Origin: Bradyrhizobium roseum | Lineage (GTDB): Bacteria; Pseudomonadota; Alphaproteobacteria; Rhizobiales; Xanthobacteraceae | Assembly: GCF_030413175.1 (NCBI RefSeq) | Contig: NZ_CP129212.1 | Span: 2,728,001-2,792,000 of the forward strand | Length of the DNA: 64,000 bases | Direction: 5' to 3' | Shown here: in pieces, positions 1-64,000 of the stretch | How the letters are laid out: the number at the start of each line of letters is the position of its first letter | How positions within the stretch are numbered: the stretch's first letter is position 1 | Notes under the pieces: model-generated | The model's database searches: none | The model's input: the letters and a program-made list of their open reading frames with translations, nothing else | Told to the model about the DNA's origin: nothing | Made by a program: the position numbers and the translations under genes

Positions 1-467
1 ATGCCGATGAAGGGACCGAACGGCTGCTTCAGCGTGAAGACCACCGTCGATTCATCCGGCGCCTCGACCTTGTCGAGTTGCACCAGATTGCCGCGGGCGC
101 GTGCGTGGGTCTGCTTGAGGAATTCGATCGAGAACAGGACGTCCGCCGAGGTGAACGGCTTGCCGTCATGCCAGGTCGCGCCCTTGACCAGCTTGAACGT
201 GTAGGTCTTGCCATCCGCGCTGACCGTCCAGCTCTCGGCGAGGCCGGGCAAGGGATCGAGTTTGGGGCTGTAGCGCAGCAGGCCTTCATAGATGTTGCCG
301 GCCACCATCTGGGTCGGGCCGTTCTGGACCAGGCCGACCATCAGGCTCGGTGGTTCCGGCTGAATCACGGCATTGACGACGCCGCCTGCCTTCGGCCCCT
401 CGGCCAAGGCTGCGGTGCTCAAGAGAAACGTCGCCGCGAGGCTCATCAAGATCTTACGCTTGGACAT
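1..467 (-). CDS. ABC transporter substrate-binding protein, peptide type (N-terminal part)
   Basis: The reverse strand reads from an ATG at 467 through the window edge, so only about 155 N-terminal residues are visible. A signal peptide (MSKRKILMSLAATFLLSTAALA) is followed by features of the SBP_bac_5 family: NIYEGLLRYSPKLDPLPGLAESW, then a KGATWHDGKPF segment typical of dipeptide/oligopeptide/nickel binding lipo- or periplasmic proteins. The protein would sit in the periplasm and deliver a ligand to an ABC permease lying outside the window. It follows the class II aldolase gene on the same strand by about 60 bases, so the two are probably co-transcribed. The ligand cannot be told from sequence. 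The C-terminal two thirds are missing only because of the window boundary. Confidence 0.85.
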   Translation of the reverse strand, partial: MSKRKILMSLAATFLLSTAALAEGPKAGGVVNAVIQPEPPSLMVGLVQNGPTQMVAGNIYEGLLRYSPKLDPLPGLAESWTVSADGKTYTFKLVKGATWHDGKPFTSADVLFSIEFLKQTHARARGNLVQLDKVEAPDESTVVFTLKQPFGPFIG

Positions 468-527
468 TACATACCTCGTTTAAAGAAAAGGAGCTTTCTG
501 CGCCCTCAAATGTCGAGGGCGCCTCGA

Positions 528-1316
528 TCAGTTCGCAAAGTCGGGATCGGTACGCTCGAGCATTCGCTTGAAGGCGGCCCATTCGCTGTCGGGAACGCCA
601 CTGGTTTCGATCGCGTCGTAGAAGCTGGCGTATTGGCCGGCCGTCTTGCGGGCGACCGCTGCGGACAGCTCGATGACTTCGGCGCCGGACGACTGCACGG
701 CGAGCTGGGCGCGGCAGGAGCGTTCCAGATTGTGCATCAGCTTGAAGGCCTCGGCGACGGAGCGCCCGCAGGTCAGCATGCCGTGGCTGCGCAGCACCAT
801 GACGAACTTGTCGCCGAGATCGGCGACGAGGCGCTCACGTTCGTCGAGATCAAGCGCGATACCTTCGTAGTCGTGATAGGCGAGGCAGTCGGTGAACTGC
901 AGCGACCATTGATTGAGCGGCAACAGGCCCCGCTTCTGGCAGGCAACCGCGATGCCGGCCACGGTGTGCGTGTGCAGGACGCAGATCGCATCATGTCGCG
1001 CGGCATGGATCGCGCTGTGAATCGTGAAGCCGGCCGGGTTGATGCCGAGACCCATGGGGTCGTCGATGACGTTTCCGTCCAGATCGACCGTCACCAGGTT
1101 GGATGCTGTGACTTCCTCGAAGCGCAGGCCATAGGGATTGATGAGGAAGCGGTCCTGCCGGCCCGGCAGACGGGCGGAGATGTGGGTGTAGATGCTGTCG
1201 TCGAGGCCGAGCCGGTGAATCAGCCGGTACGCGGCTGCGAGGTCGATCCTGATCTGGAGAGTCTGGTCGGCCGCCGCCGGCCATGCCTTTGCGGTGGTGT
1301 GGGCTGCGCTGGTCAT
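528..1316 (-). CDS. class II aldolase/adducin family protein
   Basis: A 262-residue protein of the class II aldolase/adducin fold, the family of L-fuculose-phosphate aldolase and ribulose-5-phosphate 4-epimerase. Visible signatures are YTHISARLPG near residue 43, the HTHTVAGIAVA metal-binding segment near residue 115 (two zinc-ligand His) and the later LRSHGMLTCG segment near residue 176, supplying a further His. The metal site therefore looks intact. Members acting on unphosphorylated substrates are common and often misnamed, so the substrate is unknown. It is divergent from the GntR regulator at 1435 and precedes a peptide-type solute-binding protein on the same strand, which suggests an uptake-plus-catabolism unit controlled by that regulator. 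Confidence 0.85.
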   Translation of the reverse strand: MTSAAHTTAKAWPAAADQTLQIRIDLAAAYRLIHRLGLDDSIYTHISARLPGRQDRFLINPYGLRFEEVTASNLVTVDLDGNVIDDPMGLGINPAGFTIHSAIHAARHDAICVLHTHTVAGIAVACQKRGLLPLNQWSLQFTDCLAYHDYEGIALDLDERERLVADLGDKFVMVLRSHGMLTCGRSVAEAFKLMHNLERSCRAQLAVQSSGAEVIELSAAVARKTAGQYASFYDAIETSGVPDSEWAAFKRMLERTDPDFAN

Positions 1317-1382
1317 TTTCGCCTAAATCCATTTTCCATTTTTTCAGCTTGCGTGCGACGCAGCATTTGGACAAGATTAAAG

Positions 1383-1390
1383 TGTCGACA
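1383..1390. promoter_or_regulatory. divergent promoter region with small palindrome
   Basis: The 118-base gap between the leftward aldolase and the rightward GntR gene is relatively AT-rich and carries the palindrome TGTCGACA at 1383-1390, followed by an ATCGACGATC stretch. GntR/FCD regulators usually bind short inverted repeats in such divergent gaps, so this is a possible operator. The palindrome is short and the assignment is inference only. Confidence 0.3.
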
Positions 1391-1434
1391 ATCGACGATC
1401 AAAAAATAGTCAAGAGATGACGCAGGTTTAGCCG

Positions 1435-2184
1435 ATGCGCCCCATGTCGCTTCCTGTTGGATTACCGGCCCTTGCCGACAGCGATCTGGTCGGCCAGATC
1501 GCCCGCATGCTGATGCAGGCCATTGTTCAGGGGCGGCTGCCTCCCGGCTCCAAGGTGGTGGAGGCAGGCATTGCCCGCGAACTGGGCGTCAGCCGCGCCC
1601 CGGTACGGGAGGCGGCGCGGCTGCTGGAGAAGCAGGGGTTGCTGGTCGCAAGCCCGCGGCGAGGCTTCTTTGTGCGCAAGCTCGAAGTCAGGAACATCGA
1701 CGAGATCTACGATTTGCGCATTTGCATCGAACGGCACGCCGGCGTGCTGGCGGCGCGCAATCTCACGCCGCAGTCCCGCGACGTGCTGCGACGGCAAATC
1801 GACGTTCTGCACAAGACCGCCGATCTCGACGATCCGGCGCGGCAGGTGGAGGAGGATTATCGCTTTCACCGACTGATCTTTGAAATCGCCGATAATCGGC
1901 GGCTGCTTCGGCTGTTCGATGATCTCGCGGCGGAGCTGCGCATGGTGATCGGATTGATCGGCCGCCTGTACGACGATCCGCATGAGATCGCGCGCACGCA
2001 TGAGCCGCTGCTGGCCGCGATCGAGGCCGGTCATCCCGAACGCATCACCGCCTATGTCGATTATCATATCGGTCACGCTTGGCGCGAAGTCGGCAAACTG
2101 GTGCGGGAGCTCGCGCCGTCCGCCGGCAATGTCGTCGCACACCCGAGCGGGATCTTGTTTCCAACCAACGGAGTAACCGTGTGA
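1435..2184 (+). CDS. GntR family regulator with FCD ligand domain
   Basis: A 249-residue transcription factor. The N-terminal winged helix (about residues 15-80) holds the family pattern GSKVVEAGIARELGVSRAP, then VREAARLLEKQGLL. The C-terminal half is an all-helical FCD domain, with Asp/His positions (RIDLRI..., EEDYRFHRLIF, and later HEPLLAAIEAG) that usually bind a metal and a carboxylate ligand. The ATG at 1435 is used; a second ATG lies three codons on. The stop overlaps the GTG start of the amidohydrolase, so the two are translationally coupled. It probably controls itself, that partner and the divergent aldolase/solute-binding operon. The effector is unknown. Confidence 0.88.
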   Translation: MRPMSLPVGLPALADSDLVGQIARMLMQAIVQGRLPPGSKVVEAGIARELGVSRAPVREAARLLEKQGLLVASPRRGFFVRKLEVRNIDEIYDLRICIERHAGVLAARNLTPQSRDVLRRQIDVLHKTADLDDPARQVEEDYRFHRLIFEIADNRRLLRLFDDLAAELRMVIGLIGRLYDDPHEIARTHEPLLAAIEAGHPERITAYVDYHIGHAWREVGKLVRELAPSAGNVVAHPSGILFPTNGVTV

Positions 2185-3206
2185 AGGCCGTATATACCGA
2201 ACTGCATCGCAGCCACGATCCGCAATTCTTCCTGGTGCGCGGCGTCGTCCAGCGCACCACCGAGCAGCCAGAGCGCGCCGACCGGCTGCTGGCGGGGCTG
2301 AAGGCCGGCAAGCACGATCTAATCGCGCCGACCGTTTTCGGGCAGGGCCCGCGGTCGCGGGTTCACAGCCCCGAATATCTTCGCTTTCTGGAGGAGGCGT
2401 GGGAGGCCTGGCGCGCGCTCGGCGATTCCGGCCCTGAAATGATCGCCAACGTGCATCCGGTTCGCCATGACGCCACTTATCCGACCCACATCGTCGGCCG
2501 GCTCGGCTGGCACACGGCCGACACAGGATGTCCGATCGGTCCCGGCACCTGGGCCGCAGCCTGCGCGGCAACCGACGTGGCCGCCACGGCCGCCCAACTC
2601 GTCATGGACGGCGAAGACGCGGTTTACGCGCTGTGCCGGCCGCCCGGTCACCATGCCTTTCGTGATGTCGCGGGCGGATTCTGCTTTCTGAACAACAGCG
2701 CCGTCGCGGCTTCTCACCTTAAGCTGAAGCATGAGCGGGTCGCGATTCTCGATGTCGACGTGCATCACGGCAACGGCACGCAGGGAATCTTCTACGAACA
2801 GGCGGACGTGCTCACGGTGTCGATCCATGCCGATCCCGTGTTCTTCTATCCCTACGTTTGGGGATATGCGCATGAGCGGGGCGCGGGCCCCGGCCTTGGA
2901 ACCAATCTTAACATTCCCTTGCCGAAGGGCACCGGCGATGACGACTATATGAAGGCTATGGGTGACGCAGAAAAAACCATCCGCGCGTTCGCACCCGGGG
3001 CGCTCGTGGTGGCGCTCGGTCTCGATGCTTCGGAACGCGATCCGCTCGCCGGCCTTGCGGTGACGACACCAGGTTTCCGCCGCATCGGTGCTGCGATCGC
3101 CCGGCTGGGCCTTCCCACCGTCTTCGTGCAGGAGGGTGGCTATCTGTCCGATATCCTCGGCGCCAACCTCACCGCGGTACTCGGCGGGTTCGAGGAGGCG
3201 CGTTAG
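2181..3206 (+). CDS. histone deacetylase family / acetylpolyamine amidohydrolase-like protein
   Basis: A 341-residue zinc amidohydrolase of the arginase/deacetylase superfamily, close to the usual length of bacterial acetylpolyamine amidohydrolases. Motifs in order are RPPGHHA (catalytic His pair, about residue 155), FLNNSAVAA, DVDVHHGNGTQ (zinc Asp and His, about residue 192), the SIHADP segment, and LGLDASERDPLAGL (second zinc Asp). It should remove acetyl groups from small amines in the cytoplasm; polyamines or similar compounds are more likely than histones. The GTG start at 2181 overlaps the preceding stop codon, and the first residues (KAVYTELHRSHDP) fit the family N-terminus, so longer in-frame extensions are rejected. 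It forms a two-gene operon with the GntR regulator. Confidence 0.85.
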   Translation: MKAVYTELHRSHDPQFFLVRGVVQRTTEQPERADRLLAGLKAGKHDLIAPTVFGQGPRSRVHSPEYLRFLEEAWEAWRALGDSGPEMIANVHPVRHDATYPTHIVGRLGWHTADTGCPIGPGTWAAACAATDVAATAAQLVMDGEDAVYALCRPPGHHAFRDVAGGFCFLNNSAVAASHLKLKHERVAILDVDVHHGNGTQGIFYEQADVLTVSIHADPVFFYPYVWGYAHERGAGPGLGTNLNIPLPKGTGDDDYMKAMGDAEKTIRAFAPGALVVALGLDASERDPLAGLAVTTPGFRRIGAAIARLGLPTVFVQEGGYLSDILGANLTAVLGGFEEAR

Positions 3207-3207
3207 T

Positions 3208-3252
3208 GCACGATCCGGAAAAGTGGAAACCGGTTTTCCGATAAGATCATGA
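3208..3252. repeat. short palindromic intergenic repeat
   Basis: Between two convergent genes there is an imperfect palindrome centred on GGAAACCGGTTTTCC, flanked by GATC on both sides (ACGATCCGGAAAAGTGG on the left, TCCGATAAGATCATG on the right). From memory, this short element is scattered widely in Bradyrhizobium and Rhodopseudomonas intergenic DNA. It may form a hairpin at the end of the amidohydrolase transcript. No T-tract follows, so it is not called a terminator. Confidence 0.6.
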
Positions 3253-3262
3253 TCTAGCGCCT

Positions 3263-4132
3263 CTACTCGATGACGATGCGCGGCGGCGGCCGGTGCGCCG
3301 CGCCGGTGACGATCGCGGTCCAGATCTCGCGCGCGATGCCGATATAATGTTGCGCGTGGACGCCGTCGGGTTCGATCGCGACGATCGGACGGCCGTCGTC
3401 GGAGGTCTGGCGGATCTGCATGTCGAGCGGGATCTCGCCGAGATAGGGAATGCCGCGGAGCATCGCTTCGCTCCGCGCGCCGCCGTGGCCGAAGATCGGC
3501 GTGACGTGATGGCAGGTCGGGCAGCAGAAGCTCGACATGTTTTCGATCAGGCCGAGGATCGGAATGCTCACCTTCTCGAACATCGCAATGCCGCGCCGGG
3601 CGTCGATCAGCGCGATGTCCTGCGGCGTCGAGACGATGACGGCGCCGGCCAGCGGCACCTGTTGCGCCATGGTGAGCTGCGCGTCGCCGGTGCCCGGCGG
3701 CAGGTCGACGACGAGAATGTCGAGATCGCCCCACGCCACCTCGCGCAGCATCTGCGTGATCGCCGAGATCACCATCGCCCCGCGCCAGATCATGGCGCTG
3801 TCTTCCTCGACCAGAAAGCCGATCGACATCACCTTGACGCCGAAGCGCTCCAACGGCTCCAGCATGCGCGGCCCGATCTGCCGCGGTTTGCCGCGCAGGC
3901 CGAACAGCCTTGGTTGCGACGGACCGTAGATATCGGCATCGAGAATGCCGGTCTTCAGTCCCAGCGCGGCAAAGCCGAGCGCGAGATTGCAGGAGGTGGT
4001 GGACTTGCCGACGCCGCCCTTGCCGGAGGCGACCGCGATGACGTGCTTGACGCCGGGAAGGCCTGAGGCCTTCGACGTCGCGCGGGCTTGGCGACTGGGA
4101 GGGGGTGCGGACACGGGTTGCTCACGATCCAA
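3263..4132 (-). CDS. Mrp/NBP35 family P-loop ATPase, Fe-S cluster carrier
   Basis: A 289-residue MinD-like ATPase of the Mrp/ApbC/NBP35 group. It has the deviant Walker A SGKGGVGKST (about residues 35-44), the switch region DADIYGPSQP, the Walker B-like DILVVDLPPGTGD and a C-terminal CCPTCHH segment with the CxxC that bridges a [4Fe-4S] cluster between two subunits. This family carries or inserts Fe-S clusters in the cytoplasm. It lacks the usual N-terminal DUF59 domain, so it is a short form. Its start lies inside the 3' end of the polyferredoxin gene (11-base overlap), implying one leftward transcript. The divergent formate dehydrogenase operon makes Fe-S maturation of that enzyme a plausible role. 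Confidence 0.9.
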   Translation of the reverse strand: MDREQPVSAPPPSRQARATSKASGLPGVKHVIAVASGKGGVGKSTTSCNLALGFAALGLKTGILDADIYGPSQPRLFGLRGKPRQIGPRMLEPLERFGVKVMSIGFLVEEDSAMIWRGAMVISAITQMLREVAWGDLDILVVDLPPGTGDAQLTMAQQVPLAGAVIVSTPQDIALIDARRGIAMFEKVSIPILGLIENMSSFCCPTCHHVTPIFGHGGARSEAMLRGIPYLGEIPLDMQIRQTSDDGRPIVAIEPDGVHAQHYIGIAREIWTAIVTGAAHRPPPRIVIE

Positions 4133-6155
4133 GCGGATCGTCCTTCTTCACATCGCGCGCGCGCAGATAATCCTCCGTCGTCATGACGGGCGGTCGTTGC
4201 GGCGCCGCGTGGGGATCGAAACTCTCATTCACCACCGCTTCGACACGGCAGTCCGCGCACATCTTGATGACGTCGAGACGCCTGGCGTTTGCGCCGTGGA
4301 ACATCCAGTGCTTCTCGCTGAGTTTCGCCAGCACGCGGTCGATTGAGCTTTTGGTGCCGAACGGTTTGCCGCATGCGACGCAGTGGAACGGCTCTTCCTC
4401 CTTCAGCACGCGTTGCGGGCTGTTCCAGGCCTGGAAGTCGAGCTGTGGCTCGATGGTGATAACCTTCTCCGGGCAGGTGGATTGGCAGAGCCCGCATTGC
4501 ACGCAAAGGCTCTCGGTAAAGCGCAGCATGGCGCGGTCGGGATTGTCGGACAGCGCGCCGGTCGGGCAGGCGGTGACGCAGGCGTGGCACAGCGTGCAGC
4601 CCTCGACATCCAGTTTCACCGTGCCGAACGGCGCGCCCGGGGCCAGCGGCACAACATCGACCGGCGTGGGCGCGGCGAGGTGAAGCTCGCGAAACGTCGT
4701 CTCGAGCACGCCGCGCTTGGCGCCGCGCGGCAAGAGGCCGGCCGGCTTTGCCGTCGCGACGCCGCGAGGCGCCGTATCCAGCCTGGCGCGCAACGCGTCA
4801 GGATCGTCGGTCTCGATGATCCGGATGATGCCGTTGCCGAAACCGAGCGCGCTGACGACGCGATCTGCGGTTTCGACCGCGCGTCGCAGCGCCGTGATAT
4901 CGTGACGCGGTTTTGCGCGCGTCAGCAACGCGACGCCGCTGCCGCCATAGGCAAAGACAGCGGCGATCAGCTCCGGGCTGAGCTGCGTCATCTCGTTGAC
5001 GCGCAGCGGCAACACGTTGGCCGGCAGGCCGTCACCGAACCGCGCCAGCGCTTCGATGATTTCCTCGCCGTGCTCGCCGTCGTGAAACAGCACGACGCCG
5101 TCGTGTCCGCCCGCCTTCCGATAGGTCTGCAGCAGCGTCCGCATCCGCCGCATCAAGGCGTCAGCGCTCGGCAACGCGTAGGATGCCGCGCCGGTTGGGC
5201 ACACCGATGCGCAGGAGCCGCAACCGGCGCAGACATTGGCGTCGATCGCGACCGCGTTGCCGTCAGGCGTGATCGCGCCGGTCGGACAAAGGTCGAGACA
5301 GCGCGTGCATCCGGTGATGGACGAGCGCGAATGGGCGCAGAGCGACGGCTCGAAATCGATAAAGCGCGGCTTGTCGAAGGTGCCGACCAGCGCGCCGGCG
5401 TCGGCCATCGCGCGCTCGACGGCCGCCTTGTCGCGGGGATCGGCGCGCAGATAGCCGGGGCGCAGCTCGTGTGCGGGAAACAACGGGAGGCCGCCCGAGA
5501 GATCGAGGATCAGATCGCAGGTCGAGGTCGCCCCGTTGCGGGGAGAGCCGAATACGAGTTTGGCGCGCGAGGACGGCGATGGCAGCGCATAATCGTCTAT
5601 CGCAAGTTCGAACTGCCCGAGATGTCCGCGCGCGTTCCGGATCGTGCCCTTGAGCACCGGAAATTCGTTGGTCCGGCGCGGTGTCACGTCACCCGGCCTG
5701 GTCAGAAGAACGGTGATGTCGAGGCGATCGGCGAGACGCTGCGCCGCCTCGATCGCGATCTCGTCGCGGCCATAGATCAACGCGACGCCGCTGCTTTCGA
5801 GCGTCACCAGCGAGATCGGCGGCATCTCCTCGTCCGCTGCGGCAATCAGCGCCGCGGCTTTTGGTCCCGCAGCGGCGGCATCCTTCGACCAGCCGCCGGT
5901 CTCGCGAATGTTGACGAAGGTGAGGTTCGCTTGCGGGCTATTCTCCGCGACTTCCCGGAATAGCGGCTCTTCCTGGGTGCAGGCCACCGTGATCGGCGCG
6001 CCGTCTGCAAGCGCTTGCTTGAAAAGGTCGAGGTCGAGGCCGCAAAGCTGATTCGCTTGCGCGATTCCGGCCGGGCAGCCACGGCCGATCGCTTCCGCGT
6101 CGAGCGGCATGGTCTTCTCGCAACTGCAAATCAGGAGGCGAGACGCCGCACTCAT
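4122..6155 (-). CDS. polyferredoxin, multiple 4Fe-4S clusters
   Basis: A 677-residue iron-sulfur protein. Starting at the ATG at 6155, it opens with a Cys-rich segment (ICSCEKTM), then a Rossmann-like stretch (ALIYGRDEIAIEAAQRLAD, about residue 160). Around residues 272-320 lie an atypical cluster site (CTRCLDLCP, its first Cys apparently displaced upstream) and a standard CAGCGSCASVCP. Around 518-565 lie two standard CxxCxxCxxxCP sites (CTLCHACVTACP and CVQCGLCQSTCP). Near the C-terminus there are two CxxC pairs (CVACGK, CADCR) that may bind zinc or another cluster. No membrane segment is seen. Homologues sit beside formate dehydrogenase genes in this group, and electron transfer or maturation for FDH is an inference. 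Reading further upstream to 7265 would invade the divergent operon and is rejected. Confidence 0.85.
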   Translation of the reverse strand: MSAASRLLICSCEKTMPLDAEAIGRGCPAGIAQANQLCGLDLDLFKQALADGAPITVACTQEEPLFREVAENSPQANLTFVNIRETGGWSKDAAAAGPKAAALIAAADEEMPPISLVTLESSGVALIYGRDEIAIEAAQRLADRLDITVLLTRPGDVTPRRTNEFPVLKGTIRNARGHLGQFELAIDDYALPSPSSRAKLVFGSPRNGATSTCDLILDLSGGLPLFPAHELRPGYLRADPRDKAAVERAMADAGALVGTFDKPRFIDFEPSLCAHSRSSITGCTRCLDLCPTGAITPDGNAVAIDANVCAGCGSCASVCPTGAASYALPSADALMRRMRTLLQTYRKAGGHDGVVLFHDGEHGEEIIEALARFGDGLPANVLPLRVNEMTQLSPELIAAVFAYGGSGVALLTRAKPRHDITALRRAVETADRVVSALGFGNGIIRIIETDDPDALRARLDTAPRGVATAKPAGLLPRGAKRGVLETTFRELHLAAPTPVDVVPLAPGAPFGTVKLDVEGCTLCHACVTACPTGALSDNPDRAMLRFTESLCVQCGLCQSTCPEKVITIEPQLDFQAWNSPQRVLKEEEPFHCVACGKPFGTKSSIDRVLAKLSEKHWMFHGANARRLDVIKMCADCRVEAVVNESFDPHAAPQRPPVMTTEDYLRARDVKKDDPLGS

Positions 6156-6293
6156 TTTTAATGCCCTAAACCCGATTGCCTGATCCCACGGTTCTGCGGT
6201 AACCGCTCGGAGAGACATCCGCAAGATACAATGGCCGCTTGGGTGGCGTAGCATATACCTGCGACCCATCAAGCAATGAGGGAATAGTTTTTC

Positions 6294-7049
6294 GTGATCG
6301 CTCGTCCAGCGGATACGGAACAGGTGCTCGATCTGCCCCCCGGTTATACTTTGGTCGCGTTGCGCGAGCTCGGCGATGCCTTTGCGCATGCCTGCGAGAT
6401 CGCGGCGGAGGCGGGCGCAGGAACATTGGTGTGGGTGCGCCGCTACGATTTGGTCGAGTTTGCGGTGGTGCTCGAACCTGACGAACCGCTGCGCTCGGCG
6501 CGCCGGGCGTTGTTTGCCGGCATGAACGCGCTGGCCGACGCAATTGCCGCCCATTGTCCGCCAGAGCGGGAGGTTTTGTTCGACTGGCCGGATGCGGTCC
6601 GTTTCGACACCGGATTGCTCGGTGGCGGACGGTTGGGCTGGCCGGCCGAATGCACCGAAGACGGCATACCCGAATGGCTGGTTTTCGGCGTGATCCTGCG
6701 TGCTGCCGACATGGCGCATGTTCCGGAGGTGCAGGCGGCTTCCGGGGTGTCGTTGCTGGGTGAAGGTTTCGAGATGGTCGATACCGATGCCATCATCGAG
6801 AGTTTTGCCCGCCATCTGATGGCCGCATTTGACCGCTGGAAGGAGCGCGGTTTCGAGGCGGTCGCGCGGGATTATCTGGAGCGGCTTCCCAAGCACAAGG
6901 CCGGCGAGATCAGAGGCATCGACGTCAACGGCGACCTCCTGGTCAGCCTGCCGGCCGGTCGCGAAGCGCCGGCGCGAAGCAGTCTTGTGGATGCGCTTCG
7001 ACGCGCCACTTGGTATGATGCGCAGGCGCGCGGTCCGAAACTCGGATGA
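6294..7049 (+). CDS. biotin/lipoate-protein ligase-like protein, probably degenerate
   Basis: A 251-residue protein with a GTG start preceded by an AGGGA ribosome site. The order of segments resembles the biotin protein ligase fold: VWVRRYDLVEFAVVLEPDEPL (about residues 44-65) lies where BirA has its GRGRRG loop, and FDWPDAVRFDTGLLGGGRLG (about 95-115) matches the KWPNDL region. However, the Gly-rich loop is absent and the conserved Lys of KWPND is Asp. Biotin transfer is therefore doubtful. The C-terminal third (IRGIDVNGDLLVSL) resembles a small accessory domain found in these proteins. It is the first gene of the rightward FDH operon, seven bases before DUF6505. A role in cofactor handling or as a scaffold is possible; none is demonstrated. 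Confidence 0.7.
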   Translation: MIARPADTEQVLDLPPGYTLVALRELGDAFAHACEIAAEAGAGTLVWVRRYDLVEFAVVLEPDEPLRSARRALFAGMNALADAIAAHCPPEREVLFDWPDAVRFDTGLLGGGRLGWPAECTEDGIPEWLVFGVILRAADMAHVPEVQAASGVSLLGEGFEMVDTDAIIESFARHLMAAFDRWKERGFEAVARDYLERLPKHKAGEIRGIDVNGDLLVSLPAGREAPARSSLVDALRRATWYDAQARGPKLG

Positions 7050-7056
7050 GGCGGAC

Positions 7057-7632
7057 ATGCTGAAGTTTCCGCGAACCATCAGGCTCGATCCGTCGGATAC
7101 GTTCGTGTTCGCGCGGGCAGCCGAACCCGGCGAATGGGCGGTTTCCGGTGCCTTTGTGTTCTGGAACCGCGATCCGGCCGCGCTCGAACAGAAGCAGCGC
7201 GTGGCGCTGCGTTCGGGCTTTCTCGGCATCGATAGCCTCGGGTGGTCGACGCTTGCCATCGTCACCGAAGCGACGGAAGCGGAGCGGGAGACGATGATCG
7301 AACGGTTGGCCAGGCAATTGATGGAGAAGTTCGGCGCGCCCGATGCAAATGCGGGGCGGCTTGCGGCCGAGGAGGAGATCGCTTTCGCAGGCTCGCTGTG
7401 TCATCATCCGCTGCAGACGATCCTCGCTGTACAGCGCAGTGTCGAAAACGGTGAAATCCACGAACGCTTTCGTACGCTTAAACCTCGCTCCGATGCGGTA
7501 GATGCCGACCGGTTGCACACCCATGCCAGCGCCTTTACCTTCCATGAAGTGGAAGGCGATGTTGAACCTGCCGAAGAGGTCGATCTTCGCGGGCTGATCA
7601 GGACCGGCGCCAGCACGACGGATCGCACATGA
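7057..7632 (+). CDS. DUF6505 family protein
   Basis: A 191-residue protein starting MLKFPRTIRLDPSDTFVFARAAEPGEWAV. I recognise it from memory as the DUF6505 type found next to formate dehydrogenase genes in Rhizobiales. There is no signal peptide, membrane helix or metal motif, so it is probably cytoplasmic. The ATG at 7057 follows the previous stop by seven bases, and its own stop overlaps the start of the next gene (ATGA at 7629), so translation is coupled. Function unknown; conserved placement in the operon suggests help in FDH assembly or regulation. Confidence 0.75.
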   Translation: MLKFPRTIRLDPSDTFVFARAAEPGEWAVSGAFVFWNRDPAALEQKQRVALRSGFLGIDSLGWSTLAIVTEATEAERETMIERLARQLMEKFGAPDANAGRLAAEEEIAFAGSLCHHPLQTILAVQRSVENGEIHERFRTLKPRSDAVDADRLHTHASAFTFHEVEGDVEPAEEVDLRGLIRTGASTTDRT

Positions 7633-8648
7633 GAGAATTCTGGGTCGCCTCGGGCCATCATCTCACGCGTCGCGCTGATCACGGCGGCCTGGTTGCGACG
7701 CCTGAACTCGTCATGGCCTATCTGGCGCGGCCTGAACTGATGCCGCCGGCGGACGCCTGCGATGCCGAGCGCGATCTGCATGCCAGCCTGATGGCCGACC
7801 CGCTGCGCGCCGTGTCGGGCGCGGACATCGAGCGGCTCGCCGACGCTGATGCACGCGAAAACTGGTCCTTCATGATGAGCTTTCGCGATCGGCTGCTGGC
7901 GGCGCCGTCGCTCGAGTCGGTTTATGTCGCGCTGGCCCGCAAGGGGGCCGGCGACCTGCCGCCGATCTTCCTGTCGCAACTCTGCCACCTGATCCTGCGC
8001 AACGCCCTCGAAGGCTGCGAGGATCCCTATACGCTGCGCGCGGCGGAATTGTTCTATCGCAGCCAGCTGGCGGCCGTTCACGACGGCACGCTGCTGCTGG
8101 CCGATGCGGAAGTGATCGAGGCCGAGCAGCTTGCCCGGCACGACCTGCATTCATCGCCGCTGACGGCGATGCTGCAACAGCCGAAGACATTCGGCGAGAT
8201 GGACGTGATGGACGACGAAAACGCGTGGACCTACTGGTCGCGGTCGGACGCGCACGCGATGGTGATGAATCTCGGTGGTAACGCGAAGGCGCGTGCCGCG
8301 CTATGCCGGGTCATCGAGCGCTGGATCGCACATCTGCTCGGCGTCGCCGTCAACGTCGAAACCACGGCGTCGATCGAGGATCGCGACTGGCGCTGGTTTA
8401 TCGGCCTCGACAGCGAAGCGACGCGGATCGGCAATGCGCTTTGGCGCGGCGAGCGGATGGATGGCGGCGTTGCCGAACGCATCGTGGCGTTGATGCGCCT
8501 GAGCTTCGAAGATGCGAGGCTGGTGGATGAGCGGGTTGGCGCCAAGCCGGTCTACCTCATCCTTGCCATGGGCGCGGACAAGGTGGTCAGACTGAAGCCG
8601 CAAAATCTGATCGCGGGTCTTCCACTGGCGGCTGCGACCGCCACATGA
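7629..8648 (+). CDS. DUF6352 family protein
   Basis: A 339-residue protein beginning MREFWVASGHHLTRRADHGGLVATPELVMAYLARPEL, which I associate with the DUF6352 family of FDH-linked genes. It is soluble, rich in helices, and has no recognisable catalytic motif. It overlaps the DUF6505 stop by four bases and is followed 22 bases later by DUF3305, so it belongs firmly to the formate dehydrogenase operon. Function unknown. Confidence 0.75.
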   Translation: MREFWVASGHHLTRRADHGGLVATPELVMAYLARPELMPPADACDAERDLHASLMADPLRAVSGADIERLADADARENWSFMMSFRDRLLAAPSLESVYVALARKGAGDLPPIFLSQLCHLILRNALEGCEDPYTLRAAELFYRSQLAAVHDGTLLLADAEVIEAEQLARHDLHSSPLTAMLQQPKTFGEMDVMDDENAWTYWSRSDAHAMVMNLGGNAKARAALCRVIERWIAHLLGVAVNVETTASIEDRDWRWFIGLDSEATRIGNALWRGERMDGGVAERIVALMRLSFEDARLVDERVGAKPVYLILAMGADKVVRLKPQNLIAGLPLAAATAT

Positions 8649-8670
8649 TCCACCGAAGAGAGGGTCGAAA

Positions 8671-9189
8671 ATGGCAATGACAGAGGCATCCCGCGAGGTC
8701 GGCGTGGTGGTGCGGCGTCGTTCGGTCGACAATCCCTGGATCGACGAATTGTGGTCGCCGGCGCTGATCCTGGATGAGGTCCCCGCCACCGCGCCCTGGA
8801 CCGTGTTGTCCACCGAGGCCGATACCACGACCTATTATGCCGGCGCAGCCAGCATCGAGCTGTTCAGCGCGGAAACGGCGAATTATCGCGATAACCTCGC
8901 CGATGGCGCGCCGCGCATCTGGGTAGCGCTGCGGCGCCAGGAAGGCGGCGCCGAACTCGAGCTGACGAAAGTGACTGCCGACCCGACCGAAGGAGAGGCG
9001 ATGTTCGAAAGCGGCTGCGACGTGATCGGCACCGTGCCGATGCCGCCCGAGATCGCATCATGGGTCGCTGCCTATGTCGACCGGTTCCATGTCGAGCGCG
9101 TGTTCCACAAGCGCAAGCGGGATCGCGCGACGGGCGAGCGGCCGCGCGTGCCGGACGGGCGGTCGGACGAAGGGACGGGACGCCGATGA
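8671..9189 (+). CDS. DUF3305 family protein
   Basis: A 172-residue protein with the DUF3305 pattern: VGVVVRRRSVDNPWIDELWSP at the N-terminus, then PRIWVALRR, and a motif ending in HKRKRDR near the C-terminus (VERVFHKRKRDR). DUF3305 and DUF3306 genes usually occur as a pair immediately before the FDH chaperone and catalytic genes in Alpha- and Betaproteobacteria. The stop overlaps the next start (ATGA at 9186), so translation is coupled. The biochemical role is unknown; assistance in Mo-FDH maturation is an inference from context. Confidence 0.82.
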   Translation: MAMTEASREVGVVVRRRSVDNPWIDELWSPALILDEVPATAPWTVLSTEADTTTYYAGAASIELFSAETANYRDNLADGAPRIWVALRRQEGGAELELTKVTADPTEGEAMFESGCDVIGTVPMPPEIASWVAAYVDRFHVERVFHKRKRDRATGERPRVPDGRSDEGTGRR

Positions 9190-9884
9190 GTGGCCCTGAC
9201 GATTCCGATCGCAGCTTTCTGGCGCGCTGGTCGCAGCGCAAGCAGGAGGCAAAGCAGCCGGAGCCAAAGCCGGACGCGCAAGCGGTCGAAAATGCCGAAT
9301 CATCGGGCTCACCCGAACCGGAAGGGCAGGATGTCGCGCCGCAATTCGATCTATCGACCTTGCCGAAGCTCGAAGAGCTGACCGGAAGCACCGACATCAC
9401 GGCATTTCTGCGCAACGGGGTGCCCGAACATTTGCGAAATGCAGCCTTGCGAAAATCATGGGCGCTGGACCCCGCGATTCGCAATTACGTCAGCCCAGCG
9501 CTCGAATACGCTTATGACTGGAATGCGCCAGGCGGGGTTCCCGGTGGCGGTGAACTTGATGCGGGCGTCGATGTGGCCCGGCTGGTGTCGCAGATCATGG
9601 GTAAACCTGCGGCCGAAACGATCAATTCTGACTCGAATTCTTTGGAAGACGTCGCGGTTTCTCGCTCCGGACCATCTGCATCCGATCTGTCGGAAGAGTC
9701 TATCGGGCGCGTGAATGAGACGGATGCGCCGGAAAATAAAGCCATTTCAACGGCCGATGACGATAACGGCGAATCAATGTCGCCCGAACAATCTCCGCAG
9801 ATGGGAACTGTTGCGCCGCAACAATCGCTGCGACGTCATGGCACCGCAAAACCGATCGTTAGACAAAAGTTTCTGCGGACATAG
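9186..9884 (+). CDS. DUF3306 family protein
   Basis: A 232-residue protein with the DUF3306 core: FLARWSQRKQE at the start, DLSTLPKLEELTGSTDITAFL (about 55-75), then the LRNAALRKSWALDPAIRNYV segment. The C-terminal 100 residues are low complexity and acidic/Ser-rich, unlike the conserved core. It overlaps DUF3305 by four bases. About 105 bases separate it from the chaperone gene, a gap long enough for a secondary promoter. It is presumed cytoplasmic and FDH-linked; molecular function unknown. Confidence 0.82.
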   Translation: MSGPDDSDRSFLARWSQRKQEAKQPEPKPDAQAVENAESSGSPEPEGQDVAPQFDLSTLPKLEELTGSTDITAFLRNGVPEHLRNAALRKSWALDPAIRNYVSPALEYAYDWNAPGGVPGGGELDAGVDVARLVSQIMGKPAAETINSDSNSLEDVAVSRSGPSASDLSEESIGRVNETDAPENKAISTADDDNGESMSPEQSPQMGTVAPQQSLRRHGTAKPIVRQKFLRT

Positions 9885-9989
9885 GCACAGCCTATGTTAG
9901 AAACTCTCAGCTTGGAATAATTCCAATTCTAAGTTTGTTTGCCTGGGGACACGGGCGGGCGCGAGTGCGGCAGGAGAATCGGTACCACC

Positions 9990-10778
9990 ATGCGTGATGC
10001 CGGGCTGGAACTAGCTATCAAGACAGCGGGTGGCGTGGGGTCGCTGGCGCGTAAACTGGGCATTGCGCAGCCGTCGGTTTCGGCGTGGTCGCGCATTCCG
10101 GCGGAGCGCGTTCTTGCCGTCGAGGCTCTGACGCAGGTCGGGCGCTTCGTGCTGCGTCCCGATCTATACGGAACACCCGAGGATCAGGTGAAATCGCACA
10201 TCGAGGTCGATGAGATCGATCAATTGCGCGCAGCGGAATACGGCCTGCTGTCGTTACTGCTGGGCAAGGCGCCTGACGCCGACACGCTCCGGCGTGTGGC
10301 GACGCTGAAGGGCGACGCGTCCGATCTCGGTATGGCGCATATCGAACTCGCTGCAGCAGCTGCGGCGACTGACGATCGCGCCGTCAGCAAGGAATTCTTC
10401 GACCTCTTTATCGGCCTCGGTCGCGGCGAACTGCTTCCCTACGCCTCCTACTATCTGACCGGCTTCCTGCACGAGCGACCGCTGGCGCGGGTGCGCGCAG
10501 ACCTGGATGCGCTCGGAATCGAGCGCGCCGGCACCTCGCGGGAGCCGGAAGATCACATCGCGATCCTGCTTGAGGTGATGGCGGGTCTCGCGCGCAACGA
10601 CTTCGAAGCCGAGTTCGCCGAACAGATGCGTTTTTTCGAGCGGCATCTCAAGCCGTGGGCGTCACGGATGTTCGCCGATCTCGAAATGTCGCCGACAGCG
10701 CGCTTCTACCGCACCGTCGGTCGCGCCGGTCGCGTCTTTATGGAACTGGAATCCGAGGCCTTTACGCTGTCCGAGTGA
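9990..10778 (+). CDS. TorD/DmsD-type chaperone fused to an N-terminal helix-turn-helix
   Basis: A 262-residue protein in two parts. Residues 1-60 match a YdaS/Cro-type helix-turn-helix: AIKTAGGVGSLARKLGIAQPSVSAWSRIPAERVLAVEALTQVGRFVLRPDLYG. Residues 75-262 are the all-helical TorD fold (LRAAEYGLLSLLLGKAPDADTLRRV, ELLPYASYYLTGFLHERPL, the DHIAILLEVMAGL segment, FFERHLKPWASRMFADLE). TorD proteins bind Tat signal peptides and guide Mo-cofactor insertion before export, here presumably for the formate dehydrogenase catalytic subunit. The HTH suggests the chaperone may also bind DNA. The ATG at 9990 follows an AGGAGA site and is preferred over the upstream in-frame start at 9939, which would only add a Gly/Arg-rich tail. 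Confidence 0.85.
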   Translation: MRDAGLELAIKTAGGVGSLARKLGIAQPSVSAWSRIPAERVLAVEALTQVGRFVLRPDLYGTPEDQVKSHIEVDEIDQLRAAEYGLLSLLLGKAPDADTLRRVATLKGDASDLGMAHIELAAAAAATDDRAVSKEFFDLFIGLGRGELLPYASYYLTGFLHERPLARVRADLDALGIERAGTSREPEDHIAILLEVMAGLARNDFEAEFAEQMRFFERHLKPWASRMFADLEMSPTARFYRTVGRAGRVFMELESEAFTLSE

Positions 10779-10810
10779 TGGCGACAGGTAACGTGGAAAA
10801 GGAGATCGCA

Positions 10811-11026
10811 ATGAGCAAGCCATCTGAAGGCAAGATCAAGCCACCGGCCGCGGTCGTGGATCGGCGCAGCCTGTTCTTGATGGGCGGATCGGCGGTCGCA
10901 GCGGCTGCCGTTGTGCCGCTCGCCGGCGGCGAGGCGGTTGCGGACGAGTCGCAGGCCGAGCGCGTCAAGGCGCGCTACAAGGAAACCGATCACGTCAAGA
11001 ACTACTATCGCGTCAACCGCTATTGA
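10811..11026 (+). CDS. small Tat-signal protein of formate dehydrogenase operons
   Basis: A 71-residue protein with a twin-Arg motif (VDRRSLFLMGG), a hydrophobic Ala/Val stretch (residues 29-45), and a charged tail (ERVKARYKETDHVKNYYRVNRY). It matches the family called formate dehydrogenase region TAT target, found just before the FDH large subunit gene in many Proteobacteria. It lies 14 bases before fdhA and has a GGAG site before its ATG. It may be an exported small partner of the FDH complex. Function unknown. Confidence 0.85.
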   Translation: MSKPSEGKIKPPAAVVDRRSLFLMGGSAVAAAAVVPLAGGEAVADESQAERVKARYKETDHVKNYYRVNRY

Positions 11027-11039
11027 TGGGACAACGCTC

Positions 11040-14006
11040 ATGTTGATGAAGCGAAAAGACGGATCCGCGGGCAGGGCGCGTTTGCAGGGCATCGCCGCCG
11101 GCCTCGCGTCTGGCGTTCTCGACCGCCGCACGTTCTTGCGACGTTCCGGCCTCGCCGCGGGGGCGGGCGCCGCGATCGGACTGATGCCGCTCGGATCGGT
11201 GCGCAAGGCGCAGGCCGGGCCGAAGATCGTCGGAGCGCCGACGGAAATCAAAAAGAACATCTGCACGCATTGCTCGGTCGGCTGCACCGTGATTGCCGAA
11301 GTGCAGAACGGCGTCTGGGTCGGCCAGGAGCCGGCATGGGACAGCCCGATCAACCGCGGTTCGCATTGCGCCAAGGGCGCTTCGGTCCGCGAACTCGTTC
11401 ACGGTGATCGCCGGCTGAAGTACCCGATGAAACTCGTCAACGGCGAGTGGCAGAAGATCGCGTGGGACCAGGCCATCAACGAGATCGGCGACAAGATGCT
11501 CGAGATCCGCGCCAAGTCCGGCGCCGACTCGGTCTACCTGCTGGGCTCTGCGAAATTCTCCAACGAAGGCGGCTATCTGTTCCGCAAATTCGCGGCGTTC
11601 TGGGGCACCAACTCGATCGACCATCAGGCCCGCATCTGCCACTCCACCACCGTCGCCGGCGTCGCCAATACCTGGGGCTACGGCGCGATGACCAATTCCT
11701 ACAACGACATCCGGAATTCGAAGACCATCGTCTTCATGGGCTCGAATGCCGCCGAAGCGCATCCTGTTTCACTGCAGCACATTTTGACCGGCAAGGAGAC
11801 CAACCGCGCCAACGTGTTCGTGCTCGACCCGCGCTTCACCCGTACCGCGGCCCATGCCACCGAATACGTCCGGTTCCGCAGCGGTACCGACATCGCGGTG
11901 ATCTGGGGCATGCTGCACCACATCTTCAACAATGGCTGGGAAGACAAGGAATTCATCAAGCAGCGCGTCTACGGCATGGACCAGATCCGCGCCGAAGTCG
12001 CGAAGTGGACGCCCGAAGAAGTCGAGCGCGTCACCGGGATTCCCGGCGAACAGGTCAAGAAGGTCGCTGAAACCTTCGCCAAGCAAAAGCCCGCGACCTT
12101 CATCTGGTGCATGGGCGGCACCCAGCACACCGTCGGCACCGCCAACGTCCGTGCGTATTGCAATCTGCTGCTGGCGACCGGCAATGTCGGCACATTCGGC
12201 GGCGGCGCCAACATCTTCCGCGGCCACTGCAACGTGCAGGGCGCGACCGATATCGGCCTCGATATCACGACGCTGCCGCTCTATTACGGCCTGGTCGAAG
12301 GCGCCTGGAAGCACTGGGCGCGCGTCTGGGAAGTCGAGTACGACTACTTGCAGGCGCGCTTCGACGAGGTGCCGGCGAAGTCGGGCCGTCCGGCGCGCAC
12401 CCGCAAGCAGAACATGGAACTGCCGGGTATCCCGTGGACCCGCTGGTTCGACGCCACGCTGGCCAACCCTGACGATGTCGATCAGCGCGACGTCGTGAAG
12501 GGCGTGGTCATCATGGGCCACGGCGGCAACACCATCCCGCGCATGACGGAAATGGTGAAGGGCCTCGAAAAGCTCGAATTGCTGGTGGTTGCCGATCCGC
12601 ATCCAACGACGTTTGCTGCGATTTCGGACCGCAAGAACGGCACGTACCTGTTGCCGGCTTGTACCCAGTTCGAGACTTCGGGCTCGCGCACGGCTTCCAA
12701 CCGTTCGATCCAGTGGGGCGAACAGGTCGTCAAGCCGATCTTCGAATCGAAGGACGATTACGAGATCATCTACCGGCTTTCGTCGAAGCTCGGCTTTGCC
12801 GACCGGATGTTCAAGAACATCAAGGTGGAGAACAACCGTCCGGTACCTGAGGACGTGCTGCGGGAAATCAACCGCGGCGGCTTCTCGACCGGCTATTCCG
12901 GCCAGTCGCCGGAGCGGCTGAAGGTGCACATGAACAACCAGGGCAAGTTCGACCTGGTGACGCTGCGCGCCAAGGCCGACGAACCCGAGATCGGCGGTGA
13001 CTATTACGGCCTGCCGTGGCCGTGCTGGGGCACCCCGCAGATCAAGCATCCGGGCACGCATACGCTCTACAACACAAACCTGCACGCCAAGGACGGCGGC
13101 GGCACGTTCCGCGCCCGTTTCGGCGTGGTGTACGAGGAGAAGCAGCCGGACGGCTCGGTGAAGAACGTCAACCTGTTGGCCGAAGGTTCCTACAGCAAGG
13201 GCTCCGAACTGACCGACGGCTATCCCGAGTTCACCTACGGTGTGCTCAAGAAACTCGGCTGGGACAAGGAACTTACCGAGGCCGAACTGGCGACGATCCA
13301 GAAGATCGGCGGCAACAATCCCGATACCGTCGGCTGGGCGGTCGATCTGTCGGGCGGCATCATCCGCGTCACGCTCGAACATGGCGTGATGGCGTATGGC
13401 AACGGCAAGGCGCGCGCGGTGGCGTGGAATCTGCCAGATCCAGTGCCGGTCCATCGCGAGCCGATCTACACGGCGCGGCCCGATCTTGTCGCGAAATACC
13501 CGACGCGCCCGGACGGGCGTCAGTTTCGCATGGCCAATCTCGGCTTCTCGGTCCAGAAGGCCGCGGTGGACAAGGGACTTGCCAAGCAATTCCCGATCAT
13601 CCTCACCTCAGGACGTCTGGTCGAATACGAAGGTGGCGGCGAAGAAACCCGGTCGAACAAGTGGCTTGCCGAGTTGCAGCAGGACATGTTCGTCGAGGTC
13701 AACACCTCGGACGCCGCCGAACGCGGCATCAAGGATGGCGGCTGGGTCTGGGTGCTGGGACCGGAAGGCGGCTCGAAGGCCCGCGTCAAGGCGCTGGTAA
13801 CCGACCGTGTCGGCAAGGGCGTGGCGTTCATGCCGTTCCACTTCTCCGGCTGGTTCCAGGGTGTCGACCAGCGCAGTAAATATCCGAAGGGGGCCGATCC
13901 CATCGTGCTCGGCGAAAGCGTCAACACCATCACTTCGTACGGCTACGACCCGGTGACCGGCATGCACGAGGGCAAAGTGACCCTGTGCCAGATCCAAGCG
14001 GCGTGA
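11040..14006 (+). CDS. fdhA: formate dehydrogenase catalytic (alpha) subunit, Mo-bisMGD, Cys form
   Basis: A 988-residue molybdopterin oxidoreductase that oxidises formate to CO2. A Tat signal (DRRTFLRRSGLAAG, about residues 28-50) indicates folding with cofactor and export. The [4Fe-4S] site is CTHCSVGC (about residues 75-82) plus the Cys of CAKG near 110. The active site reads ARICHSTTVAG with Cys200 where selenocysteine enzymes have Sec, followed by the conserved NAAEAHPV segment. The C-terminus has the dinucleotide-binding domain (SGRLVEYEGGGEETRSNKWLAEL). The protein resembles the FdnG/FdoG membrane-associated type, and the next genes supply the Fe-S and cytochrome b subunits. Start chosen at 11040; a second ATG is two codons on. 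Longer upstream reading would overlap the small Tat gene. Confidence 0.95.
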   Translation: MLMKRKDGSAGRARLQGIAAGLASGVLDRRTFLRRSGLAAGAGAAIGLMPLGSVRKAQAGPKIVGAPTEIKKNICTHCSVGCTVIAEVQNGVWVGQEPAWDSPINRGSHCAKGASVRELVHGDRRLKYPMKLVNGEWQKIAWDQAINEIGDKMLEIRAKSGADSVYLLGSAKFSNEGGYLFRKFAAFWGTNSIDHQARICHSTTVAGVANTWGYGAMTNSYNDIRNSKTIVFMGSNAAEAHPVSLQHILTGKETNRANVFVLDPRFTRTAAHATEYVRFRSGTDIAVIWGMLHHIFNNGWEDKEFIKQRVYGMDQIRAEVAKWTPEEVERVTGIPGEQVKKVAETFAKQKPATFIWCMGGTQHTVGTANVRAYCNLLLATGNVGTFGGGANIFRGHCNVQGATDIGLDITTLPLYYGLVEGAWKHWARVWEVEYDYLQARFDEVPAKSGRPARTRKQNMELPGIPWTRWFDATLANPDDVDQRDVVKGVVIMGHGGNTIPRMTEMVKGLEKLELLVVADPHPTTFAAISDRKNGTYLLPACTQFETSGSRTASNRSIQWGEQVVKPIFESKDDYEIIYRLSSKLGFADRMFKNIKVENNRPVPEDVLREINRGGFSTGYSGQSPERLKVHMNNQGKFDLVTLRAKADEPEIGGDYYGLPWPCWGTPQIKHPGTHTLYNTNLHAKDGGGTFRARFGVVYEEKQPDGSVKNVNLLAEGSYSKGSELTDGYPEFTYGVLKKLGWDKELTEAELATIQKIGGNNPDTVGWAVDLSGGIIRVTLEHGVMAYGNGKARAVAWNLPDPVPVHREPIYTARPDLVAKYPTRPDGRQFRMANLGFSVQKAAVDKGLAKQFPIILTSGRLVEYEGGGEETRSNKWLAELQQDMFVEVNTSDAAERGIKDGGWVWVLGPEGGSKARVKALVTDRVGKGVAFMPFHFSGWFQGVDQRSKYPKGADPIVLGESVNTITSYGYDPVTGMHEGKVTLCQIQAA

Positions 14007-14020
14007 GAGGAGAATAGATC

Positions 14021-14617
14021 ATGGCTCGCGTCAAATTTCTGTGTGATGCCGACCGGTGCATCGAGTGCAATGCCTGCGTGACGGCCTGCAAGAACGAACA
14101 TGAAGTGCCGTGGGGCATCAACCGGCGCCGCGTCGTCACCATTAACGACGGCAAGCCCGGCGAACGCTCGGTCTCCATGGCCTGCATGCACTGCACGGAT
14201 GCGCCGTGCGCCGCGGTCTGTCCGGTGTCGTGCTTCTACACCACGGCCGACGGCGTGGTGCTGCACTCCAAGGACCTCTGCATCGGTTGCGGCTATTGCT
14301 TCTACGCCTGTCCGTTCGGCGCGCCGCAATATCCGAAGGTCGGCAATTTCGGATCGCGCGGCAAGATGGACAAGTGCACCTATTGCGCGGGCGGCCCGGA
14401 AGCCGATTCGACGCCGGCCGAATACGCCAAATACGGCGCCAATCGCCTCGCCGAAGGCAAACTGCCGATCTGCGCCGAGATGTGCTCGACCAAATCGCTG
14501 CTCGCGGGTGACGGCGCGATCATCGCCGAGATCTACAAGGAGCGGGTGATGAAGCGCGGTTACGGCTCCGGCATGTGGGGCTGGAAGACGGCTTACGCCG
14601 ATTCACCGACCGGCTGA
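14021..14617 (+). CDS. fdhB: formate dehydrogenase iron-sulfur (beta) subunit
   Basis: A 198-residue ferredoxin-type subunit with four [4Fe-4S] motifs in the usual order: CIECNACVTACK (about residue 13), CMHCTDAPCAAVCP (about 55), CIGCGYCFYACP (about 87) and the C-terminal pair CTYC / CAEMC (about 120-155). It carries electrons from the molybdenum subunit to the cytochrome b subunit. It has no transmembrane anchor, which distinguishes it from E. coli FdnH and fits the shorter fdh3-type beta subunit. It starts 14 bases after fdhA behind an AGGAGA ribosome site. Confidence 0.94.
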   Translation: MARVKFLCDADRCIECNACVTACKNEHEVPWGINRRRVVTINDGKPGERSVSMACMHCTDAPCAAVCPVSCFYTTADGVVLHSKDLCIGCGYCFYACPFGAPQYPKVGNFGSRGKMDKCTYCAGGPEADSTPAEYAKYGANRLAEGKLPICAEMCSTKSLLAGDGAIIAEIYKERVMKRGYGSGMWGWKTAYADSPTG

Positions 14618-14623
14618 TCCCAA

Positions 14624-14648
14624 GGCCGCCACGCCCCGGCGCGGCGGC
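14624..14648 (+). other. GC-rich intercistronic hairpin between fdhB and the cytochrome b gene
   Basis: GCCGCC at 14625-14630 can pair with GGCGGC at 14643-14648 around a short GC-rich loop. No T-run follows, so it is not a factor-independent terminator. It may act in mRNA processing or stability between subunit genes. Confidence 0.4.
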
Positions 14649-14686
14649 ACTTGCCTAATTCCAATAACCTAAGGGGCGTTGTGCAC

Positions 14687-15712
14687 ATGCCAAGCTCATC
14701 TTCAATTCTCAATCTCGCCGGTTTCAAGGCGCTGCTCGCCGCATTCGCGCTGCTGGTGGTGGTCGCACAACCTGCCACGGCCCAGCTATCCTTCAAGCCG
14801 ACCGCCGAGGCGGTGCAGGAGGACAAGCTCCTGAATGCGCTGAAGGAGGGCGACAAGATCACCGGCCGCATTTCGATCCCTGACCGGAACGCCGCCAACC
14901 TGATCCAGCCTGCCGGGCGCGACTGGCGCGACTTCCATCGCAGCAAGCTGCCGTGGATCGGCGGCATTGCCATTCTCGGCATGCTGGCCGTGCTGGCGAT
15001 CTTCCTGATGATGCGCGGCCGGATTCGCGTGCACCAGGGCCTTTCGGGGCGGACGATCCTGCGCTTTGCCAGTTTTGAACGCTTCACCCACTGGCTGACG
15101 GCGAGCTGCTTCATCATCCTTGCGCTGTCGGGCCTGAATGTCAGCTTCGGCCGCACGCTGATCCTGCCGTTGTTCGGCGCGGACGCCTTTTCGGCCATGT
15201 CGGCCTGGGCCAAGCTCGCGCACAACTATCTGGCGTTCCCGTTCATGCTGGGCCTCGTCGTTATGTTCCTGATCTGGATCAAGGACAACATTCCGGCCAA
15301 GGTCGATCTGGAGTGGATCAAGCAGGGCGGCGGCATTCTCGCCAACGGCAAGCATCCGCCAGCGCGGCGCTTCAACGCCGGCCAGAAGGGCATTTTCTGG
15401 ATCGTGATCATCGGCGGCGCGCTGATGTCGGTGTCCGGCTGGTTCCTGCTGTTTCCCTATCTGCCCGATAACGTCACGGAGCTGCAGTTCTGGACCATCA
15501 TCCACGCCGTGATCGCGATGCTGTTCATCGCCGCGATGCTGGCGCACATCTATATCGGCTCGATCGGCATGGAGGGCGCGTTCGATGCGATGGGGACCGG
15601 CGAGGTCGATCTCAACTGGGCCAAGGAGCATCACGCGCTCTGGGTCGAGGAACAGCACAAGAAGTCTGGCGCGCCGTCCGACCGTACGCCGCACGCCGTG
15701 CCGGCCGAGTGA
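14687..15712 (+). CDS. fdhC: formate dehydrogenase cytochrome b (gamma) subunit
   Basis: A 341-residue membrane subunit. After a signal/anchor segment (FKALLAAFALLVVVAQPATA) and a periplasmic stretch of about 75 residues, there are four main transmembrane segments, around residues 93-113, 133-153, 180-200 and 240-310. Candidate haem b ligands are His in the FERFTHWLTA segment, the LAHNYLAF segment and the LAHIYIGSIG segment near the C-terminus. It matches the FdoI/FdnI family, passing electrons to quinone. The long N-terminal signal plus extra domain is usual for the alphaproteobacterial form. The ATG at 14687 with an AAGGGG site ten bases upstream is preferred to the TTG at 14651 or GTG at 14681. 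Confidence 0.93.
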   Translation: MPSSSSILNLAGFKALLAAFALLVVVAQPATAQLSFKPTAEAVQEDKLLNALKEGDKITGRISIPDRNAANLIQPAGRDWRDFHRSKLPWIGGIAILGMLAVLAIFLMMRGRIRVHQGLSGRTILRFASFERFTHWLTASCFIILALSGLNVSFGRTLILPLFGADAFSAMSAWAKLAHNYLAFPFMLGLVVMFLIWIKDNIPAKVDLEWIKQGGGILANGKHPPARRFNAGQKGIFWIVIIGGALMSVSGWFLLFPYLPDNVTELQFWTIIHAVIAMLFIAAMLAHIYIGSIGMEGAFDAMGTGEVDLNWAKEHHALWVEEQHKKSGAPSDRTPHAVPAE

Positions 15713-15744
15713 TCCGTTGGCCTCGTCAAACCTGAGGAAGTGAC

Positions 15745-15900
15745 ATGAAATCCTTTGTTCTGGCTGTGGCATTCGCCATTCTCGCCGCCGTCAGCGTCGC
15801 GATGGTGCTCAACAAGATCCAGGAGCCAAGCTCGGTCGCGTTCACGACGTCAGGCGCCAGGGTGGGCGATCCCGGCAACAACCTGATCGGCCCGAGCTGA
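15745..15900 (+). CDS. 51-residue single-pass membrane protein of the FDH operon
   Basis: A short gene (ATG at 15745, TGA ending at 15900) encoding 51 residues. It begins MKSFVLAVAFAILAAVSVAM, a single hydrophobic helix, followed by a polar tail (NKIQEPSSVAFTTSGARVGD). A TGAGGAAG ribosome site lies just upstream. It sits 32 bases after the cytochrome b gene and nine bases before DUF971, in the same direction, so it is very probably translated. It may be a small structural subunit of the membrane FDH complex. I do not recognise a named family. Confidence 0.65.
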   Translation: MKSFVLAVAFAILAAVSVAMVLNKIQEPSSVAFTTSGARVGDPGNNLIGPS

Positions 15901-15908
15901 CGCCGGCG

Positions 15909-16295
15909 GTGCGCGTGCCCGACGTGACGCTGGCGTGGCCGGTCGAAATCCGCCTGCCGAAGGACCGCCGTTCGCTGCACGTTGCCTTTGACGACGGCCG
16001 CACTTTTGACTTGTCCGCCGAACTGCTCCGGGTGACAAGCCCGTCGGCCGAGGTGCAGGGGCATTCCGAAGCCGAGCGCAAGACGGTCGGCGGCAAACGC
16101 AATGTGACCATTCTTTCCGTCGATCCTGTCGGCAACTACGCCGTCAGACTGGGATTCGACGACATGCATTCGACCGGCATCTATTCATGGGCGTTCCTGC
16201 GCGACCTCGGCGAGAACGCCGAGCCACGCTTGCAGGCTTACCTGGACGACCTCCAGGCCAAGGGGCTCGATCGCGACAGGCCGGGCGTGCGCTGA
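15909..16295 (+). CDS. DUF971 family protein
   Basis: About 128 residues with the DUF971 pattern (WPVEIRLPKDRRSLHVAFDDG, ELLRVTSPSAEV, SVDPVGNYAVRLGFDDMHSTGIYSW). This domain is also found at the N-terminus of gamma-butyrobetaine hydroxylases, and as a stand-alone protein it is often near Mrp ATPases or Fe-S assembly genes. The start is a GTG at 15909, with another GTG two codons later; no ATG is available upstream in frame. It is soluble and cytoplasmic. A link with Fe-S maturation of FDH is inference from neighbours. Confidence 0.85.
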   Translation: MRVPDVTLAWPVEIRLPKDRRSLHVAFDDGRTFDLSAELLRVTSPSAEVQGHSEAERKTVGGKRNVTILSVDPVGNYAVRLGFDDMHSTGIYSWAFLRDLGENAEPRLQAYLDDLQAKGLDRDRPGVR

Positions 16296-16300
16296 AGGCG

Positions 16301-17641
16301 ATGCGGATGCAGCAACGCATGGCCGCAATCGGCTCATTCGCCAGGGTTATGCTATCGGCGTTTGCGATTGTTGCCGCCTTGTCGGTCGCGCTGGCTGCGG
16401 GCACCACGGAGGCCGTCGCGCAACTGCGCGGGCACGGCGGGCCGGTGCGGGCGCTGGCGATAGCGGCCGACGGGCAGACCGCGATCTCCGGCAGTTTTGA
16501 TTCGACGGCGATCCGCTGGTCGCTGGCGCGCAATGCCGCCGAGCAGGTGCTTCGCTTCCACGCCGACGCCGTCAACGCCGTCGCACTGCTGAGCCCGGGG
16601 CGTGCCGCGACCGCCGGCGCGGATGGCCGCATTGCGATCTGGACTCTCGGCAAGACGGAGCCCGATGCGGTGCTCGAAGGCCACACCGCGCCGATCGCCG
16701 CGCTGGCGGTATCGCCTGATGGCGCAACGCTCGCGTCGGCCTCATGGGATCACACGGTCAGGCTTTGGCCGCTGGCCGGCGGCGCGCCGCGCGTGCTCGA
16801 CGGGCACACCCAGAACGTCAACGGCGTCGCGTTCACCGCCGATGGCCGCGCCGTGATCAGCGTCAGTTACGATCTCAGCGTTCGCATCTGGCCACTGTCC
16901 GGCGCGCAAGCGCCGGCCGTCGTTCCGATGCCGACCCCGCTGAATGCCGTGGCCACAGGCGCGGACGGTGAAATTGCGGTCGGCGGCGCGGACGGCAAGG
17001 TCTATTTCCTGACCGCAGGCGGCGCGCCGGCCGGCGAGGTTGCCGCAGGGCCAAGGCCGGTGATCTCGATTGCGATTTCGCCGGACGGCGCGCTGCTCGC
17101 CGCCGCAGGCATCGGCGGCACGGTTGCGGTGATCGACCGCAAGGCGCGCACGCTCGCGCGCACGCTGGTCGGTCCCGGCCTGCCGGTCTGGTCGGTGGCC
17201 TTCATGCCGGATAGCCGCACGCTGCTCACGGGCGGCGCTGACAGCATCATCCGGCGCTGGAATGCAGCGACCGGCGAACCGGTCGATCCGATTTTGCTGG
17301 AGACGGCAGGCGATCCGCTCGCCGCCTATGCCGGCGATCGCGGCGCGGAGATCTTTCGCGCCTGTGTCGCCTGCCACACGCTGGGCGCTGATCAGGCCAA
17401 CCGCGCCGGACCCACGCTCTCCGGAATCTTCGGCCGGCGTATCGCCACCGCATCCGGTTACGATTTCTCCGACGCGCTCAAGCGTCTCGACATCGTCTGG
17501 ACGCCCGAGACGGTCTCAAAACTGTTCGAGGTCGGGCCGCAGGCCTATACGCCCGGCACCAAGATGCCGGAGCAGCGTATCGGTTCCGAACAGGACCGCG
17601 CTGCGCTCGTGCAGTTTTTGCAGCGCGCAACGAAGAAATAG
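16301..17641 (+). CDS. WD40 beta-propeller protein fused to a class I cytochrome c domain
   Basis: A 446-residue exported protein. A signal peptide (about residues 1-40, ending TTEAVAQ) is followed by about seven WD40-type repeats, recognisable by GHGGPVRALAIAADGQTAISGSFD, GHTAPIAALAVSPDG and GHTQNVNGVAFTADG (residues 42-340). The last 100 residues form a cytochrome c domain with the haem site CVACHTLG (about residue 355) and a distal Met in the TPGTKMPEQRI segment. The mature protein would lie in the periplasm and may pass electrons from, or dock on, the formate dehydrogenase. It is the last gene of the FDH operon, six bases after DUF971. The ATG at 16301 is used; 16307 and 16319 are alternatives. 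Confidence 0.85.
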   Translation: MRMQQRMAAIGSFARVMLSAFAIVAALSVALAAGTTEAVAQLRGHGGPVRALAIAADGQTAISGSFDSTAIRWSLARNAAEQVLRFHADAVNAVALLSPGRAATAGADGRIAIWTLGKTEPDAVLEGHTAPIAALAVSPDGATLASASWDHTVRLWPLAGGAPRVLDGHTQNVNGVAFTADGRAVISVSYDLSVRIWPLSGAQAPAVVPMPTPLNAVATGADGEIAVGGADGKVYFLTAGGAPAGEVAAGPRPVISIAISPDGALLAAAGIGGTVAVIDRKARTLARTLVGPGLPVWSVAFMPDSRTLLTGGADSIIRRWNAATGEPVDPILLETAGDPLAAYAGDRGAEIFRACVACHTLGADQANRAGPTLSGIFGRRIATASGYDFSDALKRLDIVWTPETVSKLFEVGPQAYTPGTKMPEQRIGSEQDRAALVQFLQRATKK

Positions 17642-17737
17642 CGCGGGCAGGGGTGTAAGCCGCCGCGGTTCGCGACGATCTCGACGTTCCAATTCGCGAT
17701 TTTCGGAACGACGTGCGCAACCAAATAGTCAAATAAT

Positions 17738-17749
17738 ATGACTAGTCAT
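17738..17749. promoter_or_regulatory. perfect 12-bp palindrome, candidate GntR operator
   Basis: ATGACTAGTCAT is a perfect 12-base palindrome 88 bases upstream of the GntR regulator, in a 196-base AT-richer gap. A related half (AATAGTCAAAT) lies about ten bases before it. FadR-subfamily regulators bind inverted repeats of this size, often before their own gene. Autoregulation of the sugar operon is inferred. Confidence 0.45.
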
Positions 17750-17837
17750 CACCCGCTTTTCATGAAAATGTTGTGGCTCTGATCTACAAAGCACCACCAA
17801 AAGGTGCCTCGATACCAAAATTGTTAGGGTGGAAACC

Positions 17838-18617
17838 ATGACGTCCCGGCTTGTCGTCATCCCGACGCGCCGCGCCCATTCCAACCACGCCGAGGTCGCG
17901 CGCAGCATCGGCATCGACATCATCGCCGGCCGTTATGCCGAGGGCAGCCGCGTGCCGGGCGATGCCGAACTCACGGCGATGTTCGGCGTATCGCGGCCGG
18001 TGTTGCGCGAGAGCGTCAAGACGCTGGTCGCAAAGGGATTGCTCACCACCAAGGCCCGGGTCGGCACCGTGGTGCGCGAGCGCGGCGCCTGGAACATGTT
18101 CGACGCCGATGTGCTGGCCTGGCATCTCGATGCCGGCATCGATCGCCGCTTTCTCAATGATCTCGCCGAAATTCGCCTTGCCGTCGAACCGCGCGCCGCC
18201 GCGCTCGCGGCCGGCCGCCGCTCCGAGGCAGACATTGCCGAACTGCGCCGTAGCATGGCGCATATGCGGGCGGAGGCCTCCGACTCCACTGGTTTTGCCG
18301 ACGGCGATCTTGCTTTGCATCTGGCCGTCGCCAATGCCTCCGGCAATCTGTTCATGCGTTCGATCGGCAATGTCATCGAGGCGGCGTTGCGGGCCTCGTT
18401 CCTGCTCAGCGCGCCGGTCCAGACGCAGGATCGCGAGACGGTCTTGCTCTGGCACCAGCGCATTGTCGATGCGATCGCTGACGGCAATGCCGACGCGGCT
18501 TCATCGGCAATGGCCGAGGTGATTCATAACGGGCTGCGGCGTCATGAGGGAACGCTGGCAACGTCAGGCGCTGCGCGCGCGATCTCGCCGGCATTCGGTT
18601 CTGGAGAAAAGTCATGA
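17838..18617 (+). CDS. GntR/FadR family regulator of the sugar operon
   Basis: A 259-residue regulator. The winged-helix domain (about residues 15-85) contains EGSRVPGDAELTAMFGVSRPVLRESVKTL and TTKARVGTVVRERG. A FCD domain follows (FLNDLAEIRLAVEPRAAALA, the DLALHLAVANASGN segment with metal-site Asp/His, and LLWHQRIVDAIADG). The ATG at 17838 follows an AGGGTGGA site; a GTG three codons earlier is possible. Its stop overlaps the start of the aldose dehydrogenase gene (ATGA at 18614), placing it at the head of an operon for aldose oxidation and uptake. It likely responds to galactose, arabinose or a derived sugar acid; that is inference. Confidence 0.88.
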   Translation: MTSRLVVIPTRRAHSNHAEVARSIGIDIIAGRYAEGSRVPGDAELTAMFGVSRPVLRESVKTLVAKGLLTTKARVGTVVRERGAWNMFDADVLAWHLDAGIDRRFLNDLAEIRLAVEPRAAALAAGRRSEADIAELRRSMAHMRAEASDSTGFADGDLALHLAVANASGNLFMRSIGNVIEAALRASFLLSAPVQTQDRETVLLWHQRIVDAIADGNADAASSAMAEVIHNGLRRHEGTLATSGAARAISPAFGSGEKS

Positions 18618-19540
18618 ATCCGTTTCGCGTCGCCATCGTCGGTTTCGGCAAGATCGCGCGCGACCAGCACGTGCCGGCCATTGCTGCGACCGAGGGTGTG
18701 GAACTGGTTGCGGTGGCCGATCCCGTTGCCTCGCTGCCGGGCGTGCCGCAGGCGGCGACGCTGGTCGAGTTGTTGCACGGTGGACCCGACATCGATGCCG
18801 TGGCGATTTGCACGCCGCCGCAGGTTCGTCAGGCCCAGGCGGCAATCGCATTGGCCGCTGGCAAGCATGTGCTGCTGGAAAAGCCGCCGGGCGCCACCGT
18901 GGCCGAGATCACGCCGCTCTCGGCTGCCGCGCGGGCGGCGGGGCGCACGCTGTTCACCGCATGGCATTCCCGTTACGCGCCGGCGGTCGAGCCGGCGCGG
19001 CAATGGCTGGCGGGATGCCGGATCAACTCCGTCCGGATCATTTGGAAGGAAGACGTGCGGGTCTGGCATCCCGGGCAGGCCTGGATCTTTGAGCCGGGCG
19101 GGCTTGGCGTGTTCGATCCCGGCATCAATGCGCTTTCGATCCTGACGCGGATTCTGCCGCAACCCCTGTTTGTCACCTCGGCCGATCTGGCATTTCCCGC
19201 CAATCGCGATGCACCGATCGCCGTCAGCCTCGCGTTGTCAGATGCGCGCGGGCTGCAGATCGCGGCCGAGTTCGATTTTCGCCAGACCGGTCCGCAGAGT
19301 TGGGACATCGAGATCGAGACCGATGGCGGCCTGGTCTCGTTTTCGCACGGCGGCAGGAAGTTGAGGGTGGGGGATCGGCAGCACGTCGACGCCGACAAGG
19401 CGGAATATCCCGCGCTCTATCGCCGCTTCCGCGAACTCGCGGCGAGCGGCGAGTGCGACGTCGATCTGGCACCGCTCCAGCTTGTCGCCGACGCGTTCCT
19501 GCTGGGGCGTCGCCGCACGATCGAGCCGTTTGAGGATTGA
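18614..19540 (+). CDS. Gfo/Idh/MocA oxidoreductase, probable D-galactose/L-arabinose 1-dehydrogenase
   Basis: A 308-residue NAD(P)-dependent oxidoreductase. The Rossmann motif is VAIVGFGKIARDQHVPAI (residues 6-23). The family Lys lies in HVLLEKPPGAT (about residue 92), and the C-terminal domain carries GGLGVFDPGINALSILTRIL. Length and motifs resemble D-galactose 1-dehydrogenase of Pseudomonas, which makes the aldonolactone. The neighbours fit: aldose 1-epimerase supplies the beta anomer, the SMP-30 lactonase opens the lactone, and ChvE-GguAB imports galactose/arabinose. The later dehydratase and aldolase steps are not in this window. The substrate call is supported by context rather than by a diagnostic residue. 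Confidence 0.8.
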   Translation: MNPFRVAIVGFGKIARDQHVPAIAATEGVELVAVADPVASLPGVPQAATLVELLHGGPDIDAVAICTPPQVRQAQAAIALAAGKHVLLEKPPGATVAEITPLSAAARAAGRTLFTAWHSRYAPAVEPARQWLAGCRINSVRIIWKEDVRVWHPGQAWIFEPGGLGVFDPGINALSILTRILPQPLFVTSADLAFPANRDAPIAVSLALSDARGLQIAAEFDFRQTGPQSWDIEIETDGGLVSFSHGGRKLRVGDRQHVDADKAEYPALYRRFRELAASGECDVDLAPLQLVADAFLLGRRRTIEPFED

Positions 19541-19543
19541 GGT

Positions 19544-20683
19544 ATGAGCGTCACAGCCGTCCCCCGCATTACGCGTTCCCGCTTCGGCATGCTGCCCGAC
19601 GGCGGCGAGGTGGAGCGCGTGGTTCTGCAGGCGGCGAGCGGACTGGAAGCGCGCATCATGACCTATGGCGCGTCGCTGCAGGCTTTGCTGGTGCCGGATG
19701 CCGCCGGACGCCGCGACGACATTGTGCTCGGCCATGACGTCCTGGATGGCTATCTCGCCCGGCGACAATTCTTCGGGGCCACCATCGGCCGCTACGCCAA
19801 CCGCATCGCCGGCGCGCGCTTCATGCTCGACGGCAAGAAGGTCCAGCTCGCGGCGAACAATGGGGTCAATGCGCTGCATGGCGGGCCGGAGGGGTTCGAT
19901 CGCCGCAACTGGCGGATTGTCGCGATCGAGGATGGCGACCGTCCGGCGGTGACGCTTGCCTACACCAGCGCCGACGGCGAGCAGGGTTATCCCGGTACGC
20001 TCGATGTGGAGCTGACCTGGCGATTGACCGGGCCGATGGAACTGTCGCTCGACATGACGGCGCGCACCGATCGGCCGACCGTTGTCAATCTCACCAACCA
20101 CAGCTTTTTCAATCTGGCCGGTGCGCGCTCGGGCCAGAACATTCTCGATCACCACCTGACCGTGGCGGCGGATCATTTCCTTGCCATCGATGCCGGCGCG
20201 ATCCCGCTGCGGCAGCCGCCCTGCGCGGTCGCCGATACGCCGTTCGACTTCCGCGCCGGCGCTGCGGTAGGCGCGCGAATTCGCGACGACCACCCGCAGA
20301 TCCGCGTTGGCCGCGGCTATGATCACAATTTCTGCCTTGGCCCGACGAGCAGCGAACCGCACTTCGCGGCGCGGCTCGCCGAGCCCGCGTCCGGCCGCGT
20401 GCTCGAACTCTTCACCAACCAACCGGGCCTGCAGGTCTATTCCGGAAATTTTCTCGATGGGTCGACCGCCGGCAAAGGCGGCCGCCTCTATCGGCAGTCC
20501 GATGCCATCTGTCTTGAGCCGCATGCGTGGCCCGATACGCCCAACCGGCCGGATTTCCCGACCGCGCGGCTGGGGCCGGGCGAGGTTTATCGCCACAGCA
20601 CGCGCTACCGCTTCACGCATGCGCATCCCGGCGCAATCGAGACACAATCCGCGGTAGAGTCGCCTGGGGGAGCGGGGCGATGA
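19544..20683 (+). CDS. galM: aldose 1-epimerase (mutarotase)
   Basis: A 379-residue galactose mutarotase-fold protein. Signatures are GASLQALLVPDAAGR, the FFGATIGRYANRIAGARF substrate segment (about residue 78), NGVNALHGGPEGFDRRNW (about 108), the catalytic His in NLTNHSFFNLAG (about 186), and RPDFPTARLGPGEVYRHSTRYRF with the C-terminal Glu base. It interconverts alpha and beta aldose anomers in the cytoplasm. It starts four bases after the dehydrogenase stop and overlaps the lactonase start, so all three are one transcript. Confidence 0.9.
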   Translation: MSVTAVPRITRSRFGMLPDGGEVERVVLQAASGLEARIMTYGASLQALLVPDAAGRRDDIVLGHDVLDGYLARRQFFGATIGRYANRIAGARFMLDGKKVQLAANNGVNALHGGPEGFDRRNWRIVAIEDGDRPAVTLAYTSADGEQGYPGTLDVELTWRLTGPMELSLDMTARTDRPTVVNLTNHSFFNLAGARSGQNILDHHLTVAADHFLAIDAGAIPLRQPPCAVADTPFDFRAGAAVGARIRDDHPQIRVGRGYDHNFCLGPTSSEPHFAARLAEPASGRVLELFTNQPGLQVYSGNFLDGSTAGKGGRLYRQSDAICLEPHAWPDTPNRPDFPTARLGPGEVYRHSTRYRFTHAHPGAIETQSAVESPGGAGR

Positions 20684-21582
20684 GCGGCGACGTCGAAATG
20701 GAAGATGTGCCGACCACCGTTCTCTGCAGCGAGCGGTGTCATCTCGGCGAGGGACCGACCTACGATGCTGCGACCGATACAGCATGGTGGTTCGACATCG
20801 CCGAACGCAAGTTGTTCGAAGCAAGCCTCGGCACCGGACGGATCGTCATCCATGCGCTGAACGTGATGGGCAGCGCGCTTGGGCGGATCGATGCGCATCG
20901 TCAGCTCCTCGTCGCCGACGACGGTCTTTACATACGTGAGACAGCGGACGGCCGGATGACGCTGTATCGTCCGCTCGAAGCGGACAATGCCGCAACGCGT
21001 TCGAACGATGCCCGTGTGCATCCATCCGGTACGTTCTGGATCGGCACCATGGGCCGCCAGGCCGAACGCGAATTGGGCGCCATCTATGCGCTGCATCGCG
21101 GCGAGCTGTCACGGCTTTATGAGCAGATCACCATCCCGAACGCGATCTGCTTCTCGCCGGATGGCACAATCGGCTATTTCGCGGACACCGGGAAGAATAC
21201 GCTGTTCCGGGTTGATCTCGATGCATCTACGGGGCTGCCGTGCGGCGAGCCTGCTGCGCTGGTCACCCGGCGGGGCGGTGGCGGCATTGATGGCGCGGTG
21301 GTCGATGCCGACGGGTTGATCTGGAATGCGCGCTGGGGCGGCGGGTGTATCGACGTCTATAGTCCGCACGGCGAACACCAGCGCAGCTTGCGCGTTCCTG
21401 CACGGCAGTCGAGCTGTCCCGCCTTTATCGGGCAGGATTTCTCGCGCCTGCTGGTCACCTCGGCCTGGCAAGGAATGGACGATGATGCCAAGCGCGCCGA
21501 TCCCGATCATGGCCGCACTTTCGTGCTTGATGTCGCCGCTCGCGGCCGCCCGGAGCCCGACGTAAGACTTTCAACGGATTGA
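20680..21582 (+). CDS. SMP-30/gluconolaconase/LRE family sugar lactonase
   Basis: A 300-residue six-bladed beta-propeller. Diagnostic segments are HLGEGPTYDAATDTAWWFDI with the metal Glu (about residue 20), SNDARVHPSGTFWIGTM (about 108), the ITIPNAICFSPDG segment supplying Asn, and DGAVVDADGLIWNARWGGG (about 205) with the catalytic Asp. These metal-dependent enzymes hydrolyse aldonolactones to aldonic acids, the step after the aldose 1-dehydrogenase. The ATG at 20680 overlaps the galM stop (ATGA); the upstream in-frame extension to 20527 is rejected. Confidence 0.88.
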   Translation: MSGDVEMEDVPTTVLCSERCHLGEGPTYDAATDTAWWFDIAERKLFEASLGTGRIVIHALNVMGSALGRIDAHRQLLVADDGLYIRETADGRMTLYRPLEADNAATRSNDARVHPSGTFWIGTMGRQAERELGAIYALHRGELSRLYEQITIPNAICFSPDGTIGYFADTGKNTLFRVDLDASTGLPCGEPAALVTRRGGGGIDGAVVDADGLIWNARWGGGCIDVYSPHGEHQRSLRVPARQSSCPAFIGQDFSRLLVTSAWQGMDDDAKRADPDHGRTFVLDVAARGRPEPDVRLSTD

Positions 21583-21693
21583 TGGAGGACGACGAGGCGC
21601 GCACCACCGCGCGGGACACCGCGTTTCAAGAACCGCATTCAGCGGTCCGACGATCAACGAACCATAGATCCACTGAGATCAAGGGAGTGAAGC

Positions 21694-22767
21694 ATGAGCA
21701 GTCTGAAGACCACATTGTCGGCCGTTGCGCTGGCGGTAGCCACGGCCGCGACGGCGGTGACCGGCGCGTTTGCGCAGAGCAAGGGGACCGTCGGCATCGC
21801 CATGCCGACAAAATCCTCGGCGCGCTGGATCGACGACGGCAACAACATCGTCAAAATCCTGAAGGAGCGCGGCTACGGCACCGACCTGCAATACGCCGAG
21901 GATGATATTCCGAACCAGCTCTCGCAGGTCGAGAATATGGTGACCAAGGGTGCCAAGGTGCTGGTGATCGCGGCAATCGACGGCACCACGCTGTCGGACG
22001 TGCTGAAGCAGGCCAAGGCCAAGGGGATCACGGTCATCGCCTATGACCGGCTGATCCGTGACACGCCCAATGTCGACTACTACGCCACGTTCGACAACTT
22101 CCAGGTCGGTGTGCTGCAGGCGCAGTCGATCGAGCAGGGGCTCGGGCTGAAGGAAGGCAAGGGGCCGTTCAACATCGAATTGTTCGGCGGCTCGCCGGAC
22201 GACAACAACGCCTATTTCTTCTACAATGGTTCGATGTCGGTGCTGCAGCCCTATATCGACAGCGGCAAGCTCGTCATCGGCAGCGGCCAGAAGGGCATGG
22301 ACAAGGTTTCGACCCTGCGCTGGGACGGCGCCACGGCGCAGGCGCGGATGGACAACCTGCTGAGCGCGTTCTACGGCCGCAAGCGGGTCGATGCCGTGCT
22401 CTCGCCTTATGACGGTCTTTCGATCGGCATTCTCTCGTCGTTGAAGGGCGTCGGCTATGGCAGCGGCAACATGCCGATGCCGATCGTTTCCGGCCAGGAT
22501 GCGGAGGTGCCGTCGATCAAGTCGATGCAGCGCGGCGAGCAATATTCGACGATCTTCAAGGATACCCGCGATCTCGCCCGCGTCACTGCCGACATGGTGG
22601 ACGCCGCGCTCAGCGGCAAGGAAGTGACCGTCAACGACACCAAGACCTATAACAACGGCGTCAAGGTTGTACCGTCCTATCTGCTGAAGCCTGTCGTGGT
22701 CGACAAGAGCAACTGGGAAAAAGTGCTGATCGACAGCGGCTACTACAAGCGCTCGCAATTCAATTGA
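21694..22767 (+). CDS. chvE: multiple sugar-binding periplasmic protein ChvE
   Basis: A 357-residue periplasmic binding protein with a signal peptide ending at TGAFAQ (about residue 27). The mature part matches ChvE/XylF-type proteins: [63 protein letters not shown] and [18 protein letters not shown]. ChvE binds galactose, arabinose and related aldoses for the GguAB transporter; in Agrobacterium it also signals to VirA. A 111-base leader precedes it with a AAGGGAGTG ribosome site, and a strong hairpin follows it, a usual arrangement that keeps the binding protein more abundant than the membrane parts. Confidence 0.92.
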
Positions 22768-22773
22768 CGGACA

Positions 22774-22805
22774 GCGGCGGCGCCGGCGACAACCGGCGCC
22801 GCTGC
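22774..22805 (+). other. strong intercistronic hairpin after chvE
   Basis: GCGGCGCCGG at 22777-22786 pairs perfectly with CCGGCGCCGC at 22793-22802 across a six-base loop (CGACAA), with two or three further pairs outside. No T-tract follows. Such hairpins often protect the upstream solute-binding protein mRNA and lower expression of the downstream ABC subunits. Confidence 0.6.
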
Positions 22806-22840
22806 CGAGGGTAGGGACAGACAATGGACGGGATGGCGCG

Positions 22841-24399
<1,559 letters not shown>

Positions 24400-24403
<4 letters not shown>

Positions 24404-25581
24404 CCGACAAGGCGGTTGCGCTGCCTGGGCAGGCCGGCTTCATTAAGAGCAATCTGCGCAACTACGGCATGCTGCTGTCGCTGTTCGCGATCATGCTGTT
24501 CTTCCAGGTCATGACCGACGGCACGCTGCTGCAGCCGTTGAACCTGACCAACCTGGTGCTGCAGAACAGCTACATCGTGATCATGGCGCTCGGCATGCTG
24601 CTGGTCATCGTCACCGGCCATATCGACCTGTCGGTGGGCTCGGTCGCGGGCTTCGTCGGCGCGGTCGCCGCAGTGCTGATGGTGCGCTATCACGTGGCCT
24701 ATCCGCTGGCCTTCGTCGCCTGCCTCCTGGTCGGAGCGCTGATCGGTGCGGCGCAGGGCTACTGGGTGGCCTATTTCAAGATCCCGTCCTTCATCGTGAC
24801 GCTGGCCGGCATGCTGGTGTTCAAGGGGCTGGCGCTGGCCATCCTGGCCGGGCAGTCGGTCGGGCCGTTCCCGCCGACGTTCCAAAAGCTGTCCTCGGGC
24901 TTCATCCCCGAACTGTTTCCCGGCGCCGGCACGCTCTATCCAACCTCGCTGCTGATCGGCGCGGTGCTGGCGGTGGCGATGGTCTATGCCGGCGCGAGGG
25001 GCCGGGCGCAGCAGGCCTCGCACGGTATCGAGGTCGAGCCGTTTGCCTTCTTCGTTGCCAAGAGTGCGGTGCTGTTCGCCGTCATCGTGTTCTTTGCCGG
25101 CCTGATCGCCTCGCATCGCGGCCTGCCGAACGTGCTCGTCATCATGACGGCGCTGATTGCGCTCTATGCCTTCGTCACCACCCGCACGGTGATCGGCCGC
25201 CACATCTACGCCATCGGCGGCAATGCCCGCGCCGCGAGCCTGTCGGGCATCAAGACCGAACGCCTGACGTTTTTCACTTTCGTCAACATGGGCGTGCTGG
25301 CGGCACTGGCCGGACTTGTGTTCGCCGCGCGGCTCAACACCGCGACGCCGAAGGCCGGCGCCGGCTTCGAACTCGACGTCATCGCGGCCTGTTTCATCGG
25401 CGGCGCGTCAGCCTATGGCGGCGTCGGGCGGGTCGGCGGCGCGGTGATTGGCGCCATGATCATGGGCGTCATGAACAACGGCATGTCGATCCTCGGCATC
25501 GGCATCGACTACCAGCAGGTGATCAAGGGGCTGGTGCTGCTCGGCGCCGTCTGCCTCGACGTCTACAACCAGCGGCGCTAG
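24400..25581 (+). CDS. gguB: sugar ABC transporter permease GguB
   Basis: A 393-residue BPD_transp_2 permease with about ten or more hydrophobic segments. Recognisable stretches are SYIVIMALGMLLVIVTGHIDLSVGSVAGFVG (about residues 62-92) and GGASAYGGVGRVGGAVIGAMIMGVMNNGMSILG near the C-terminus. It forms the inner-membrane channel of the ChvE-GguA-GguB importer. It is the last gene of the sugar operon and ends 14 bases before the convergent DUF1045 gene. Confidence 0.92.
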
Positions 25582-25595
25582 GGCGGGTGCGCCCG

Positions 25596-26285
25596 TCAGT
25601 CGTGCAGTTGCCAGCGGCCAATCACCCTAAAGCGCGTAGTCGCAGTTTCCTGCCTGCATAGCGAAATCGCGTCGATCGGAAGCGGCCCCACGCCCGTTGC
25701 CGCGAACCTCTCGCGCAGCATGGCCACGACGGGTTCGCGCCGTTCGGCGGGAAGCCTTGTCGTCAACGTCATGTGAAAACGAAATTCCTCGAACACGTAA
25801 GGGTAGCCCCAGCGGTCGAGATAGTCGCGCTGCCGCGGCGTCAGCCTGTCCGGATTTCGTCGCGCGCGATCTTCCGAACTCAGGGGGGCACGGAACGGAT
25901 CGAACGCCTTGGTCGCTTCGGCGGCGAGCAGTTCGAGTTCCGCCGACGGTTCGGCCGGAACCACCGCGACGAAGCCGCTGATCGCATCGACCACGGGCTG
26001 GATCACCGGTACCGGCCGCGCCAGATCGGCGAACAGTTCGCATGCCGCGGCGAGCCGGCTCTCGGCCTTGCCGTCGGCCAGCGCGATCGGCGCCTTCAGC
26101 GTGGCATGAAAGCCGTATTTGCGCGGATCCTGCGTCAGGTTGCGCCAGTCCTCGGGCAGCCCGTCCGGAAACGGCAGGTCGTCGCCGCCATAGGCGTCGT
26201 AGCCGAGCAGCGCACTGCCGAAGCGGTCGAGTGCGCTGCCTGGCGCGGCGGTGAAGTAGATTGCGTAGCGGGGATAATTTGCCAT
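25596..26285 (-). CDS. DUF1045 family 2H phosphoesterase-like protein of phosphonate operons
   Basis: A 229-residue protein with two HxT motifs, HATLKAP (about residue 76) and HMTLTT (about residue 173), the signature of the 2H phosphoesterase superfamily. The opening (YPRYAIYFTAAPGSALDRFGSALLGYDAYGG) and length fit the DUF1045/phosphonate-metabolism family that replaces or accompanies PhnP-like steps. In some organisms such proteins act on cyclic ribose phosphates left by C-P lyase. PhnP is absent from this window, so this protein could supply the cyclic phosphodiesterase step; this is inference. The ATG at 26285 is chosen because longer reading loses family similarity. It is the last gene of the leftward operon. 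Confidence 0.8.
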   Translation of the reverse strand: MANYPRYAIYFTAAPGSALDRFGSALLGYDAYGGDDLPFPDGLPEDWRNLTQDPRKYGFHATLKAPIALADGKAESRLAAACELFADLARPVPVIQPVVDAISGFVAVVPAEPSAELELLAAEATKAFDPFRAPLSSEDRARRNPDRLTPRQRDYLDRWGYPYVFEEFRFHMTLTTRLPAERREPVVAMLRERFAATGVGPLPIDAISLCRQETATTRFRVIGRWQLHD

Positions 26286-26305
26286 CGTGCCAGAATAAGG
26301 CCGCT

Positions 26306-27499
26306 TCACGCGGCTGCAATGGCCTTGCGCGGCGCGACCGCGGAACGGATCAGGCGGTTGGCCTCCGTCAGGTATACAAGACGGCCCGCGGCAACCACCG
26401 CAACGACCCGTGGCCGCAGCGGCAGCGTGTCGTCGACCAGAATGATGTCGGCGCGCTGGCCTGCCGCGAGCGTGCCGCGATCGGTGAGGCCGGCGGCGCG
26501 CGCCGGGGCCGACGAGATCAGTTGCCACGCTTCCGCCAGCGGCCGCACGCCGTCGGCGGCCAGCCGGAACGCCGCCAATAGCGGCGCCGGATAGTAGTAG
26601 TCCGATGCCAGCACCGAACACAGGCCCTTGGCGATCATGTCGGCGGCGCTGGTCCAGCCGGTATGGCTGCCGCCGCGCACGACGTTGGGCGCGCCGAACA
26701 CGATGAAGTCGGAAGCTGCCGCAGCGTCGCGGGCGGTTTCCTCGTTGACCGGAAACTCCGCGATCGTCACGCCCAGCGCGCGATAGGACTGCCGCATCGC
26801 CGGGCTCGAATCGTCATGTGACAGCATCCGCACATCAGCTGCGCGCGCCGCCTGTGCCAGTCGTGCAATCGAAGCCGGCACCTCGTGGCTGCGCGTGATC
26901 ACGCTTTGCACCAGGTGGTCGAACGCCTCATGGGTGAGACCCGTGCGTTCGACCATCCGGCTGCGCTTCACCGGTTTGGCAAGGCTGGCGACGGTGGAAT
27001 CCATATGGTCGTTGAAGGCGAACAGGTCGACGCGGCCTTGCGCCAGCCAATCGATGATCTCGCTTTCCGCATCGAGATTGTAGGTCTCGTGGCGCAGATG
27101 GAAGCGGGTGTCGGCCGCGAGCTGCGGCCGCAACTGCTCGATCGCTTCCAGCAATTTCCGCGCATTGTCGGCGCTGCGCAGGCCGGGCTCCCACGACCAG
27201 GTCGTGCCGTGATAGACGGTGGTGATGCCGTTGCTGATCGCCTGGCGGTCGCTGTCCACGAGCGCGACGTCGATCGGGAAATCGACGCCGGGCCGCGGCA
27301 TCATCTGCCGCTCGAAGGCATCGCCATGCAGATCGACGATGCCCGGCAGCACCAGCAGGCCGCTGGCATCGATCCCGGGCGCGCCATGGCCGTTATCCGT
27401 ACCCGCAGCAACGATCTCGCGGCCGGCAATCCGCAAGCTGGTTTCGTGGATCTCATGGCCGAGCAGGGCCCGGCCGCCTTCAATGAACAGTTCGGTCAC
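26306..27499 (-). CDS. PhnM-like amidohydrolase, second paralog
   Basis: A 397-residue metal-dependent hydrolase related to PhnM (alpha-D-ribose 1-methylphosphonate 5-triphosphate diphosphatase). Shared features are the N-terminal [47 protein letters not shown] (metal site), [14 protein letters not shown] and [14 protein letters not shown]. Unlike the canonical PhnM at 37367, the first metal motif is HGDAFE rather than HTDHLE, and the identity between the two looks modest. It may act on a different phosphoribosyl compound. The GTG start at 27499 overlaps the stop of the transferase gene by four bases; longer reading to 27631 would lie within that gene. Confidence 0.8.
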
Positions 27500-28173
27500 G
27501 ACGCGGCGCTCCGGTTGGACTGACGTACGGATACCCCGGCCGATTCGTACTTGTCGAGAAAGCCCTCGACGTCGAGTTTTCGGAAATCGGGCAGGGCGCG
27601 GCGCAGCGTCTCGTGGTCCCAGTCCCACCAAGCAAGGTTCGTCAGTCGATCGGCGGTGGATTCGGGAAACCGCCGCTTGATCGGCCGCGCCGGGTTGCCG
27701 CCGACGATCGTGTAGGCGGAGACGTCCTTGGTGACGATGGCGCCGGCCGCGACCACCGCGCCGGTACCGATTGAACGGCCGGGCAGGATCACCGCGCCGT
27801 GGCCGATCCAGACGTCATGGCCGATATGGACGTGGTGCTCGCGCCGCCAGGCGAAGAATTCGGTATCGTCGCTCTCGCCCGGAAAATAGCTGCTGGCGCG
27901 GTAGGTGAAATGCGCCTGCGACGCACGGTGCATCGGGTGATTGCCCGGGTTGATCCGCGTCATTGCCGCGATCGAGCAGAACTTTCCGATTGAAGTGTAG
28001 GTGATCTGCGAGTCGTTCACGACGTAGGAATAATCGTCCATCGTGACTTCGAGCAAAATGGTCCGGGCGCCGACCTCGGTATAGGCGCCAAACTTGCAGT
28101 CGCGCGTCGAGGCGGTCGGGTCGATCGTCGGTTCGTTGGAAAGCATTTTGCCGGCCATGGCAGGTCCATCCAT
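27496..28173 (-). CDS. phosphonate-cluster hexapeptide-repeat acyltransferase
   Basis: A 225-residue left-handed beta-helix transferase. Hexapeptide pattern is clear in [32 protein letters not shown] and the [13 protein letters not shown] end loop typical of xenobiotic/chloramphenicol acetyltransferase-type enzymes; the catalytic His is probably in [12 protein letters not shown]. Length and segments fit the phosphonate-linked transferase hexapeptide family. It may acetylate aminoalkylphosphonates or an intermediate. The ATG at 28173 is used; 28158 is an alternative. A Pho box lies about 35 bases upstream on the same strand. Confidence 0.82.
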
Positions 28174-28207
28174 CAAGGGAAAGTCACGCTGGTCTTCGAT
28201 GCGCTCA

Positions 28208-28225
28208 GTGACAGTATCATGACGG
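28208..28225 (-). promoter_or_regulatory. Pho box, leftward phosphonate operon
   Basis: On the minus strand the sequence reads CCGTCAT GATA CTGTCAC, two 7-base PhoB half sites with the standard 4-base spacer (11-bp period). It lies 35 bases before the hexapeptide transferase start. PhoB activation under phosphate limitation is the expected effect. Confidence 0.65.
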
Positions 28226-28273
28226 GCGCATGACGCGAGCGGCGGCTGTGGACGAACGCCGCACCGCAGCAGT

Positions 28274-28291
28274 CTGTCACACAACTGTTAG
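28274..28291 (+). promoter_or_regulatory. Pho box, phnCDEE operon
   Basis: CTGTCAC ACAA CTGTTAG matches the two-half-site PhoB consensus with the correct 4-base spacer, 19 bases upstream of the phnC ATG. The closeness to the start codon suggests a short leader, or that the true start is the second ATG at 28338. Confidence 0.7.
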
Positions 28292-28310
28292 ATCGAGCGG
28301 CTAGCGATGC

Positions 28311-29153
28311 ATGACGACGACAACGCTGGAGCAGTGCATGCTGGTGGTGGAAGGGTTGACGTGCCGGTTCGGCACCAAGGCCGCGGTAGACAACGCGTCA
28401 TTCTCGATTCAGCCCGGCAGCTTCGTCGGCGTGATCGGACGATCCGGCGCCGGCAAGTCGACTCTGCTGCGGATGATCAACCGCCTCGCCGAGCCCTCCG
28501 AAGGCCGCATCCTGTTCGAGGGCGTCGACGTTACCGCGCTGCGCGGCAAGGAACTGCGGCAGTGGCGTGCGCGTTCGGCCATGATATTTCAGCAGTTCAA
28601 CCTGGTTGGTCGGCTCGACGTCCTGACCAATGTGCTGATGGGGCGGCTTTCAACGGTGCCGACATGGCGGTCGCTGGCGCAGCTCTGGCCCGAAGAAGAC
28701 AAGGCGATTGCGATGTCGGCGCTAGAACAGTTCGACATGGCCTCGATTGCGGCCCAGCGCGCCGACCAGCTGTCGGGCGGCCAGCAACAGCGTGTCGCAA
28801 TTGCGCGTGCGCTGGTCCAGCAGCCTGCAATGATACTCGCCGACGAACCGATCGCCTCGCTCGATCCCCGCAACACCCGGATCGTGATGGATGCGCTGCT
28901 GCGGATCAACAAGCATTTCGGCATCACGGTGGTCTGTAATCTGCACTCGCTCGATCTGGCGCGCAGCTATTGCGACCGCCTGATCGGCATGGCTTCGGGA
29001 CGGATTGTATTCGACGGCGCGCCGGTGGCGCTGACCGATCGCATCTCGCGCGAACTCTACGATCTCGAGGCAGATGAAGTGATGGGCGCCGCGCCTGAGC
29101 ATGTGCCGGAAAGCGTGGCAATTCCTGCTCTCGGCACCGTCGCCGTCGCCTGA
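28311..29153 (+). CDS. phnC: phosphonate ABC transporter ATP-binding protein PhnC
   Basis: A 280-residue ABC ATPase: Walker [10 protein letters not shown] (about residue 46), Q-loop [23 protein letters not shown], which is typical of PhnC, signature LSGGQQQR (about 154) and Walker [13 protein letters not shown]. It energises uptake of phosphonates bound by PhnD. It heads the rightward phnCDEE operon behind a Pho box. The first ATG at 28311 is annotated; an ATG nine codons later would also keep the whole domain. Confidence 0.93.
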
Positions 29154-29227
29154 GTGCCGATGTTTAAACCAAGAGTTCGCGGGACCGGATTACCGCCAGC
29201 TTCATTTTCGCGACAACGGGAGACGTC

Positions 29228-30136
29228 ATGATGGATCGTCGTATGATTTTCGCCGCTGCGGCGGCATTGGCATTCTCAACCTCGGCCGCCACGGCTCAGG
29301 ATTGGAAGGCAAAATATCCGGAGCTGGTGTTTGCCAAGGTTCCCGATGAGAATGCCTCGGGCACGACCAACCGCTGGACTCCTCTGACGGAGTATCTGTC
29401 CCGCGAACTCGGGACCAAAGTCACGCTGCGGATCGCCAACGATTATGCCGCGGTCATCGAAGGCCAGCGGGCAGGCAACATCCACGTCGCGATGTATGGT
29501 CCGGCGTCGTATGCACGCGCCTACATCATCGGTGCGAAGGTTGAGCCGTTCGCGATCGAAGTGAATGGCGATGGAACCAAAGGCTACTACTCGGTCCTCT
29601 ATGTCAAAAGCGATTCGAGCTACAAGGACATCCAGGACCTGAAGGGCAAGAATCTCTGCCTTGTCGATCCCAATTCGACGTCAGGCAACAACGTCCCGCG
29701 CTTTGCGATGGACAAGATGGGCATCGACCCGGAAAAATTCTTTTCCAAAGTGGTTTATTCGGGAAGCCACGAAAACGCGGTGATCGGACTCGCGCAGGGT
29801 ACCTGCGACGCGGCGTTCAACTGGTGGAACGACGAGAAAGAGTCTAACCTGCTCCGGATGGACCGGAAGGGCATGGCGAAGGCTGTCGACTTCAAGATCA
29901 TCATGAAGTCCGAGCAGATCGTGAATTCGCCGATGGCATATCTCGGCAGTCTACCCGCCGACCTCAAGGCGGCGATCAAGAAAGCCGTGCTTGAAATCGC
30001 GGTGAAGGACAAGGCCGCGTTCGACAAGATCTACGAGGGCAAGCAGTTGCCCTTCGTCGAAGTCGATCACAAGGCGTATGAGGCCGTGATCGACCTCACC
30101 AAGTTTGTCGACAGCCTTCGCAAGCAGAAATCCTGA
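29228..30136 (+). CDS. phnD: phosphonate ABC transporter substrate-binding protein PhnD
   Basis: A 302-residue periplasmic binding protein with a signal peptide ending near AATAQ (residue 24). Family landmarks are ELVFAKVPDENASGTTNRWTPLTEYLSRELG, AMYGPASYARAY, the CLVDPNSTSGNNVPRF ligand loop and the SGSHENAVIGLAQGTCDAAFNWW segment. It binds alkylphosphonates in the periplasm. It lies 74 bases after phnC and 68 bases before the first phnE gene. Confidence 0.93.
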   Translation: MMDRRMIFAAAAALAFSTSAATAQDWKAKYPELVFAKVPDENASGTTNRWTPLTEYLSRELGTKVTLRIANDYAAVIEGQRAGNIHVAMYGPASYARAYIIGAKVEPFAIEVNGDGTKGYYSVLYVKSDSSYKDIQDLKGKNLCLVDPNSTSGNNVPRFAMDKMGIDPEKFFSKVVYSGSHENAVIGLAQGTCDAAFNWWNDEKESNLLRMDRKGMAKAVDFKIIMKSEQIVNSPMAYLGSLPADLKAAIKKAVLEIAVKDKAAFDKIYEGKQLPFVEVDHKAYEAVIDLTKFVDSLRKQKS

Positions 30137-30204
30137 GGAAAGCGAAGGGTCCGGATGGAACGGGCGGATCGCGAGATCCGCCTATCCTTCTTCCCGAACA
30201 TCCC

Positions 30205-31092
30205 ATGCGAACAGCGGTCCCCGAATTCCCGGAAGCCAGGCTGCGCGAACTGGCTGATCGCTATGCGGCTGCGGTTGCGGCCAAGCGCAGGCGCATATGG
30301 CTGGGTTGCGCGCTGCTGGTCGCCGCGGCCATCGCTGCGGGGTGGATGGGCGATGTCAACTTCGGCAGTTTCGTCGAGAACTTCTGGAGATTTCCGGCCT
30401 ATTTTGTCAGCATAGCTCCTAAGTTTTCGTTCGCGACCGCGTGGGTTGATCTTTCGGATTGGCTTTGGGGACTACCGCGCTGGACCCGGCTTCTCGGTGA
30501 TACGTTACTGATCGCGTATATGGGAACGCTGACGGGAGCGTTGTGCGGTTTCGCTCTCTGCTTCCTCGCGTCGGCCAACCTCGTGAAATCCCGTACGACC
30601 GTGTTCGTCACGCGGCGCGTTCTCGAATTCTGCCGGACCGTGCCGGAGATCGTCTTTGCCCTGATTTTTGTACTGGCGTTTGGTCTGGGGCCGCTGCCGG
30701 GCGTTCTCGCCATCGCGATCCATACCGCCGGAGCGCTGGGCAAGCAGTTTGCCGAAGTTGTCGAGAACATTGACAGCAAGCCGATCGAAGGGGTCGCGGC
30801 AAGCGGTGGAAACTGGCTTCAGATCGTCCGGTTTGGGGCTTTGCCCCAGGTGATCTCGAACTTCGTCAGCTATGCCCTGCTCAGGTTCGAGATCAACGTC
30901 CGCGGCGCGGCCGTGATGGGTTTTGTCGGCGCCGGCGGAATCGGCCAGGATCTGATCGAGGCCGTCCGCAAGTTCTATTACAGCGATGTTAGTGCCATCC
31001 TTCTGCTGATCGTTGTCACCGTCATGTTGATCGACTTCGTCACTGAGCGGGTGCGGCACCGCCTCCTCGGGCTGGAGGACTCCGCCAGATGA
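30205..31092 (+). CDS. phnE: phosphonate ABC transporter permease PhnE (first copy)
   Basis: A 295-residue inner-membrane permease with about six transmembrane segments. It carries the EAA-like loop (IEGVAASGGNWLQIVRFGALPQV, about residue 195) and the PhnE pattern VMGFVGAGGIGQDLIEAVRKFYYSDV near the C-terminus. Many phn operons have two adjacent permease genes, as here, presumably forming a heterodimer. It overlaps the second permease gene by four bases. Confidence 0.92.
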   Translation: MRTAVPEFPEARLRELADRYAAAVAAKRRRIWLGCALLVAAAIAAGWMGDVNFGSFVENFWRFPAYFVSIAPKFSFATAWVDLSDWLWGLPRWTRLLGDTLLIAYMGTLTGALCGFALCFLASANLVKSRTTVFVTRRVLEFCRTVPEIVFALIFVLAFGLGPLPGVLAIAIHTAGALGKQFAEVVENIDSKPIEGVAASGGNWLQIVRFGALPQVISNFVSYALLRFEINVRGAAVMGFVGAGGIGQDLIEAVRKFYYSDVSAILLLIVVTVMLIDFVTERVRHRLLGLEDSAR

Positions 31093-31943
31093 ATTCCTTC
31101 GACTTCGACAATCGGGCCGGCATCGCTCAACGCTATCCGGAAGTATTCCGTCCGGACTGGTGGCATCGGGCAGGAATCGCGATCGGCATTGGCAGCGCCA
31201 TAGCGCTTTTTCTGTATGGGATCGTCCAGCTCGACATTCCCTTTCACCGGCTTTCCGATGGATTGAACAGGCTGGGTGAATTCGTTCGGCTGATGGTGCC
31301 GCCTAATCCCGGGTCCTGGGCGGAAGTACTCAAATATCTGCATGCGCTCGGCGAGACGGTTTCGATTGCGTTTCTCGGCACGTTGGGCGGGGCGCTGCTC
31401 GCGTTGCCGGTATCCCTGCTGGCGGCGCGCAATGTGGTCGCAAACCGGATCGTCCACGTCTTGACGCGCCGCAGCCTCGATACCATTCGCGGTGTCGATA
31501 CCCTGATATGGGCCCTCATCTGGGTCGGTGTCGTCGGGTTGGGGCCGTTTGCAGGGATGCTCGCCGTGATCTGCAGCGATTTCGGCACGTTCGGCAAGCT
31601 GTTCTCGGAAGCGATCGAGGTTGCCGACAAGAACCCCGCCGAGGGGGTTCGATCGTCGGGCGGCAACCATCTCCACAGTGTCCGGTTCGGATTGCTGCCG
31701 CAGGTCTTTCCGGTCCTGCTGAGCCAGGTGCTCTATTATTTCGAATCGAATACGCGATCGGCGACGATCATCGGCATCGTCGGGGCCGGTGGGATCGGGC
31801 TTCAGCTCGCCGAGCAGATCCGGGTGCTGGAATGGCAAAAAGTGTCGTTTCTGATCCTGCTGATCCTGATCACGGTATCTGCGATCGACTGGATGTCAGG
31901 TAAGCTGCGCTTCGCGATCATCGGCAAGCGGGCGATCGCATAA
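31089..31943 (+). CDS. phnE: phosphonate ABC transporter permease PhnE (second copy)
   Basis: A 284-residue permease paralogous to the preceding one: IPFHRLSDGLNRLGEFVRLMVPPNPGSW at the N-terminus, the loop AEGVRSSGGNHLHSVRFGLLPQVFP (about residue 182) and the C-terminal IIGIVGAGGIGLQLAEQIRVLEWQKV. It starts in the stop of the first phnE (ATGA at 31089) and ends 12 bases before the convergent phnF gene. Confidence 0.92.
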   Translation: MNSFDFDNRAGIAQRYPEVFRPDWWHRAGIAIGIGSAIALFLYGIVQLDIPFHRLSDGLNRLGEFVRLMVPPNPGSWAEVLKYLHALGETVSIAFLGTLGGALLALPVSLLAARNVVANRIVHVLTRRSLDTIRGVDTLIWALIWVGVVGLGPFAGMLAVICSDFGTFGKLFSEAIEVADKNPAEGVRSSGGNHLHSVRFGLLPQVFPVLLSQVLYYFESNTRSATIIGIVGAGGIGLQLAEQIRVLEWQKVSFLILLILITVSAIDWMSGKLRFAIIGKRAIA

Positions 31944-31955
31944 GGTCTTGCCGGC

Positions 31956-32684
31956 CTAATCATTCTCGACCAGAAACTCCACGCGTTCAGCGGCAAAGCG
32001 CGCGCGCTTGGTCACCAGCGGTTTGCCGTCGATGTCGACGTCGGTGGCATCGACCACCAGGATCGGCCGTCCGAGGGCGAGATCCAGCCTTGCGGCGTCG
32101 GTCGCATCGACGATGCCGGCGGTGATCCGGGTCGACGCACGGCGAAAATCCCTGACGCCGTAGTGCGCCACCAGCTTGGTCATCGACCGCACATGGGCGA
32201 AGACTTTTCCGGCATCGGGAAAACGTTCGGCCGACAGCCAGGAGGTGCTGACACAGATCGGCGTGCGGTCGGCGAGCCGTACCGATTCGATCCGGATCAG
32301 CGGTGTCCCCGTCTTCAGTCCGAGCTCCCGCGCCAGCTCGCGCGGGGCGTCTTCCTGCGTCGCATCGATGAACTGGCCGCGCGGCTCATGGCCGCCGGCG
32401 CCGACGATTTCGGAAAACCGCGTGCGTGAGCGCAGCGGATAGGCGATGCGCCGGGTCTCGACATAGGTGCCGCTGCCGCGTTCGGCGCGCACCAGGCCGC
32501 GTTCGGCCAGCGCGGCGAGCGCGCGGCGAACGGTATGGCGGTTGACCCGATAGGTCTCGGCGATCTCCACCTCGCCCGGCAGCTTTTCCCCGGCAGCAAA
32601 GCGGCCCTCGGCGATGCCGCGCTCGATGCCGTCGGCGACCTGTCGCCACAAGGCGACGCCGGAAGCGATGTCCTGAATGCTCAT
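31956..32684 (-). CDS. phnF: phosphonate utilisation transcriptional regulator PhnF
   Basis: A 242-residue GntR/HutC-type regulator. The N-terminal winged helix (about residues 10-75) reads AAGEKLPGEVEIAETYRVNRHTVRRALAALAERGLV. The C-terminal UTRA domain includes RTRFSEIV, the GTPLIRIESVRLADRTPICVSTSW segment and LGRPILVVDATDVDIDGKPL. PhnF proteins repress phosphonate genes and bind an inverted repeat in the phnF-phnG gap; a good candidate operator lies at 32753-32776. It is divergent from phnG and convergent with phnE. Confidence 0.92.
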   Translation of the reverse strand: MSIQDIASGVALWRQVADGIERGIAEGRFAAGEKLPGEVEIAETYRVNRHTVRRALAALAERGLVRAERGSGTYVETRRIAYPLRSRTRFSEIVGAGGHEPRGQFIDATQEDAPRELARELGLKTGTPLIRIESVRLADRTPICVSTSWLSAERFPDAGKVFAHVRSMTKLVAHYGVRDFRRASTRITAGIVDATDAARLDLALGRPILVVDATDVDIDGKPLVTKRARFAAERVEFLVEND

Positions 32685-32719
32685 GCGGCGGGTTCGGCCA
32701 TTGGAGAAAAATTACCTCG

Positions 32720-32737
32720 GCGTCACGAAATCGTCAT
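32720..32737 (+). promoter_or_regulatory. weak Pho box before phnG
   Basis: GCGTCAC GAAA TCGTCAT contains two GTCA cores at the 11-bp period of Pho boxes, 62 bases before phnG. It matches less well than the sites near phnC, but its position in the divergent phnF-phnG promoter is apt. Confidence 0.4.
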
Positions 32738-32752
32738 GGCGTTTCGGTATCG

Positions 32753-32776
32753 AGTTGTCTAGTATCATAGACAACT
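32753..32776. promoter_or_regulatory. candidate PhnF operator (perfect inverted repeat)
   Basis: AGTTGTCTA at 32753-32761 and TAGACAACT at 32768-32776 form a perfect 9-bp inverted repeat with a 6-base centre (GTATCA). It sits in the divergent promoter between phnF and phnG, 22 bases before the phnG ATG. The TAGACAAC core resembles operators of GntR/HutC regulators of phosphonate genes. Confidence 0.7.
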
Positions 32777-32798
32777 TGATTCAGGCAAGGTCGATGTG

Positions 32799-33257
32799 AT
32801 GGCAGGCGAGGAAACTCACGGGCAGGCCCGGCGCAGGGCGACGATGGCGGTGTTGGCCTACGCCGAGGCCGCGGACATCGCCGGCCGGCTCGAAGCGATG
32901 GCGTTGCCGGCGCATCAGGACCTGCGCGAGCCCGAAAATGGTCTGGTGATGGTGCGTGGCCGCGTCGGCGGTGACGGCGCGCCGTTCAATCTCGGCGAGG
33001 CCACGGTGTCGCGTGCCGCGGTGCGGCTTTCGACCGGCGAAGTCGGCTTCGGCTACACGCTTGGCCGCGACCGTCACAAGGCGAAACTGATCGCGCTGTG
33101 CGACGCCATGGTTCAGTCCGGTGAGTTTGCAGCCGCGGTGGAGGCCGAGGTGATCGCGCCGCTGCGTGCCGCAATGGTCGAACAACGAAACCGCAAGTCA
33201 GCGGAGGCGGCGGCGACGCGGGTCGATTTCTACACACTCGTGCGGGGTGAGGGCTGA
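32799..33257 (+). CDS. phnG: C-P lyase core subunit PhnG
   Basis: A 152-residue protein with PhnG features: the RRATMAVLAYAEAADIAGRLEAM opening, a GLVMVRGRVGGDGAPFNLGEATVSRAAVRL core and a GYTLGRDRHKAKLIALCDAM helix. PhnG joins PhnH, I and J in the C-P lyase core complex, which transfers methylphosphonate to ATP ribose and breaks the C-P bond. The ATG at 32799 is preferred to the GTG just before it. It ends two bases before phnH. Confidence 0.92.
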   Translation: MAGEETHGQARRRATMAVLAYAEAADIAGRLEAMALPAHQDLREPENGLVMVRGRVGGDGAPFNLGEATVSRAAVRLSTGEVGFGYTLGRDRHKAKLIALCDAMVQSGEFAAAVEAEVIAPLRAAMVEQRNRKSAEAAATRVDFYTLVRGEG

Positions 33258-33258
33258 C

Positions 33259-33864
33259 ATGACGACAATTGCCGAATTGCCCGCTGGATTTTCCGACAAG
33301 GTGTTGTCGGCGCAATCGACGTTCCGCTCCGTGATGGATGCGATGGCGCGACCGGGCAGCATCCAGCGCATTGCTTCGATGGCAGGAACGCCGCCGGCGA
33401 TGATGCGGGGCGCGGCTGCCATCGCTCTGACGCTGTTCGATCACGATACGCCGATCTGGCTGGATTCGCGGATGGCCGCGACGCCGGACGTTGGAAAATG
33501 GCTCAAATTCCACACCAGTGCACCTGTCGTCACGGATCCGTCGATCTCCAGTTTTGCGTTGGTCGGAGATCCCAAAAACCTTCCGGCGCTCGATCGCTTC
33601 GCGTTCGGCAGCAATGAATATCCGGATCGTTCGACCACGCTGATCCTGCAAGTCGAAAGCCTGACGGACGGTCCCGTGGTCGAGTTGCGGGGCCCCGGCA
33701 TCGACGGTACGGCGACATTGCGTGCTTCGATCCAGCCGCGTGACCTGTTCGAGCGGCTGGCCATCAACGCTGCGCTGTTTCCGCGCGGCATCGACGTCGT
33801 GCTGGTTCATGACGATTGCATCGTCGCCATCCCGCGCACGGCGCGGCTCGTGAGGAGAGGCTGA
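33259..33864 (+). CDS. phnH: C-P lyase core subunit PhnH
   Basis: A 201-residue PhnH protein: AQSTFRSVMDAMARPGSIQRI near the N-terminus, ALTLFDHDTPIWLD, a GSNEYPDRSTTLILQV strand, the RGPGIDG turn and a C-terminal AALFPRGIDVVLV. PhnH is a non-catalytic dimeric part of the C-P lyase core. The ATG at 33259 follows the phnG stop; a longer in-frame reading from 33166 overlaps phnG and is rejected. Confidence 0.92.
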   Translation: MTTIAELPAGFSDKVLSAQSTFRSVMDAMARPGSIQRIASMAGTPPAMMRGAAAIALTLFDHDTPIWLDSRMAATPDVGKWLKFHTSAPVVTDPSISSFALVGDPKNLPALDRFAFGSNEYPDRSTTLILQVESLTDGPVVELRGPGIDGTATLRASIQPRDLFERLAINAALFPRGIDVVLVHDDCIVAIPRTARLVRRG

Positions 33865-33866
33865 GC

Positions 33867-34970
33867 ATGTATGTAGCCGTCAAGGGGGGCGAGCGCGCCA
33901 TCGAAAACGCCCATCGCCTGCTGGCGCACGAGCGGCGCGGCGATCGTGATGTGCCCGAACTTTCGCTGGCCCAGATCTCCGAGCAGCTTTCGCTCGGCGT
34001 CGATCGTGTCATGACCGAAGGCTCGCTGTACGATCGCGAATTGGCGGCGCTCGCCATCAAGCAGGCGCGCGGCGACCTGATCGAGGCGATCTTCCTGGTG
34101 CGCGCCTTCCGCGCCACGCTGCCGCGCTTTGGCGCCACCGAGCCGGTCGACACCGGTGCGATGCAGGTTCGCCGCCGGGTTTCAGCGACCTTCAAGGATA
34201 TTCCGGGCGGTCAGATTTTGGGCCCGACCTTCGACTATACCCATCGGCTGCTCGACCCGCAGCTCGCCGAAGGTTTTGCGCCCGAGATTCCTGCGACCGG
34301 TGAAGCGTCCACGGCAGCAACCCCGCGCGTGACCGATATTCTCGGTCGCGACGGCCTGATCGAACCGTCGCCGGCCGCGGATGCTGACGCCCCCGTCGGT
34401 GACCTGACGCGCGAGCCGCTTGACTTCCCGGCGGACCGCGACCTGCGCCTGCAGAACCTCGCACGCGCCGACGAGGGGTTCCTGCTGGCGCTGGGCTATT
34501 CCTCGCAGCGTGGCTATGGCCGCAACCATCCCTTTGTCGGCGAGATCAGGTTCGGAGAGGTCGAGGTCGAATTCATGGCCGAGGATGCCGGCTTTGCAGT
34601 TCCGCTCGGGTCGATCGCGCTGACCGAGTGCCAGATGGTCAACCAGTTCAAGGGGTCGGCGACCGAAGCGCCGTGTTTCACGCGCGGCTATGGTCTCGCC
34701 TTCGGTCAGAGTGAGCGCAAGACGATGTCGATGGCGCTGGTCGACCGCAGCCTGCGCGCGCGAGAGCTCGGCGAGGAAGTGATCGCGCCGGGGCAGGACG
34801 AGGAATTCGTGATGTCGCACTCGGACAATGTGCAGGCGACCGGTTTTGTGGAGCATCTCAAGCTGCCGCATTACGTCGACTTCCAGTCCGAACTCGGCCT
34901 GCTGCGCAAACTGCGCAAGGAATTTGCCGAGGCAAACGAGATGTCGCCAATGCGGGAGGCCGCGGAATGA
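33867..34970 (+). CDS. phnI: C-P lyase core subunit PhnI
   Basis: A 367-residue PhnI: MYVAVKGGERAIENAHRLL at the start, then LSLAQISEQLSLGVDRVMTEGSLYD, RRVSATFKDIPGGQILGPTFDYTHRLLD, GYGRNHPFVGEIR and MVNQFKGSATEAPCFTRGYGLAFGQSERKTMSMALVD. PhnI is the nucleosidase-type subunit that swaps adenine of ATP for phosphonate. It overlaps phnJ by four bases. Confidence 0.94.
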   Translation: MYVAVKGGERAIENAHRLLAHERRGDRDVPELSLAQISEQLSLGVDRVMTEGSLYDRELAALAIKQARGDLIEAIFLVRAFRATLPRFGATEPVDTGAMQVRRRVSATFKDIPGGQILGPTFDYTHRLLDPQLAEGFAPEIPATGEASTAATPRVTDILGRDGLIEPSPAADADAPVGDLTREPLDFPADRDLRLQNLARADEGFLLALGYSSQRGYGRNHPFVGEIRFGEVEVEFMAEDAGFAVPLGSIALTECQMVNQFKGSATEAPCFTRGYGLAFGQSERKTMSMALVDRSLRARELGEEVIAPGQDEEFVMSHSDNVQATGFVEHLKLPHYVDFQSELGLLRKLRKEFAEANEMSPMREAAE

Positions 34971-35851
34971 ACGCGCCGACTTACAATTTCGCCTATCTCG
35001 ACGAACAGACCAAACGAATGATCCGCCGCGCCATCCTGAAGGCGATCGCGATCCCCGGCTATCAGGTGCCGTTTGCCAGCCGCGAGATGCCGATGCCTTA
35101 TGGCTGGGGCACCGGTGGCGTGCAGGTGACGGCGGCGATCCTCGGGCCCGATGACGTGCTGAAGGTGATCGACCAAGGCTCGGACGATACCACCAACGCG
35201 ATCTCGATTCGGAAATTCTTCGGCAAGACCGCCGGCGTCGCAACCACGACCGCGACGGCGGATGCCACCGTGATCCAGACAAGGCACCGCATTCCCGAGG
35301 CGCCGCTGCATGCCGGGCAGGTGCTGGTCTATCAGGTGCCGATCCCCGAGCCGCTGCGCTTCCTGGAGCCGCGCGAGACCGAGACGCGGCGCATGCATGC
35401 GCTTGGCGAGTATGGCCTGATGCACGTCAAGCTGTACGAAGACATCGCGCGCTTCGGCCACATCGCCACCGCCTATGCCTATCCGGTGAAGGTCAACGCG
35501 CGCTATGTGATGGACCCGTCGCCGACGCCGAAATTCGACAATCCGAAGATGGACAATTGCCCGGCGCTGCAGCTTTTCGGCGCGGGACGCGAGAAGCGCA
35601 TCTACGCGATCCCGCCGCATACCGAGGTGGTCTCGCTCGATTTCGAGGATCATCCGTTCACGCGCTACCGGTTCGACGCGCCCTGCGCGCTGTGCGGCGC
35701 AACGGATTCCTATCTCGACGAAATCGTCACCGACGACAAGGGCGGGCGAATGTTCGTCTGCTCCGACACCGATTATTGCGAGTCCCGGCAGTTGGCCGGT
35801 CATCGCGGCAGCGAGAGTGCCGCGCCGCACAAGGAGGCCGCGCATGGTTGA
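34967..35851 (+). CDS. phnJ: carbon-phosphorus lyase PhnJ, radical SAM-type
   Basis: A 294-residue catalytic subunit that cleaves the C-P bond, releasing the alkane (methane from methylphosphonate). It has the PhnJ opening YNFAYLDEQTKRMIRRAILKAIAIPGYQVPFASREMPMPYGWGTGG and the cluster-binding set CxxC-x21-C (CALC near residue 243, then FVC near 267), followed six residues later by the DYC Cys that acts in the thiyl radical mechanism. All essential Cys are present. Its 3' end overlaps phnK by eight bases. Confidence 0.95.
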   Translation: MNAPTYNFAYLDEQTKRMIRRAILKAIAIPGYQVPFASREMPMPYGWGTGGVQVTAAILGPDDVLKVIDQGSDDTTNAISIRKFFGKTAGVATTTATADATVIQTRHRIPEAPLHAGQVLVYQVPIPEPLRFLEPRETETRRMHALGEYGLMHVKLYEDIARFGHIATAYAYPVKVNARYVMDPSPTPKFDNPKMDNCPALQLFGAGREKRIYAIPPHTEVVSLDFEDHPFTRYRFDAPCALCGATDSYLDEIVTDDKGGRMFVCSDTDYCESRQLAGHRGSESAAPHKEAAHG

Positions 35852-36644
35852 GCCGCAAAATCCCGTGCCGGACGACGAGCCGCTTCTGGTGGCAGATCAT
35901 CTCGGCAAGAACTATGGCCGGCTCGCCGCCTGCCGCGATGTATCCTTTTCGCTCTATCCCGGCGAGGTGCTGGCGATCGTCGGCGAGTCCGGATCGGGCA
36001 AGTCGACGCTCTTGCAGCTGTTGTCGGCGCAACTCGCTCCGAGCGGCGGCCGCGTGTTCTACCGGATGCGCGATGGCGTGTTGCGCGATCTGGCCGCGCT
36101 GGGCGAAGCCGAACGCCGCTTTCTGTTCCGAACCGACTGGGGCTTTGTGCATCAGGACCCCGCGCAGGGACTGCGGATGGCGGTCTCGGCCGGCGCCAAT
36201 GTCGGGGAGCGGCTGATGGCGGTGGGCTGGAATCATTACGGTCGCATCCGCAATACCGCCTCGTCCTGGCTGGAGCGGGTCGAGATCGACACCGCGCGCA
36301 TCGACGACGCGCCGCGGACCTATTCAGGCGGCATGCGGCAGCGGTTGCAGATCGCGCGCAACCTCGTTACCGAACCGCGCCTGGTTTTCATGGACGAGCC
36401 GACCGGCGGCCTCGACGTGTCGGTACAGGCGCGGCTGCTCGATTTGATGCGTAATCTCGTCAGCGAACTCGGTCTTGCCGCCGTCGTGGTCACCCATGAC
36501 CTCGCCGTAGCGCGGCTGCTGTCGCATCGCGTCATGGTCATGAAGGGCGGGCGGGTCATCGAAACCGGTCTGACCGACCAGGTGCTCGACGATCCGCGCG
36601 AGCCTTACACCCAACTGCTCGTTTCCTCGATTCTGCCGGCATGA
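35844..36644 (+). CDS. phnK: C-P lyase ABC-type ATPase PhnK
   Basis: A 266-residue ABC ATPase: LLVADHLGKNYG, Walker A GESGSGKST (about residue 49), a long Q-loop region with GFVHQDPAQGLRMAVSAGANVGERLM, signature YSGGMRQR (about 157) and Walker B LVFMDEPTGGLDVS. PhnK docks on the PhnGHIJ core rather than a permease. It starts within phnJ (ATG at 35844) and overlaps phnL by four bases. Confidence 0.94.
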   Translation: MVEPQNPVPDDEPLLVADHLGKNYGRLAACRDVSFSLYPGEVLAIVGESGSGKSTLLQLLSAQLAPSGGRVFYRMRDGVLRDLAALGEAERRFLFRTDWGFVHQDPAQGLRMAVSAGANVGERLMAVGWNHYGRIRNTASSWLERVEIDTARIDDAPRTYSGGMRQRLQIARNLVTEPRLVFMDEPTGGLDVSVQARLLDLMRNLVSELGLAAVVVTHDLAVARLLSHRVMVMKGGRVIETGLTDQVLDDPREPYTQLLVSSILPA

Positions 36645-37351
36645 GTGCGCCAATGACCGCGATGATCGATATTACCAACGCCGAAAAGACGTTTGTCATG
36701 CACCTGCAGGGCGGCGTCGAGCTACCCGTGGTGCGCGGCGTCTCGTTCCAGGTCGAGCCGGGTGAGTGCGTCGTGCTGTCGGGGCCGTCTGGCGCCGGAA
36801 AATCCTCGATCCTGAAAATGATCTTTGGCAACTACCGCTGCGATGGCGGCCGGATCGGGATCCGGCATCAGGATACGGTGATCGATCTGGCCACCGCCGA
36901 GCCACGGCAGGTGCTCAGCGTGCGCCGCTCGACCATCGGCTATGTCAGCCAGTTCCTCCGTGCCGTGCCGCGGGTTGCCACCATCGATGTGGTGGCCGAA
37001 CCGCTGATCGCGAATGGAACCGCCCGCGCCGAGGCGCGGGACAGAGCGGGCGCGCTGCTGCGCCGTCTGAATATTCCCGAGCGGCTGTGGGCGCTGCCGC
37101 CATCGACATTCTCCGGCGGCGAACAGCAACGGGTCAACATCGCGCGTGGGTTTATTTCCGACCTGCCGATTCTGCTGCTGGACGAGCCGACCGCTTCCCT
37201 CGATGCGGCCAATCGCGCCGTGGTGGTCGAGTTGATCGGACAAAAGAAACGGGAACGGGTTGCGATGGTGGCGATCGTCCATGACGACGAAATACGTCAT
37301 CTGATCGCAGACCGCATTGTCGACGTGACGTCATTTGCCGCCGCCGCTTGA
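36641..37351 (+). CDS. phnL: C-P lyase ABC-type ATPase PhnL
   Basis: A 236-residue ABC ATPase: EKTFVMHLQGGVELPVVRGVSFQV at the N-terminus (characteristic of PhnL), Walker A GPSGAGKSS (about residue 46), signature FSGGEQQR (about 149) and Walker B LLLDEPTASLD. With PhnGHI it supports formation of ribose 1-alkylphosphonate triphosphate. It overlaps phnK by four bases and is followed 15 bases on by phnM. Confidence 0.93.
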   Translation: MSAPMTAMIDITNAEKTFVMHLQGGVELPVVRGVSFQVEPGECVVLSGPSGAGKSSILKMIFGNYRCDGGRIGIRHQDTVIDLATAEPRQVLSVRRSTIGYVSQFLRAVPRVATIDVVAEPLIANGTARAEARDRAGALLRRLNIPERLWALPPSTFSGGEQQRVNIARGFISDLPILLLDEPTASLDAANRAVVVELIGQKKRERVAMVAIVHDDEIRHLIADRIVDVTSFAAAA

Positions 37352-37366
37352 AGGAAGAGATGTGAA

Positions 37367-38518
37367 ATGACAAGGCAACAGACCATCCTCGGTAACGCCC
37401 GTATCGTGCTCGCCGATCGCGTGATCGAGCGCGGCTGGGTCGCCTTTGCCGACGCCTGCATCGCCGAATACGGCGAGGGCGATGCCCCGGCGGGCAGCGA
37501 GGATGCCGGCGGCGACCTGGTCATGCCCGGCCTGATCGAACTGCACACCGACCATCTCGAAATGCACTATGTGCCGCGCCCAAAGGTGTTTTGGGATCCG
37601 ATCGCGGCGGTGGTTTCCTATGACGGGCAACTGGCTACTTCGGGAATCACCACCGTGCTGGACTCGCTGCGGGTCTGGCGCGAGGACGGCGCCGAGGAGG
37701 TCGACGGCCGCGCCGGCGTGCTGGCGGCGGCGATCACGTCGGCACGCGATGCGAATCTGCTTCGCGCCGATCACTTCCTGCACCTGCGCTGCGAGATCCC
37801 GATGCCCAGCGTGGTCGAGGAAGCGAAAGAACTGATCGATCGGCCGGACATCAGACTGATGTCGCTGATGGATCACACCCCGGGCCAGCGCCAGTTCCGC
37901 GATGAAGTGAAGCTTCGCGACTATTACCGGGGCAAGGGCGGTGGCAAAACCGATGCCGAGCTCGATGCGCTGTTCGAGAAGCGTTTCCACTATCAGAAGA
38001 CCTATGCTGCGGCCAACATGCGGGAAATCGTGGCGCTTGCGCACCACTATGAAATCCCGCTGGCCAGCCACGATGATACGACCGAGGAAAATGTCGCCGA
38101 TGCGATCCAGGATCGGGTTTCGGTGGCTGAATTCCCGACCACGATGGAAGCCGCGCGGGGACTGCACCAGGCGGGCATCGGCATCCTGATGGGCGCGCCG
38201 AACGTGGTGCGTGGCGGTTCGCACTCCGGCAATGTCGCCGCCATCGATCTCGCCCGCGAGGGATTGCTGGACATCCTGTCGTCCGACTACATCCCTTCGA
38301 GCCTGCTGATGGCCGCGCTGCAACTGCCGCGGCAGGTTCCGGCGATCGACCTGGCGGCCGCCGTCCGCACCGTCACCAAGACGCCGGCCGAAGCCGTGGG
38401 CCTTGCCGACCGCGGCGAGATTGCGCCAGGCAAGCGCGCCGATCTCATTCGCGTGCATGTCGCGCGCGATATTCCGGTGGTGCGCAGCGTGTGGCGGGAA
38501 GGGCGGCGGGTCGCATGA
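37367..38518 (+). CDS. phnM: alpha-D-ribose 1-methylphosphonate 5-triphosphate diphosphatase PhnM
   Basis: A 383-residue amidohydrolase with canonical PhnM motifs: MPGLIELHTDHLEMHYVPRPKV (metal His/Asp, about residue 58), [53 protein letters not shown] and LSSDYIPSSLL. It removes pyrophosphate from the triphosphate made by PhnGHIL before PhnJ acts. It lies between phnL and phnN, overlapping phnN by four bases. A diverged paralog is present at 26306. Confidence 0.94.
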   Translation: MTRQQTILGNARIVLADRVIERGWVAFADACIAEYGEGDAPAGSEDAGGDLVMPGLIELHTDHLEMHYVPRPKVFWDPIAAVVSYDGQLATSGITTVLDSLRVWREDGAEEVDGRAGVLAAAITSARDANLLRADHFLHLRCEIPMPSVVEEAKELIDRPDIRLMSLMDHTPGQRQFRDEVKLRDYYRGKGGGKTDAELDALFEKRFHYQKTYAAANMREIVALAHHYEIPLASHDDTTEENVADAIQDRVSVAEFPTTMEAARGLHQAGIGILMGAPNVVRGGSHSGNVAAIDLAREGLLDILSSDYIPSSLLMAALQLPRQVPAIDLAAAVRTVTKTPAEAVGLADRGEIAPGKRADLIRVHVARDIPVVRSVWREGRRVA

Positions 38519-39114
38519 CAGAGGCGCTGCCAACCGCACCAGCGGATCAGGTCGCTGCCATCGGGCCGGGTCGGCTGGTGCTCGTGGTCGGCCCGAGCGG
38601 CGCCGGCAAGGATACGCTGCTCGCCCTGGCCAAGGCGGCCTGCGCCGACGATTGCAACATCGTGTTTCCACGCCGTGTGATTACACGTGAAGCGTCGGCA
38701 TCCGAGGAGAACGAAGAAGTCAGCATCGGCACGTTTCAGGAGGCGTTGACGCGTGGCGACTATGCCATGCACTGGGAGGCGCACGGCCACCACTACGCGC
38801 TGAGGCACGCGATCGACGACGACATCCGCGCCGGGCGAACCATCGTGGCCAACGTCTCGCGCACCGTAATTGGCGCCATGCGCCGCGCCTATGCCGACGT
38901 GGTGGTGGTTTTGATCACGGCGCCGCCCAACGTTCTGGCTGAACGGATTGCAATGCGCGCACGAAGCAGCGATGGCGTGGTCGAAGACCGCCTGCGCCGC
39001 ACGGTCGAGGACGACTCGGCTGCGCCGGACGTGACCATCGTCAATATCAGCAGTGCCGAATACCACGCCCGCCAGCTCGTCCGCGTCATCAAGGGCGAGA
39101 AATGGCACGAATGA
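38515..39114 (+). CDS. phnN: ribose 1,5-bisphosphokinase PhnN
   Basis: A 199-residue guanylate-kinase-like P-loop enzyme: VLVVGPSGAGKDTLL (about residues 21-35), then FPRRVITRE and the lid/substrate segments (MHWEAHGHHYAL, about residue 83). It phosphorylates ribose 1,5-bisphosphate to PRPP, returning the C-P lyase product to metabolism. The ATG at 38515 overlaps the phnM stop; it ends 13 bases before the PPOX gene. Confidence 0.93.
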   Translation: MTEALPTAPADQVAAIGPGRLVLVVGPSGAGKDTLLALAKAACADDCNIVFPRRVITREASASEENEEVSIGTFQEALTRGDYAMHWEAHGHHYALRHAIDDDIRAGRTIVANVSRTVIGAMRRAYADVVVVLITAPPNVLAERIAMRARSSDGVVEDRLRRTVEDDSAAPDVTIVNISSAEYHARQLVRVIKGEKWHE

Positions 39115-39127
39115 AAGGAAGCCGGAA

Positions 39128-39739
39128 ATGACTGTTGTCGCAACCATCGAGCAGCTCGAGGCCATCTACGGCTCTCCGAATGAAGCCTCGACGGTCAAGG
39201 TGGCGGACAGGGTCACGCCGGCCTATCGCGCGCTGATGGACAAGTCGCCGTTCGCGGCGCTGGCGACCTGCGGGCCGGAGGGGCTGGACTGTTCGCCGCG
39301 CGGTGACCTGCCGGGCTTCGTTCGTATCCACGACGAGAAGACGCTGATGATGCCGGACCGCCGCGGCAACAACCGCTGCGATTCGCTGCGCAATATCGTG
39401 CGGGATCCCCGGGTGGCGCTGTTGTTCCTCATCCCGGGCTCCGGCAGCACGCTACGCATCAATGGCCGCGCCCATGTCTCGGCCGATCCGGACCTGCTGG
39501 CATCGTTCAAGATGGAGGGCAAGGCGCCGCGCACCGTCATCGTCATGACGGTGGAGGAGGTCTATTTCCAGTGTGCGCGCGCCATCGTGCGCTCCGATCT
39601 CTGGAATCCCGACAAGCGCGTCGATCCCAGGAGCCTGCCGACGCCGGGCCAGATCCTTGCCGAGATGAGCGAGAACACCGTCGGCGGCGAAACATACGAC
39701 CGCGAATGGCCGGAGCGCGCACGGCAGACGATGTGGTAA
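39128..39739 (+). CDS. pyridoxamine 5'-phosphate oxidase-like FMN-binding protein
   Basis: A 203-residue split-barrel flavin protein: MDKSPFAALATCGPEGLDCSPRGDLPGFVRI, then LMMPDRRGNNRCDSLRNIVRDPRVALLFLIPGSG and LRINGRAHVSADPDLL. It belongs to the MSMEG_1061-type PPOX family, whose members bind FMN or a related flavin and whose substrates are mostly unknown. It is 13 bases after phnN with a GGAAG site, so it is the last gene of the phn operon. A link with phosphonate breakdown is possible but unproven. Confidence 0.83.
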   Translation: MTVVATIEQLEAIYGSPNEASTVKVADRVTPAYRALMDKSPFAALATCGPEGLDCSPRGDLPGFVRIHDEKTLMMPDRRGNNRCDSLRNIVRDPRVALLFLIPGSGSTLRINGRAHVSADPDLLASFKMEGKAPRTVIVMTVEEVYFQCARAIVRSDLWNPDKRVDPRSLPTPGQILAEMSENTVGGETYDREWPERARQTMW

Positions 39740-39834
39740 AGCGAAATGCTTCGCTTGACGGCGGCGTTTCCTGAAGGCGCATGCGCACAATTCGCCGATG
39801 GGAACCTGCAGACGCTGCGTGCTGGCTTATCCGC

Positions 39835-39871
39835 CTTGTCCAAGAGCGAACTAGCCTTGTCCAAGAGGGAA
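39835..39871 (-). promoter_or_regulatory. paired direct repeats upstream of pqqA (shared methanol-regulon motif)
   Basis: Read on the minus strand, two copies occur 21 bp apart: TTCCCTCTTGGACAAG (39871-39856) and TTCGCTCTTGGACAAG (39850-39835). The same paired motif occurs before the sensor kinase gene (52445) and before xoxF (57691). The site is about 127 bases before pqqA. A common regulator is inferred. Confidence 0.65.
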
Positions 39872-39954
39872 GTTTGCAACGCCACATGCGGCGCTATGCC
39901 GTCAACTCTGCCTGCTCCGTCCTTGCGCTGTGTCGTGCGTCAACCTAGTTTTGA

Positions 39955-39979
39955 TGTCGGCACGAATGTCGTGCCGACA
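39955..39979 (+). promoter_or_regulatory. perfect inverted repeat / hairpin just before pqqA
   Basis: TGTCGGCACGA and TCGTGCCGACA are perfect 11-bp arms around a 3-base centre (ATG). The element ends six bases before the GGGAG ribosome site of pqqA. It could be a protein-binding operator or an mRNA hairpin that affects stability or translation. No T-tract follows. Confidence 0.6.
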
Positions 39980-39998
39980 CTGCTTGGGAGAAACCCTG

Positions 39999-40079
39999 AT
40001 GAGTTGGAAAACTCCGAAGATTGTGGAAGTGCCGGTGGGCATGGAAATCAACATGTACGCCTGCGCGGCGCGTCAATAG
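39999..40079 (+). CDS. pqqA: PQQ precursor peptide PqqA
   Basis: A 26-residue peptide beginning MSWKTPKIVEVPVGMEINMY. It has the PqqA signature, Glu16 and Tyr20 in an E-x3-Y arrangement (EINMY), the two residues cross-linked by PqqE to make pyrroloquinoline quinone. A GGGAG ribosome site lies eight bases before the ATG. No pqqBCDE genes follow; the next gene is an outer-membrane-type protein, so this is an orphan copy that must rely on biosynthesis genes elsewhere. It lies in the same cluster as xoxF, whose product needs PQQ, and shares the paired repeat motif upstream. Confidence 0.88.
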   Translation: MSWKTPKIVEVPVGMEINMYACAARQ

Positions 40080-40220
40080 ACGCGTCGAAACGGTCTGCCC
40101 GGCTCCGGCAGCGGTGACGTTGCTACGGGCCGGGCAAGCTGTGCAACTCCCGGCTTAGCGTTATGCTCGGGTGGACTCCAGCTTCCTGCGGATTTGCCCG
40201 CCTAAACCCGTGCCCGCTGA

Positions 40221-41093
40221 ATGCGAATCCTGCCGCGTGCAAAAGCGTTCCGGGCGGCGGCGGTATCACTTGCCGCGCTGTTGCCGGCTGGCGCCCGGGC
40301 CGAGGGCATCGACACCGAGCATCTGTTCGGCTTCATGATCGGTGCCGATGTCGGCAATGTCGGCGAACGGGAGTTTCAAAGCGAGACGACCGGACGCTTC
40401 GGCAAGAACGGCGGTCGCTATCGGGCCCTCGGCCAGGAGTTCGAACTGGAATTCACGCCCGTCCAGAATTTTCGAGTCGAGATTGGAAGCACGTTTGCGT
40501 CGCATATGTTCAGCAGCGTACCGGGCCTCGACGATCAGCGCCGGTTTTACTGGCAGGGCGCATCGCTCGATCTGCGCTACCGCTTCCTAGATCGGGAGAC
40601 CGGGCCATTCGGGCTTACCTTCGCGACCGAGCTGCATGCGAAGCGCGTCGATGAAATGACAGCCGAAGCCGTGCGGGGCTTTGGAACGGAGTTCAGGCTG
40701 GCGTTCGATCGCGAACTCGTGCCTGACCGCGTCATCGCGGCGTTCAACCTGATCTATGAGCCGGAATGGACGCGCCTTGTCGGCAGTGGCGTGATGGAAC
40801 GGGAGTCCATCGCAGGGGTGGCCCTCGGGCTGATGGCGCAGCTGCGCCCCGGTTTCCTGCTGGGTGGCGAGGCGCGCTACCTGCGCAAGTATGAAGGGGC
40901 TGCGCTGGAGGAGCTTGCCGGGCAGGCGTTGTTTGTCGGTCCCACGGCCTATTTCCAACTGTCCAACCGTTCGCGCCTGACCGCAAGCTGGAGCGTTCAG
41001 GCGTGGGGGCGTCCGGCGGGGACAAAGGCGAGCCTCGACCCCGTCAACTTCGAGCGCCATCAGGCCCGGTTGGTGTTTGGCGTCAGTTTTTAA
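40221..41093 (+). CDS. exported beta-barrel-like protein of unknown function
   Basis: A 290-residue protein with an Arg-rich signal peptide (MRILPRAKAFRAAAVSLAALLPAGARA). The mature part alternates polar and hydrophobic residues in strands (FELEFTPVQNFRVEIGSTFA, SLDLRYRFLDRETGPFGLTFATEL, ARLVFGVSF) and ends in Phe, typical of outer-membrane beta-barrels. I do not recognise a named family. It lies downstream of pqqA and upstream of small unknown genes at the left edge of the methanol cluster, but there is no direct evidence of a role there. Confidence 0.7.
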   Translation: MRILPRAKAFRAAAVSLAALLPAGARAEGIDTEHLFGFMIGADVGNVGEREFQSETTGRFGKNGGRYRALGQEFELEFTPVQNFRVEIGSTFASHMFSSVPGLDDQRRFYWQGASLDLRYRFLDRETGPFGLTFATELHAKRVDEMTAEAVRGFGTEFRLAFDRELVPDRVIAAFNLIYEPEWTRLVGSGVMERESIAGVALGLMAQLRPGFLLGGEARYLRKYEGAALEELAGQALFVGPTAYFQLSNRSRLTASWSVQAWGRPAGTKASLDPVNFERHQARLVFGVSF

Positions 41094-41206
41094 GGACAGC
41101 GTGGGCGACTGGTTCCAAGCGTTTCACGGGGTGGTGAAACCTCGTCCCATCCACTAGCGTAGCTTTTTGCGTTATCAATCCGGAGGCGATTCAAGGGATT
41201 TTTGGC

Positions 41207-41443
41207 ATGACCCCCATCGATCTGATCGTGACCGTCTGCGCGGTGCTCTCGCCGGCCACCTGCGAGGAAACCCATCTGGTGTTTTCGTCGAACGTGTCGC
41301 TCAAGCAATGCGCCATGGCTGCGCAGCCCTATATCGCGCAGTGGGTCGGCGAGCATCCGAAATGGACTGCGGTGAAGTGGCGCTGCGAATACCCGCGCCA
41401 CAACCAGAAGGCCTCGAGCGAACCGGTGTGGACGGCGGCCTGA
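41207..41443 (+). CDS. small Cys-containing protein of unknown function
   Basis: A 78-residue protein, MTPIDLIVTVCAVLSPATCEET followed by HLVFSSNVSLKQCAMAAQPYIAQWVGEHPKWTAVKWRC. It has a short hydrophobic N-terminus and four Cys, suggesting export and disulfides. Similar short proteins are common hypothetical genes in Rhizobiales. It is the only convincing gene between 41094 and 41462, and it converges with the next gene. Confidence 0.6.
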   Translation: MTPIDLIVTVCAVLSPATCEETHLVFSSNVSLKQCAMAAQPYIAQWVGEHPKWTAVKWRCEYPRHNQKASSEPVWTAA

Positions 41444-41462
41444 CATCTACGGCCGGCAGCGA

Positions 41463-41807
41463 TTACTTGTTGCAGTCCTTCAAATCCTTGTCCGCGATCG
41501 AAAACACCGCGTCGGCCTTGATGTCGATTCCGCGCACGAAGCAGTGTTTCGCACCGCGGTAGCCGACCTTGGCGTCATAGCGTCCCGGCTCGACGCCCGT
41601 GATGCGCAGGCGTTCGTCGTGGTCGACTTCCTTGTCCCTGTCGTTCAGGGTCTGGTTCGGGCCCCAGTCGTTCTTTCCGGCCGGGGAAAGCTGAAACTCC
41701 GAGACGGTCGCGGTGGTCAGATTCCACAGCCGAATGCCTTTTCCCTGCGCGGCCGCTTCACCGGTGCTTGTTAACAGGAGGGCGATCAAGGCAGGGGTCC
41801 ATCGCAT
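41463..41807 (-). CDS. small exported protein of unknown function
   Basis: A 114-residue protein with a signal peptide (MRWTPALIALLLTSTGEAAAQ). The mature part (IRLWNLTTATVSEFQLSPAGKNDWGPNQTLNDRDKEVDHDERLRI) looks like a small beta-sandwich and has two Cys (HCFVRG, KDCNK) that may form a disulfide. It resembles periplasmic hypothetical proteins seen often in Bradyrhizobium. Function unknown. Confidence 0.65.
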   Translation of the reverse strand: MRWTPALIALLLTSTGEAAAQGKGIRLWNLTTATVSEFQLSPAGKNDWGPNQTLNDRDKEVDHDERLRITGVEPGRYDAKVGYRGAKHCFVRGIDIKADAVFSIADKDLKDCNK

Positions 41808-41975
41808 CGGGCTGTCCTTTCGTCACGTACCGCCAATGTAACATGCAGCGCGATACCTGCCCATCCGGCGTCGCGCGACGGCTTGTCGATGGGGGCGACT
41901 TTCGCATCGCAAAAGAGCTGCCTTTTCAGAAGCGCAATCATGACATAGCCTTTCACAGCTGTGAGCGGGAGAGCA

Positions 41976-42329
41976 ATGATGGCCTTTGTCGGATTGATGG
42001 GGCGAGCGGCTGCTGCATTGGCCGTGCTGGTGACGGCGGCGCATGCCCAGGACGTCAACGACTATCCGACATCGGCGCGCGTCGAATATGTGTTCGGCTG
42101 CATGAAGGCCAATGGCGAGACGCGGCAGGCGATCGAGCAGTGCTCCTGCTCGGTCGATGTCGTCGCGTCGCTGGTGCCCTATGCACGCTACGTCACGGCT
42201 GAAACCGTGCTCAGCATGGCGCAGGTCCGCGGTGACATGGGCAGTCCGTTTCGTACCTCCGAGATGGCGACGAACGCGCTCAATGAACTGAGACGAGCGC
42301 AGGCCGAAGCGGAAGTGCGCTGCTTCTAA
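41976..42329 (+). CDS. exported small Cys-rich protein of the PQQ/methanol cluster
   Basis: A 117-residue protein with signal peptide ending near AAHAQ (about residue 25) and a conserved-looking core: RVEYVFGCMKANGETRQAIEQCSCSVDVVASLVPY, with Cys in CMKANG and CSC. The spacing is not a CxxCH haem site. From memory, homologues neighbour the SoxYZ-like and PQQ genes in methylotrophic Alphaproteobacteria. It is convergent with the SoxYZ-like gene. Start at 41976 follows a GGGAGAG site; 41979 is an alternative. Confidence 0.65.
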   Translation: MMAFVGLMGRAAAALAVLVTAAHAQDVNDYPTSARVEYVFGCMKANGETRQAIEQCSCSVDVVASLVPYARYVTAETVLSMAQVRGDMGSPFRTSEMATNALNELRRAQAEAEVRCF

Positions 42330-42338
42330 AAGCGTGGA

Positions 42339-43157
42339 TCACGTCCCGGAATTATCAATCGGCCATTCGCGCTGGAAGACACGCCCGTCGGTATCCTTGG
42401 CCTCGGCACGAAAACGCTTTGCACCGTTCGACACATAGGTGAACCGGATATTGGGATCTTCCGAGATCGAGATGCCGCCTTCCATGCTCAACACGAGACT
42501 GTCGTCCTGTGAAAGCCGCAGTTCATTGATGAAGAGGGCCGGGGTGTACAATTGCGTAACCTGGTCCATCTGCAGGCCGGAATTGTTGGGATGTCCAATC
42601 ATGATCTGCGCCTCGCGCGCGCCACTGATCGGGCCTTCGCCGGTTTTTGCAAACTGCCGGTAGCGCATCTGACCCAGTCGGCTTTTGGCATCGTCGGCGA
42701 CCTTGGCGGCGGGCGCCGAGCAGCCGCCGGACGCCTTCACATAGGTTTTGACCATGTACAACTGGCCGTCGCTGAGTTCGGCCACCGCATGAACGTCGGT
42801 GTAGTTGTTGACGCGAACGCGGGTGGAAATCTCTGACACCTTGGCGTCCGGCCCGAGCCGGAATTTGGCCGCCATCGGCGCTGGGTTCTGGTCGATCACC
42901 AGCGTGATGCTCTGCACCTGCCTGCTGTCACCTGCGGGAAGTTTCATTCGCAGCGTCACCGGCACGATCGCGGCATCCTCTGCGCGGACGGGCATTTCGA
43001 TGGAGACCACGTCGCTGCCGTCGAGCATCGGGCGGTTGTTGAAGATGTCCTGAACCAGGCCGGGCCAGGGATCATTCGCCTCCGCCGCGTGCGATAGCGG
43101 TGCGCTCAATAGCAGAAGGCCGGCGACGGCGAACAGGCGGAGAGAATATCCGGGCAT
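42339..43157 (-). CDS. quinoprotein dehydrogenase-associated SoxYZ-like carrier
   Basis: A 272-residue exported protein (signal LRLFAVAGLLLLSAPLSHA). The N-terminal half resembles SoxY, including the carrier-type tail (YVKASGGCSAP, with Cys near residue 147), and the C-terminal half resembles SoxZ (MIGHPNNSGLQMDQVTQLYTPALFINEL). This fused family occurs with PQQ-dependent alcohol dehydrogenases rather than sulfur oxidation. The SoxY Cys-Gly-Gly arm is altered to GGC inside the chain. It probably acts in the periplasm as a carrier in the methanol system; the cargo is unknown. Confidence 0.88.
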   Translation of the reverse strand: MPGYSLRLFAVAGLLLLSAPLSHAAEANDPWPGLVQDIFNNRPMLDGSDVVSIEMPVRAEDAAIVPVTLRMKLPAGDSRQVQSITLVIDQNPAPMAAKFRLGPDAKVSEISTRVRVNNYTDVHAVAELSDGQLYMVKTYVKASGGCSAPAAKVADDAKSRLGQMRYRQFAKTGEGPISGAREAQIMIGHPNNSGLQMDQVTQLYTPALFINELRLSQDDSLVLSMEGGISISEDPNIRFTYVSNGAKRFRAEAKDTDGRVFQREWPIDNSGT

Positions 43158-43210
43158 GTGTCACCCTCGTAAGGATGGAACGACGCAGCCATCATACGAC
43201 AATGTGTGCG

Positions 43211-44185
43211 CTATTCCCATTCAATTTCCGAAAATGCTGCAGTTGCGTTGCGGGTGTTGAAGTCGTCGAACAATTCCCACCGGGATCGCTCGGAGCCTGC
43301 CGCGGAGCCTGCCGCCGCGATCGGCTTGCCGCTTTTGACAAGTCCGCGCACGTCCGAGACCAGCGTCTGCAAATACCGTCGCTCTTCGGCCAGCGCCGCC
43401 GGCCATTCGCTTACGGGACCGTGACCGGGAACCACGCGTTGCGCGGGCAGGGCGGCAAGTTCGTCGAGCACGCTCAGCCAGCCGCGGATGCTGCCGTCCA
43501 GTACGGGGGTGTGGGTCAAAAACACCAGATCGCCGGCAAACAGCGTGTTGGTCGTTTCATCCATTACCGTGAGGTCGTTGTCGCTATGCGCCGCGGGCCA
43601 CGCCCGCAACGTCAGTGGCCGTCGGCCCAGATCGAGACGGAGCGTGCCGTCGACGAGGAGCGTCGGCGGCACGATGCGTATCTCGTCGATCAGTTCGTTG
43701 CCCATGGTCCGGCGAAAGGCATCGAGATAGAATTGTCCGCGCGAGGCCAGCGCACGCGGCAGGTTGGTATGGCCGACAAATATCGTTCCATCCTGCACGA
43801 AGGCGGCATTGCCGAAGACGTGATCGGGATGGCCGTGCGTGTTGATGACGTAGCGGATCGGCTTGCCGGTACGGGCGCGAATGGCGGCCAGCAATTGCCG
43901 TGCTTCGCGCAGGCTGCCGCCGGTATCGATCACGGCGACCGCGTCGTCGCCGACGATGAAGCCGACATTGGCGATTGCGCCGTCGTTCTCGCGTGTCATC
44001 TGCGCGGTCTGTCCGGTGTGCACGAATACACCATCCGCAACGGCGTTGACCGGCAATTCCCGCTGCTGCGCGCCCGCGTCTGTCACCGTAACGAACGTTG
44101 CGAATGCAACTGCGATCAATACGACATGCGCCATCTTTCGGCCGCGGTCGAACCACGAAGCACTATCGGAAGTTCCTCGATTCAT
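43211..44185 (-). CDS. quinoprotein relay system zinc metallohydrolase (metallo-beta-lactamase fold)
   Basis: A 324-residue SoxH-related protein. The metal motif is [11 protein letters not shown] (about residue 115), with further ligands in the AHSDND segment (about 200), GDLVF and the [10 protein letters not shown] segment (about 256). An N-terminal hydrophobic segment ([20 protein letters not shown]) indicates export. This family accompanies the SoxYZ-like carrier and PQQ dehydrogenases. The ATG at 44185 is used because it gives a basic n-region; 44134 is an alternative. Its reaction in the methanol system has not been defined to my knowledge. Confidence 0.87.
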
Positions 44186-44355
44186 CGCGGCCCGGTTTGC
44201 GTCGCAACACGGACGGTGTGTCCGTAATCGGGATTATTCCTGTTGCAGGCTGCAAATGACAAGCCTAGCATTTTGTTCGTCTTCGGCTTCAACGGAACTT
44301 CGTTCGTCGAGGTTGCCGATATTTCTTCGAGGCCGGCAACCATGGTGGACCGACA

Positions 44356-45255
44356 GTGCTGCAGCATTTGATGACAGGCGCCGCGCCAAAGCGCCGGCTG
44401 GCAATCGCGCTACTGGCGGTCTTCGCCATGTTCGTTGGAGGCGACGCTGCGCGCGCGCAGATCAACGAAACCGGCGATCTGTCGATCGAACTCGTCGATC
44501 CCAAGGTGCTGCGCGTCTGCGCCGACCCGCACAATCTGCCGTTCTCAAACGAGAAGGGCGAGGGTTTTGAGAACAAGCTCGCCGAGCTGTTCGCCGCCAA
44601 GCTGAACAAGAAGCTCGACTACATGTATTTTCCGCAGGCGACTGGTTTCGTCCGGATGACGCTCGGCGCCCATCGCTGCGACGTCATCATGGGCTTTCCG
44701 CAAGGCGACGATCTCGTGCAGGGCACCAATCCCTATTACCGCACCGCCTACGCGCTGGTCGCCAAGCCGGGCAGCGGCCTCGAAGACGTCGCGGCGCTGG
44801 AAGACGGGCGCCTCAAGGGCAAGCATATCGGCATCGTCGCCGGCACGCCGCCCGCCACCAACATGGCCGTCAACGGGCTGATGATGAACGCCAAACCATA
44901 TCCGTTGATGGTCGATACCCGCCTCGACTCGTCGGCGGAGGCGATGATCGCCGACCTGGTGTCGGGTAAGATCGATGCGGCCATTCTGTGGGGGCCGATG
45001 GCGGGCTTCCATGCCAAGAAGGCGAACCCGCCGCTTCATGTCACGCCGCTGGTGAAGGAAAAGACCGGCCCGCGGCTGGCGTTCCGCATCGGCATGGGCG
45101 TGCGCGGCGCCGACCAGAACTGGAAGCGGCTGCTCAACCGCATGATCCAGGAGAACCAGCCCGCCATCAACAAGATCCTGATCGACTTCGGCGTGCCACT
45201 GCTCGACGAGAACGATCGCCCGATCGGCGCCGAGACGGCCACGAAGGTGCAATGA
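44356..45255 (+). CDS. xoxJ: XoxJ-type periplasmic binding protein associated with XoxF
   Basis: A 299-residue solute-binding-like protein with signal peptide (RRLAIALLAVFAMFVGGDAARAQ). It begins LRVCADPHNLPFSNEKGEGFENKLAELFA and has FPQATGFVRMTLGAHRCDVIMGFPQGDD, matching the quinoprotein dehydrogenase-associated family called XoxJ/MxaJ. XoxJ proteins are thought to help activate or mature XoxF rather than import a solute. The GTG at 44356 has a GGTGGA site six bases upstream; the ATG at 44371 is the alternative. It overlaps the CxxxCW gene by four bases. The canonical xoxF-xoxG-xoxJ order is broken, with xoxJ 12 kb away. Confidence 0.87.
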   Translation: MLQHLMTGAAPKRRLAIALLAVFAMFVGGDAARAQINETGDLSIELVDPKVLRVCADPHNLPFSNEKGEGFENKLAELFAAKLNKKLDYMYFPQATGFVRMTLGAHRCDVIMGFPQGDDLVQGTNPYYRTAYALVAKPGSGLEDVAALEDGRLKGKHIGIVAGTPPATNMAVNGLMMNAKPYPLMVDTRLDSSAEAMIADLVSGKIDAAILWGPMAGFHAKKANPPLHVTPLVKEKTGPRLAFRIGMGVRGADQNWKRLLNRMIQENQPAINKILIDFGVPLLDENDRPIGAETATKVQ

Positions 45256-45800
45256 AGCGCGCGCCCGCAGGCCTGATCCTGGCGGCGCTCACATTCATTG
45301 TCTCGACGTCGGCGCAGGAACGGCCGCCCGAGCCCGACGGCTACCGCATGGAAGACTACCGTACGCCGGTGCCCGCAACGCTTGCCGGCGCGCGCGTGCT
45401 TGGTACCGCTGAGGCCGAAACGATATGGCGAAGCAAGGCGGGCGTGTTCATCGACGTGATGCCGCGCGCGCCGAAACCGGCAAACCTGCCGCAGGGCACG
45501 GTGTGGCGCGACAAGCCGCGACTCAACATTCCCGGCAGCGTCTGGCTTCCGGATACCGGCTACGGCAGGCTCGCGGCGGTGACGGAAGACTATTTGCAGC
45601 GCGGCCTCGGGCGGGCGACGGCGGGGAACGTGTCGACGATGGTCGTGGTGTACTGCCAGGCTGATTGCTGGATGTCCTGGAACGCGGCCAAACGAATCCA
45701 GACCTACGGCTACGTCAACGTTGCGTGGTACCCGGAGGGCACGGATGGGTGGGAACGGGCCGGGTTGGAGCTGACGGAGGCGCAGCCGGAGCCGCGGTGA
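45252..45800 (+). CDS. PQQ-dependent catabolism-associated CXXCW-type (rhodanese-like) protein
   Basis: A 182-residue exported protein (signal MKRAPAGLILAALTFIVSTSAQ). It has a rhodanese-like fold with VFIDVMPR near the centre and the motif VVYCQADCWMSWNAAKR (about residue 138), the family feature of PQQ-linked CXXCW proteins; here the Cys are spaced CxxxCW. It probably acts on sulfur or redox chemistry in the periplasm beside the SoxYZ-like carrier. It is coupled to xoxJ by an ATGA overlap at 45252. Confidence 0.85.
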   Translation: MKRAPAGLILAALTFIVSTSAQERPPEPDGYRMEDYRTPVPATLAGARVLGTAEAETIWRSKAGVFIDVMPRAPKPANLPQGTVWRDKPRLNIPGSVWLPDTGYGRLAAVTEDYLQRGLGRATAGNVSTMVVVYCQADCWMSWNAAKRIQTYGYVNVAWYPEGTDGWERAGLELTEAQPEPR

Positions 45801-45893
45801 CAGCGCTGGACTCAAAACATCGAAAACAACCCCATGCACAGTAGGAAGGGGAGCGGATTTTCATTATCCAAAAGTGATCTTAAGTATATATAA

Positions 45894-46505
45894 TCACTCA
45901 AGTTCCTGCTGGATGATGCGGCCGAGCGCGAACAGCCGCTGATCGATCGCGGTCGGCACCTCGCAGACGAACTTGATGACGCGCTGGCGGTCCTCGAAGA
46001 TGCGGGTCTGCCAGAGCAGCTGATTGCCGAGTTCGTCGACCTTGGCCGGGTCGCGGGAGGTCTCGCCCTGCAGCGCCTGCAGGGCGATCGTATCGGCGCG
46101 GATCTTGTCGGCGGCCTCGCGCTGCTTGCGGGTGATGCGCTCCAGCCCATTCATCACCTGAGAGCGCTGGCCATTGAGCGTGTCGAACAGGCCGCTAAAC
46201 AGCAGCTTGCCGTTTCCGGTCTTGTCGGCGGCGCCCTTCAAATAATCGGTGATCGCCTTCTGCGCCTCCTCCAGCGGGGTCCGCCTGGCCGCCAGCTTTG
46301 CGACCAGCGCGCCGATGGTCGCGTCTTCCTTCCACTTGCCGGCGACGTCGTCGAGCGGCGGCCCGGCCCATACCGCGGCAAGCGATATCTCCGGAACCTT
46401 GGCCTGCACGCACGGCCAGTCCGGATAGCGCGGGTCGGCGGCCTGGGCGGACCCGAACGTCGCCGTCACGGCAAGGCAGAGCGCGATTATCGTCCGGTAT
46501 CTCAT
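45894..46505 (-). CDS. exported coiled-coil protein of the PQQ-linked ABC operon
   Basis: A 203-residue protein with signal peptide (MRYRTIIALCLAVTATFGSAQA). The mature part starts DPRYPDWPCVQAKVPEISLAAVWAGPPLDD and then is mostly helical and charged (ITRKQREAADKIRADTIALQALQG), suggesting a coiled coil; two Cys could pair. It is the last gene of the leftward operon and overlaps the permease gene by four bases. I recognise it only as a hypothetical protein conserved in such clusters. It is probably the periplasmic partner of the ABC-2 transporter. Confidence 0.72.
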   Translation of the reverse strand: MRYRTIIALCLAVTATFGSAQAADPRYPDWPCVQAKVPEISLAAVWAGPPLDDVAGKWKEDATIGALVAKLAARRTPLEEAQKAITDYLKGAADKTGNGKLLFSGLFDTLNGQRSQVMNGLERITRKQREAADKIRADTIALQALQGETSRDPAKVDELGNQLLWQTRIFEDRQRVIKFVCEVPTAIDQRLFALGRIIQQELE

Positions 46506-47350
46506 GCCTCGCCTCCGGCGGGTCCGCGGCGGATCAGGCCGCGCGAGGGATCGTAAGCCGTGATGGCGCCGACCATGAAGGCGATCGTGCAGCCGCCGAC
46601 GACCGCGAGCGAGATCCAGTTCACCTGCCCATACAGCGCGAAGCGGATCAGTTCCACGGCATGCGTGAACGGATTGAACAGGCAGACATAATAGAGCAGC
46701 GGGCTGCTCTCCAGGATGCGCCACAGCGGGTAGAGCGCGGAGGAAGCAAAGAACATCGGGAAGATGACAAAGTTCATCACGCCGGCAAAATTCTCGAGCT
46801 GCTTGATGCCGGATGAGATCAGCATGCCCAGCGCGCCGAGCATCAGGCCCGACAGGATCAACGCCGGCAGCACCGTGAGATAGCCGGTTGGCGGCGGCGC
46901 GATATCCCAGAACCAGGCGATCAGCAGGAAGGCGTAGACCTGAAGCAGCGAGACCGCGGTTCCGGCCATCAGCTTGCACGACAGCAGAAACCATCGCGGC
47001 AGCGGGCTCACCAGCAGCGTGCGCATGTTGCCCATCTCGCGGTCGTAGACCATGGAGAGCGAGGACTGCATGCCGTTGAAGAGCTGAATCATCGCCATCA
47101 GGCCCGGCGCGATATAGACCTCGTACAGGATGTAGGTTTCGTAGGGCGGGATGATGGAGAGGCCAAGCACCTGGCGGAAGCCGGCGGCAAAGATGAAAAG
47201 CCACACCAGCGGCCGCACCAATGCCGAGATGAAGCGCTCGCGCTGATGCAGGAATCGCAGCGCCTCGCGCCAGACAATGCCGTTCAGGCAGGTGAGATAT
47301 TCTGCGAACGAAAAGCCGCTGCGGACCGGCGTTGTGACCGTTGTGCTCAT
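46502..47350 (-). CDS. ABC-2 type transporter permease of the methanol cluster
   Basis: A 282-residue membrane protein with about six transmembrane segments and ABC2_membrane features: LRFLHQRERFISALVRPLVWLFIFAAGF, SMVYDREMGNMRTLLVSPLPRWFLLSCKL and SSALYPLWRILESSPLLYYVCLFNPFTHAVELIRFAL. This permease type usually exports. It overlaps its ATPase and the coiled-coil gene by four bases each. Placement with beta-propeller and PQQ-linked proteins is conserved, but the transported molecule is not known; PQQ, a metallophore or a cytochrome-related factor are all possible. Confidence 0.88.
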   Translation of the reverse strand: MSTTVTTPVRSGFSFAEYLTCLNGIVWREALRFLHQRERFISALVRPLVWLFIFAAGFRQVLGLSIIPPYETYILYEVYIAPGLMAMIQLFNGMQSSLSMVYDREMGNMRTLLVSPLPRWFLLSCKLMAGTAVSLLQVYAFLLIAWFWDIAPPPTGYLTVLPALILSGLMLGALGMLISSGIKQLENFAGVMNFVIFPMFFASSALYPLWRILESSPLLYYVCLFNPFTHAVELIRFALYGQVNWISLAVVGGCTIAFMVGAITAYDPSRGLIRRGPAGGEA

Positions 47351-48168
47351 GATGCGGCACTCCCGCCCGGTGCGGAGGCGCCGGTCAGCCGCATGAACGC
47401 CGTATTGATGTCGCTGCCGCCGGCTTCCGTGATGACATTCGCGACCTTGCCCCGGGAAAGAACCCGGCCCTGATGCAGGACAACCAGATCATCGTTCGGC
47501 CCAATCTCGTCGAACAGATGCGTTGCCCACAACACGCTGATGCCCTGTTCGGTGACGAGCTGGCGGACGTGGCTGAGGATACCGGCGCGGGCCTTGACGT
47601 CGAGGCCGACGGTGGCCTCGTCGAGCAGCAGCAGGCGCGGCCGGTGCAGCAGCGCGCGGGCGATCTCCAGCCGGCGCATCTGGCCGCCGGAAAGATCCCG
47701 CACCTTGCTGGTGGTGCGGTCGGCCAAACCGAGGCGCGTCAGCACCTCGCGGCTGCGCTCGCGCGCATCTCGCCTGGCGATGCCGTGCAGGGCGGCGTGA
47801 TAGAGCAGGTTCTGCGTCACCGAGAGGTCGAGGTCGAGCGTGCGTGGCTGGAACACCACGCCGAGCAACCGCAACGCCTCGCCCGGCGCGCGCGCAATGT
47901 CATGGCCGAAGATGCCGATATGGCCGTCCTGGATCCCGAACAGCCGGGTGATCAGCGAAAAGAGCGTGCTCTTGCCGGCGCCGTTCAGGCCGAGCAGAGC
48001 GGTGAAACTTGCCGGTGCGACGGTGAAACCGACATCGATCAGCGCCTGCCGCGGGCCATAGGAATGGCTGACGCCGTCGATCGACAGCGCCGGCAGCTCC
48101 GCGGCCTCGGGCCGGGAAGCGACACCTTGAGCGTTCCGATCCGGAGAGAGGGCGTCAGTGGCGGTCAT
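47347..48168 (-). CDS. ABC transporter ATPase of the methanol cluster
   Basis: A 273-residue ATPase: Walker A GLNGAGKST (about residue 65), LGVVFQPRTLDLDLSVTQNLLYHAALHG, signature LSGGQMRRLEIARAL (about 165) and Walker B LLLLDEATVGLD (Glu-Ala instead of the usual Glu-Pro). It resembles NodI/CcmA-type export ATPases and pairs with the ABC-2 permease. Its start overlaps the beta-propeller stop by four bases. The longer in-frame reading to 48558 has no ABC similarity and is rejected. Confidence 0.9.
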   Translation of the reverse strand: MTATDALSPDRNAQGVASRPEAAELPALSIDGVSHSYGPRQALIDVGFTVAPASFTALLGLNGAGKSTLFSLITRLFGIQDGHIGIFGHDIARAPGEALRLLGVVFQPRTLDLDLSVTQNLLYHAALHGIARRDARERSREVLTRLGLADRTTSKVRDLSGGQMRRLEIARALLHRPRLLLLDEATVGLDVKARAGILSHVRQLVTEQGISVLWATHLFDEIGPNDDLVVLHQGRVLSRGKVANVITEAGGSDINTAFMRLTGASAPGGSAAS

Positions 48169-49136
48169 GGTGCTGCAATCGTGATACCCCAGGGCAATTC
48201 GCCGACCTGGATCGTCTTGATGACTTTTTGCGCGGCGACGTCGATCACCGAGACGTCGTTCGACACGCCGTTGGTGACCATCAGATGCTTTTCGTCCGGC
48301 GTGAAAGCCATGTGCCAGACCCGCTGACCCACCAGCAGATATTTGGTGACTTTGCGGGTGGCGACGTCGACGACCGCGACGCGGTTGGCGGGGCCGAGTG
48401 CAACGAAGGCGGTCTTGCCGTCCCTGGTCATGCCGATGCCGACCGGCTGGATGGCTTCGCTGCGCAGGCCCGAAATGTTGAACGTGATCTTGTCGACCAC
48501 TTCGCGCTTGGCCGGGTCGATGACCGACACCGTGCCGCCGATCTCCGACGACACCCACACCTCGGAATTGTCGTGCTTGAACTCGGCGAAGCGCGGGCGC
48601 GCGTCGACCAGGACGTTGGCGACGATCTGGCGCGTCGCGGTGTCGATGAAATGCGCCATGTTGGTGGTTTCGGAGGTGTTGATCAGGATCTTGCCGTCCG
48701 GGCTGATCGCCATGCCCTCGGGCTCGACGCCGACCTGGATGTCGCCGAGGCGGGCGCGCTTCTCGACGTCGATGATGGTCACCGTGTTGTCGTTCTCGTT
48801 GGCGACGTAGAGAATCTTGCCCTCGGCATCGAGCGCGAACAGCTCCGGGTCCGGGCCCGAGGGCAGGGTATCGACCACTTCCTGCTTGGCGACGTCGATC
48901 ACCTGGATGCTGTCGTCATCGCCGACGGCGACGAACACGAACTTGCCGTCGCGGGTGAACTCGATGCCGCGCGGCCGCTGCCCGACCTTGATGGTCTTGG
49001 TGACGGTCCAGGTACTGGTATCGATCACCGTGACGGTGTTGCTCTTTTCGTTGGACACATACGCGATGAAGGCTGCGGCAGGGTTCGCCATCGCGAGCCA
49101 CGCCGCCATTCCAGAGAGCAGGCAACGACGCCACAT
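48165..49136 (-). CDS. YVTN beta-propeller protein, PQQ-dependent catabolism-associated
   Basis: A 323-residue exported protein (signal MWRRCLLSGMAAWLAMANPAAA). It is built of seven YVTN-type repeats such as AYVSNEKSNTVTVIDTSTWTV, LYVANENDNTVTIIDVEKRARL and HLMVTNGVSNDVSVIDVAAQKV, forming a propeller. This family is typically found with PQQ-dependent alcohol oxidation and the ABC-2 transporter genes that follow. It may bind a cofactor, metal or transporter complex in the periplasm; there is no catalytic motif. Start 49136 is chosen for the signal peptide. Confidence 0.87.
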   Translation of the reverse strand: MWRRCLLSGMAAWLAMANPAAAFIAYVSNEKSNTVTVIDTSTWTVTKTIKVGQRPRGIEFTRDGKFVFVAVGDDDSIQVIDVAKQEVVDTLPSGPDPELFALDAEGKILYVANENDNTVTIIDVEKRARLGDIQVGVEPEGMAISPDGKILINTSETTNMAHFIDTATRQIVANVLVDARPRFAEFKHDNSEVWVSSEIGGTVSVIDPAKREVVDKITFNISGLRSEAIQPVGIGMTRDGKTAFVALGPANRVAVVDVATRKVTKYLLVGQRVWHMAFTPDEKHLMVTNGVSNDVSVIDVAAQKVIKTIQVGELPWGITIAAP

Positions 49137-49211
49137 GCGTGATTCATCCGATGCCGGCGGACCAGGCTTCGGAGACGGTGCGGCCAGACCGGCCACCAAA
49201 GCTGTGGCTGA

Positions 49212-49380
49212 TGCATCCTCCCCTGGAGGGGGAGGATCGGTTCGCATGCAATGCGAACCGAGGTGGGGTGAAGGTCTCTCCACGTCCAACAGAGCATGCG
49301 TGGATAGTCTGTCACCCCGCCCCGGCTCACATGGCGCTGCGCTCCATGTGAGCCGACCCGCCCCCTCAAGGGGCGGGTGA
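49212..49380. repeat. cluster of five palindromic repeats in a 338-base gap
   Basis: The gap 49137-49474 contains consecutive inverted repeats: 49215-49237 (ATCCTCCCC arms), 49239-49259 (GGTTCGCAT arms, 9 bp perfect), 49279-49304 (TCCACG arms), 49324-49354 (GGCTCACATGG arms, 11 bp perfect) and 49357-49377 (CCCGCCCC arms). The style matches REP/BIME-like elements widespread in Bradyrhizobium. The rest of the gap holds no gene that I can support. Confidence 0.75.
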
Positions 49381-49474
49381 AGCGAGCCAGCCGACAAGCC
49401 TCGTAAATGCCACAAGCGATTGCCCTGGAAGAGCCTGCCGATAGGCCTTGTGAAGACCATATGCGATTGTTTCT

Positions 49475-50656
49475 TCATTGCAGCCTGCATTTGGTTTCAG
49501 GGCGATCGACGCCAAGCGTGTCGAGTTCCGAAGCCTGGTGCAGGAATCCTTCCTGCGGCGAAACCGAGACCACCATGCGGCCATCGACCAGCAGGATCGG
49601 CTGGCGGAGCTGCAGGTTCCAGTCGCGCAGGGTCAGCCGCCGGCCCTTGAAGGCGGCAATGGAAAAATCGGGCCCTTTGACGAAAGTGGATACCGCCTTG
49701 GTATCGCCGGACCTGGTGCGCGACGCGGCTTCGCCGATCATGCGCGCTGCCGTCCAGGCCTGCATGTCCAGCGCCGTCATGGGGCGCAGATTCAGTTTCG
49801 CAAACCGGTTCTGGATCTGGATCGCGCCCCACTGGTCCTGCGCGGCGTGCCAACTGGTCGGAACCAGGCCGGCCGAGCCGGCGACGGGACGCGGGTCCCA
49901 GGTACGGTAGGGCAGATAGGAAGCGAATACTTCGCTTTCGTCCGCCGCGACCAGAACGTCATAGGCCGGCGCCTGCTGGGTGAAGACCGGGATCTGCCGC
50001 TGGATCAGGGTGACGCCGCTGTCGGTGCGGCGTGCGCCGCCGGTATCCTCTAAAACGCGTTCCTGCACGATCTTGGCGCCGAAGCGCGTCGCGGCGCGGC
50101 GCAGCGCGTCGGCATACAGCCTGTCCTGCGCGTGCGAGCCCAGGACGAACAGCCAGCGCTTCCATTGCTTCCACACCAGATACTGGGCGAGCGCATCCGC
50201 CAGCATCGAGCGCGTCGGTGCGACGTGAATGATGTTGGCGCGGCAATCCTGCTCGCGCAGCCGGTCGTCGATGGCGCCGGCATTCAGAAGCAATGTACCG
50301 CGATCGCGAAGCGCGTCGGATGCCTTCAGCAAATCGTCCGCCGCAAGATCGGCAATGATGAAGCCGTTGCGCGCGGCGAGCGCCGTTGCGGCCTTCGCGA
50401 CGTCGTCATTGTCCTTGAGCCGGACTTCTTCCAGCGTGAAGCGCTGGTTGAGGAATTTGCCGGTGGTGTTGTTGTCCTCGACGGCAAGGCGCGCGCCGGC
50501 CATTCCGTCGTTCTCGGCCGGCAGCTCAACGAGCGACAATTTCGGCTTGATGCCGGCGCGCGCGAGATAGCCGATGCCGATCTCGGTCGCGTCGGCCGCA
50601 AGCACGGAGGTAGCCGCGATGCAGAAACCGATCGCAGCGACCGACCATCGGATCAT
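49475..50656 (-). CDS. ABC-type substrate-binding protein, PQQ-linked (branched-chain amino acid type fold)
   Basis: A 393-residue protein with signal peptide (MIRWSVAAIGFCIAATSVLA) and a type I periplasmic-binding fold: EIGIGYLARAG, GARLAVEDNNTTGKFLNQRFTLEEV, LLLNAGAIDDRLREQDCRANIIHVAPTRSMLADALAQYL and TFVKGPDFSIAAFKGRRLTLRDWNLQL. It resembles the ABC substrate-binding family that accompanies PQQ-dependent alcohol dehydrogenases. An AGGGAGGA site precedes the ATG at 50656. It lies between fghA and the beta-propeller gene on the same strand; its ligand is unknown. Confidence 0.85.
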   Translation of the reverse strand: MIRWSVAAIGFCIAATSVLAADATEIGIGYLARAGIKPKLSLVELPAENDGMAGARLAVEDNNTTGKFLNQRFTLEEVRLKDNDDVAKAATALAARNGFIIADLAADDLLKASDALRDRGTLLLNAGAIDDRLREQDCRANIIHVAPTRSMLADALAQYLVWKQWKRWLFVLGSHAQDRLYADALRRAATRFGAKIVQERVLEDTGGARRTDSGVTLIQRQIPVFTQQAPAYDVLVAADESEVFASYLPYRTWDPRPVAGSAGLVPTSWHAAQDQWGAIQIQNRFAKLNLRPMTALDMQAWTAARMIGEAASRTRSGDTKAVSTFVKGPDFSIAAFKGRRLTLRDWNLQLRQPILLVDGRMVVSVSPQEGFLHQASELDTLGVDRPETKCRLQ

Positions 50657-50761
50657 GGTTCCTCCCTGATCGGTCGTCTCGATCGTGCGCGCGTCGGAGA
50701 CCGTTGGCTCGAACCATGACCGAATGGTCCTGGCTTGCAACTCAATTCTGTGGGGACGATT

Positions 50762-51607
50762 TCATCCCCTCAGACGCTCCGCATGCCAGTGCAGATGGCC
50801 GGACATGAAGGTGGAGATGAAATAGTAGCTGTGGTCGTAGCCGGTTTGCTTGCGCAAGGTGAGGGGGATGCCGGCCTTCCCGCACGCCCCTTGCAGCAGT
50901 TCCGGGCGGAGCTGTTCGGTCAGGAAGGGATCGGCGTCGCCATAATCGACCAACAGACCCGGCACTTTGGCGCCGTCCTCGATCAACGCCACCGCATCGT
51001 GCCGGCGCCATGCCTGCCGGTCGCTGCCGAGATAACCGCCGAGCGCCTTGATGCCCCATGGTACCTGGGAGGGGGCGACGATCGGCGCGAACGCGCTTGC
51101 CGCGCGGTAGCGGCCGGGATGGCGGAGCGCGATGGTCAGCGCGCCGTGGCCGCCCATGGAATGGCCGAGAATGGATTGCCGATCGGGATCGACTGGAAAA
51201 TTTTCGGCGATCAGTTTTGGCAGCTCTTCGGTGACATAGCTCCACATGCGATAATGGCGCGCGAACGGCGGCTGCGTCGCATCGACATAGAAACCGGCGC
51301 CCAGCCCGAAATCATAGGCATTGGCGGGATCGCCGGGCACGCCTTCGCCACGCGGGCTGGTATCGGGAGCGACGAAGACCAGTCCAAGCTCGGAACAGGC
51401 GCTACGAAACTCGCCCTTTTCCGTCACGTTGGCGTGGGTACAGGTCAGGCCCGAAAGATACCAGGCCACCGGCAGTTTTGCGCCGGCGGCATGCGGCGGG
51501 ACATAGACAGAGAATGTCATGTCGGTGCCGGTTTCCTGACTCGCGTGACGGTAGACGCCCTGCGTTCCCCCGTAGGCCTTGTTGAGCGAAACGGTTTGCA
51601 TGGTCAT
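50762..51607 (-). CDS. fghA: S-formylglutathione hydrolase
   Basis: A 281-residue esterase-D-type alpha/beta hydrolase. The nucleophile lies in SILGHSMGGHGAL (about residue 149), the oxyanion region in YLSGLTCTHANVTEKGEFRSACSELG (about 52), and the acid and His in the LLVDYGDADPFL and GYDHSYYFISTFM segments. It hydrolyses S-formylglutathione, made by the formaldehyde dehydrogenase at 60277, to formate and glutathione. The start at 51607 (or 51601) is chosen; upstream residues have no similarity. It lies 31 bases downstream of the response regulator on the same strand. Confidence 0.94.
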   Translation of the reverse strand: MTMQTVSLNKAYGGTQGVYRHASQETGTDMTFSVYVPPHAAGAKLPVAWYLSGLTCTHANVTEKGEFRSACSELGLVFVAPDTSPRGEGVPGDPANAYDFGLGAGFYVDATQPPFARHYRMWSYVTEELPKLIAENFPVDPDRQSILGHSMGGHGALTIALRHPGRYRAASAFAPIVAPSQVPWGIKALGGYLGSDRQAWRRHDAVALIEDGAKVPGLLVDYGDADPFLTEQLRPELLQGACGKAGIPLTLRKQTGYDHSYYFISTFMSGHLHWHAERLRG

Positions 51608-51638
51608 GAGGTTGCTTGTCCCGCGCCGCGCAGCACGA

Positions 51639-52259
51639 TCACGCCACGCCGCTCTCGATGGCGAACCGCACCAGTTCGGCCGAGGTGCGTACACCGAGCT
51701 TGTGGCGCATGATTGACGAGGTGTTGGCGACGGTCTTGTAGGAGGAGTGGATCAGCCACGCGATCTCCGAGAGGCTCTTGCCCGCGCTGAGCAGGCGCAG
51801 GATCTCCATTTCCCGCGCGGTCAGCCGGGAAAGCGGATTTCGCGCGAAGTCGGGTTTTGCGAACGCAAGGCTGCGCGCCATCGCCGGCGGCAGATAGACC
51901 CCGCCCTTGGCGACTTCGTGGACCGCCTCGACCAGATCCTGCGGATCGCCGGCCTTGGAAACGTAGCCCTTGGCGCCGACCTCGATGGCGCGCGCGGCAA
52001 AGACCGGATCGTCGTTCATGCTGAACATGATGATGCGGGCAGACGCGTCACGCGCGAGCAGACGCCGTGCCAGCTCGAAGCCGGAGACCGTTGGAAGGTT
52101 GATATCGAGGACGCAGATATCAGGCAGGTTCTCGCAGAACACGCGCTCGCCGCTCTCGGCGTCGGAGGCTTCCAGGATATGGATCTCGGGATCGTCCATG
52201 AACAAGGCACGGCATCCCGAGGCCACGATGCGATGATCGTCAACGATCAGAACGCGCAT
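51639..52259 (-). CDS. NarL/FixJ-type response regulator, FlhR-like
   Basis: A 206-residue two-component regulator. The receiver has acidic residues in LIVDDHR (D7, D8) and phospho-acceptor Asp52 in VLDINLP. The LuxR-type HTH is LTAREMEILRLLSAGKSLSEIAWLIHSSYKTVANTSSIMRHKLGV (about 145-190). It is divergent from the sensor kinase and lies before fghA. This layout matches FlhRS/RfdRS-type systems that control glutathione-dependent formaldehyde oxidation and methanol genes in Paracoccus and Rhodobacter. It is the most likely binder of the paired repeat motif. Start 52259 fits the receiver; 52277 is less likely. Confidence 0.9.
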   Translation of the reverse strand: MRVLIVDDHRIVASGCRALFMDDPEIHILEASDAESGERVFCENLPDICVLDINLPTVSGFELARRLLARDASARIIMFSMNDDPVFAARAIEVGAKGYVSKAGDPQDLVEAVHEVAKGGVYLPPAMARSLAFAKPDFARNPLSRLTAREMEILRLLSAGKSLSEIAWLIHSSYKTVANTSSIMRHKLGVRTSAELVRFAIESGVA

Positions 52260-52369
52260 TAGCCTTGGTCCCAACACCCGCGTTACTCCCGTTGCTGCAC
52301 CGCATCACAGAGAACACCAGCATCATTCGCAGGCGAACCTGCCGTCGATGCTCATGCAACCCAAGCGAT

Positions 52370-52412
52370 GTTGCGATACGTTGCGATTAGACAGACGCAT
52401 GTTTTGTCTGTC
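52370..52412. promoter_or_regulatory. direct and inverted repeats in the regulator-kinase gap
   Basis: Two copies of GTTGCGAT start ten bases apart at 52370 and 52380. They are followed by GACAGAC (52390-52396) and GTCTGTC (52406-52412), 7-bp inverted arms around nine bases. The elements lie in the 228-base divergent gap and may bind a regulator or RNA polymerase partner. The assignment is inference. Confidence 0.4.
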
Positions 52413-52444
52413 AACGCTCCCCGCGGTCGGGAACTGAAGGCGAC

Positions 52445-52483
52445 TTCACTCTCAGACAAACGCGACTTCGCTCTCGGACAAAA
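52445..52483 (+). promoter_or_regulatory. paired direct repeats just before the sensor kinase gene
   Basis: TTCACTCTCAGACAAACG at 52445 and TTCGCTCTCGGACAAAAA at 52467 are two copies of the motif found before pqqA and xoxF, here 22 bp apart. The second ends at the kinase start codon region (ATG at 52488), suggesting autoregulation, or control of the divergent response regulator 186 bases away. Confidence 0.65.
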
Positions 52484-52487
52484 AGCC

Positions 52488-53855
52488 ATGTGGCAAAAGT
52501 TTTCCTTGCGTACCCGGATCAACTTGCTGCTCGCACTCGTGCTTGCGCTCGGCCTCGCCGCCAATATTGCGCGGCTGGTGCTCGAAGCCGGGCCGCGCGT
52601 CCAGGCCGAAGATCGAAGCGTGGTTCGGTTGGCGCGTGAATTCATCGATACGATCGTCGCGGGACTGAACGAGGCGCCGGACGCCGAAGCGCGGCTGAAC
52701 CGGATGGTCGATGACCTCAACCGGCTTCGCCACATCAGCATCACGCGGCAGGGGGATGGGGCCGGGATGTCGGGGGCGGTGCCCGACACCGGCGATAGTG
52801 CCGGTGCACGCTCGCCGCCGGCATGGTTCGTCGCGTTCGTTCATCCCGAGAAGACGACAGTGAGCGTGCCGATCCTGATCAAGGGAAAGCCTGGTTCGCT
52901 CTTGATCACCTCGCATCCGAACGACGAGGTGGCCGAAATCTGGGACGGCATCATCACCCAGTTGCAGATCGGAACGGTGATCGCGATCGCTCTGTTCCTC
53001 ATTACGACGAGGGTCGTCAGCCGGGCGCTGGCGCCGATCCGGACGCTTTCGGACGCCATGACGAAAATCGAGGCGGGCGGCTATGACACGCGCGTGAAGC
53101 CGGATGGTCCGCCCGAACTCGTTGCGATCTGCGACAAGTTGAATCACCTCGCGGCGACGCTAGGCGACGCGGTTGACGACAAGCGGCGCCTGGCCGAGCG
53201 CGTGGTTTCGCTGCAGGACGTCGAACGCAAGGAAATTGCGCGCGAGCTGCATGACGAGTTCGGGCCCTATCTCTTTGCCTTGCGTGCGCATGCCGGTGCG
53301 CTGACGCGGATCGCAGACGCGAACGACCCGGCCGCGGACGTCGTGCGAAAGCACGGCGGCGCCATACTGGAGCAGGTCAACGCCTTGCAGCAGTCCAACC
53401 GGCGGGTTCTCGAAAAGCTGCGGCCGGCGGGGCTGTCGGAGCTCGGTCTTCGCGAAGCGCTCGGCGCGCTGCTGCGGTTATGGGGAGAGTCGCATCCCGA
53501 CGTCGCCATCGAGACAGCGATCTCGCCGTCGCTGGGCGACACGGGGGAGACGGCCGATCTAACCATCTACCGCACCATCCAGGAAGCGCTGACCAATGTG
53601 TTTCGTCACGCCGGCGCCACCCGTATCAACGTCACCGTTGAACCCGTCGGCCTGACGTCAGGGTTGACGGGGCGAGGCGGCGCACGGGTGCGGGTGCGCG
53701 ACAATGGCAGCGGATTGCGGCCGGACCATAAGCTGGGATTTGGACTGACAGGAATGCGGGAGCGTATTCTGGCGCTGGGCGGCTCGCTGACGATTGCGTC
53801 GGGAGATCATGGCGTAACTGTGGAGGCGGTGGTTCCGAGCGACGCGCGCTATTGA
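52488..53855 (+). CDS. sensor histidine kinase, HisKA_3 type, FlhS-like
   Basis: A 455-residue membrane kinase. A transmembrane helix (INLLLALVLALGLAANIARLVL, about residues 11-33) is followed by a periplasmic domain of about 130 residues, a second helix (IGTVIAIALFLITTRVV, about 162-180), a HAMP linker, the phospho-acceptor His255 in EIARELHDEFGPYLFALRAHAGAL, and a HATPase domain with LGFGLTGMRERILALGG. It is NarX-like and pairs with the divergent LuxR-type regulator. The ligand is unknown; formaldehyde, methanol or a glutathione adduct are candidates by analogy. The ATG at 52488 is chosen; the upstream extension lies over the repeat motif. Confidence 0.9.
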   Translation: MWQKFSLRTRINLLLALVLALGLAANIARLVLEAGPRVQAEDRSVVRLAREFIDTIVAGLNEAPDAEARLNRMVDDLNRLRHISITRQGDGAGMSGAVPDTGDSAGARSPPAWFVAFVHPEKTTVSVPILIKGKPGSLLITSHPNDEVAEIWDGIITQLQIGTVIAIALFLITTRVVSRALAPIRTLSDAMTKIEAGGYDTRVKPDGPPELVAICDKLNHLAATLGDAVDDKRRLAERVVSLQDVERKEIARELHDEFGPYLFALRAHAGALTRIADANDPAADVVRKHGGAILEQVNALQQSNRRVLEKLRPAGLSELGLREALGALLRLWGESHPDVAIETAISPSLGDTGETADLTIYRTIQEALTNVFRHAGATRINVTVEPVGLTSGLTGRGGARVRVRDNGSGLRPDHKLGFGLTGMRERILALGGSLTIASGDHGVTVEAVVPSDARY

Positions 53856-53981
53856 GCCGGGAATTTTTCCCGTCGTGCCCGGGACGTTTTGAATGGTGCG
53901 CAATCCGACTGACATCCTAAGATCATCCGCAACCAACCGGCGGGGAGGCAACGTGACCGGTGGGAATGGGGATGAAACAGT

Positions 53982-56408
53982 ATGGGCGTACGATTCCTGT
54001 TTGTGGGGACAATCCCGCTATGTCTCGTTACCGCCGTCGACGGTGCGCACGCTCAATCCGCGTCCCGTGACAGCGAGGTTTTGCCGGCCATCGAAGTCGT
54101 TGCGCCGACCACAACAGTCGCCAGACCAGCCCGGAACAGGGCCGCGCCGCAGGCGCCCCGCAACGTGCGCCGGGTTCTGGTCTACCCGACGGCGCCGACG
54201 CCGACGGTGCGCTCCGGAATGGATGTCGACAAGGTGCCGGCGGCGATCAATGCCGTCGGAGCGGGGCAGATCGCGCGCACGGGATCGCTGAACATCGGCG
54301 ACGCGTTGCAGCAACAGGTTCCCGGTATCATCCTCAGCGATACGACCGGCAATCCCTTCATGCCGGACATCCAGTTTCGTGGCTTCACGGCATCGCCGGT
54401 CGCCGGCACCCCGCAGGGGTTGGCGGTGTACCAGAACGGGATGCGCATCAACGAGGCGTTCGGCGACACCGTCAACTGGGACCTGATCCCGACGGCCGCG
54501 ATCCGGTCGGTGACCGTCGTGACCAATAATCCCGCGTTCGGCCTCAACGCGCTCGGCGGCGCGGTCAACGTCCTGATGAAGGACGGCTTCAGTTATCAGG
54601 GCGCCGAAACAAACGTCATGGGCGGATCGTTCGGTCGCATCCAGGGCTCGGCACAGGCCGGGAAGCAGGTCGGCAATTACTCGGTCTATGGCGCGCTCGA
54701 AGGCGTGCGCGACAACGGCTACCGCAATTTTGGCGAATCGGCGGTCCGGCGCTTTTACGGCGACGTCGGCTACCGCACCGACAGCAGCGAGTTCCACCTC
54801 AATGTCGGCCTCGCCAAGAACAATTTTGGTGCGTCGGCGGCGGTGCCGATTGAACTGCTGAATAAATACTGGGGCGCGACCTACACGACGCCGCAGACCA
54901 CCGACAACCGCGTCGCCTACGCCAACCTGACCGGAAAGGTGGAGGTGACCCCGACCTGGACGCTCGACGGCTCGGTGCGGGTGCGCAGGTTTCAGCAGAA
55001 GACGGTGGACGGCAACCCGACCGAGACGGAGCCGTGTGCGGCTCCCAACGACGCGTTTCTCTGCTTCAACGATGACACCAACTTTGCAAATGGGGTCAAC
55101 GGCGTTCCGATCGTAAATCCGTTCCCCGCCGATGCCGTGCTGGGGCAGATCGACCGCACCACCACGCGTTCGACGACGACAGGGGCGACATTGCAGGCGA
55201 CCAATACCGACCAACTGTTCGGTCACAACAACCAGTTCATGATCGGCACCAGCTTCGATTCCGGCGTCACGCGTTTCGGGGCCAGCGCCGAACTGGGCAC
55301 GATCGGTTCAGACTATGTCGTTAACGGCAGCGGCATATTTCTTGGGCCATCAGGCGCGCCGATTTCGATCGGTCCGGTCTCGTTGCGCGCCACCAACCGC
55401 TACACCGGTCTCTACGCGATCGACACGTTCGACGTCACCGACCGGTTCTCGGTCTCGGGCGGCGGGCGGTTCAACTACGCTAGTATCAATCTGCAGGACC
55501 AGATCGGCACTGATCTCAATGGCAGCCATACGTTCAGCCGCTTCAATCCGATGGTTGGCGGCACCTACAAGGTCACGCCCGAAGTGACCGCCTATGCCGG
55601 CTATTCCGAGGCCAACCGCGCGCCGACGCCGCTGGAACTCGCCTGCGCCGACCCCGCGCGCCCCTGCATCGTCGCGGCCTTCCTGATTGCCGATCCGCCG
55701 CTGAAGCAGGTGGTGTCGCGCACGATCGAGGCGGGCTTCCGCGGCAGCAAGGAGCTGAACATCGGCACGCTCGGCTGGAAGATCGGCGGGTTCCGCGCCA
55801 CCAACGCCGACGACATCCTGGCGATCCCAAGTCCGGAGGTGCAGGGCTTTGGCTACTTCCAGAACGTCGGGCGGACGCGGCGGCAAGGCATCGAGGCGCA
55901 AGTCAACCTGACATCGAAGGCGCTGCAGCTCTATGCCAGCTATACCCTGGTCGACGCGCGCTTCCTCGATTCCCTGTCACTCAACTCCCGCAGCCCGTTC
56001 GCCGTCGATGACATTATTCAGGTCGTGCCGGGCAACCGGATTCCTTCCGTCCCCCGCAACCGGGTCAAGCTCGGCGTCGATTACGCCGTCACCGACGCCT
56101 TCAAGGTCGGCGGCGATGCCCTGTTCGTCGCCAGCCAGTACTTTGCCGGCGATGAATCCAACCAGGCGGCGCGGCTGCCGGGCTATTCGGTGTTCAACCT
56201 TCACGCCTCGTATCAGATCAACAAGACGTTTCAGCTCTACGGCCGTGTCGATAATGTCTTCGACAAACGCTATGCGACCTTCGGAACGTTTTTCGAGAGA
56301 GACGATGTACCGAACTTCAGCAATGGCGGCGCGGAGTTTAGCGACCCTCGCACCGTCACTCCGGCGCGGCCGCGTGCCTTCTATGCGGGTCTGAAGGCGA
56401 CTTGGTAA
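53982..56408 (+). CDS. TonB-dependent outer-membrane receptor, candidate lanthanide uptake
   Basis: An 808-residue receptor. A signal peptide (to about residue 25) and a linker rich in Pro/Ala are followed by a plug domain (SLNIGDALQQQVPGIILSDTTGNPFMPDIQFRGF) and a 22-strand-type barrel, ending in FYAGLKATW. It lacks an obvious N-terminal STN signalling domain. It is between the two-component kinase and the AraC-xoxF pair, in a cluster dependent on lanthanides. In Methylobacterium, a TonB receptor is required for lanthanide import, so it may import a lanthanide-chelator complex here. That is inference, and other siderophores are possible. Confidence 0.88.
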   Translation: MGVRFLFVGTIPLCLVTAVDGAHAQSASRDSEVLPAIEVVAPTTTVARPARNRAAPQAPRNVRRVLVYPTAPTPTVRSGMDVDKVPAAINAVGAGQIARTGSLNIGDALQQQVPGIILSDTTGNPFMPDIQFRGFTASPVAGTPQGLAVYQNGMRINEAFGDTVNWDLIPTAAIRSVTVVTNNPAFGLNALGGAVNVLMKDGFSYQGAETNVMGGSFGRIQGSAQAGKQVGNYSVYGALEGVRDNGYRNFGESAVRRFYGDVGYRTDSSEFHLNVGLAKNNFGASAAVPIELLNKYWGATYTTPQTTDNRVAYANLTGKVEVTPTWTLDGSVRVRRFQQKTVDGNPTETEPCAAPNDAFLCFNDDTNFANGVNGVPIVNPFPADAVLGQIDRTTTRSTTTGATLQATNTDQLFGHNNQFMIGTSFDSGVTRFGASAELGTIGSDYVVNGSGIFLGPSGAPISIGPVSLRATNRYTGLYAIDTFDVTDRFSVSGGGRFNYASINLQDQIGTDLNGSHTFSRFNPMVGGTYKVTPEVTAYAGYSEANRAPTPLELACADPARPCIVAAFLIADPPLKQVVSRTIEAGFRGSKELNIGTLGWKIGGFRATNADDILAIPSPEVQGFGYFQNVGRTRRQGIEAQVNLTSKALQLYASYTLVDARFLDSLSLNSRSPFAVDDIIQVVPGNRIPSVPRNRVKLGVDYAVTDAFKVGGDALFVASQYFAGDESNQAARLPGYSVFNLHASYQINKTFQLYGRVDNVFDKRYATFGTFFERDDVPNFSNGGAEFSDPRTVTPARPRAFYAGLKATW

Positions 56409-56441
56409 AGCGTGATGGCTCAACCCATCCTACGACGGCGT

Positions 56442-57410
56442 TCACGACGCGTCGGGCAGGGGATCATTCGCGTGCGCCTTGTGGATGGCGGAGGGGACGA
56501 AGCCGAAATGTTTCCGGAACACGCGGCTGAAATGCGACGAGCTGGAAAAGCCCCAGGAAAACGCGACGTCGGTGATGGTCTTGCCGTGCTGCGTTTCCAG
56601 TTCCTGCCGGCAATGCATCAGCCGCGCCCGCCAGATGTAATCGCTGACGGTTATGCCGCGGTCGCTGAACAGCATGTGCAGGTAGCGCTTGGTGCAGCCC
56701 AGGGCGGCCGAGATCCGGTCGATGCAAAGCTCGGGATCGCGCAGATGTTCGCGGATGAAGGCCTGCGCGCGGATATACATCGCTTCGGGGCCGACGCGGT
56801 CGAACATGGTATCGGCCTCGCGCAGCGGCAACAGCAGCAAATCGATCAGCGAATCGGCGACGCCGATGGCGTTGTGGGGCGACAGCCTGTTGGCTTCGTC
56901 GAACGCGGTGTGCACGAAATCATAGGCGATGCGGCCGGTGCCGTTGCGCGCGGAGAGCTTGCACGGCAACATTTTGGCCGTACGGAAGCCACGTTCGTGC
57001 AACAATTCCTTCGGCACGATCACGACCTCATGCCGGGTCAGCGAGGGGCTGACGATGGTGTGCGGGCAGGAGACGTCGTAGGCGAGGCAGTCGCCGGGCA
57101 TGATGTCGATGCGACGGCCGCCCTGTTCGAAATGCGAGATGCCGTAGGTCTGGAACAGGATCTTGACGTAGGGATGTTCGCTGAGCTTCGTGCCGGAGAC
57201 CGTGTGTGCGATGCGATGCTGGCTTGCCTCGATCTGGCACAGCTTCAGCTGCGAAACGGTTGTGTAGTTGATCCGCGCCTCCAGCGAGGACGCTTCCAGC
57301 GGGTCGATATCGAACTGGCCGCAGAGATCGGTCAGCGCGTCTGACCAAGTCTGGATCTGTTTTTTCGGCGTCAACCCGGAAGTGCTGAGCGAGCGGACTG
57401 TATCGGACAT
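56442..57410 (-). CDS. AraC family regulator divergent from xoxF
   Basis: A 322-residue regulator. The N-terminal half is the AraC-binding-2 sensor domain (KILFQTYGISHFEQGGRRIDIMPGDCLAYDVSCPHTI). The C-terminal 100 residues carry the double HTH: RISAALGCTKRYLHMLFSDRGITVSDYIWRARLMHCRQEL and ITDVAFSWGFSSSSHFSRVFRKHFGFVPS. It is divergent from xoxF across a 413-base gap and convergent with the TonB receptor gene. Similar regulators occur near alcohol-oxidation genes. It may control xoxF along with the two-component system. Start 57410 is preferred to 57452. Confidence 0.88.
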   Translation of the reverse strand: MSDTVRSLSTSGLTPKKQIQTWSDALTDLCGQFDIDPLEASSLEARINYTTVSQLKLCQIEASQHRIAHTVSGTKLSEHPYVKILFQTYGISHFEQGGRRIDIMPGDCLAYDVSCPHTIVSPSLTRHEVVIVPKELLHERGFRTAKMLPCKLSARNGTGRIAYDFVHTAFDEANRLSPHNAIGVADSLIDLLLLPLREADTMFDRVGPEAMYIRAQAFIREHLRDPELCIDRISAALGCTKRYLHMLFSDRGITVSDYIWRARLMHCRQELETQHGKTITDVAFSWGFSSSSHFSRVFRKHFGFVPSAIHKAHANDPLPDAS

Positions 57411-57690
57411 GGTCCAACCACCGAATTCGAGAACAGGCCGCGACCTCGGCAAAAGCCTCGGTCACAGGACGCAACATTCATTCAACCTAAGGCAGTCCCA
57501 AGGAAATCCCGAAGGAAGTCGCGCAGATTCTTCCTCATATCCCGTTGGCAATCGTCCAACTTAGTTTTGTCCGCGTCAAGGGGAACCTCAGCCGCGGCGT
57601 TGCGCCGATGCATGTGGGAACACTCCCCCGAATGATGCTGCGCAACATAAAAAAGCCGACGCAGACGATTCAAATTAAAGTTCGCTCTGT

Positions 57691-57727
57691 TTCGCTTTTG
57701 AGCAAACGCGGTTCGCTCTTGGGCAAG
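57691..57727 (+). promoter_or_regulatory. paired direct repeats upstream of xoxF
   Basis: TTCGCTTTTGAGCAAACG at 57691 and TTCGCTCTTGGGCAAG at 57712 are 21 bp apart; a partial third half (TTCGCTCTG) lies at 57681. The set is about 97 bases before the xoxF ATG and shares the motif seen at 39835 and 52445, including the spacer CAAACGCG found also at 52445. In the rest of the 413-base gap (57411-57823) I see inverted arms GTTGCGC (57599) and GCGCAAC (57640) but no gene. Confidence 0.7.
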
Positions 57728-57823
57728 TTTCCCGATTCCGAACGGGATAGGAGTAGGGACCAAGAATGGAAAAATGGGCCGTCTCGGCGGAACCCCAACG
57801 CTCTTCATCTGGGAGGAACCACT

Positions 57824-59629
57824 ATGCGCAAGCTGCTATCCGCTGCCTGTGTCGGCGCCATGGCGACATTCGCCACAGGCCTAGCGTACGCCAACGACGA
57901 TCTGCACAAGATGGCGCAGAACCCGAAAGACTGGGTGATGCCGGCCGGCGACTACGCCAACACGCGCTATTCGAAGCTGAACCAGATCACCGCCGCCAAT
58001 GTCGGCAAGCTTCAGGTCGCCTGGACCTTCTCGACCGGCGTGCTGCGCGGCCACGAAGGCGGGCCGCTGATCGTCGGCAACATGATGTACGTCCACACGC
58101 CGTTCCCCAACAAGGTCTACGCGCTCGACCTTTCGAAGGAAAACAAGATCGTCTGGAAGTACGAGCCGAAGCAGGATCCGAACGTCATTCCCGTGATGTG
58201 CTGCGACACCGTCAATCGCGGCGTCGCCTATGGCGACGGCAAGATCTTCCTGCACCAGGCCGACACCACGCTGGTCGCGCTCGATGCCAAGACCGGGCAG
58301 GTGGCCTGGAGCGTCAAGAACGGCGACCCCGGCAAGGGCGCCACCGGCACCTCGTCGCCGCTCGTCGTCAAGGACAAGGTCCTGATCGGTATCTCCGGCG
58401 GCGAGTTCGGCGTGCAATGCCACGTCACCGCCTACGACCTCAAGACGGGCAAGCAGGCCTGGCGTGCGTTCTCGGAAGGGCCGGACGACCAGATCATGGT
58501 CGATCCCGTCAGCACCACCGAACTCGGCAAGCCGGTCGGCAAGGATTCCAGCCTCAAGACCTGGCAGGGCGATCAGTGGAAGATCGGCGGCGGCTGCACA
58601 TGGGGCTGGCTGTCCTACGACCCCGGTCTGAACCTCGTGTATTACGGTTCGGGCAATCCCTCGACCTGGAATCCGAAGCAGCGCCCGGGCGACAACAAGT
58701 GGTCGATGACCGTGTTCGCGCGCAATCCGGATACCGGAATGGCCAAGTGGGTCTATCAGATGACGCCCCACGACGAATGGGACTATGACGGCGTCAACGA
58801 AATGATCCTCAGCGACCAGCAGGTCAACGGCCAGGAGCGCAAGCTGCTGACCCATTTCGACCGCAACGGTCTGGCCTATACGATGGACCGCGCCACCGGC
58901 GAACTGCTGGTCGCCGAGAAGTACGATCCGAAGGTCAACTGGACCAGCGGCGTCGACATGAACAAGAACTCGCCGACCTACGGTCGTCCCAAAGTGGTCG
59001 ATGCGTACTCGACCGAGAAGGGCGGCGAGGACAAGAACACCAAGGGCATCTGCCCGGCAGCCCTGGGCACCAAGGACCAGCAGCCGGCAGCCTACTCGCC
59101 CGACACGCAGTTGTTCTACGTGCCGACCAACCACGTCTGCATGGACTACGAGCCCTTCAAGGTGAGCTACACCGCAGGTCAGCCCTATGTCGGCGCGACG
59201 CTGTCGATGTATCCGCCTCCGGGTGAGAGCCACATGGGCAACTTCATCGCCTGGGACAACAAGACCGGCAAGATCGTCTGGTCGCTCCCCGAGCAGTTCT
59301 CGGTGTGGTCCGGCGCGCTCGCGACCGCCGGCGGCGTGGTGTTCTACGGAACGCTGGAAGGCTACCTGAAGGCGGTCGACGCCAAGACGGGCAAGGAACT
59401 GTACAAGTTCAAGACCCCGTCCGGCATCATCGGCAACGTCACGACCTACGAGAACGGCGGCAGGCAGTATGTGGCCGTGCTGTCCGGCGTCGGCGGCTGG
59501 GCAGGTATCGGCCTTGCCGCGGGTCTGACCGATCCGACCGCGGGTCTCGGTGCGGTCGGCGGCTATGCCGCGCTGAGCAACTACACCGCGCTCGGCGGCA
59601 CGCTCACGGTGTTCGCGCTGCCGCAGTAA
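57824..59629 (+). CDS. xoxF: lanthanide-dependent methanol dehydrogenase XoxF
   Basis: A 601-residue PQQ quinoprotein. Signal peptide [23 protein letters not shown] is followed by an eight-bladed propeller of tryptophan-docking repeats. The vicinal disulfide Cys126-Cys127 is in MCCDTVNRG. The catalytic Asp320 is in [13 protein letters not shown], and Asp322, two residues later, is the extra lanthanide ligand that separates XoxF from calcium MxaF (which has Ala there). Glu in [12 protein letters not shown] and Asn in [10 protein letters not shown] complete the metal site. It oxidises methanol in the periplasm. A GGGAGGA site precedes the ATG at 57824. The gene is followed by its cytochrome partner. 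Confidence 0.96.
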
Positions 59630-59648
59630 CGCAGGACCACCACCTCGT

Positions 59649-59676
59649 CCGGCGCGTGGCTCGCTCCACGCGCCGG
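59649..59676 (+). other. 11-bp perfect hairpin between xoxF and xoxG
   Basis: CCGGCGCGTGG (59649-59659) pairs perfectly with CCACGCGCCGG (59666-59676) around a six-base loop. There is no T-tract, so it is not called a terminator. It could protect xoxF mRNA or partly attenuate xoxG. Confidence 0.6.
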
Positions 59677-59707
59677 CTGGTCGGAATCGAATACCGAGGA
59701 TGAGCTC

Positions 59708-60217
59708 TTGCGTAAAATCTGGTTGATTGCTGCCACGTTCATGCTGGTGGCGTCGGGATCGGTTGCCCACAGCGCGGACGATCCCACCGCCGTCAAGTCC
59801 GAGGACGGCAAATATCTCGACAAGGAAGGCAACCCGACCTTCAAGGTCGCCGCCGACGGGACGGTCGATTGGTACACCTACTCCGGCTACCGCCGCTATC
59901 ACTCGGAATGCCATGTCTGCCATGGCCCTGACGGAATGGGATCGACCTACGCGCCGGCGCTGCAGGATTCACTGAAGACGATGAGCTATCCCGATTTCAT
60001 GGGGGTCGTCGCCAGCGGCCGCAAGAACGTCAACACCGCGCAGGAAAGCGTGATGCCGGCGTTCGGAGATAATCCGAATGTCGCCTGTTACATGGACGAC
60101 CTCTACGTCTACCTGCGCGCCCGCGCCTATGACGCCGTCGGCCGCGTCCGCCCCGCCAAGCGGGAGGACAAGCCGGACGCCTATGCCCAGGCGGAGAAGA
60201 CCTGCATGGGCAAGTGA
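59708..60217 (+). CDS. xoxG: cytochrome c electron acceptor of XoxF (XoxG type)
   Basis: A 169-residue exported c-type cytochrome with a signal peptide (RKIWLIAATFMLVASGSVAHS). The haem site is CHVCHGPDG (about residue 68), and the distal Met is probably in SVMPAFGDNPN (about 115). It accepts electrons from XoxF in the periplasm. The start is a TTG at 59708, the only suitable initiation codon, with a GAGGA site seven bases upstream. The weak start and the hairpin upstream suggest lower production than XoxF. Confidence 0.9.
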   Translation: MRKIWLIAATFMLVASGSVAHSADDPTAVKSEDGKYLDKEGNPTFKVAADGTVDWYTYSGYRRYHSECHVCHGPDGMGSTYAPALQDSLKTMSYPDFMGVVASGRKNVNTAQESVMPAFGDNPNVACYMDDLYVYLRARAYDAVGRVRPAKREDKPDAYAQAEKTCMGK

Positions 60218-60276
60218 TCGTGCCGCGCACGAGATGTGTCGATGCAGGGCGTGAAAAGAAAATGTGGAGTTGAGGG

Positions 60277-61383
60277 ATGAAGACCCGTGCGGCTGTCGCA
60301 TTCGAGGCCAAGAAGCCTCTCGAAATCGTCGAGGTCGATCTCGAAGGCCCGAAGGCCGGCGAGGTTCTGGTCGAGATCAAGGCGACCGGAATCTGCCACA
60401 CCGATGCCTATACGCTCGACGGTTTCGACAGCGAGGGCATCTTCCCCTCGATCCTCGGTCACGAGGGCGCCGGCATCGTCCGCGAGGTCGGGCCGGGCGT
60501 GACGTCGGTGAAGGCCGGCGATCACGTGATCCCGCTTTACACGCCGGAATGCCGGCAGTGCAAAAGCTGCCTGAGCCAGAAGACCAATCTGTGCACCGCG
60601 ATCCGCGCGACTCAAGGCAAGGGCGTGATGCCGGACGGCACCTCGCGCTTCAGCCACAAGGGCAAGCCGATCTTCCACTATATGGGCTGCTCGACGTTCT
60701 CGAATTTCACCGTGCTGCCCGAGATCGCGGTGGCGAAGATCCGCGAGGACGCGCCGTTCGACAAGAGCTGCTACATCGGTTGCGGGGTGACGACGGGCGT
60801 CGGCGCCGTGGTGAACACCGCCAAGGTGACACCCGGCGCCAACGTCGTCGTGTTCGGCCTCGGTGGCATCGGGCTCAACGTCATCCAGGGCGCCAGGATG
60901 GTGGGCGCCGACAAGATCATCGGCGTCGACATCAACGACGGCAAGGAAGACTGGGGCCGCCGCTTCGGCATGACCCATTTCGTCAACCCGACCAAGGTCA
61001 GCGACATCGTCCAGCATCTGGTCGGGCTGACCGACGGCGGCGCCGACTACACCTTCGACTGCACCGGCAACACCGGCGTGATGCGGCAGGCGCTGGAAGC
61101 CTGCCATCGCGGCTGGGGCGTCTCGGTCATCATCGGCGTCGCGGAATCCGGCAAGGAGATCGCGACCCGGCCGTTCCAGCTCGTCACCGGCCGCGTCTGG
61201 AAGGGCACGGCGTTCGGCGGCGCCCGCGGCCGCACCGACGTGCCGAAGATCGTCGACTGGTACATGAACGGAAAGATCGAGATCGACCCGATGATCACCC
61301 ACGTCCTCAAGCTCGAGGAGATCAACCAGGGATTCGACCTCATGCACCAGGGCAAGTCGATCCGTTCGGTCGTCGTGTTCTGA
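60277..61383 (+). CDS. flhA: S-(hydroxymethyl)glutathione dehydrogenase, class III alcohol dehydrogenase
   Basis: A 368-residue zinc dehydrogenase. Catalytic zinc ligands are in [12 protein letters not shown] (Cys, about residue 40) and GHEGAGIV (His), structural zinc ligands in [15 protein letters not shown] (about 92-106), and the NAD motif is [15 protein letters not shown] (about 191). It oxidises S-hydroxymethylglutathione to S-formylglutathione, the main step of formaldehyde detoxification and dissimilation, in the cytoplasm. It lies 59 bases after xoxG and is followed by gfa. Also named adhI or frmA in other species. Confidence 0.95.
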
Positions 61384-61417
61384 TCTGGAGAACTTCACAC
61401 ACAAGGAGGATAGACCT

Positions 61418-61984
61418 ATGACTGTTCATATCCATCCATCGGTCGATGGCGGCGTGAAGAAGGGGACCGGCAGCTTTGCCGGCGGCACGCTGGTCTGCAA
61501 ATGCTCGGACCGGCCGGTCAAGGTTGCCATCAAGGGCGACGTCGCCCACAACCACGCCTGCGGCTGCACCAAATGCTGGAAGCCCTCCGGCGCCACCTTC
61601 TCCGTCGTCGCGGTGGTGCCGCGCGACAATGTCAAGGTGACCGAGAATGGCGACAAGCTGCAGGTCGTCGACGCCTCGGCCACGATCCAGCGCTATGCCT
61701 GCAAGGCCTGCGGCACGCACATGTACGGCCGGATCGAGAACACCGGACACCCCTTCTTCGGCCTCGACTTCATCCATCCCGAATTGTTCCAGGAAGGCGG
61801 ATGGGCGGCTCCCGGCTTCGCCGCGTTCGTCTCGTCCGTGCTGGAGTCAGGCGTCCAGCCGGCCGAGATGGACGGCATCCGGTCGCGGCTGAAAGAACTC
61901 GGGCTCGAACCCTATGATTGCCTGTCGCCGCCCTTGATGGACGCGATCTCGAGCCATGTGGCCAAGGCCAGGAAGGCGGCCTGA
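61418..61984 (+). CDS. gfa: glutathione-dependent formaldehyde-activating enzyme Gfa
   Basis: A 188-residue Gfa family protein. Zinc ligands are visible as VCKCSDRP (about residue 27), [11 protein letters not shown] (about 48-56) and [12 protein letters not shown] (about 93). Gfa joins formaldehyde with glutathione, giving the substrate of FlhA. Length and motifs equal those of Paracoccus Gfa. An AAGGAGG site precedes the ATG, and a strong terminator follows 28 bases after the stop, making it the last gene of the xoxF operon. Confidence 0.95.
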
Positions 61985-62011
61985 AGATTTCCCTCTGGAC
62001 TACCCACTACG

Positions 62012-62041
62012 GCCGGCGGGGTCATACCCGCCGGCTTTTTT
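62012..62041 (+). terminator. factor-independent terminator after gfa
   Basis: GCCGGCGGG (62012-62020) and CCCGCCGGC (62027-62035) form a perfect 9-bp stem with a six-base loop, followed by TTTTTT. It closes the xoxF-xoxG-flhA-gfa unit. The rest of the gap to 62242 has GC-rich partial repeats (GGCGAG/CTCGCC near 62162-62180) but no gene. Confidence 0.9.
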
Positions 62042-62242
62042 CCTGCTGCTGCAAAGTAACCGGCCGGGCCGGTGGGCCGGATAAGCGGAGCGATATCGGG
62101 GGAGTCTCTCGAGCTGATACGTCCAGGGTATTACGATGGCCCGCTGCCGCCATAAATCGGAGGGCGAGAAGGAACTCGCCTTGGCGAGGTCCTTTTCTCG
62201 AAATCGGCACGACGTGAACTGTGATGCGCACACACCCGCTAT

Positions 62243-63022
62243 TCAGGCAGTAGGAATCGTGCCGCCGTCGATCACGTGCTCCGACCCGGTAATGGACTTG
62301 GCCCGATCCGAGGCAAGGAAAGCTATCAAGTCGGCGACCTCCTCCGGCGCGGCCGGCCGTCCCAGCGGAATGCCGCCGAGCGACTTCATGATCACCTCCA
62401 CCGCATCGGCATAGTCAATGCCGGCTTCCTCGGCGATGCGCAGGGCCAGGCCATTGGACCCCGGACTGGCAATCCAGCCGGGAGAAACCCGCACGACCCG
62501 TACTCCCTTCGGAGAAATCTCCTTGGAGATGCTTTTGCTGTAGGTGTTGAGGGCTGCTTTGGCCGAAGCGTAGCCGGTCGTCGCCTCCGGGAGCGGAAGG
62601 CGGTTCTGAATCGAGGTGACGTGGATGACGACACCACTTCCCTGAGCGATCATGCCAGGAATGAGAGCGCGGTCGAGCCTGACGGCCGGAAAGAAGTTGA
62701 GATTGAACTCCTTGTCCCATTCCGTGTCGGTGAGCGCAGCAAAGCCGCCTGAAGGGGCCGAAGAGCCGCCCAGCACGTTAACAAGGATATCGAGACCGCC
62801 GAACTCCCGATGCACCGCGTCGACAACGGCTTGCACTCCCGCCTCTGTGGTAAGATCGGCTTCGACGAATGCCGCATCAGAAAAGTCGGCCGGCTTGGTG
62901 CGCGCCGTTGTCAGCACACGCGCTCCTAACTCCCGGAAGAGCGCCACGGTTGCGGCGCCGGCACCCAATGTGCCGCCGGTGATCAGGGCTCGACGTCCCT
63001 GCAGCGTGAGGAACGCGGTCAT
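62243..63022 (-). CDS. short-chain dehydrogenase/reductase
   Basis: A 259-residue SDR. The cofactor motif is [18 protein letters not shown] (about residues 13-30), which departs from the usual TGxxxGxG only in detail. The NVLGG segment follows at about 85, the catalytic Ser is in [12 protein letters not shown] (about 137) and the Tyr-Lys pair in [11 protein letters not shown] (about 150-154). The C-terminus has [17 protein letters not shown]. The substrate is unknown. It overlaps the SnoaL-like gene by four bases; the pair is divergent from a LysR regulator that probably controls it. Confidence 0.9.
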
Positions 63023-63348
63023 ACGGTGATCTCCAATTCGGCGATCTTGTCGTCCGCGAGGACAAAGAAGAACCGAAGATCGATCGGGCTTCCCGGGAAA
63101 TCGCCGACCGCGTGGCCCGTCACTTGGGTCTTCCCGTTTTCGGTCGCGATGAAGAAGGGCTCCACCGTGTAGCTGTATTGCTGGGCGGGGTCAGCCATCC
63201 ACTTGCGGATGGCTTCCCGGCCCGTGTGGGTTTCGCCCTTATCCTTCACGATGCCGTCTTCGGTGAAAGAAGCAGCAACAGCATCGGGGCCGCCATCCCG
63301 GTCGGCGTCAAAATAGGCTTGGATACTGCTCGGTAATTTCAAGGTCAT
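63019..63348 (-). CDS. nuclear transport factor 2 / SnoaL-like small protein
   Basis: A 109-residue protein with the NTF2-like fold: [43 protein letters not shown] is the typical opening helix-turn with the hydrophobic pocket, followed by strands ([36 protein letters not shown]). Such proteins are often small isomerases, binding proteins or of unknown use beside SDR genes. It precedes the SDR gene on the same strand with overlapping stop and start. Confidence 0.8.
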
Positions 63349-63490
63349 TTTCGTCTCCAGTTATGAAGCCAGCCTTCGCCGACTTTGGGCCTCAACCCCT
63401 CAAAGGCTGACAGGGACGATCTAGACGAGAGCAATTGACACGATAACTGGGACAAAGCAGGATGAAGAATTGCGAAAAACAGGATAATTG

Positions 63491-64000
63491 ATGACGCGAT
63501 CTCTTCTCGCCGACCTGGATGCTGTCCTTAGTATTGCCAGCCTGGGCTCTTTTCGGGCTGCCGCCCTGGAGCTAGGCATGTCCACGACGGCACTGAGCAA
63601 TGCCATCGCAAAGCTCGAGCAGCGCCTGGGTATTCGTCTGTTCAACCGCACAACGCGAAGCGTATCGCTGACCGATGCGGGAAAGACCTTTGTCGAGCGG
63701 GTTGGGCCGGCAATGACCGACATCCACGATGCCATGCTCGCAGCTCAATCGCTTCAGGAGACTCCGACCGGCACATTGCGCATCAATGCATTTGCGTCTG
63801 CGGCCCGAGAGGTGATGGCTCCGATTATCCTCTCGTTCCTGCGCCGCTATCCTCAGGTGCATGTCGATCTGGTAACGGAGGGACGGCTCGTCGACATCGT
63901 TGCGGCCGGCTTTGACATTGGCCTGAGGCCGGCCGATCTCGTGCCGAGCGATATGATCGCCCTGTCACTCGGCCTGCATCGCAGCAATGCCGTTGTGGCG
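63491..64000 (+). CDS. LysR family regulator (N-terminal part)
   Basis: An open frame from the ATG at 63491 to the window edge, 170 residues visible. The LysR-type winged helix is clear: [51 protein letters not shown] (about residues 15-65). The start of the effector domain follows ([35 protein letters not shown]). It is divergent from the SnoaL-SDR pair, the usual layout for a regulator and its target. The end lies outside the window. Confidence 0.92.

Follow-up and report, generated by a model that had tools for sequence, protein, structure and literature searches.

Genes and tandem repeats at the xoxF locus

The window analyzed here, a 64,000-nucleotide stretch of the Bradyrhizobium roseum genome (NZ_CP129212.1, positions 2,728,001 to 2,792,000), carries the following genes, predicted promoters, and tandem repeats, with positions counted from the first base of the window:

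39835-39850 and 39856-39871, minus strand: tandem half-site pair near pqqA, 21-bp period, reversed relative to pqqA
39923-39951, plus strand: predicted pqqA promoter (TTGCGC-17-TAGTTT), located 51 bp downstream of the pair, with similar promoters in relatives
39999-40079, plus strand: pqqA, PQQ precursor peptide of 26 aa (NCBIfam TIGR02107, 46.9 bits, cut-off 20)
50762-51607, minus strand: fghA, S-formylglutathione hydrolase (TIGR02821, above cut-off), downstream of the response regulator
51639-52259, minus strand: LuxR/NarL-type response regulator (Pfam Response_reg and GerE); the frame is also open from a GTG at 52277
52386-52414, minus strand: predicted response-regulator promoter, TTGACA-17-TCTAAT, a pattern match
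52445-52460 and 52467-52482, plus strand: middle tandem half-site pair, 22-bp period, in the gap between kinase and response regulator
52488-53855, plus strand: sensor histidine kinase (HAMP, HisKA_3, HATPase_c)
56442-57452, minus strand: AraC/XylS-family regulator (AraC_binding_2 and HTH_18), likely start ATG 57410
57691-57706 and 57712-57727, plus strand: xoxF tandem half-site pair, 21-bp period, in the araC-xoxF gap and forward to xoxF
57725-57753, plus strand: putative activator-dependent xoxF promoter, with a poor -35 (AAGTTT, 57725-57730) and the -10 TA at 57748
57824-59629, plus strand: xoxF, PQQ-dependent methanol dehydrogenase (TIGR03075, above cut-off)
59708-60217, plus strand: cytochrome c (TIGR03874, above cut-off); the operon continues from xoxF
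60277-61383, plus strand: class III alcohol dehydrogenase/flhA (TIGR02818, above cut-off)
61418-61984, plus strand: gfa (TIGR02820, above cut-off)

The name xoxF is that given in the original prediction and is based on gene order and not a family model. The response regulator gene is followed on the same strand by fghA and then by PQQ-associated ABC genes. Family models do not back the name FlhR or MctR for its product: the best NCBIfam match, MctR, scored 133.1 and thus fell below its cut-off of 300, and no FlhR model was among the 25 of 76 NCBIfam matches listed. Because the neighboring genes are xoxF-cytochrome-flhA-gfa, fghA, and PQQ genes, the oxidation of methanol to formate, or the cofactor for it, is the common theme of the three repeat sites.

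Two other features of these regions are recorded here. Within positions 39999-41093, pqqA has no adjoining pqqB; the gene that follows it (40221-41093), which is also there in several relatives, had no Pfam or NCBIfam match and appears outer-membrane-like by eye. A perfect inverted repeat, GACAGAC-N9-GTCTGTC (52390-52412), overlaps the predicted response-regulator promoter and might be an operator bound by the response regulator itself; at up to three mismatches it is matched just once in the window, which is not above chance.

The original prediction described six copies of a 16-base motif arranged as three tandem pairs, and all six lie where it placed them, with 0, 1, 1, 0, 2, and 0 mismatches to its consensus. 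Copy positions confirmed within-pair spacings of 21, 22, and 21 bp (about two helical turns), and the spacer said to be common to two of the pairs, CAAACGCG, was seen in the window sequence. To the right-hand pair may be added a lone first box, TTCGCTCTG, at 57681-57689, just upstream of the xoxF pair, as a possible extra partial half-site.

The whole genome (7,319,411 bases) was scanned with a relaxed tandem pair pattern in its 21-bp and 22-bp forms, allowing up to three mismatches. The 21-bp pattern found the pqqA and xoxF pairs at zero mismatches, plus one match with three mismatches, and the 22-bp pattern found the middle pair alone, also at zero mismatches; the three pairs are hence the only zero-mismatch matches to the relaxed pattern in 7.32 Mb. 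A reversed control pair pattern had no match anywhere in the genome. Within the window, the 21-bp pair pattern (up to three mismatches) matched twice, compared with no match in 100 shuffles. A genome scan with the single 16-mer was uninformative (604 matches at up to three mismatches versus 582 for the control). We also built a half-site matrix from the half-sites of 80 named relatives, excluding those of the window. These relatives represent the best 80 of 146 loci found with the AraC-type protein, and comprise 74 Bradyrhizobium, one Tardiphaga, and five MAGs. The matrix ranked the six copies first to sixth within the window (22.2-25.8 bits, next-best 12.5).

Pairs at many unrelated genes had been named as the outcome that would count against the motif; the genome scan, with three target pairs and a single three-mismatch match, favored it. 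We conclude that the motif is real and conserved, and that in this genome it is limited to a small C1 regulon. These results support the claim of a common candidate operator for xoxF, pqqA, and the kinase/regulator gap, and the literature searched held no description of the motif, consistent with the remark in the original prediction that none was known.

Positions of the pairs relative to promoters

At xoxF, a TA follows the start of the proximal half-site by 36 bp in 72 of 75 distinct promoters (77 of 80 loci), for 21- and 22-bp pairs alike, while the distance from the pair to the matched xoxF start varies from 92 to 240 bp in the named loci. A 17-bp spacer counted back from this TA puts the xoxF -35 at the end of the proximal half-site, with the start predicted from sequence. 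The TA at offset 36 also occurs in two genomes discussed below, G136 and G150, but at just one of 35 pqqA pairs.

The geometry at pqqA is of another kind. Of the 40 named loci that extend as far as pqqA, 33 have a pair and seven lack one at up to three mismatches; the pairs number 35, and all of them point away from pqqA. Promoter and pair were both resolved in 28 of 41 sequences tested (the window and the 40 loci), and among these 28 the gap from the pair to the -35 is 50-52 bp in 25 and 40-41 bp in three, that is, two gap classes one helical turn apart. Two loci (L235 and L246) have three tandem half-sites at 21-bp steps upstream of pqqA, not two. In four relatives (loci L107, L112, L162, and L165; genomes G002, G030, G043, and G009), the pqqA pair is followed, in its forward orientation, by a second PQQ dehydrogenase gene that could be a further target; the product of this gene is 37-38% identical to that of xoxF. 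Another possible target was seen in G083, where a pair with one mismatch (L119:376-411) falls within the first part of a matched metallohydrolase gene, next to a divergent xoxJ-like gene; in G083, the 21-bp search gave this pair and the xoxF pair and no others.

A promoter-like element with a 16-18 bp spacer and a varying -10 precedes the response regulator gene in 30 of 30 loci, including that of the window. In all nine of these loci that bear a pair, the pair is reversed and lies 29-31 bp upstream of the response-regulator -35 (30 bp in the window), and because of this position the response regulator looks like a target of the pair. At 10.4 bp per turn, the pqqA and response-regulator gaps have mean phases no more than 0.1 bp apart, and with 10.0 or 10.5 bp per turn the difference is at most 0.7 or 0.2 bp, respectively; a chance match of this kind would not be rare, and the agreement carries little weight. 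We also considered whether the middle pair could serve the kinase as a class II site and rejected this, since the -10, expected 36 bp beyond 52467, would fall inside the kinase gene and the spacing in G074 favors the response regulator.

The middle pair might instead act chiefly on the kinase gene, with the bound regulator blocking expression of the kinase and TonB receptor. This reading concerns one site and is compatible with regulation by the AraC/XylS-family protein. The distance from the end of the pair to the kinase ATG is 5 bp in the window and 4-6 bp in eight of nine loci, in favor of such a block. In G074, however, 47 bp separate the pair from the kinase, yet its distance from the response-regulator -35 remains 29 bp, and at 10.4 bp per turn (less well at 10.0) the mean response-regulator gap and the pqqA gaps share the same helical phase. 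We regard the block as possible but doubtful; it could also occur together with an effect on the response regulator.

The AraC-type gene beside xoxF and the distribution of the pair

The gene at 56442-57452, which the original prediction did not mention, adjoins the xoxF pair and is divergent from xoxF. The encoded protein combines a predicted N-terminal ligand/dimerization domain (AraC_binding_2, 53.6 bits, cut-off 27) with a C-terminal domain containing two helix-turn-helix (HTH) motifs (HTH_18, 70.3 bits, cut-off 33.6; HTH_AraC, 46.7 bits, cut-off 26.6), and residues 225-332 have PDB sequence matches to SoxS, Rob, RamA, and MarA. Its closest NCBIfam model is FeaR (NF007243, 164.4 bits over residues 30-323). 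A plasmid search with the protein (E up to 1e-40) and a phage search with the DNA upstream of xoxF returned nothing. In three genomes (G031, at locus L059, G026, and G538), the AraC reading frame is broken by one TGA and the pairs are retained.

To place the pair in a wider context, we compared its occurrence with that of the AraC gene in samples of 98 genus, 100 family, and 397 order genomes. In the genus, where the AraC gene was scored at E up to 1e-60 and a close response-regulator orthologue at E below 1e-90, each was found in 92 of 98 genomes, and the 21-bp pair in 81. A pair was present somewhere in all 92 AraC-positive genomes (80 from the 21-bp search and 12 others with a 22-bp pair in the araC-xoxF gap), versus one of six AraC-negative genomes, namely G035, which is 80% complete. 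A pair at up to three mismatches lies upstream of araC in every one of the 80 named loci, which were the best of the 146 AraC loci found. In the family sample, the pair occurred in all 11 genomes with an AraC protein of at least 63% identity, and it lay beside araC in seven of seven genomes from four other genera (AraC identity 63-79%). In the order sample, for which AraC was searched at E up to 1e-55 with the best five candidates per genome scored, 18 genomes matched the pair pattern: 15 of 15 AraC-positive genomes versus three of the 382 others, the latter being two-mismatch matches. The Fisher P values of 9e-8 (genus) and 1.5e-24 (order) are uncorrected for relatedness, and the genus, family, order, and named samples overlap.

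Pattern matches in the family sample outside the 11 AraC-positive genomes came from G150, G154, and G189. We rejected the view that all three are chance matches, as that in G150 adjoins an AraC-type gene and that in G189 adjoins pqqA; the match in G154, like those in G226, G389, and G564 in the order sample, looks chance-like. The match in G150 is the only one in that genome and lies 285 bp from the matched stretch of an AraC-type gene of 29% identity, upstream of a divergent gene that appears hydrolase-like by eye. In G136, the pair is located between gfa and araC, with no xoxF within the 19.9 kb read. A site in G177 (AraC identity 46%) has four mismatches and lacks the TA at offset 36. No pair at up to four mismatches was present in the 3.4-3.9 kb around each of ten distant AraC-type loci with 24-33% identity (one each in G097, G006, G167, and G035, two in G189, and four in G048); hence, the motif is not general to the AraC family, and its recognition is limited to this branch and a few relatives.

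These distributions bear on which protein reads the motif. The original prediction favored the LuxR-type response regulator at 51639, which would bind the pairs and activate xoxF, pqqA, and its own locus. Its gene belongs to the same cluster and has one pair in its own divergent gap, and two-component systems (PedS2/PedR2, MxaY) control PQQ dehydrogenase genes elsewhere. Moreover, among the five sampled genomes with the response regulator and without an AraC orthologue, G189 and G035 carry the pqqA pair. The remaining three (G048, G142, and G167) are pairless, however, and of the best 30 response-regulator loci only nine have a pair and 21 have none. Conversely, G030 and G045, both fragmented MAGs, have pairs and AraC and no close response-regulator orthologue, and tandem 15-bp two-box half-sites are the pattern of AraC/XylS operators. 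The assignment was thus not borne out: the pair tracks the AraC-type gene, even in G136 without a nearby xoxF, and we consider it unlikely that the response regulator is the binder. A two-component system encoded next door would be the natural guess for the reader of the motif, and this result corrects it.

As the response regulator, too, is present in nearly all AraC-positive genomes, the choice between the two proteins rests on few genomes and on adjacency; the position of the pair in G136 and G150 is more telling here than co-occurrence. The main result against the AraC-type regulator is G189, a genome of one contig and 100% completeness that has the pqqA pair and the response regulator and no AraC orthologue (best identity 24%). 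An unlinked regulator that reads the pairs, with adjacency to araC due to inheritance of the cluster as a whole, would fit G189 and the concentration of AraC-positive genomes in one genus that inherited the cluster whole, but is highly improbable given that the pair is relocated in G136 and sits beside a far AraC relative, in another gene context, in G150. The AraC-type regulator is the most likely reader of the motif, as judged from these sequence comparisons.

Proposed regulation, inducing signal, and known systems

We consider it likely that the AraC/XylS-family regulator whose gene lies at 56442-57452 uses the pairs as its operators, with class II sites at xoxF and class I sites at pqqA. 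Sequence, conservation, co-occurrence, and geometry are the observations behind this proposal, and binding, activation, dimerization, and promoter positions are what it predicts from them. Each 15/16-bp unit, TTCNCTCTYGGRCAAR, would be the half-site for one DNA-binding domain with its two HTH motifs, and a dimer could sit on one face of the DNA across two units 21-22 bp apart. The forward pair at xoxF, with its proximal half-site abutting or overlapping the poor putative -35 and the -10 at a fixed 36 bp from the half-site start, would support class II activation of the xoxF-cytochrome-flhA-gfa operon. A class I role would fall to the reversed pair at pqqA and, in some lineages, to that at the response-regulator/fghA promoter; there the pair lies upstream of a canonical -35, at distances that differ by whole helical turns.

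Published expression data give some indication of the signal. According to PMC12628762, methanol increased the expression of xoxF 59-fold, xoxG 43-fold, gfa 30-fold, and frmA 27-fold in Bradyrhizobium sp. USDA 3456 when both media contained La, and the PQQ biosynthesis genes showed no rise. Because methanol induced expression with La in both media, a signal other than the lanthanide acts on the xoxF operon of this strain. In this strain at least, the flat response of the PQQ genes argues against a strong activation of pqqA that depends on methanol. Demethylation of vanillate yields formaldehyde without methanol. In PMC4070659, mxaF', blr6214, flhA, and gfa are described as one transcriptional unit, and vanillin and vanillate as inducers of genes for glutathione-dependent formaldehyde oxidation; on our reading, mxaF' of that study is the xoxF of this one. 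Given the induction by vanillin and vanillate and the pair at gfa in G136, we infer, weakly, that the most likely inducer is formaldehyde or an adduct of it.

Taken further, and tentatively, a one-component AraC-type regulator that senses formaldehyde or its glutathione adduct might be the C1 switch of lanthanide-dependent methylotrophy in Bradyrhizobium; through tandem operators of opposite orientation it would drive xoxF-flhA-gfa and pqqA, and in some lineages it would also set the level of the neighboring two-component response regulator. The question can be tested directly, given a named candidate regulator, an operator of 37 bp, a regulon of three promoters, and promoter classes predicted for them. 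Recent physiology exists for the growth on methanol through XoxF of Bradyrhizobium, a genus of soil and root-nodule bacteria. A term search of the main text of PMC12628762, the main recent paper, for AraC, regulator, two-component, and promoter returned none of these words. Our literature searches, whose coverage excluded most subscription papers, found no AraC-type regulator of xoxF and no binding or expression data on this one.

The kind of system is already known, and the regulator, operator, and regulon are without description in the literature searched. Compared with FeaR, the protein here falls below the model cut-off of 199 and its gene context differs. PedS2/PedR2 and MxaY likewise control related PQQ dehydrogenase genes, but PedS2/PedR2 is a two-component system and the regulator proposed here is a one-component AraC-type protein. 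The pairs consist of two direct repeats of about 15 bp, each with two boxes, at a 21-22 bp period, as is typical of AraC/XylS-type operators. At the Pm promoter, XylS sites lie in proximity to the -35 with a 21-bp period. According to PMC5481539, XylS binds two homologous direct repeats of 15 bp that each comprise a 5' and a 3' box. The two-box direct repeats of about 15 bp are shared with the sites described here; the boxes themselves (TGCA/GGTA), the regulon, and the inducer differ.

MtlR offers a second parallel. Its site in PMC4514859 is AGTGC-N5-AGTAT-N7-AGTGC-N5-AGGAT, with 15-bp blocks at -72 to -58 and -50 to -36 of PmtlE and a 22-bp period that spans at least 37 bp upstream of the -35. 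The two 15-bp blocks and the 22-bp period resemble the pairs here, although the sequence and the regulon (mannitol) differ. Finally, RamA appears to bind class I and class II promoters in opposite directions, according to PMC8811837. The opposite orientation of class I and class II sites in RamA, MarA, SoxS, and Rob is thus like that predicted at pqqA and xoxF, but these proteins use a single marbox, bound by a monomer in the MarA-DNA structure, whereas the system here has two tandem units and a regulator with a ligand domain.
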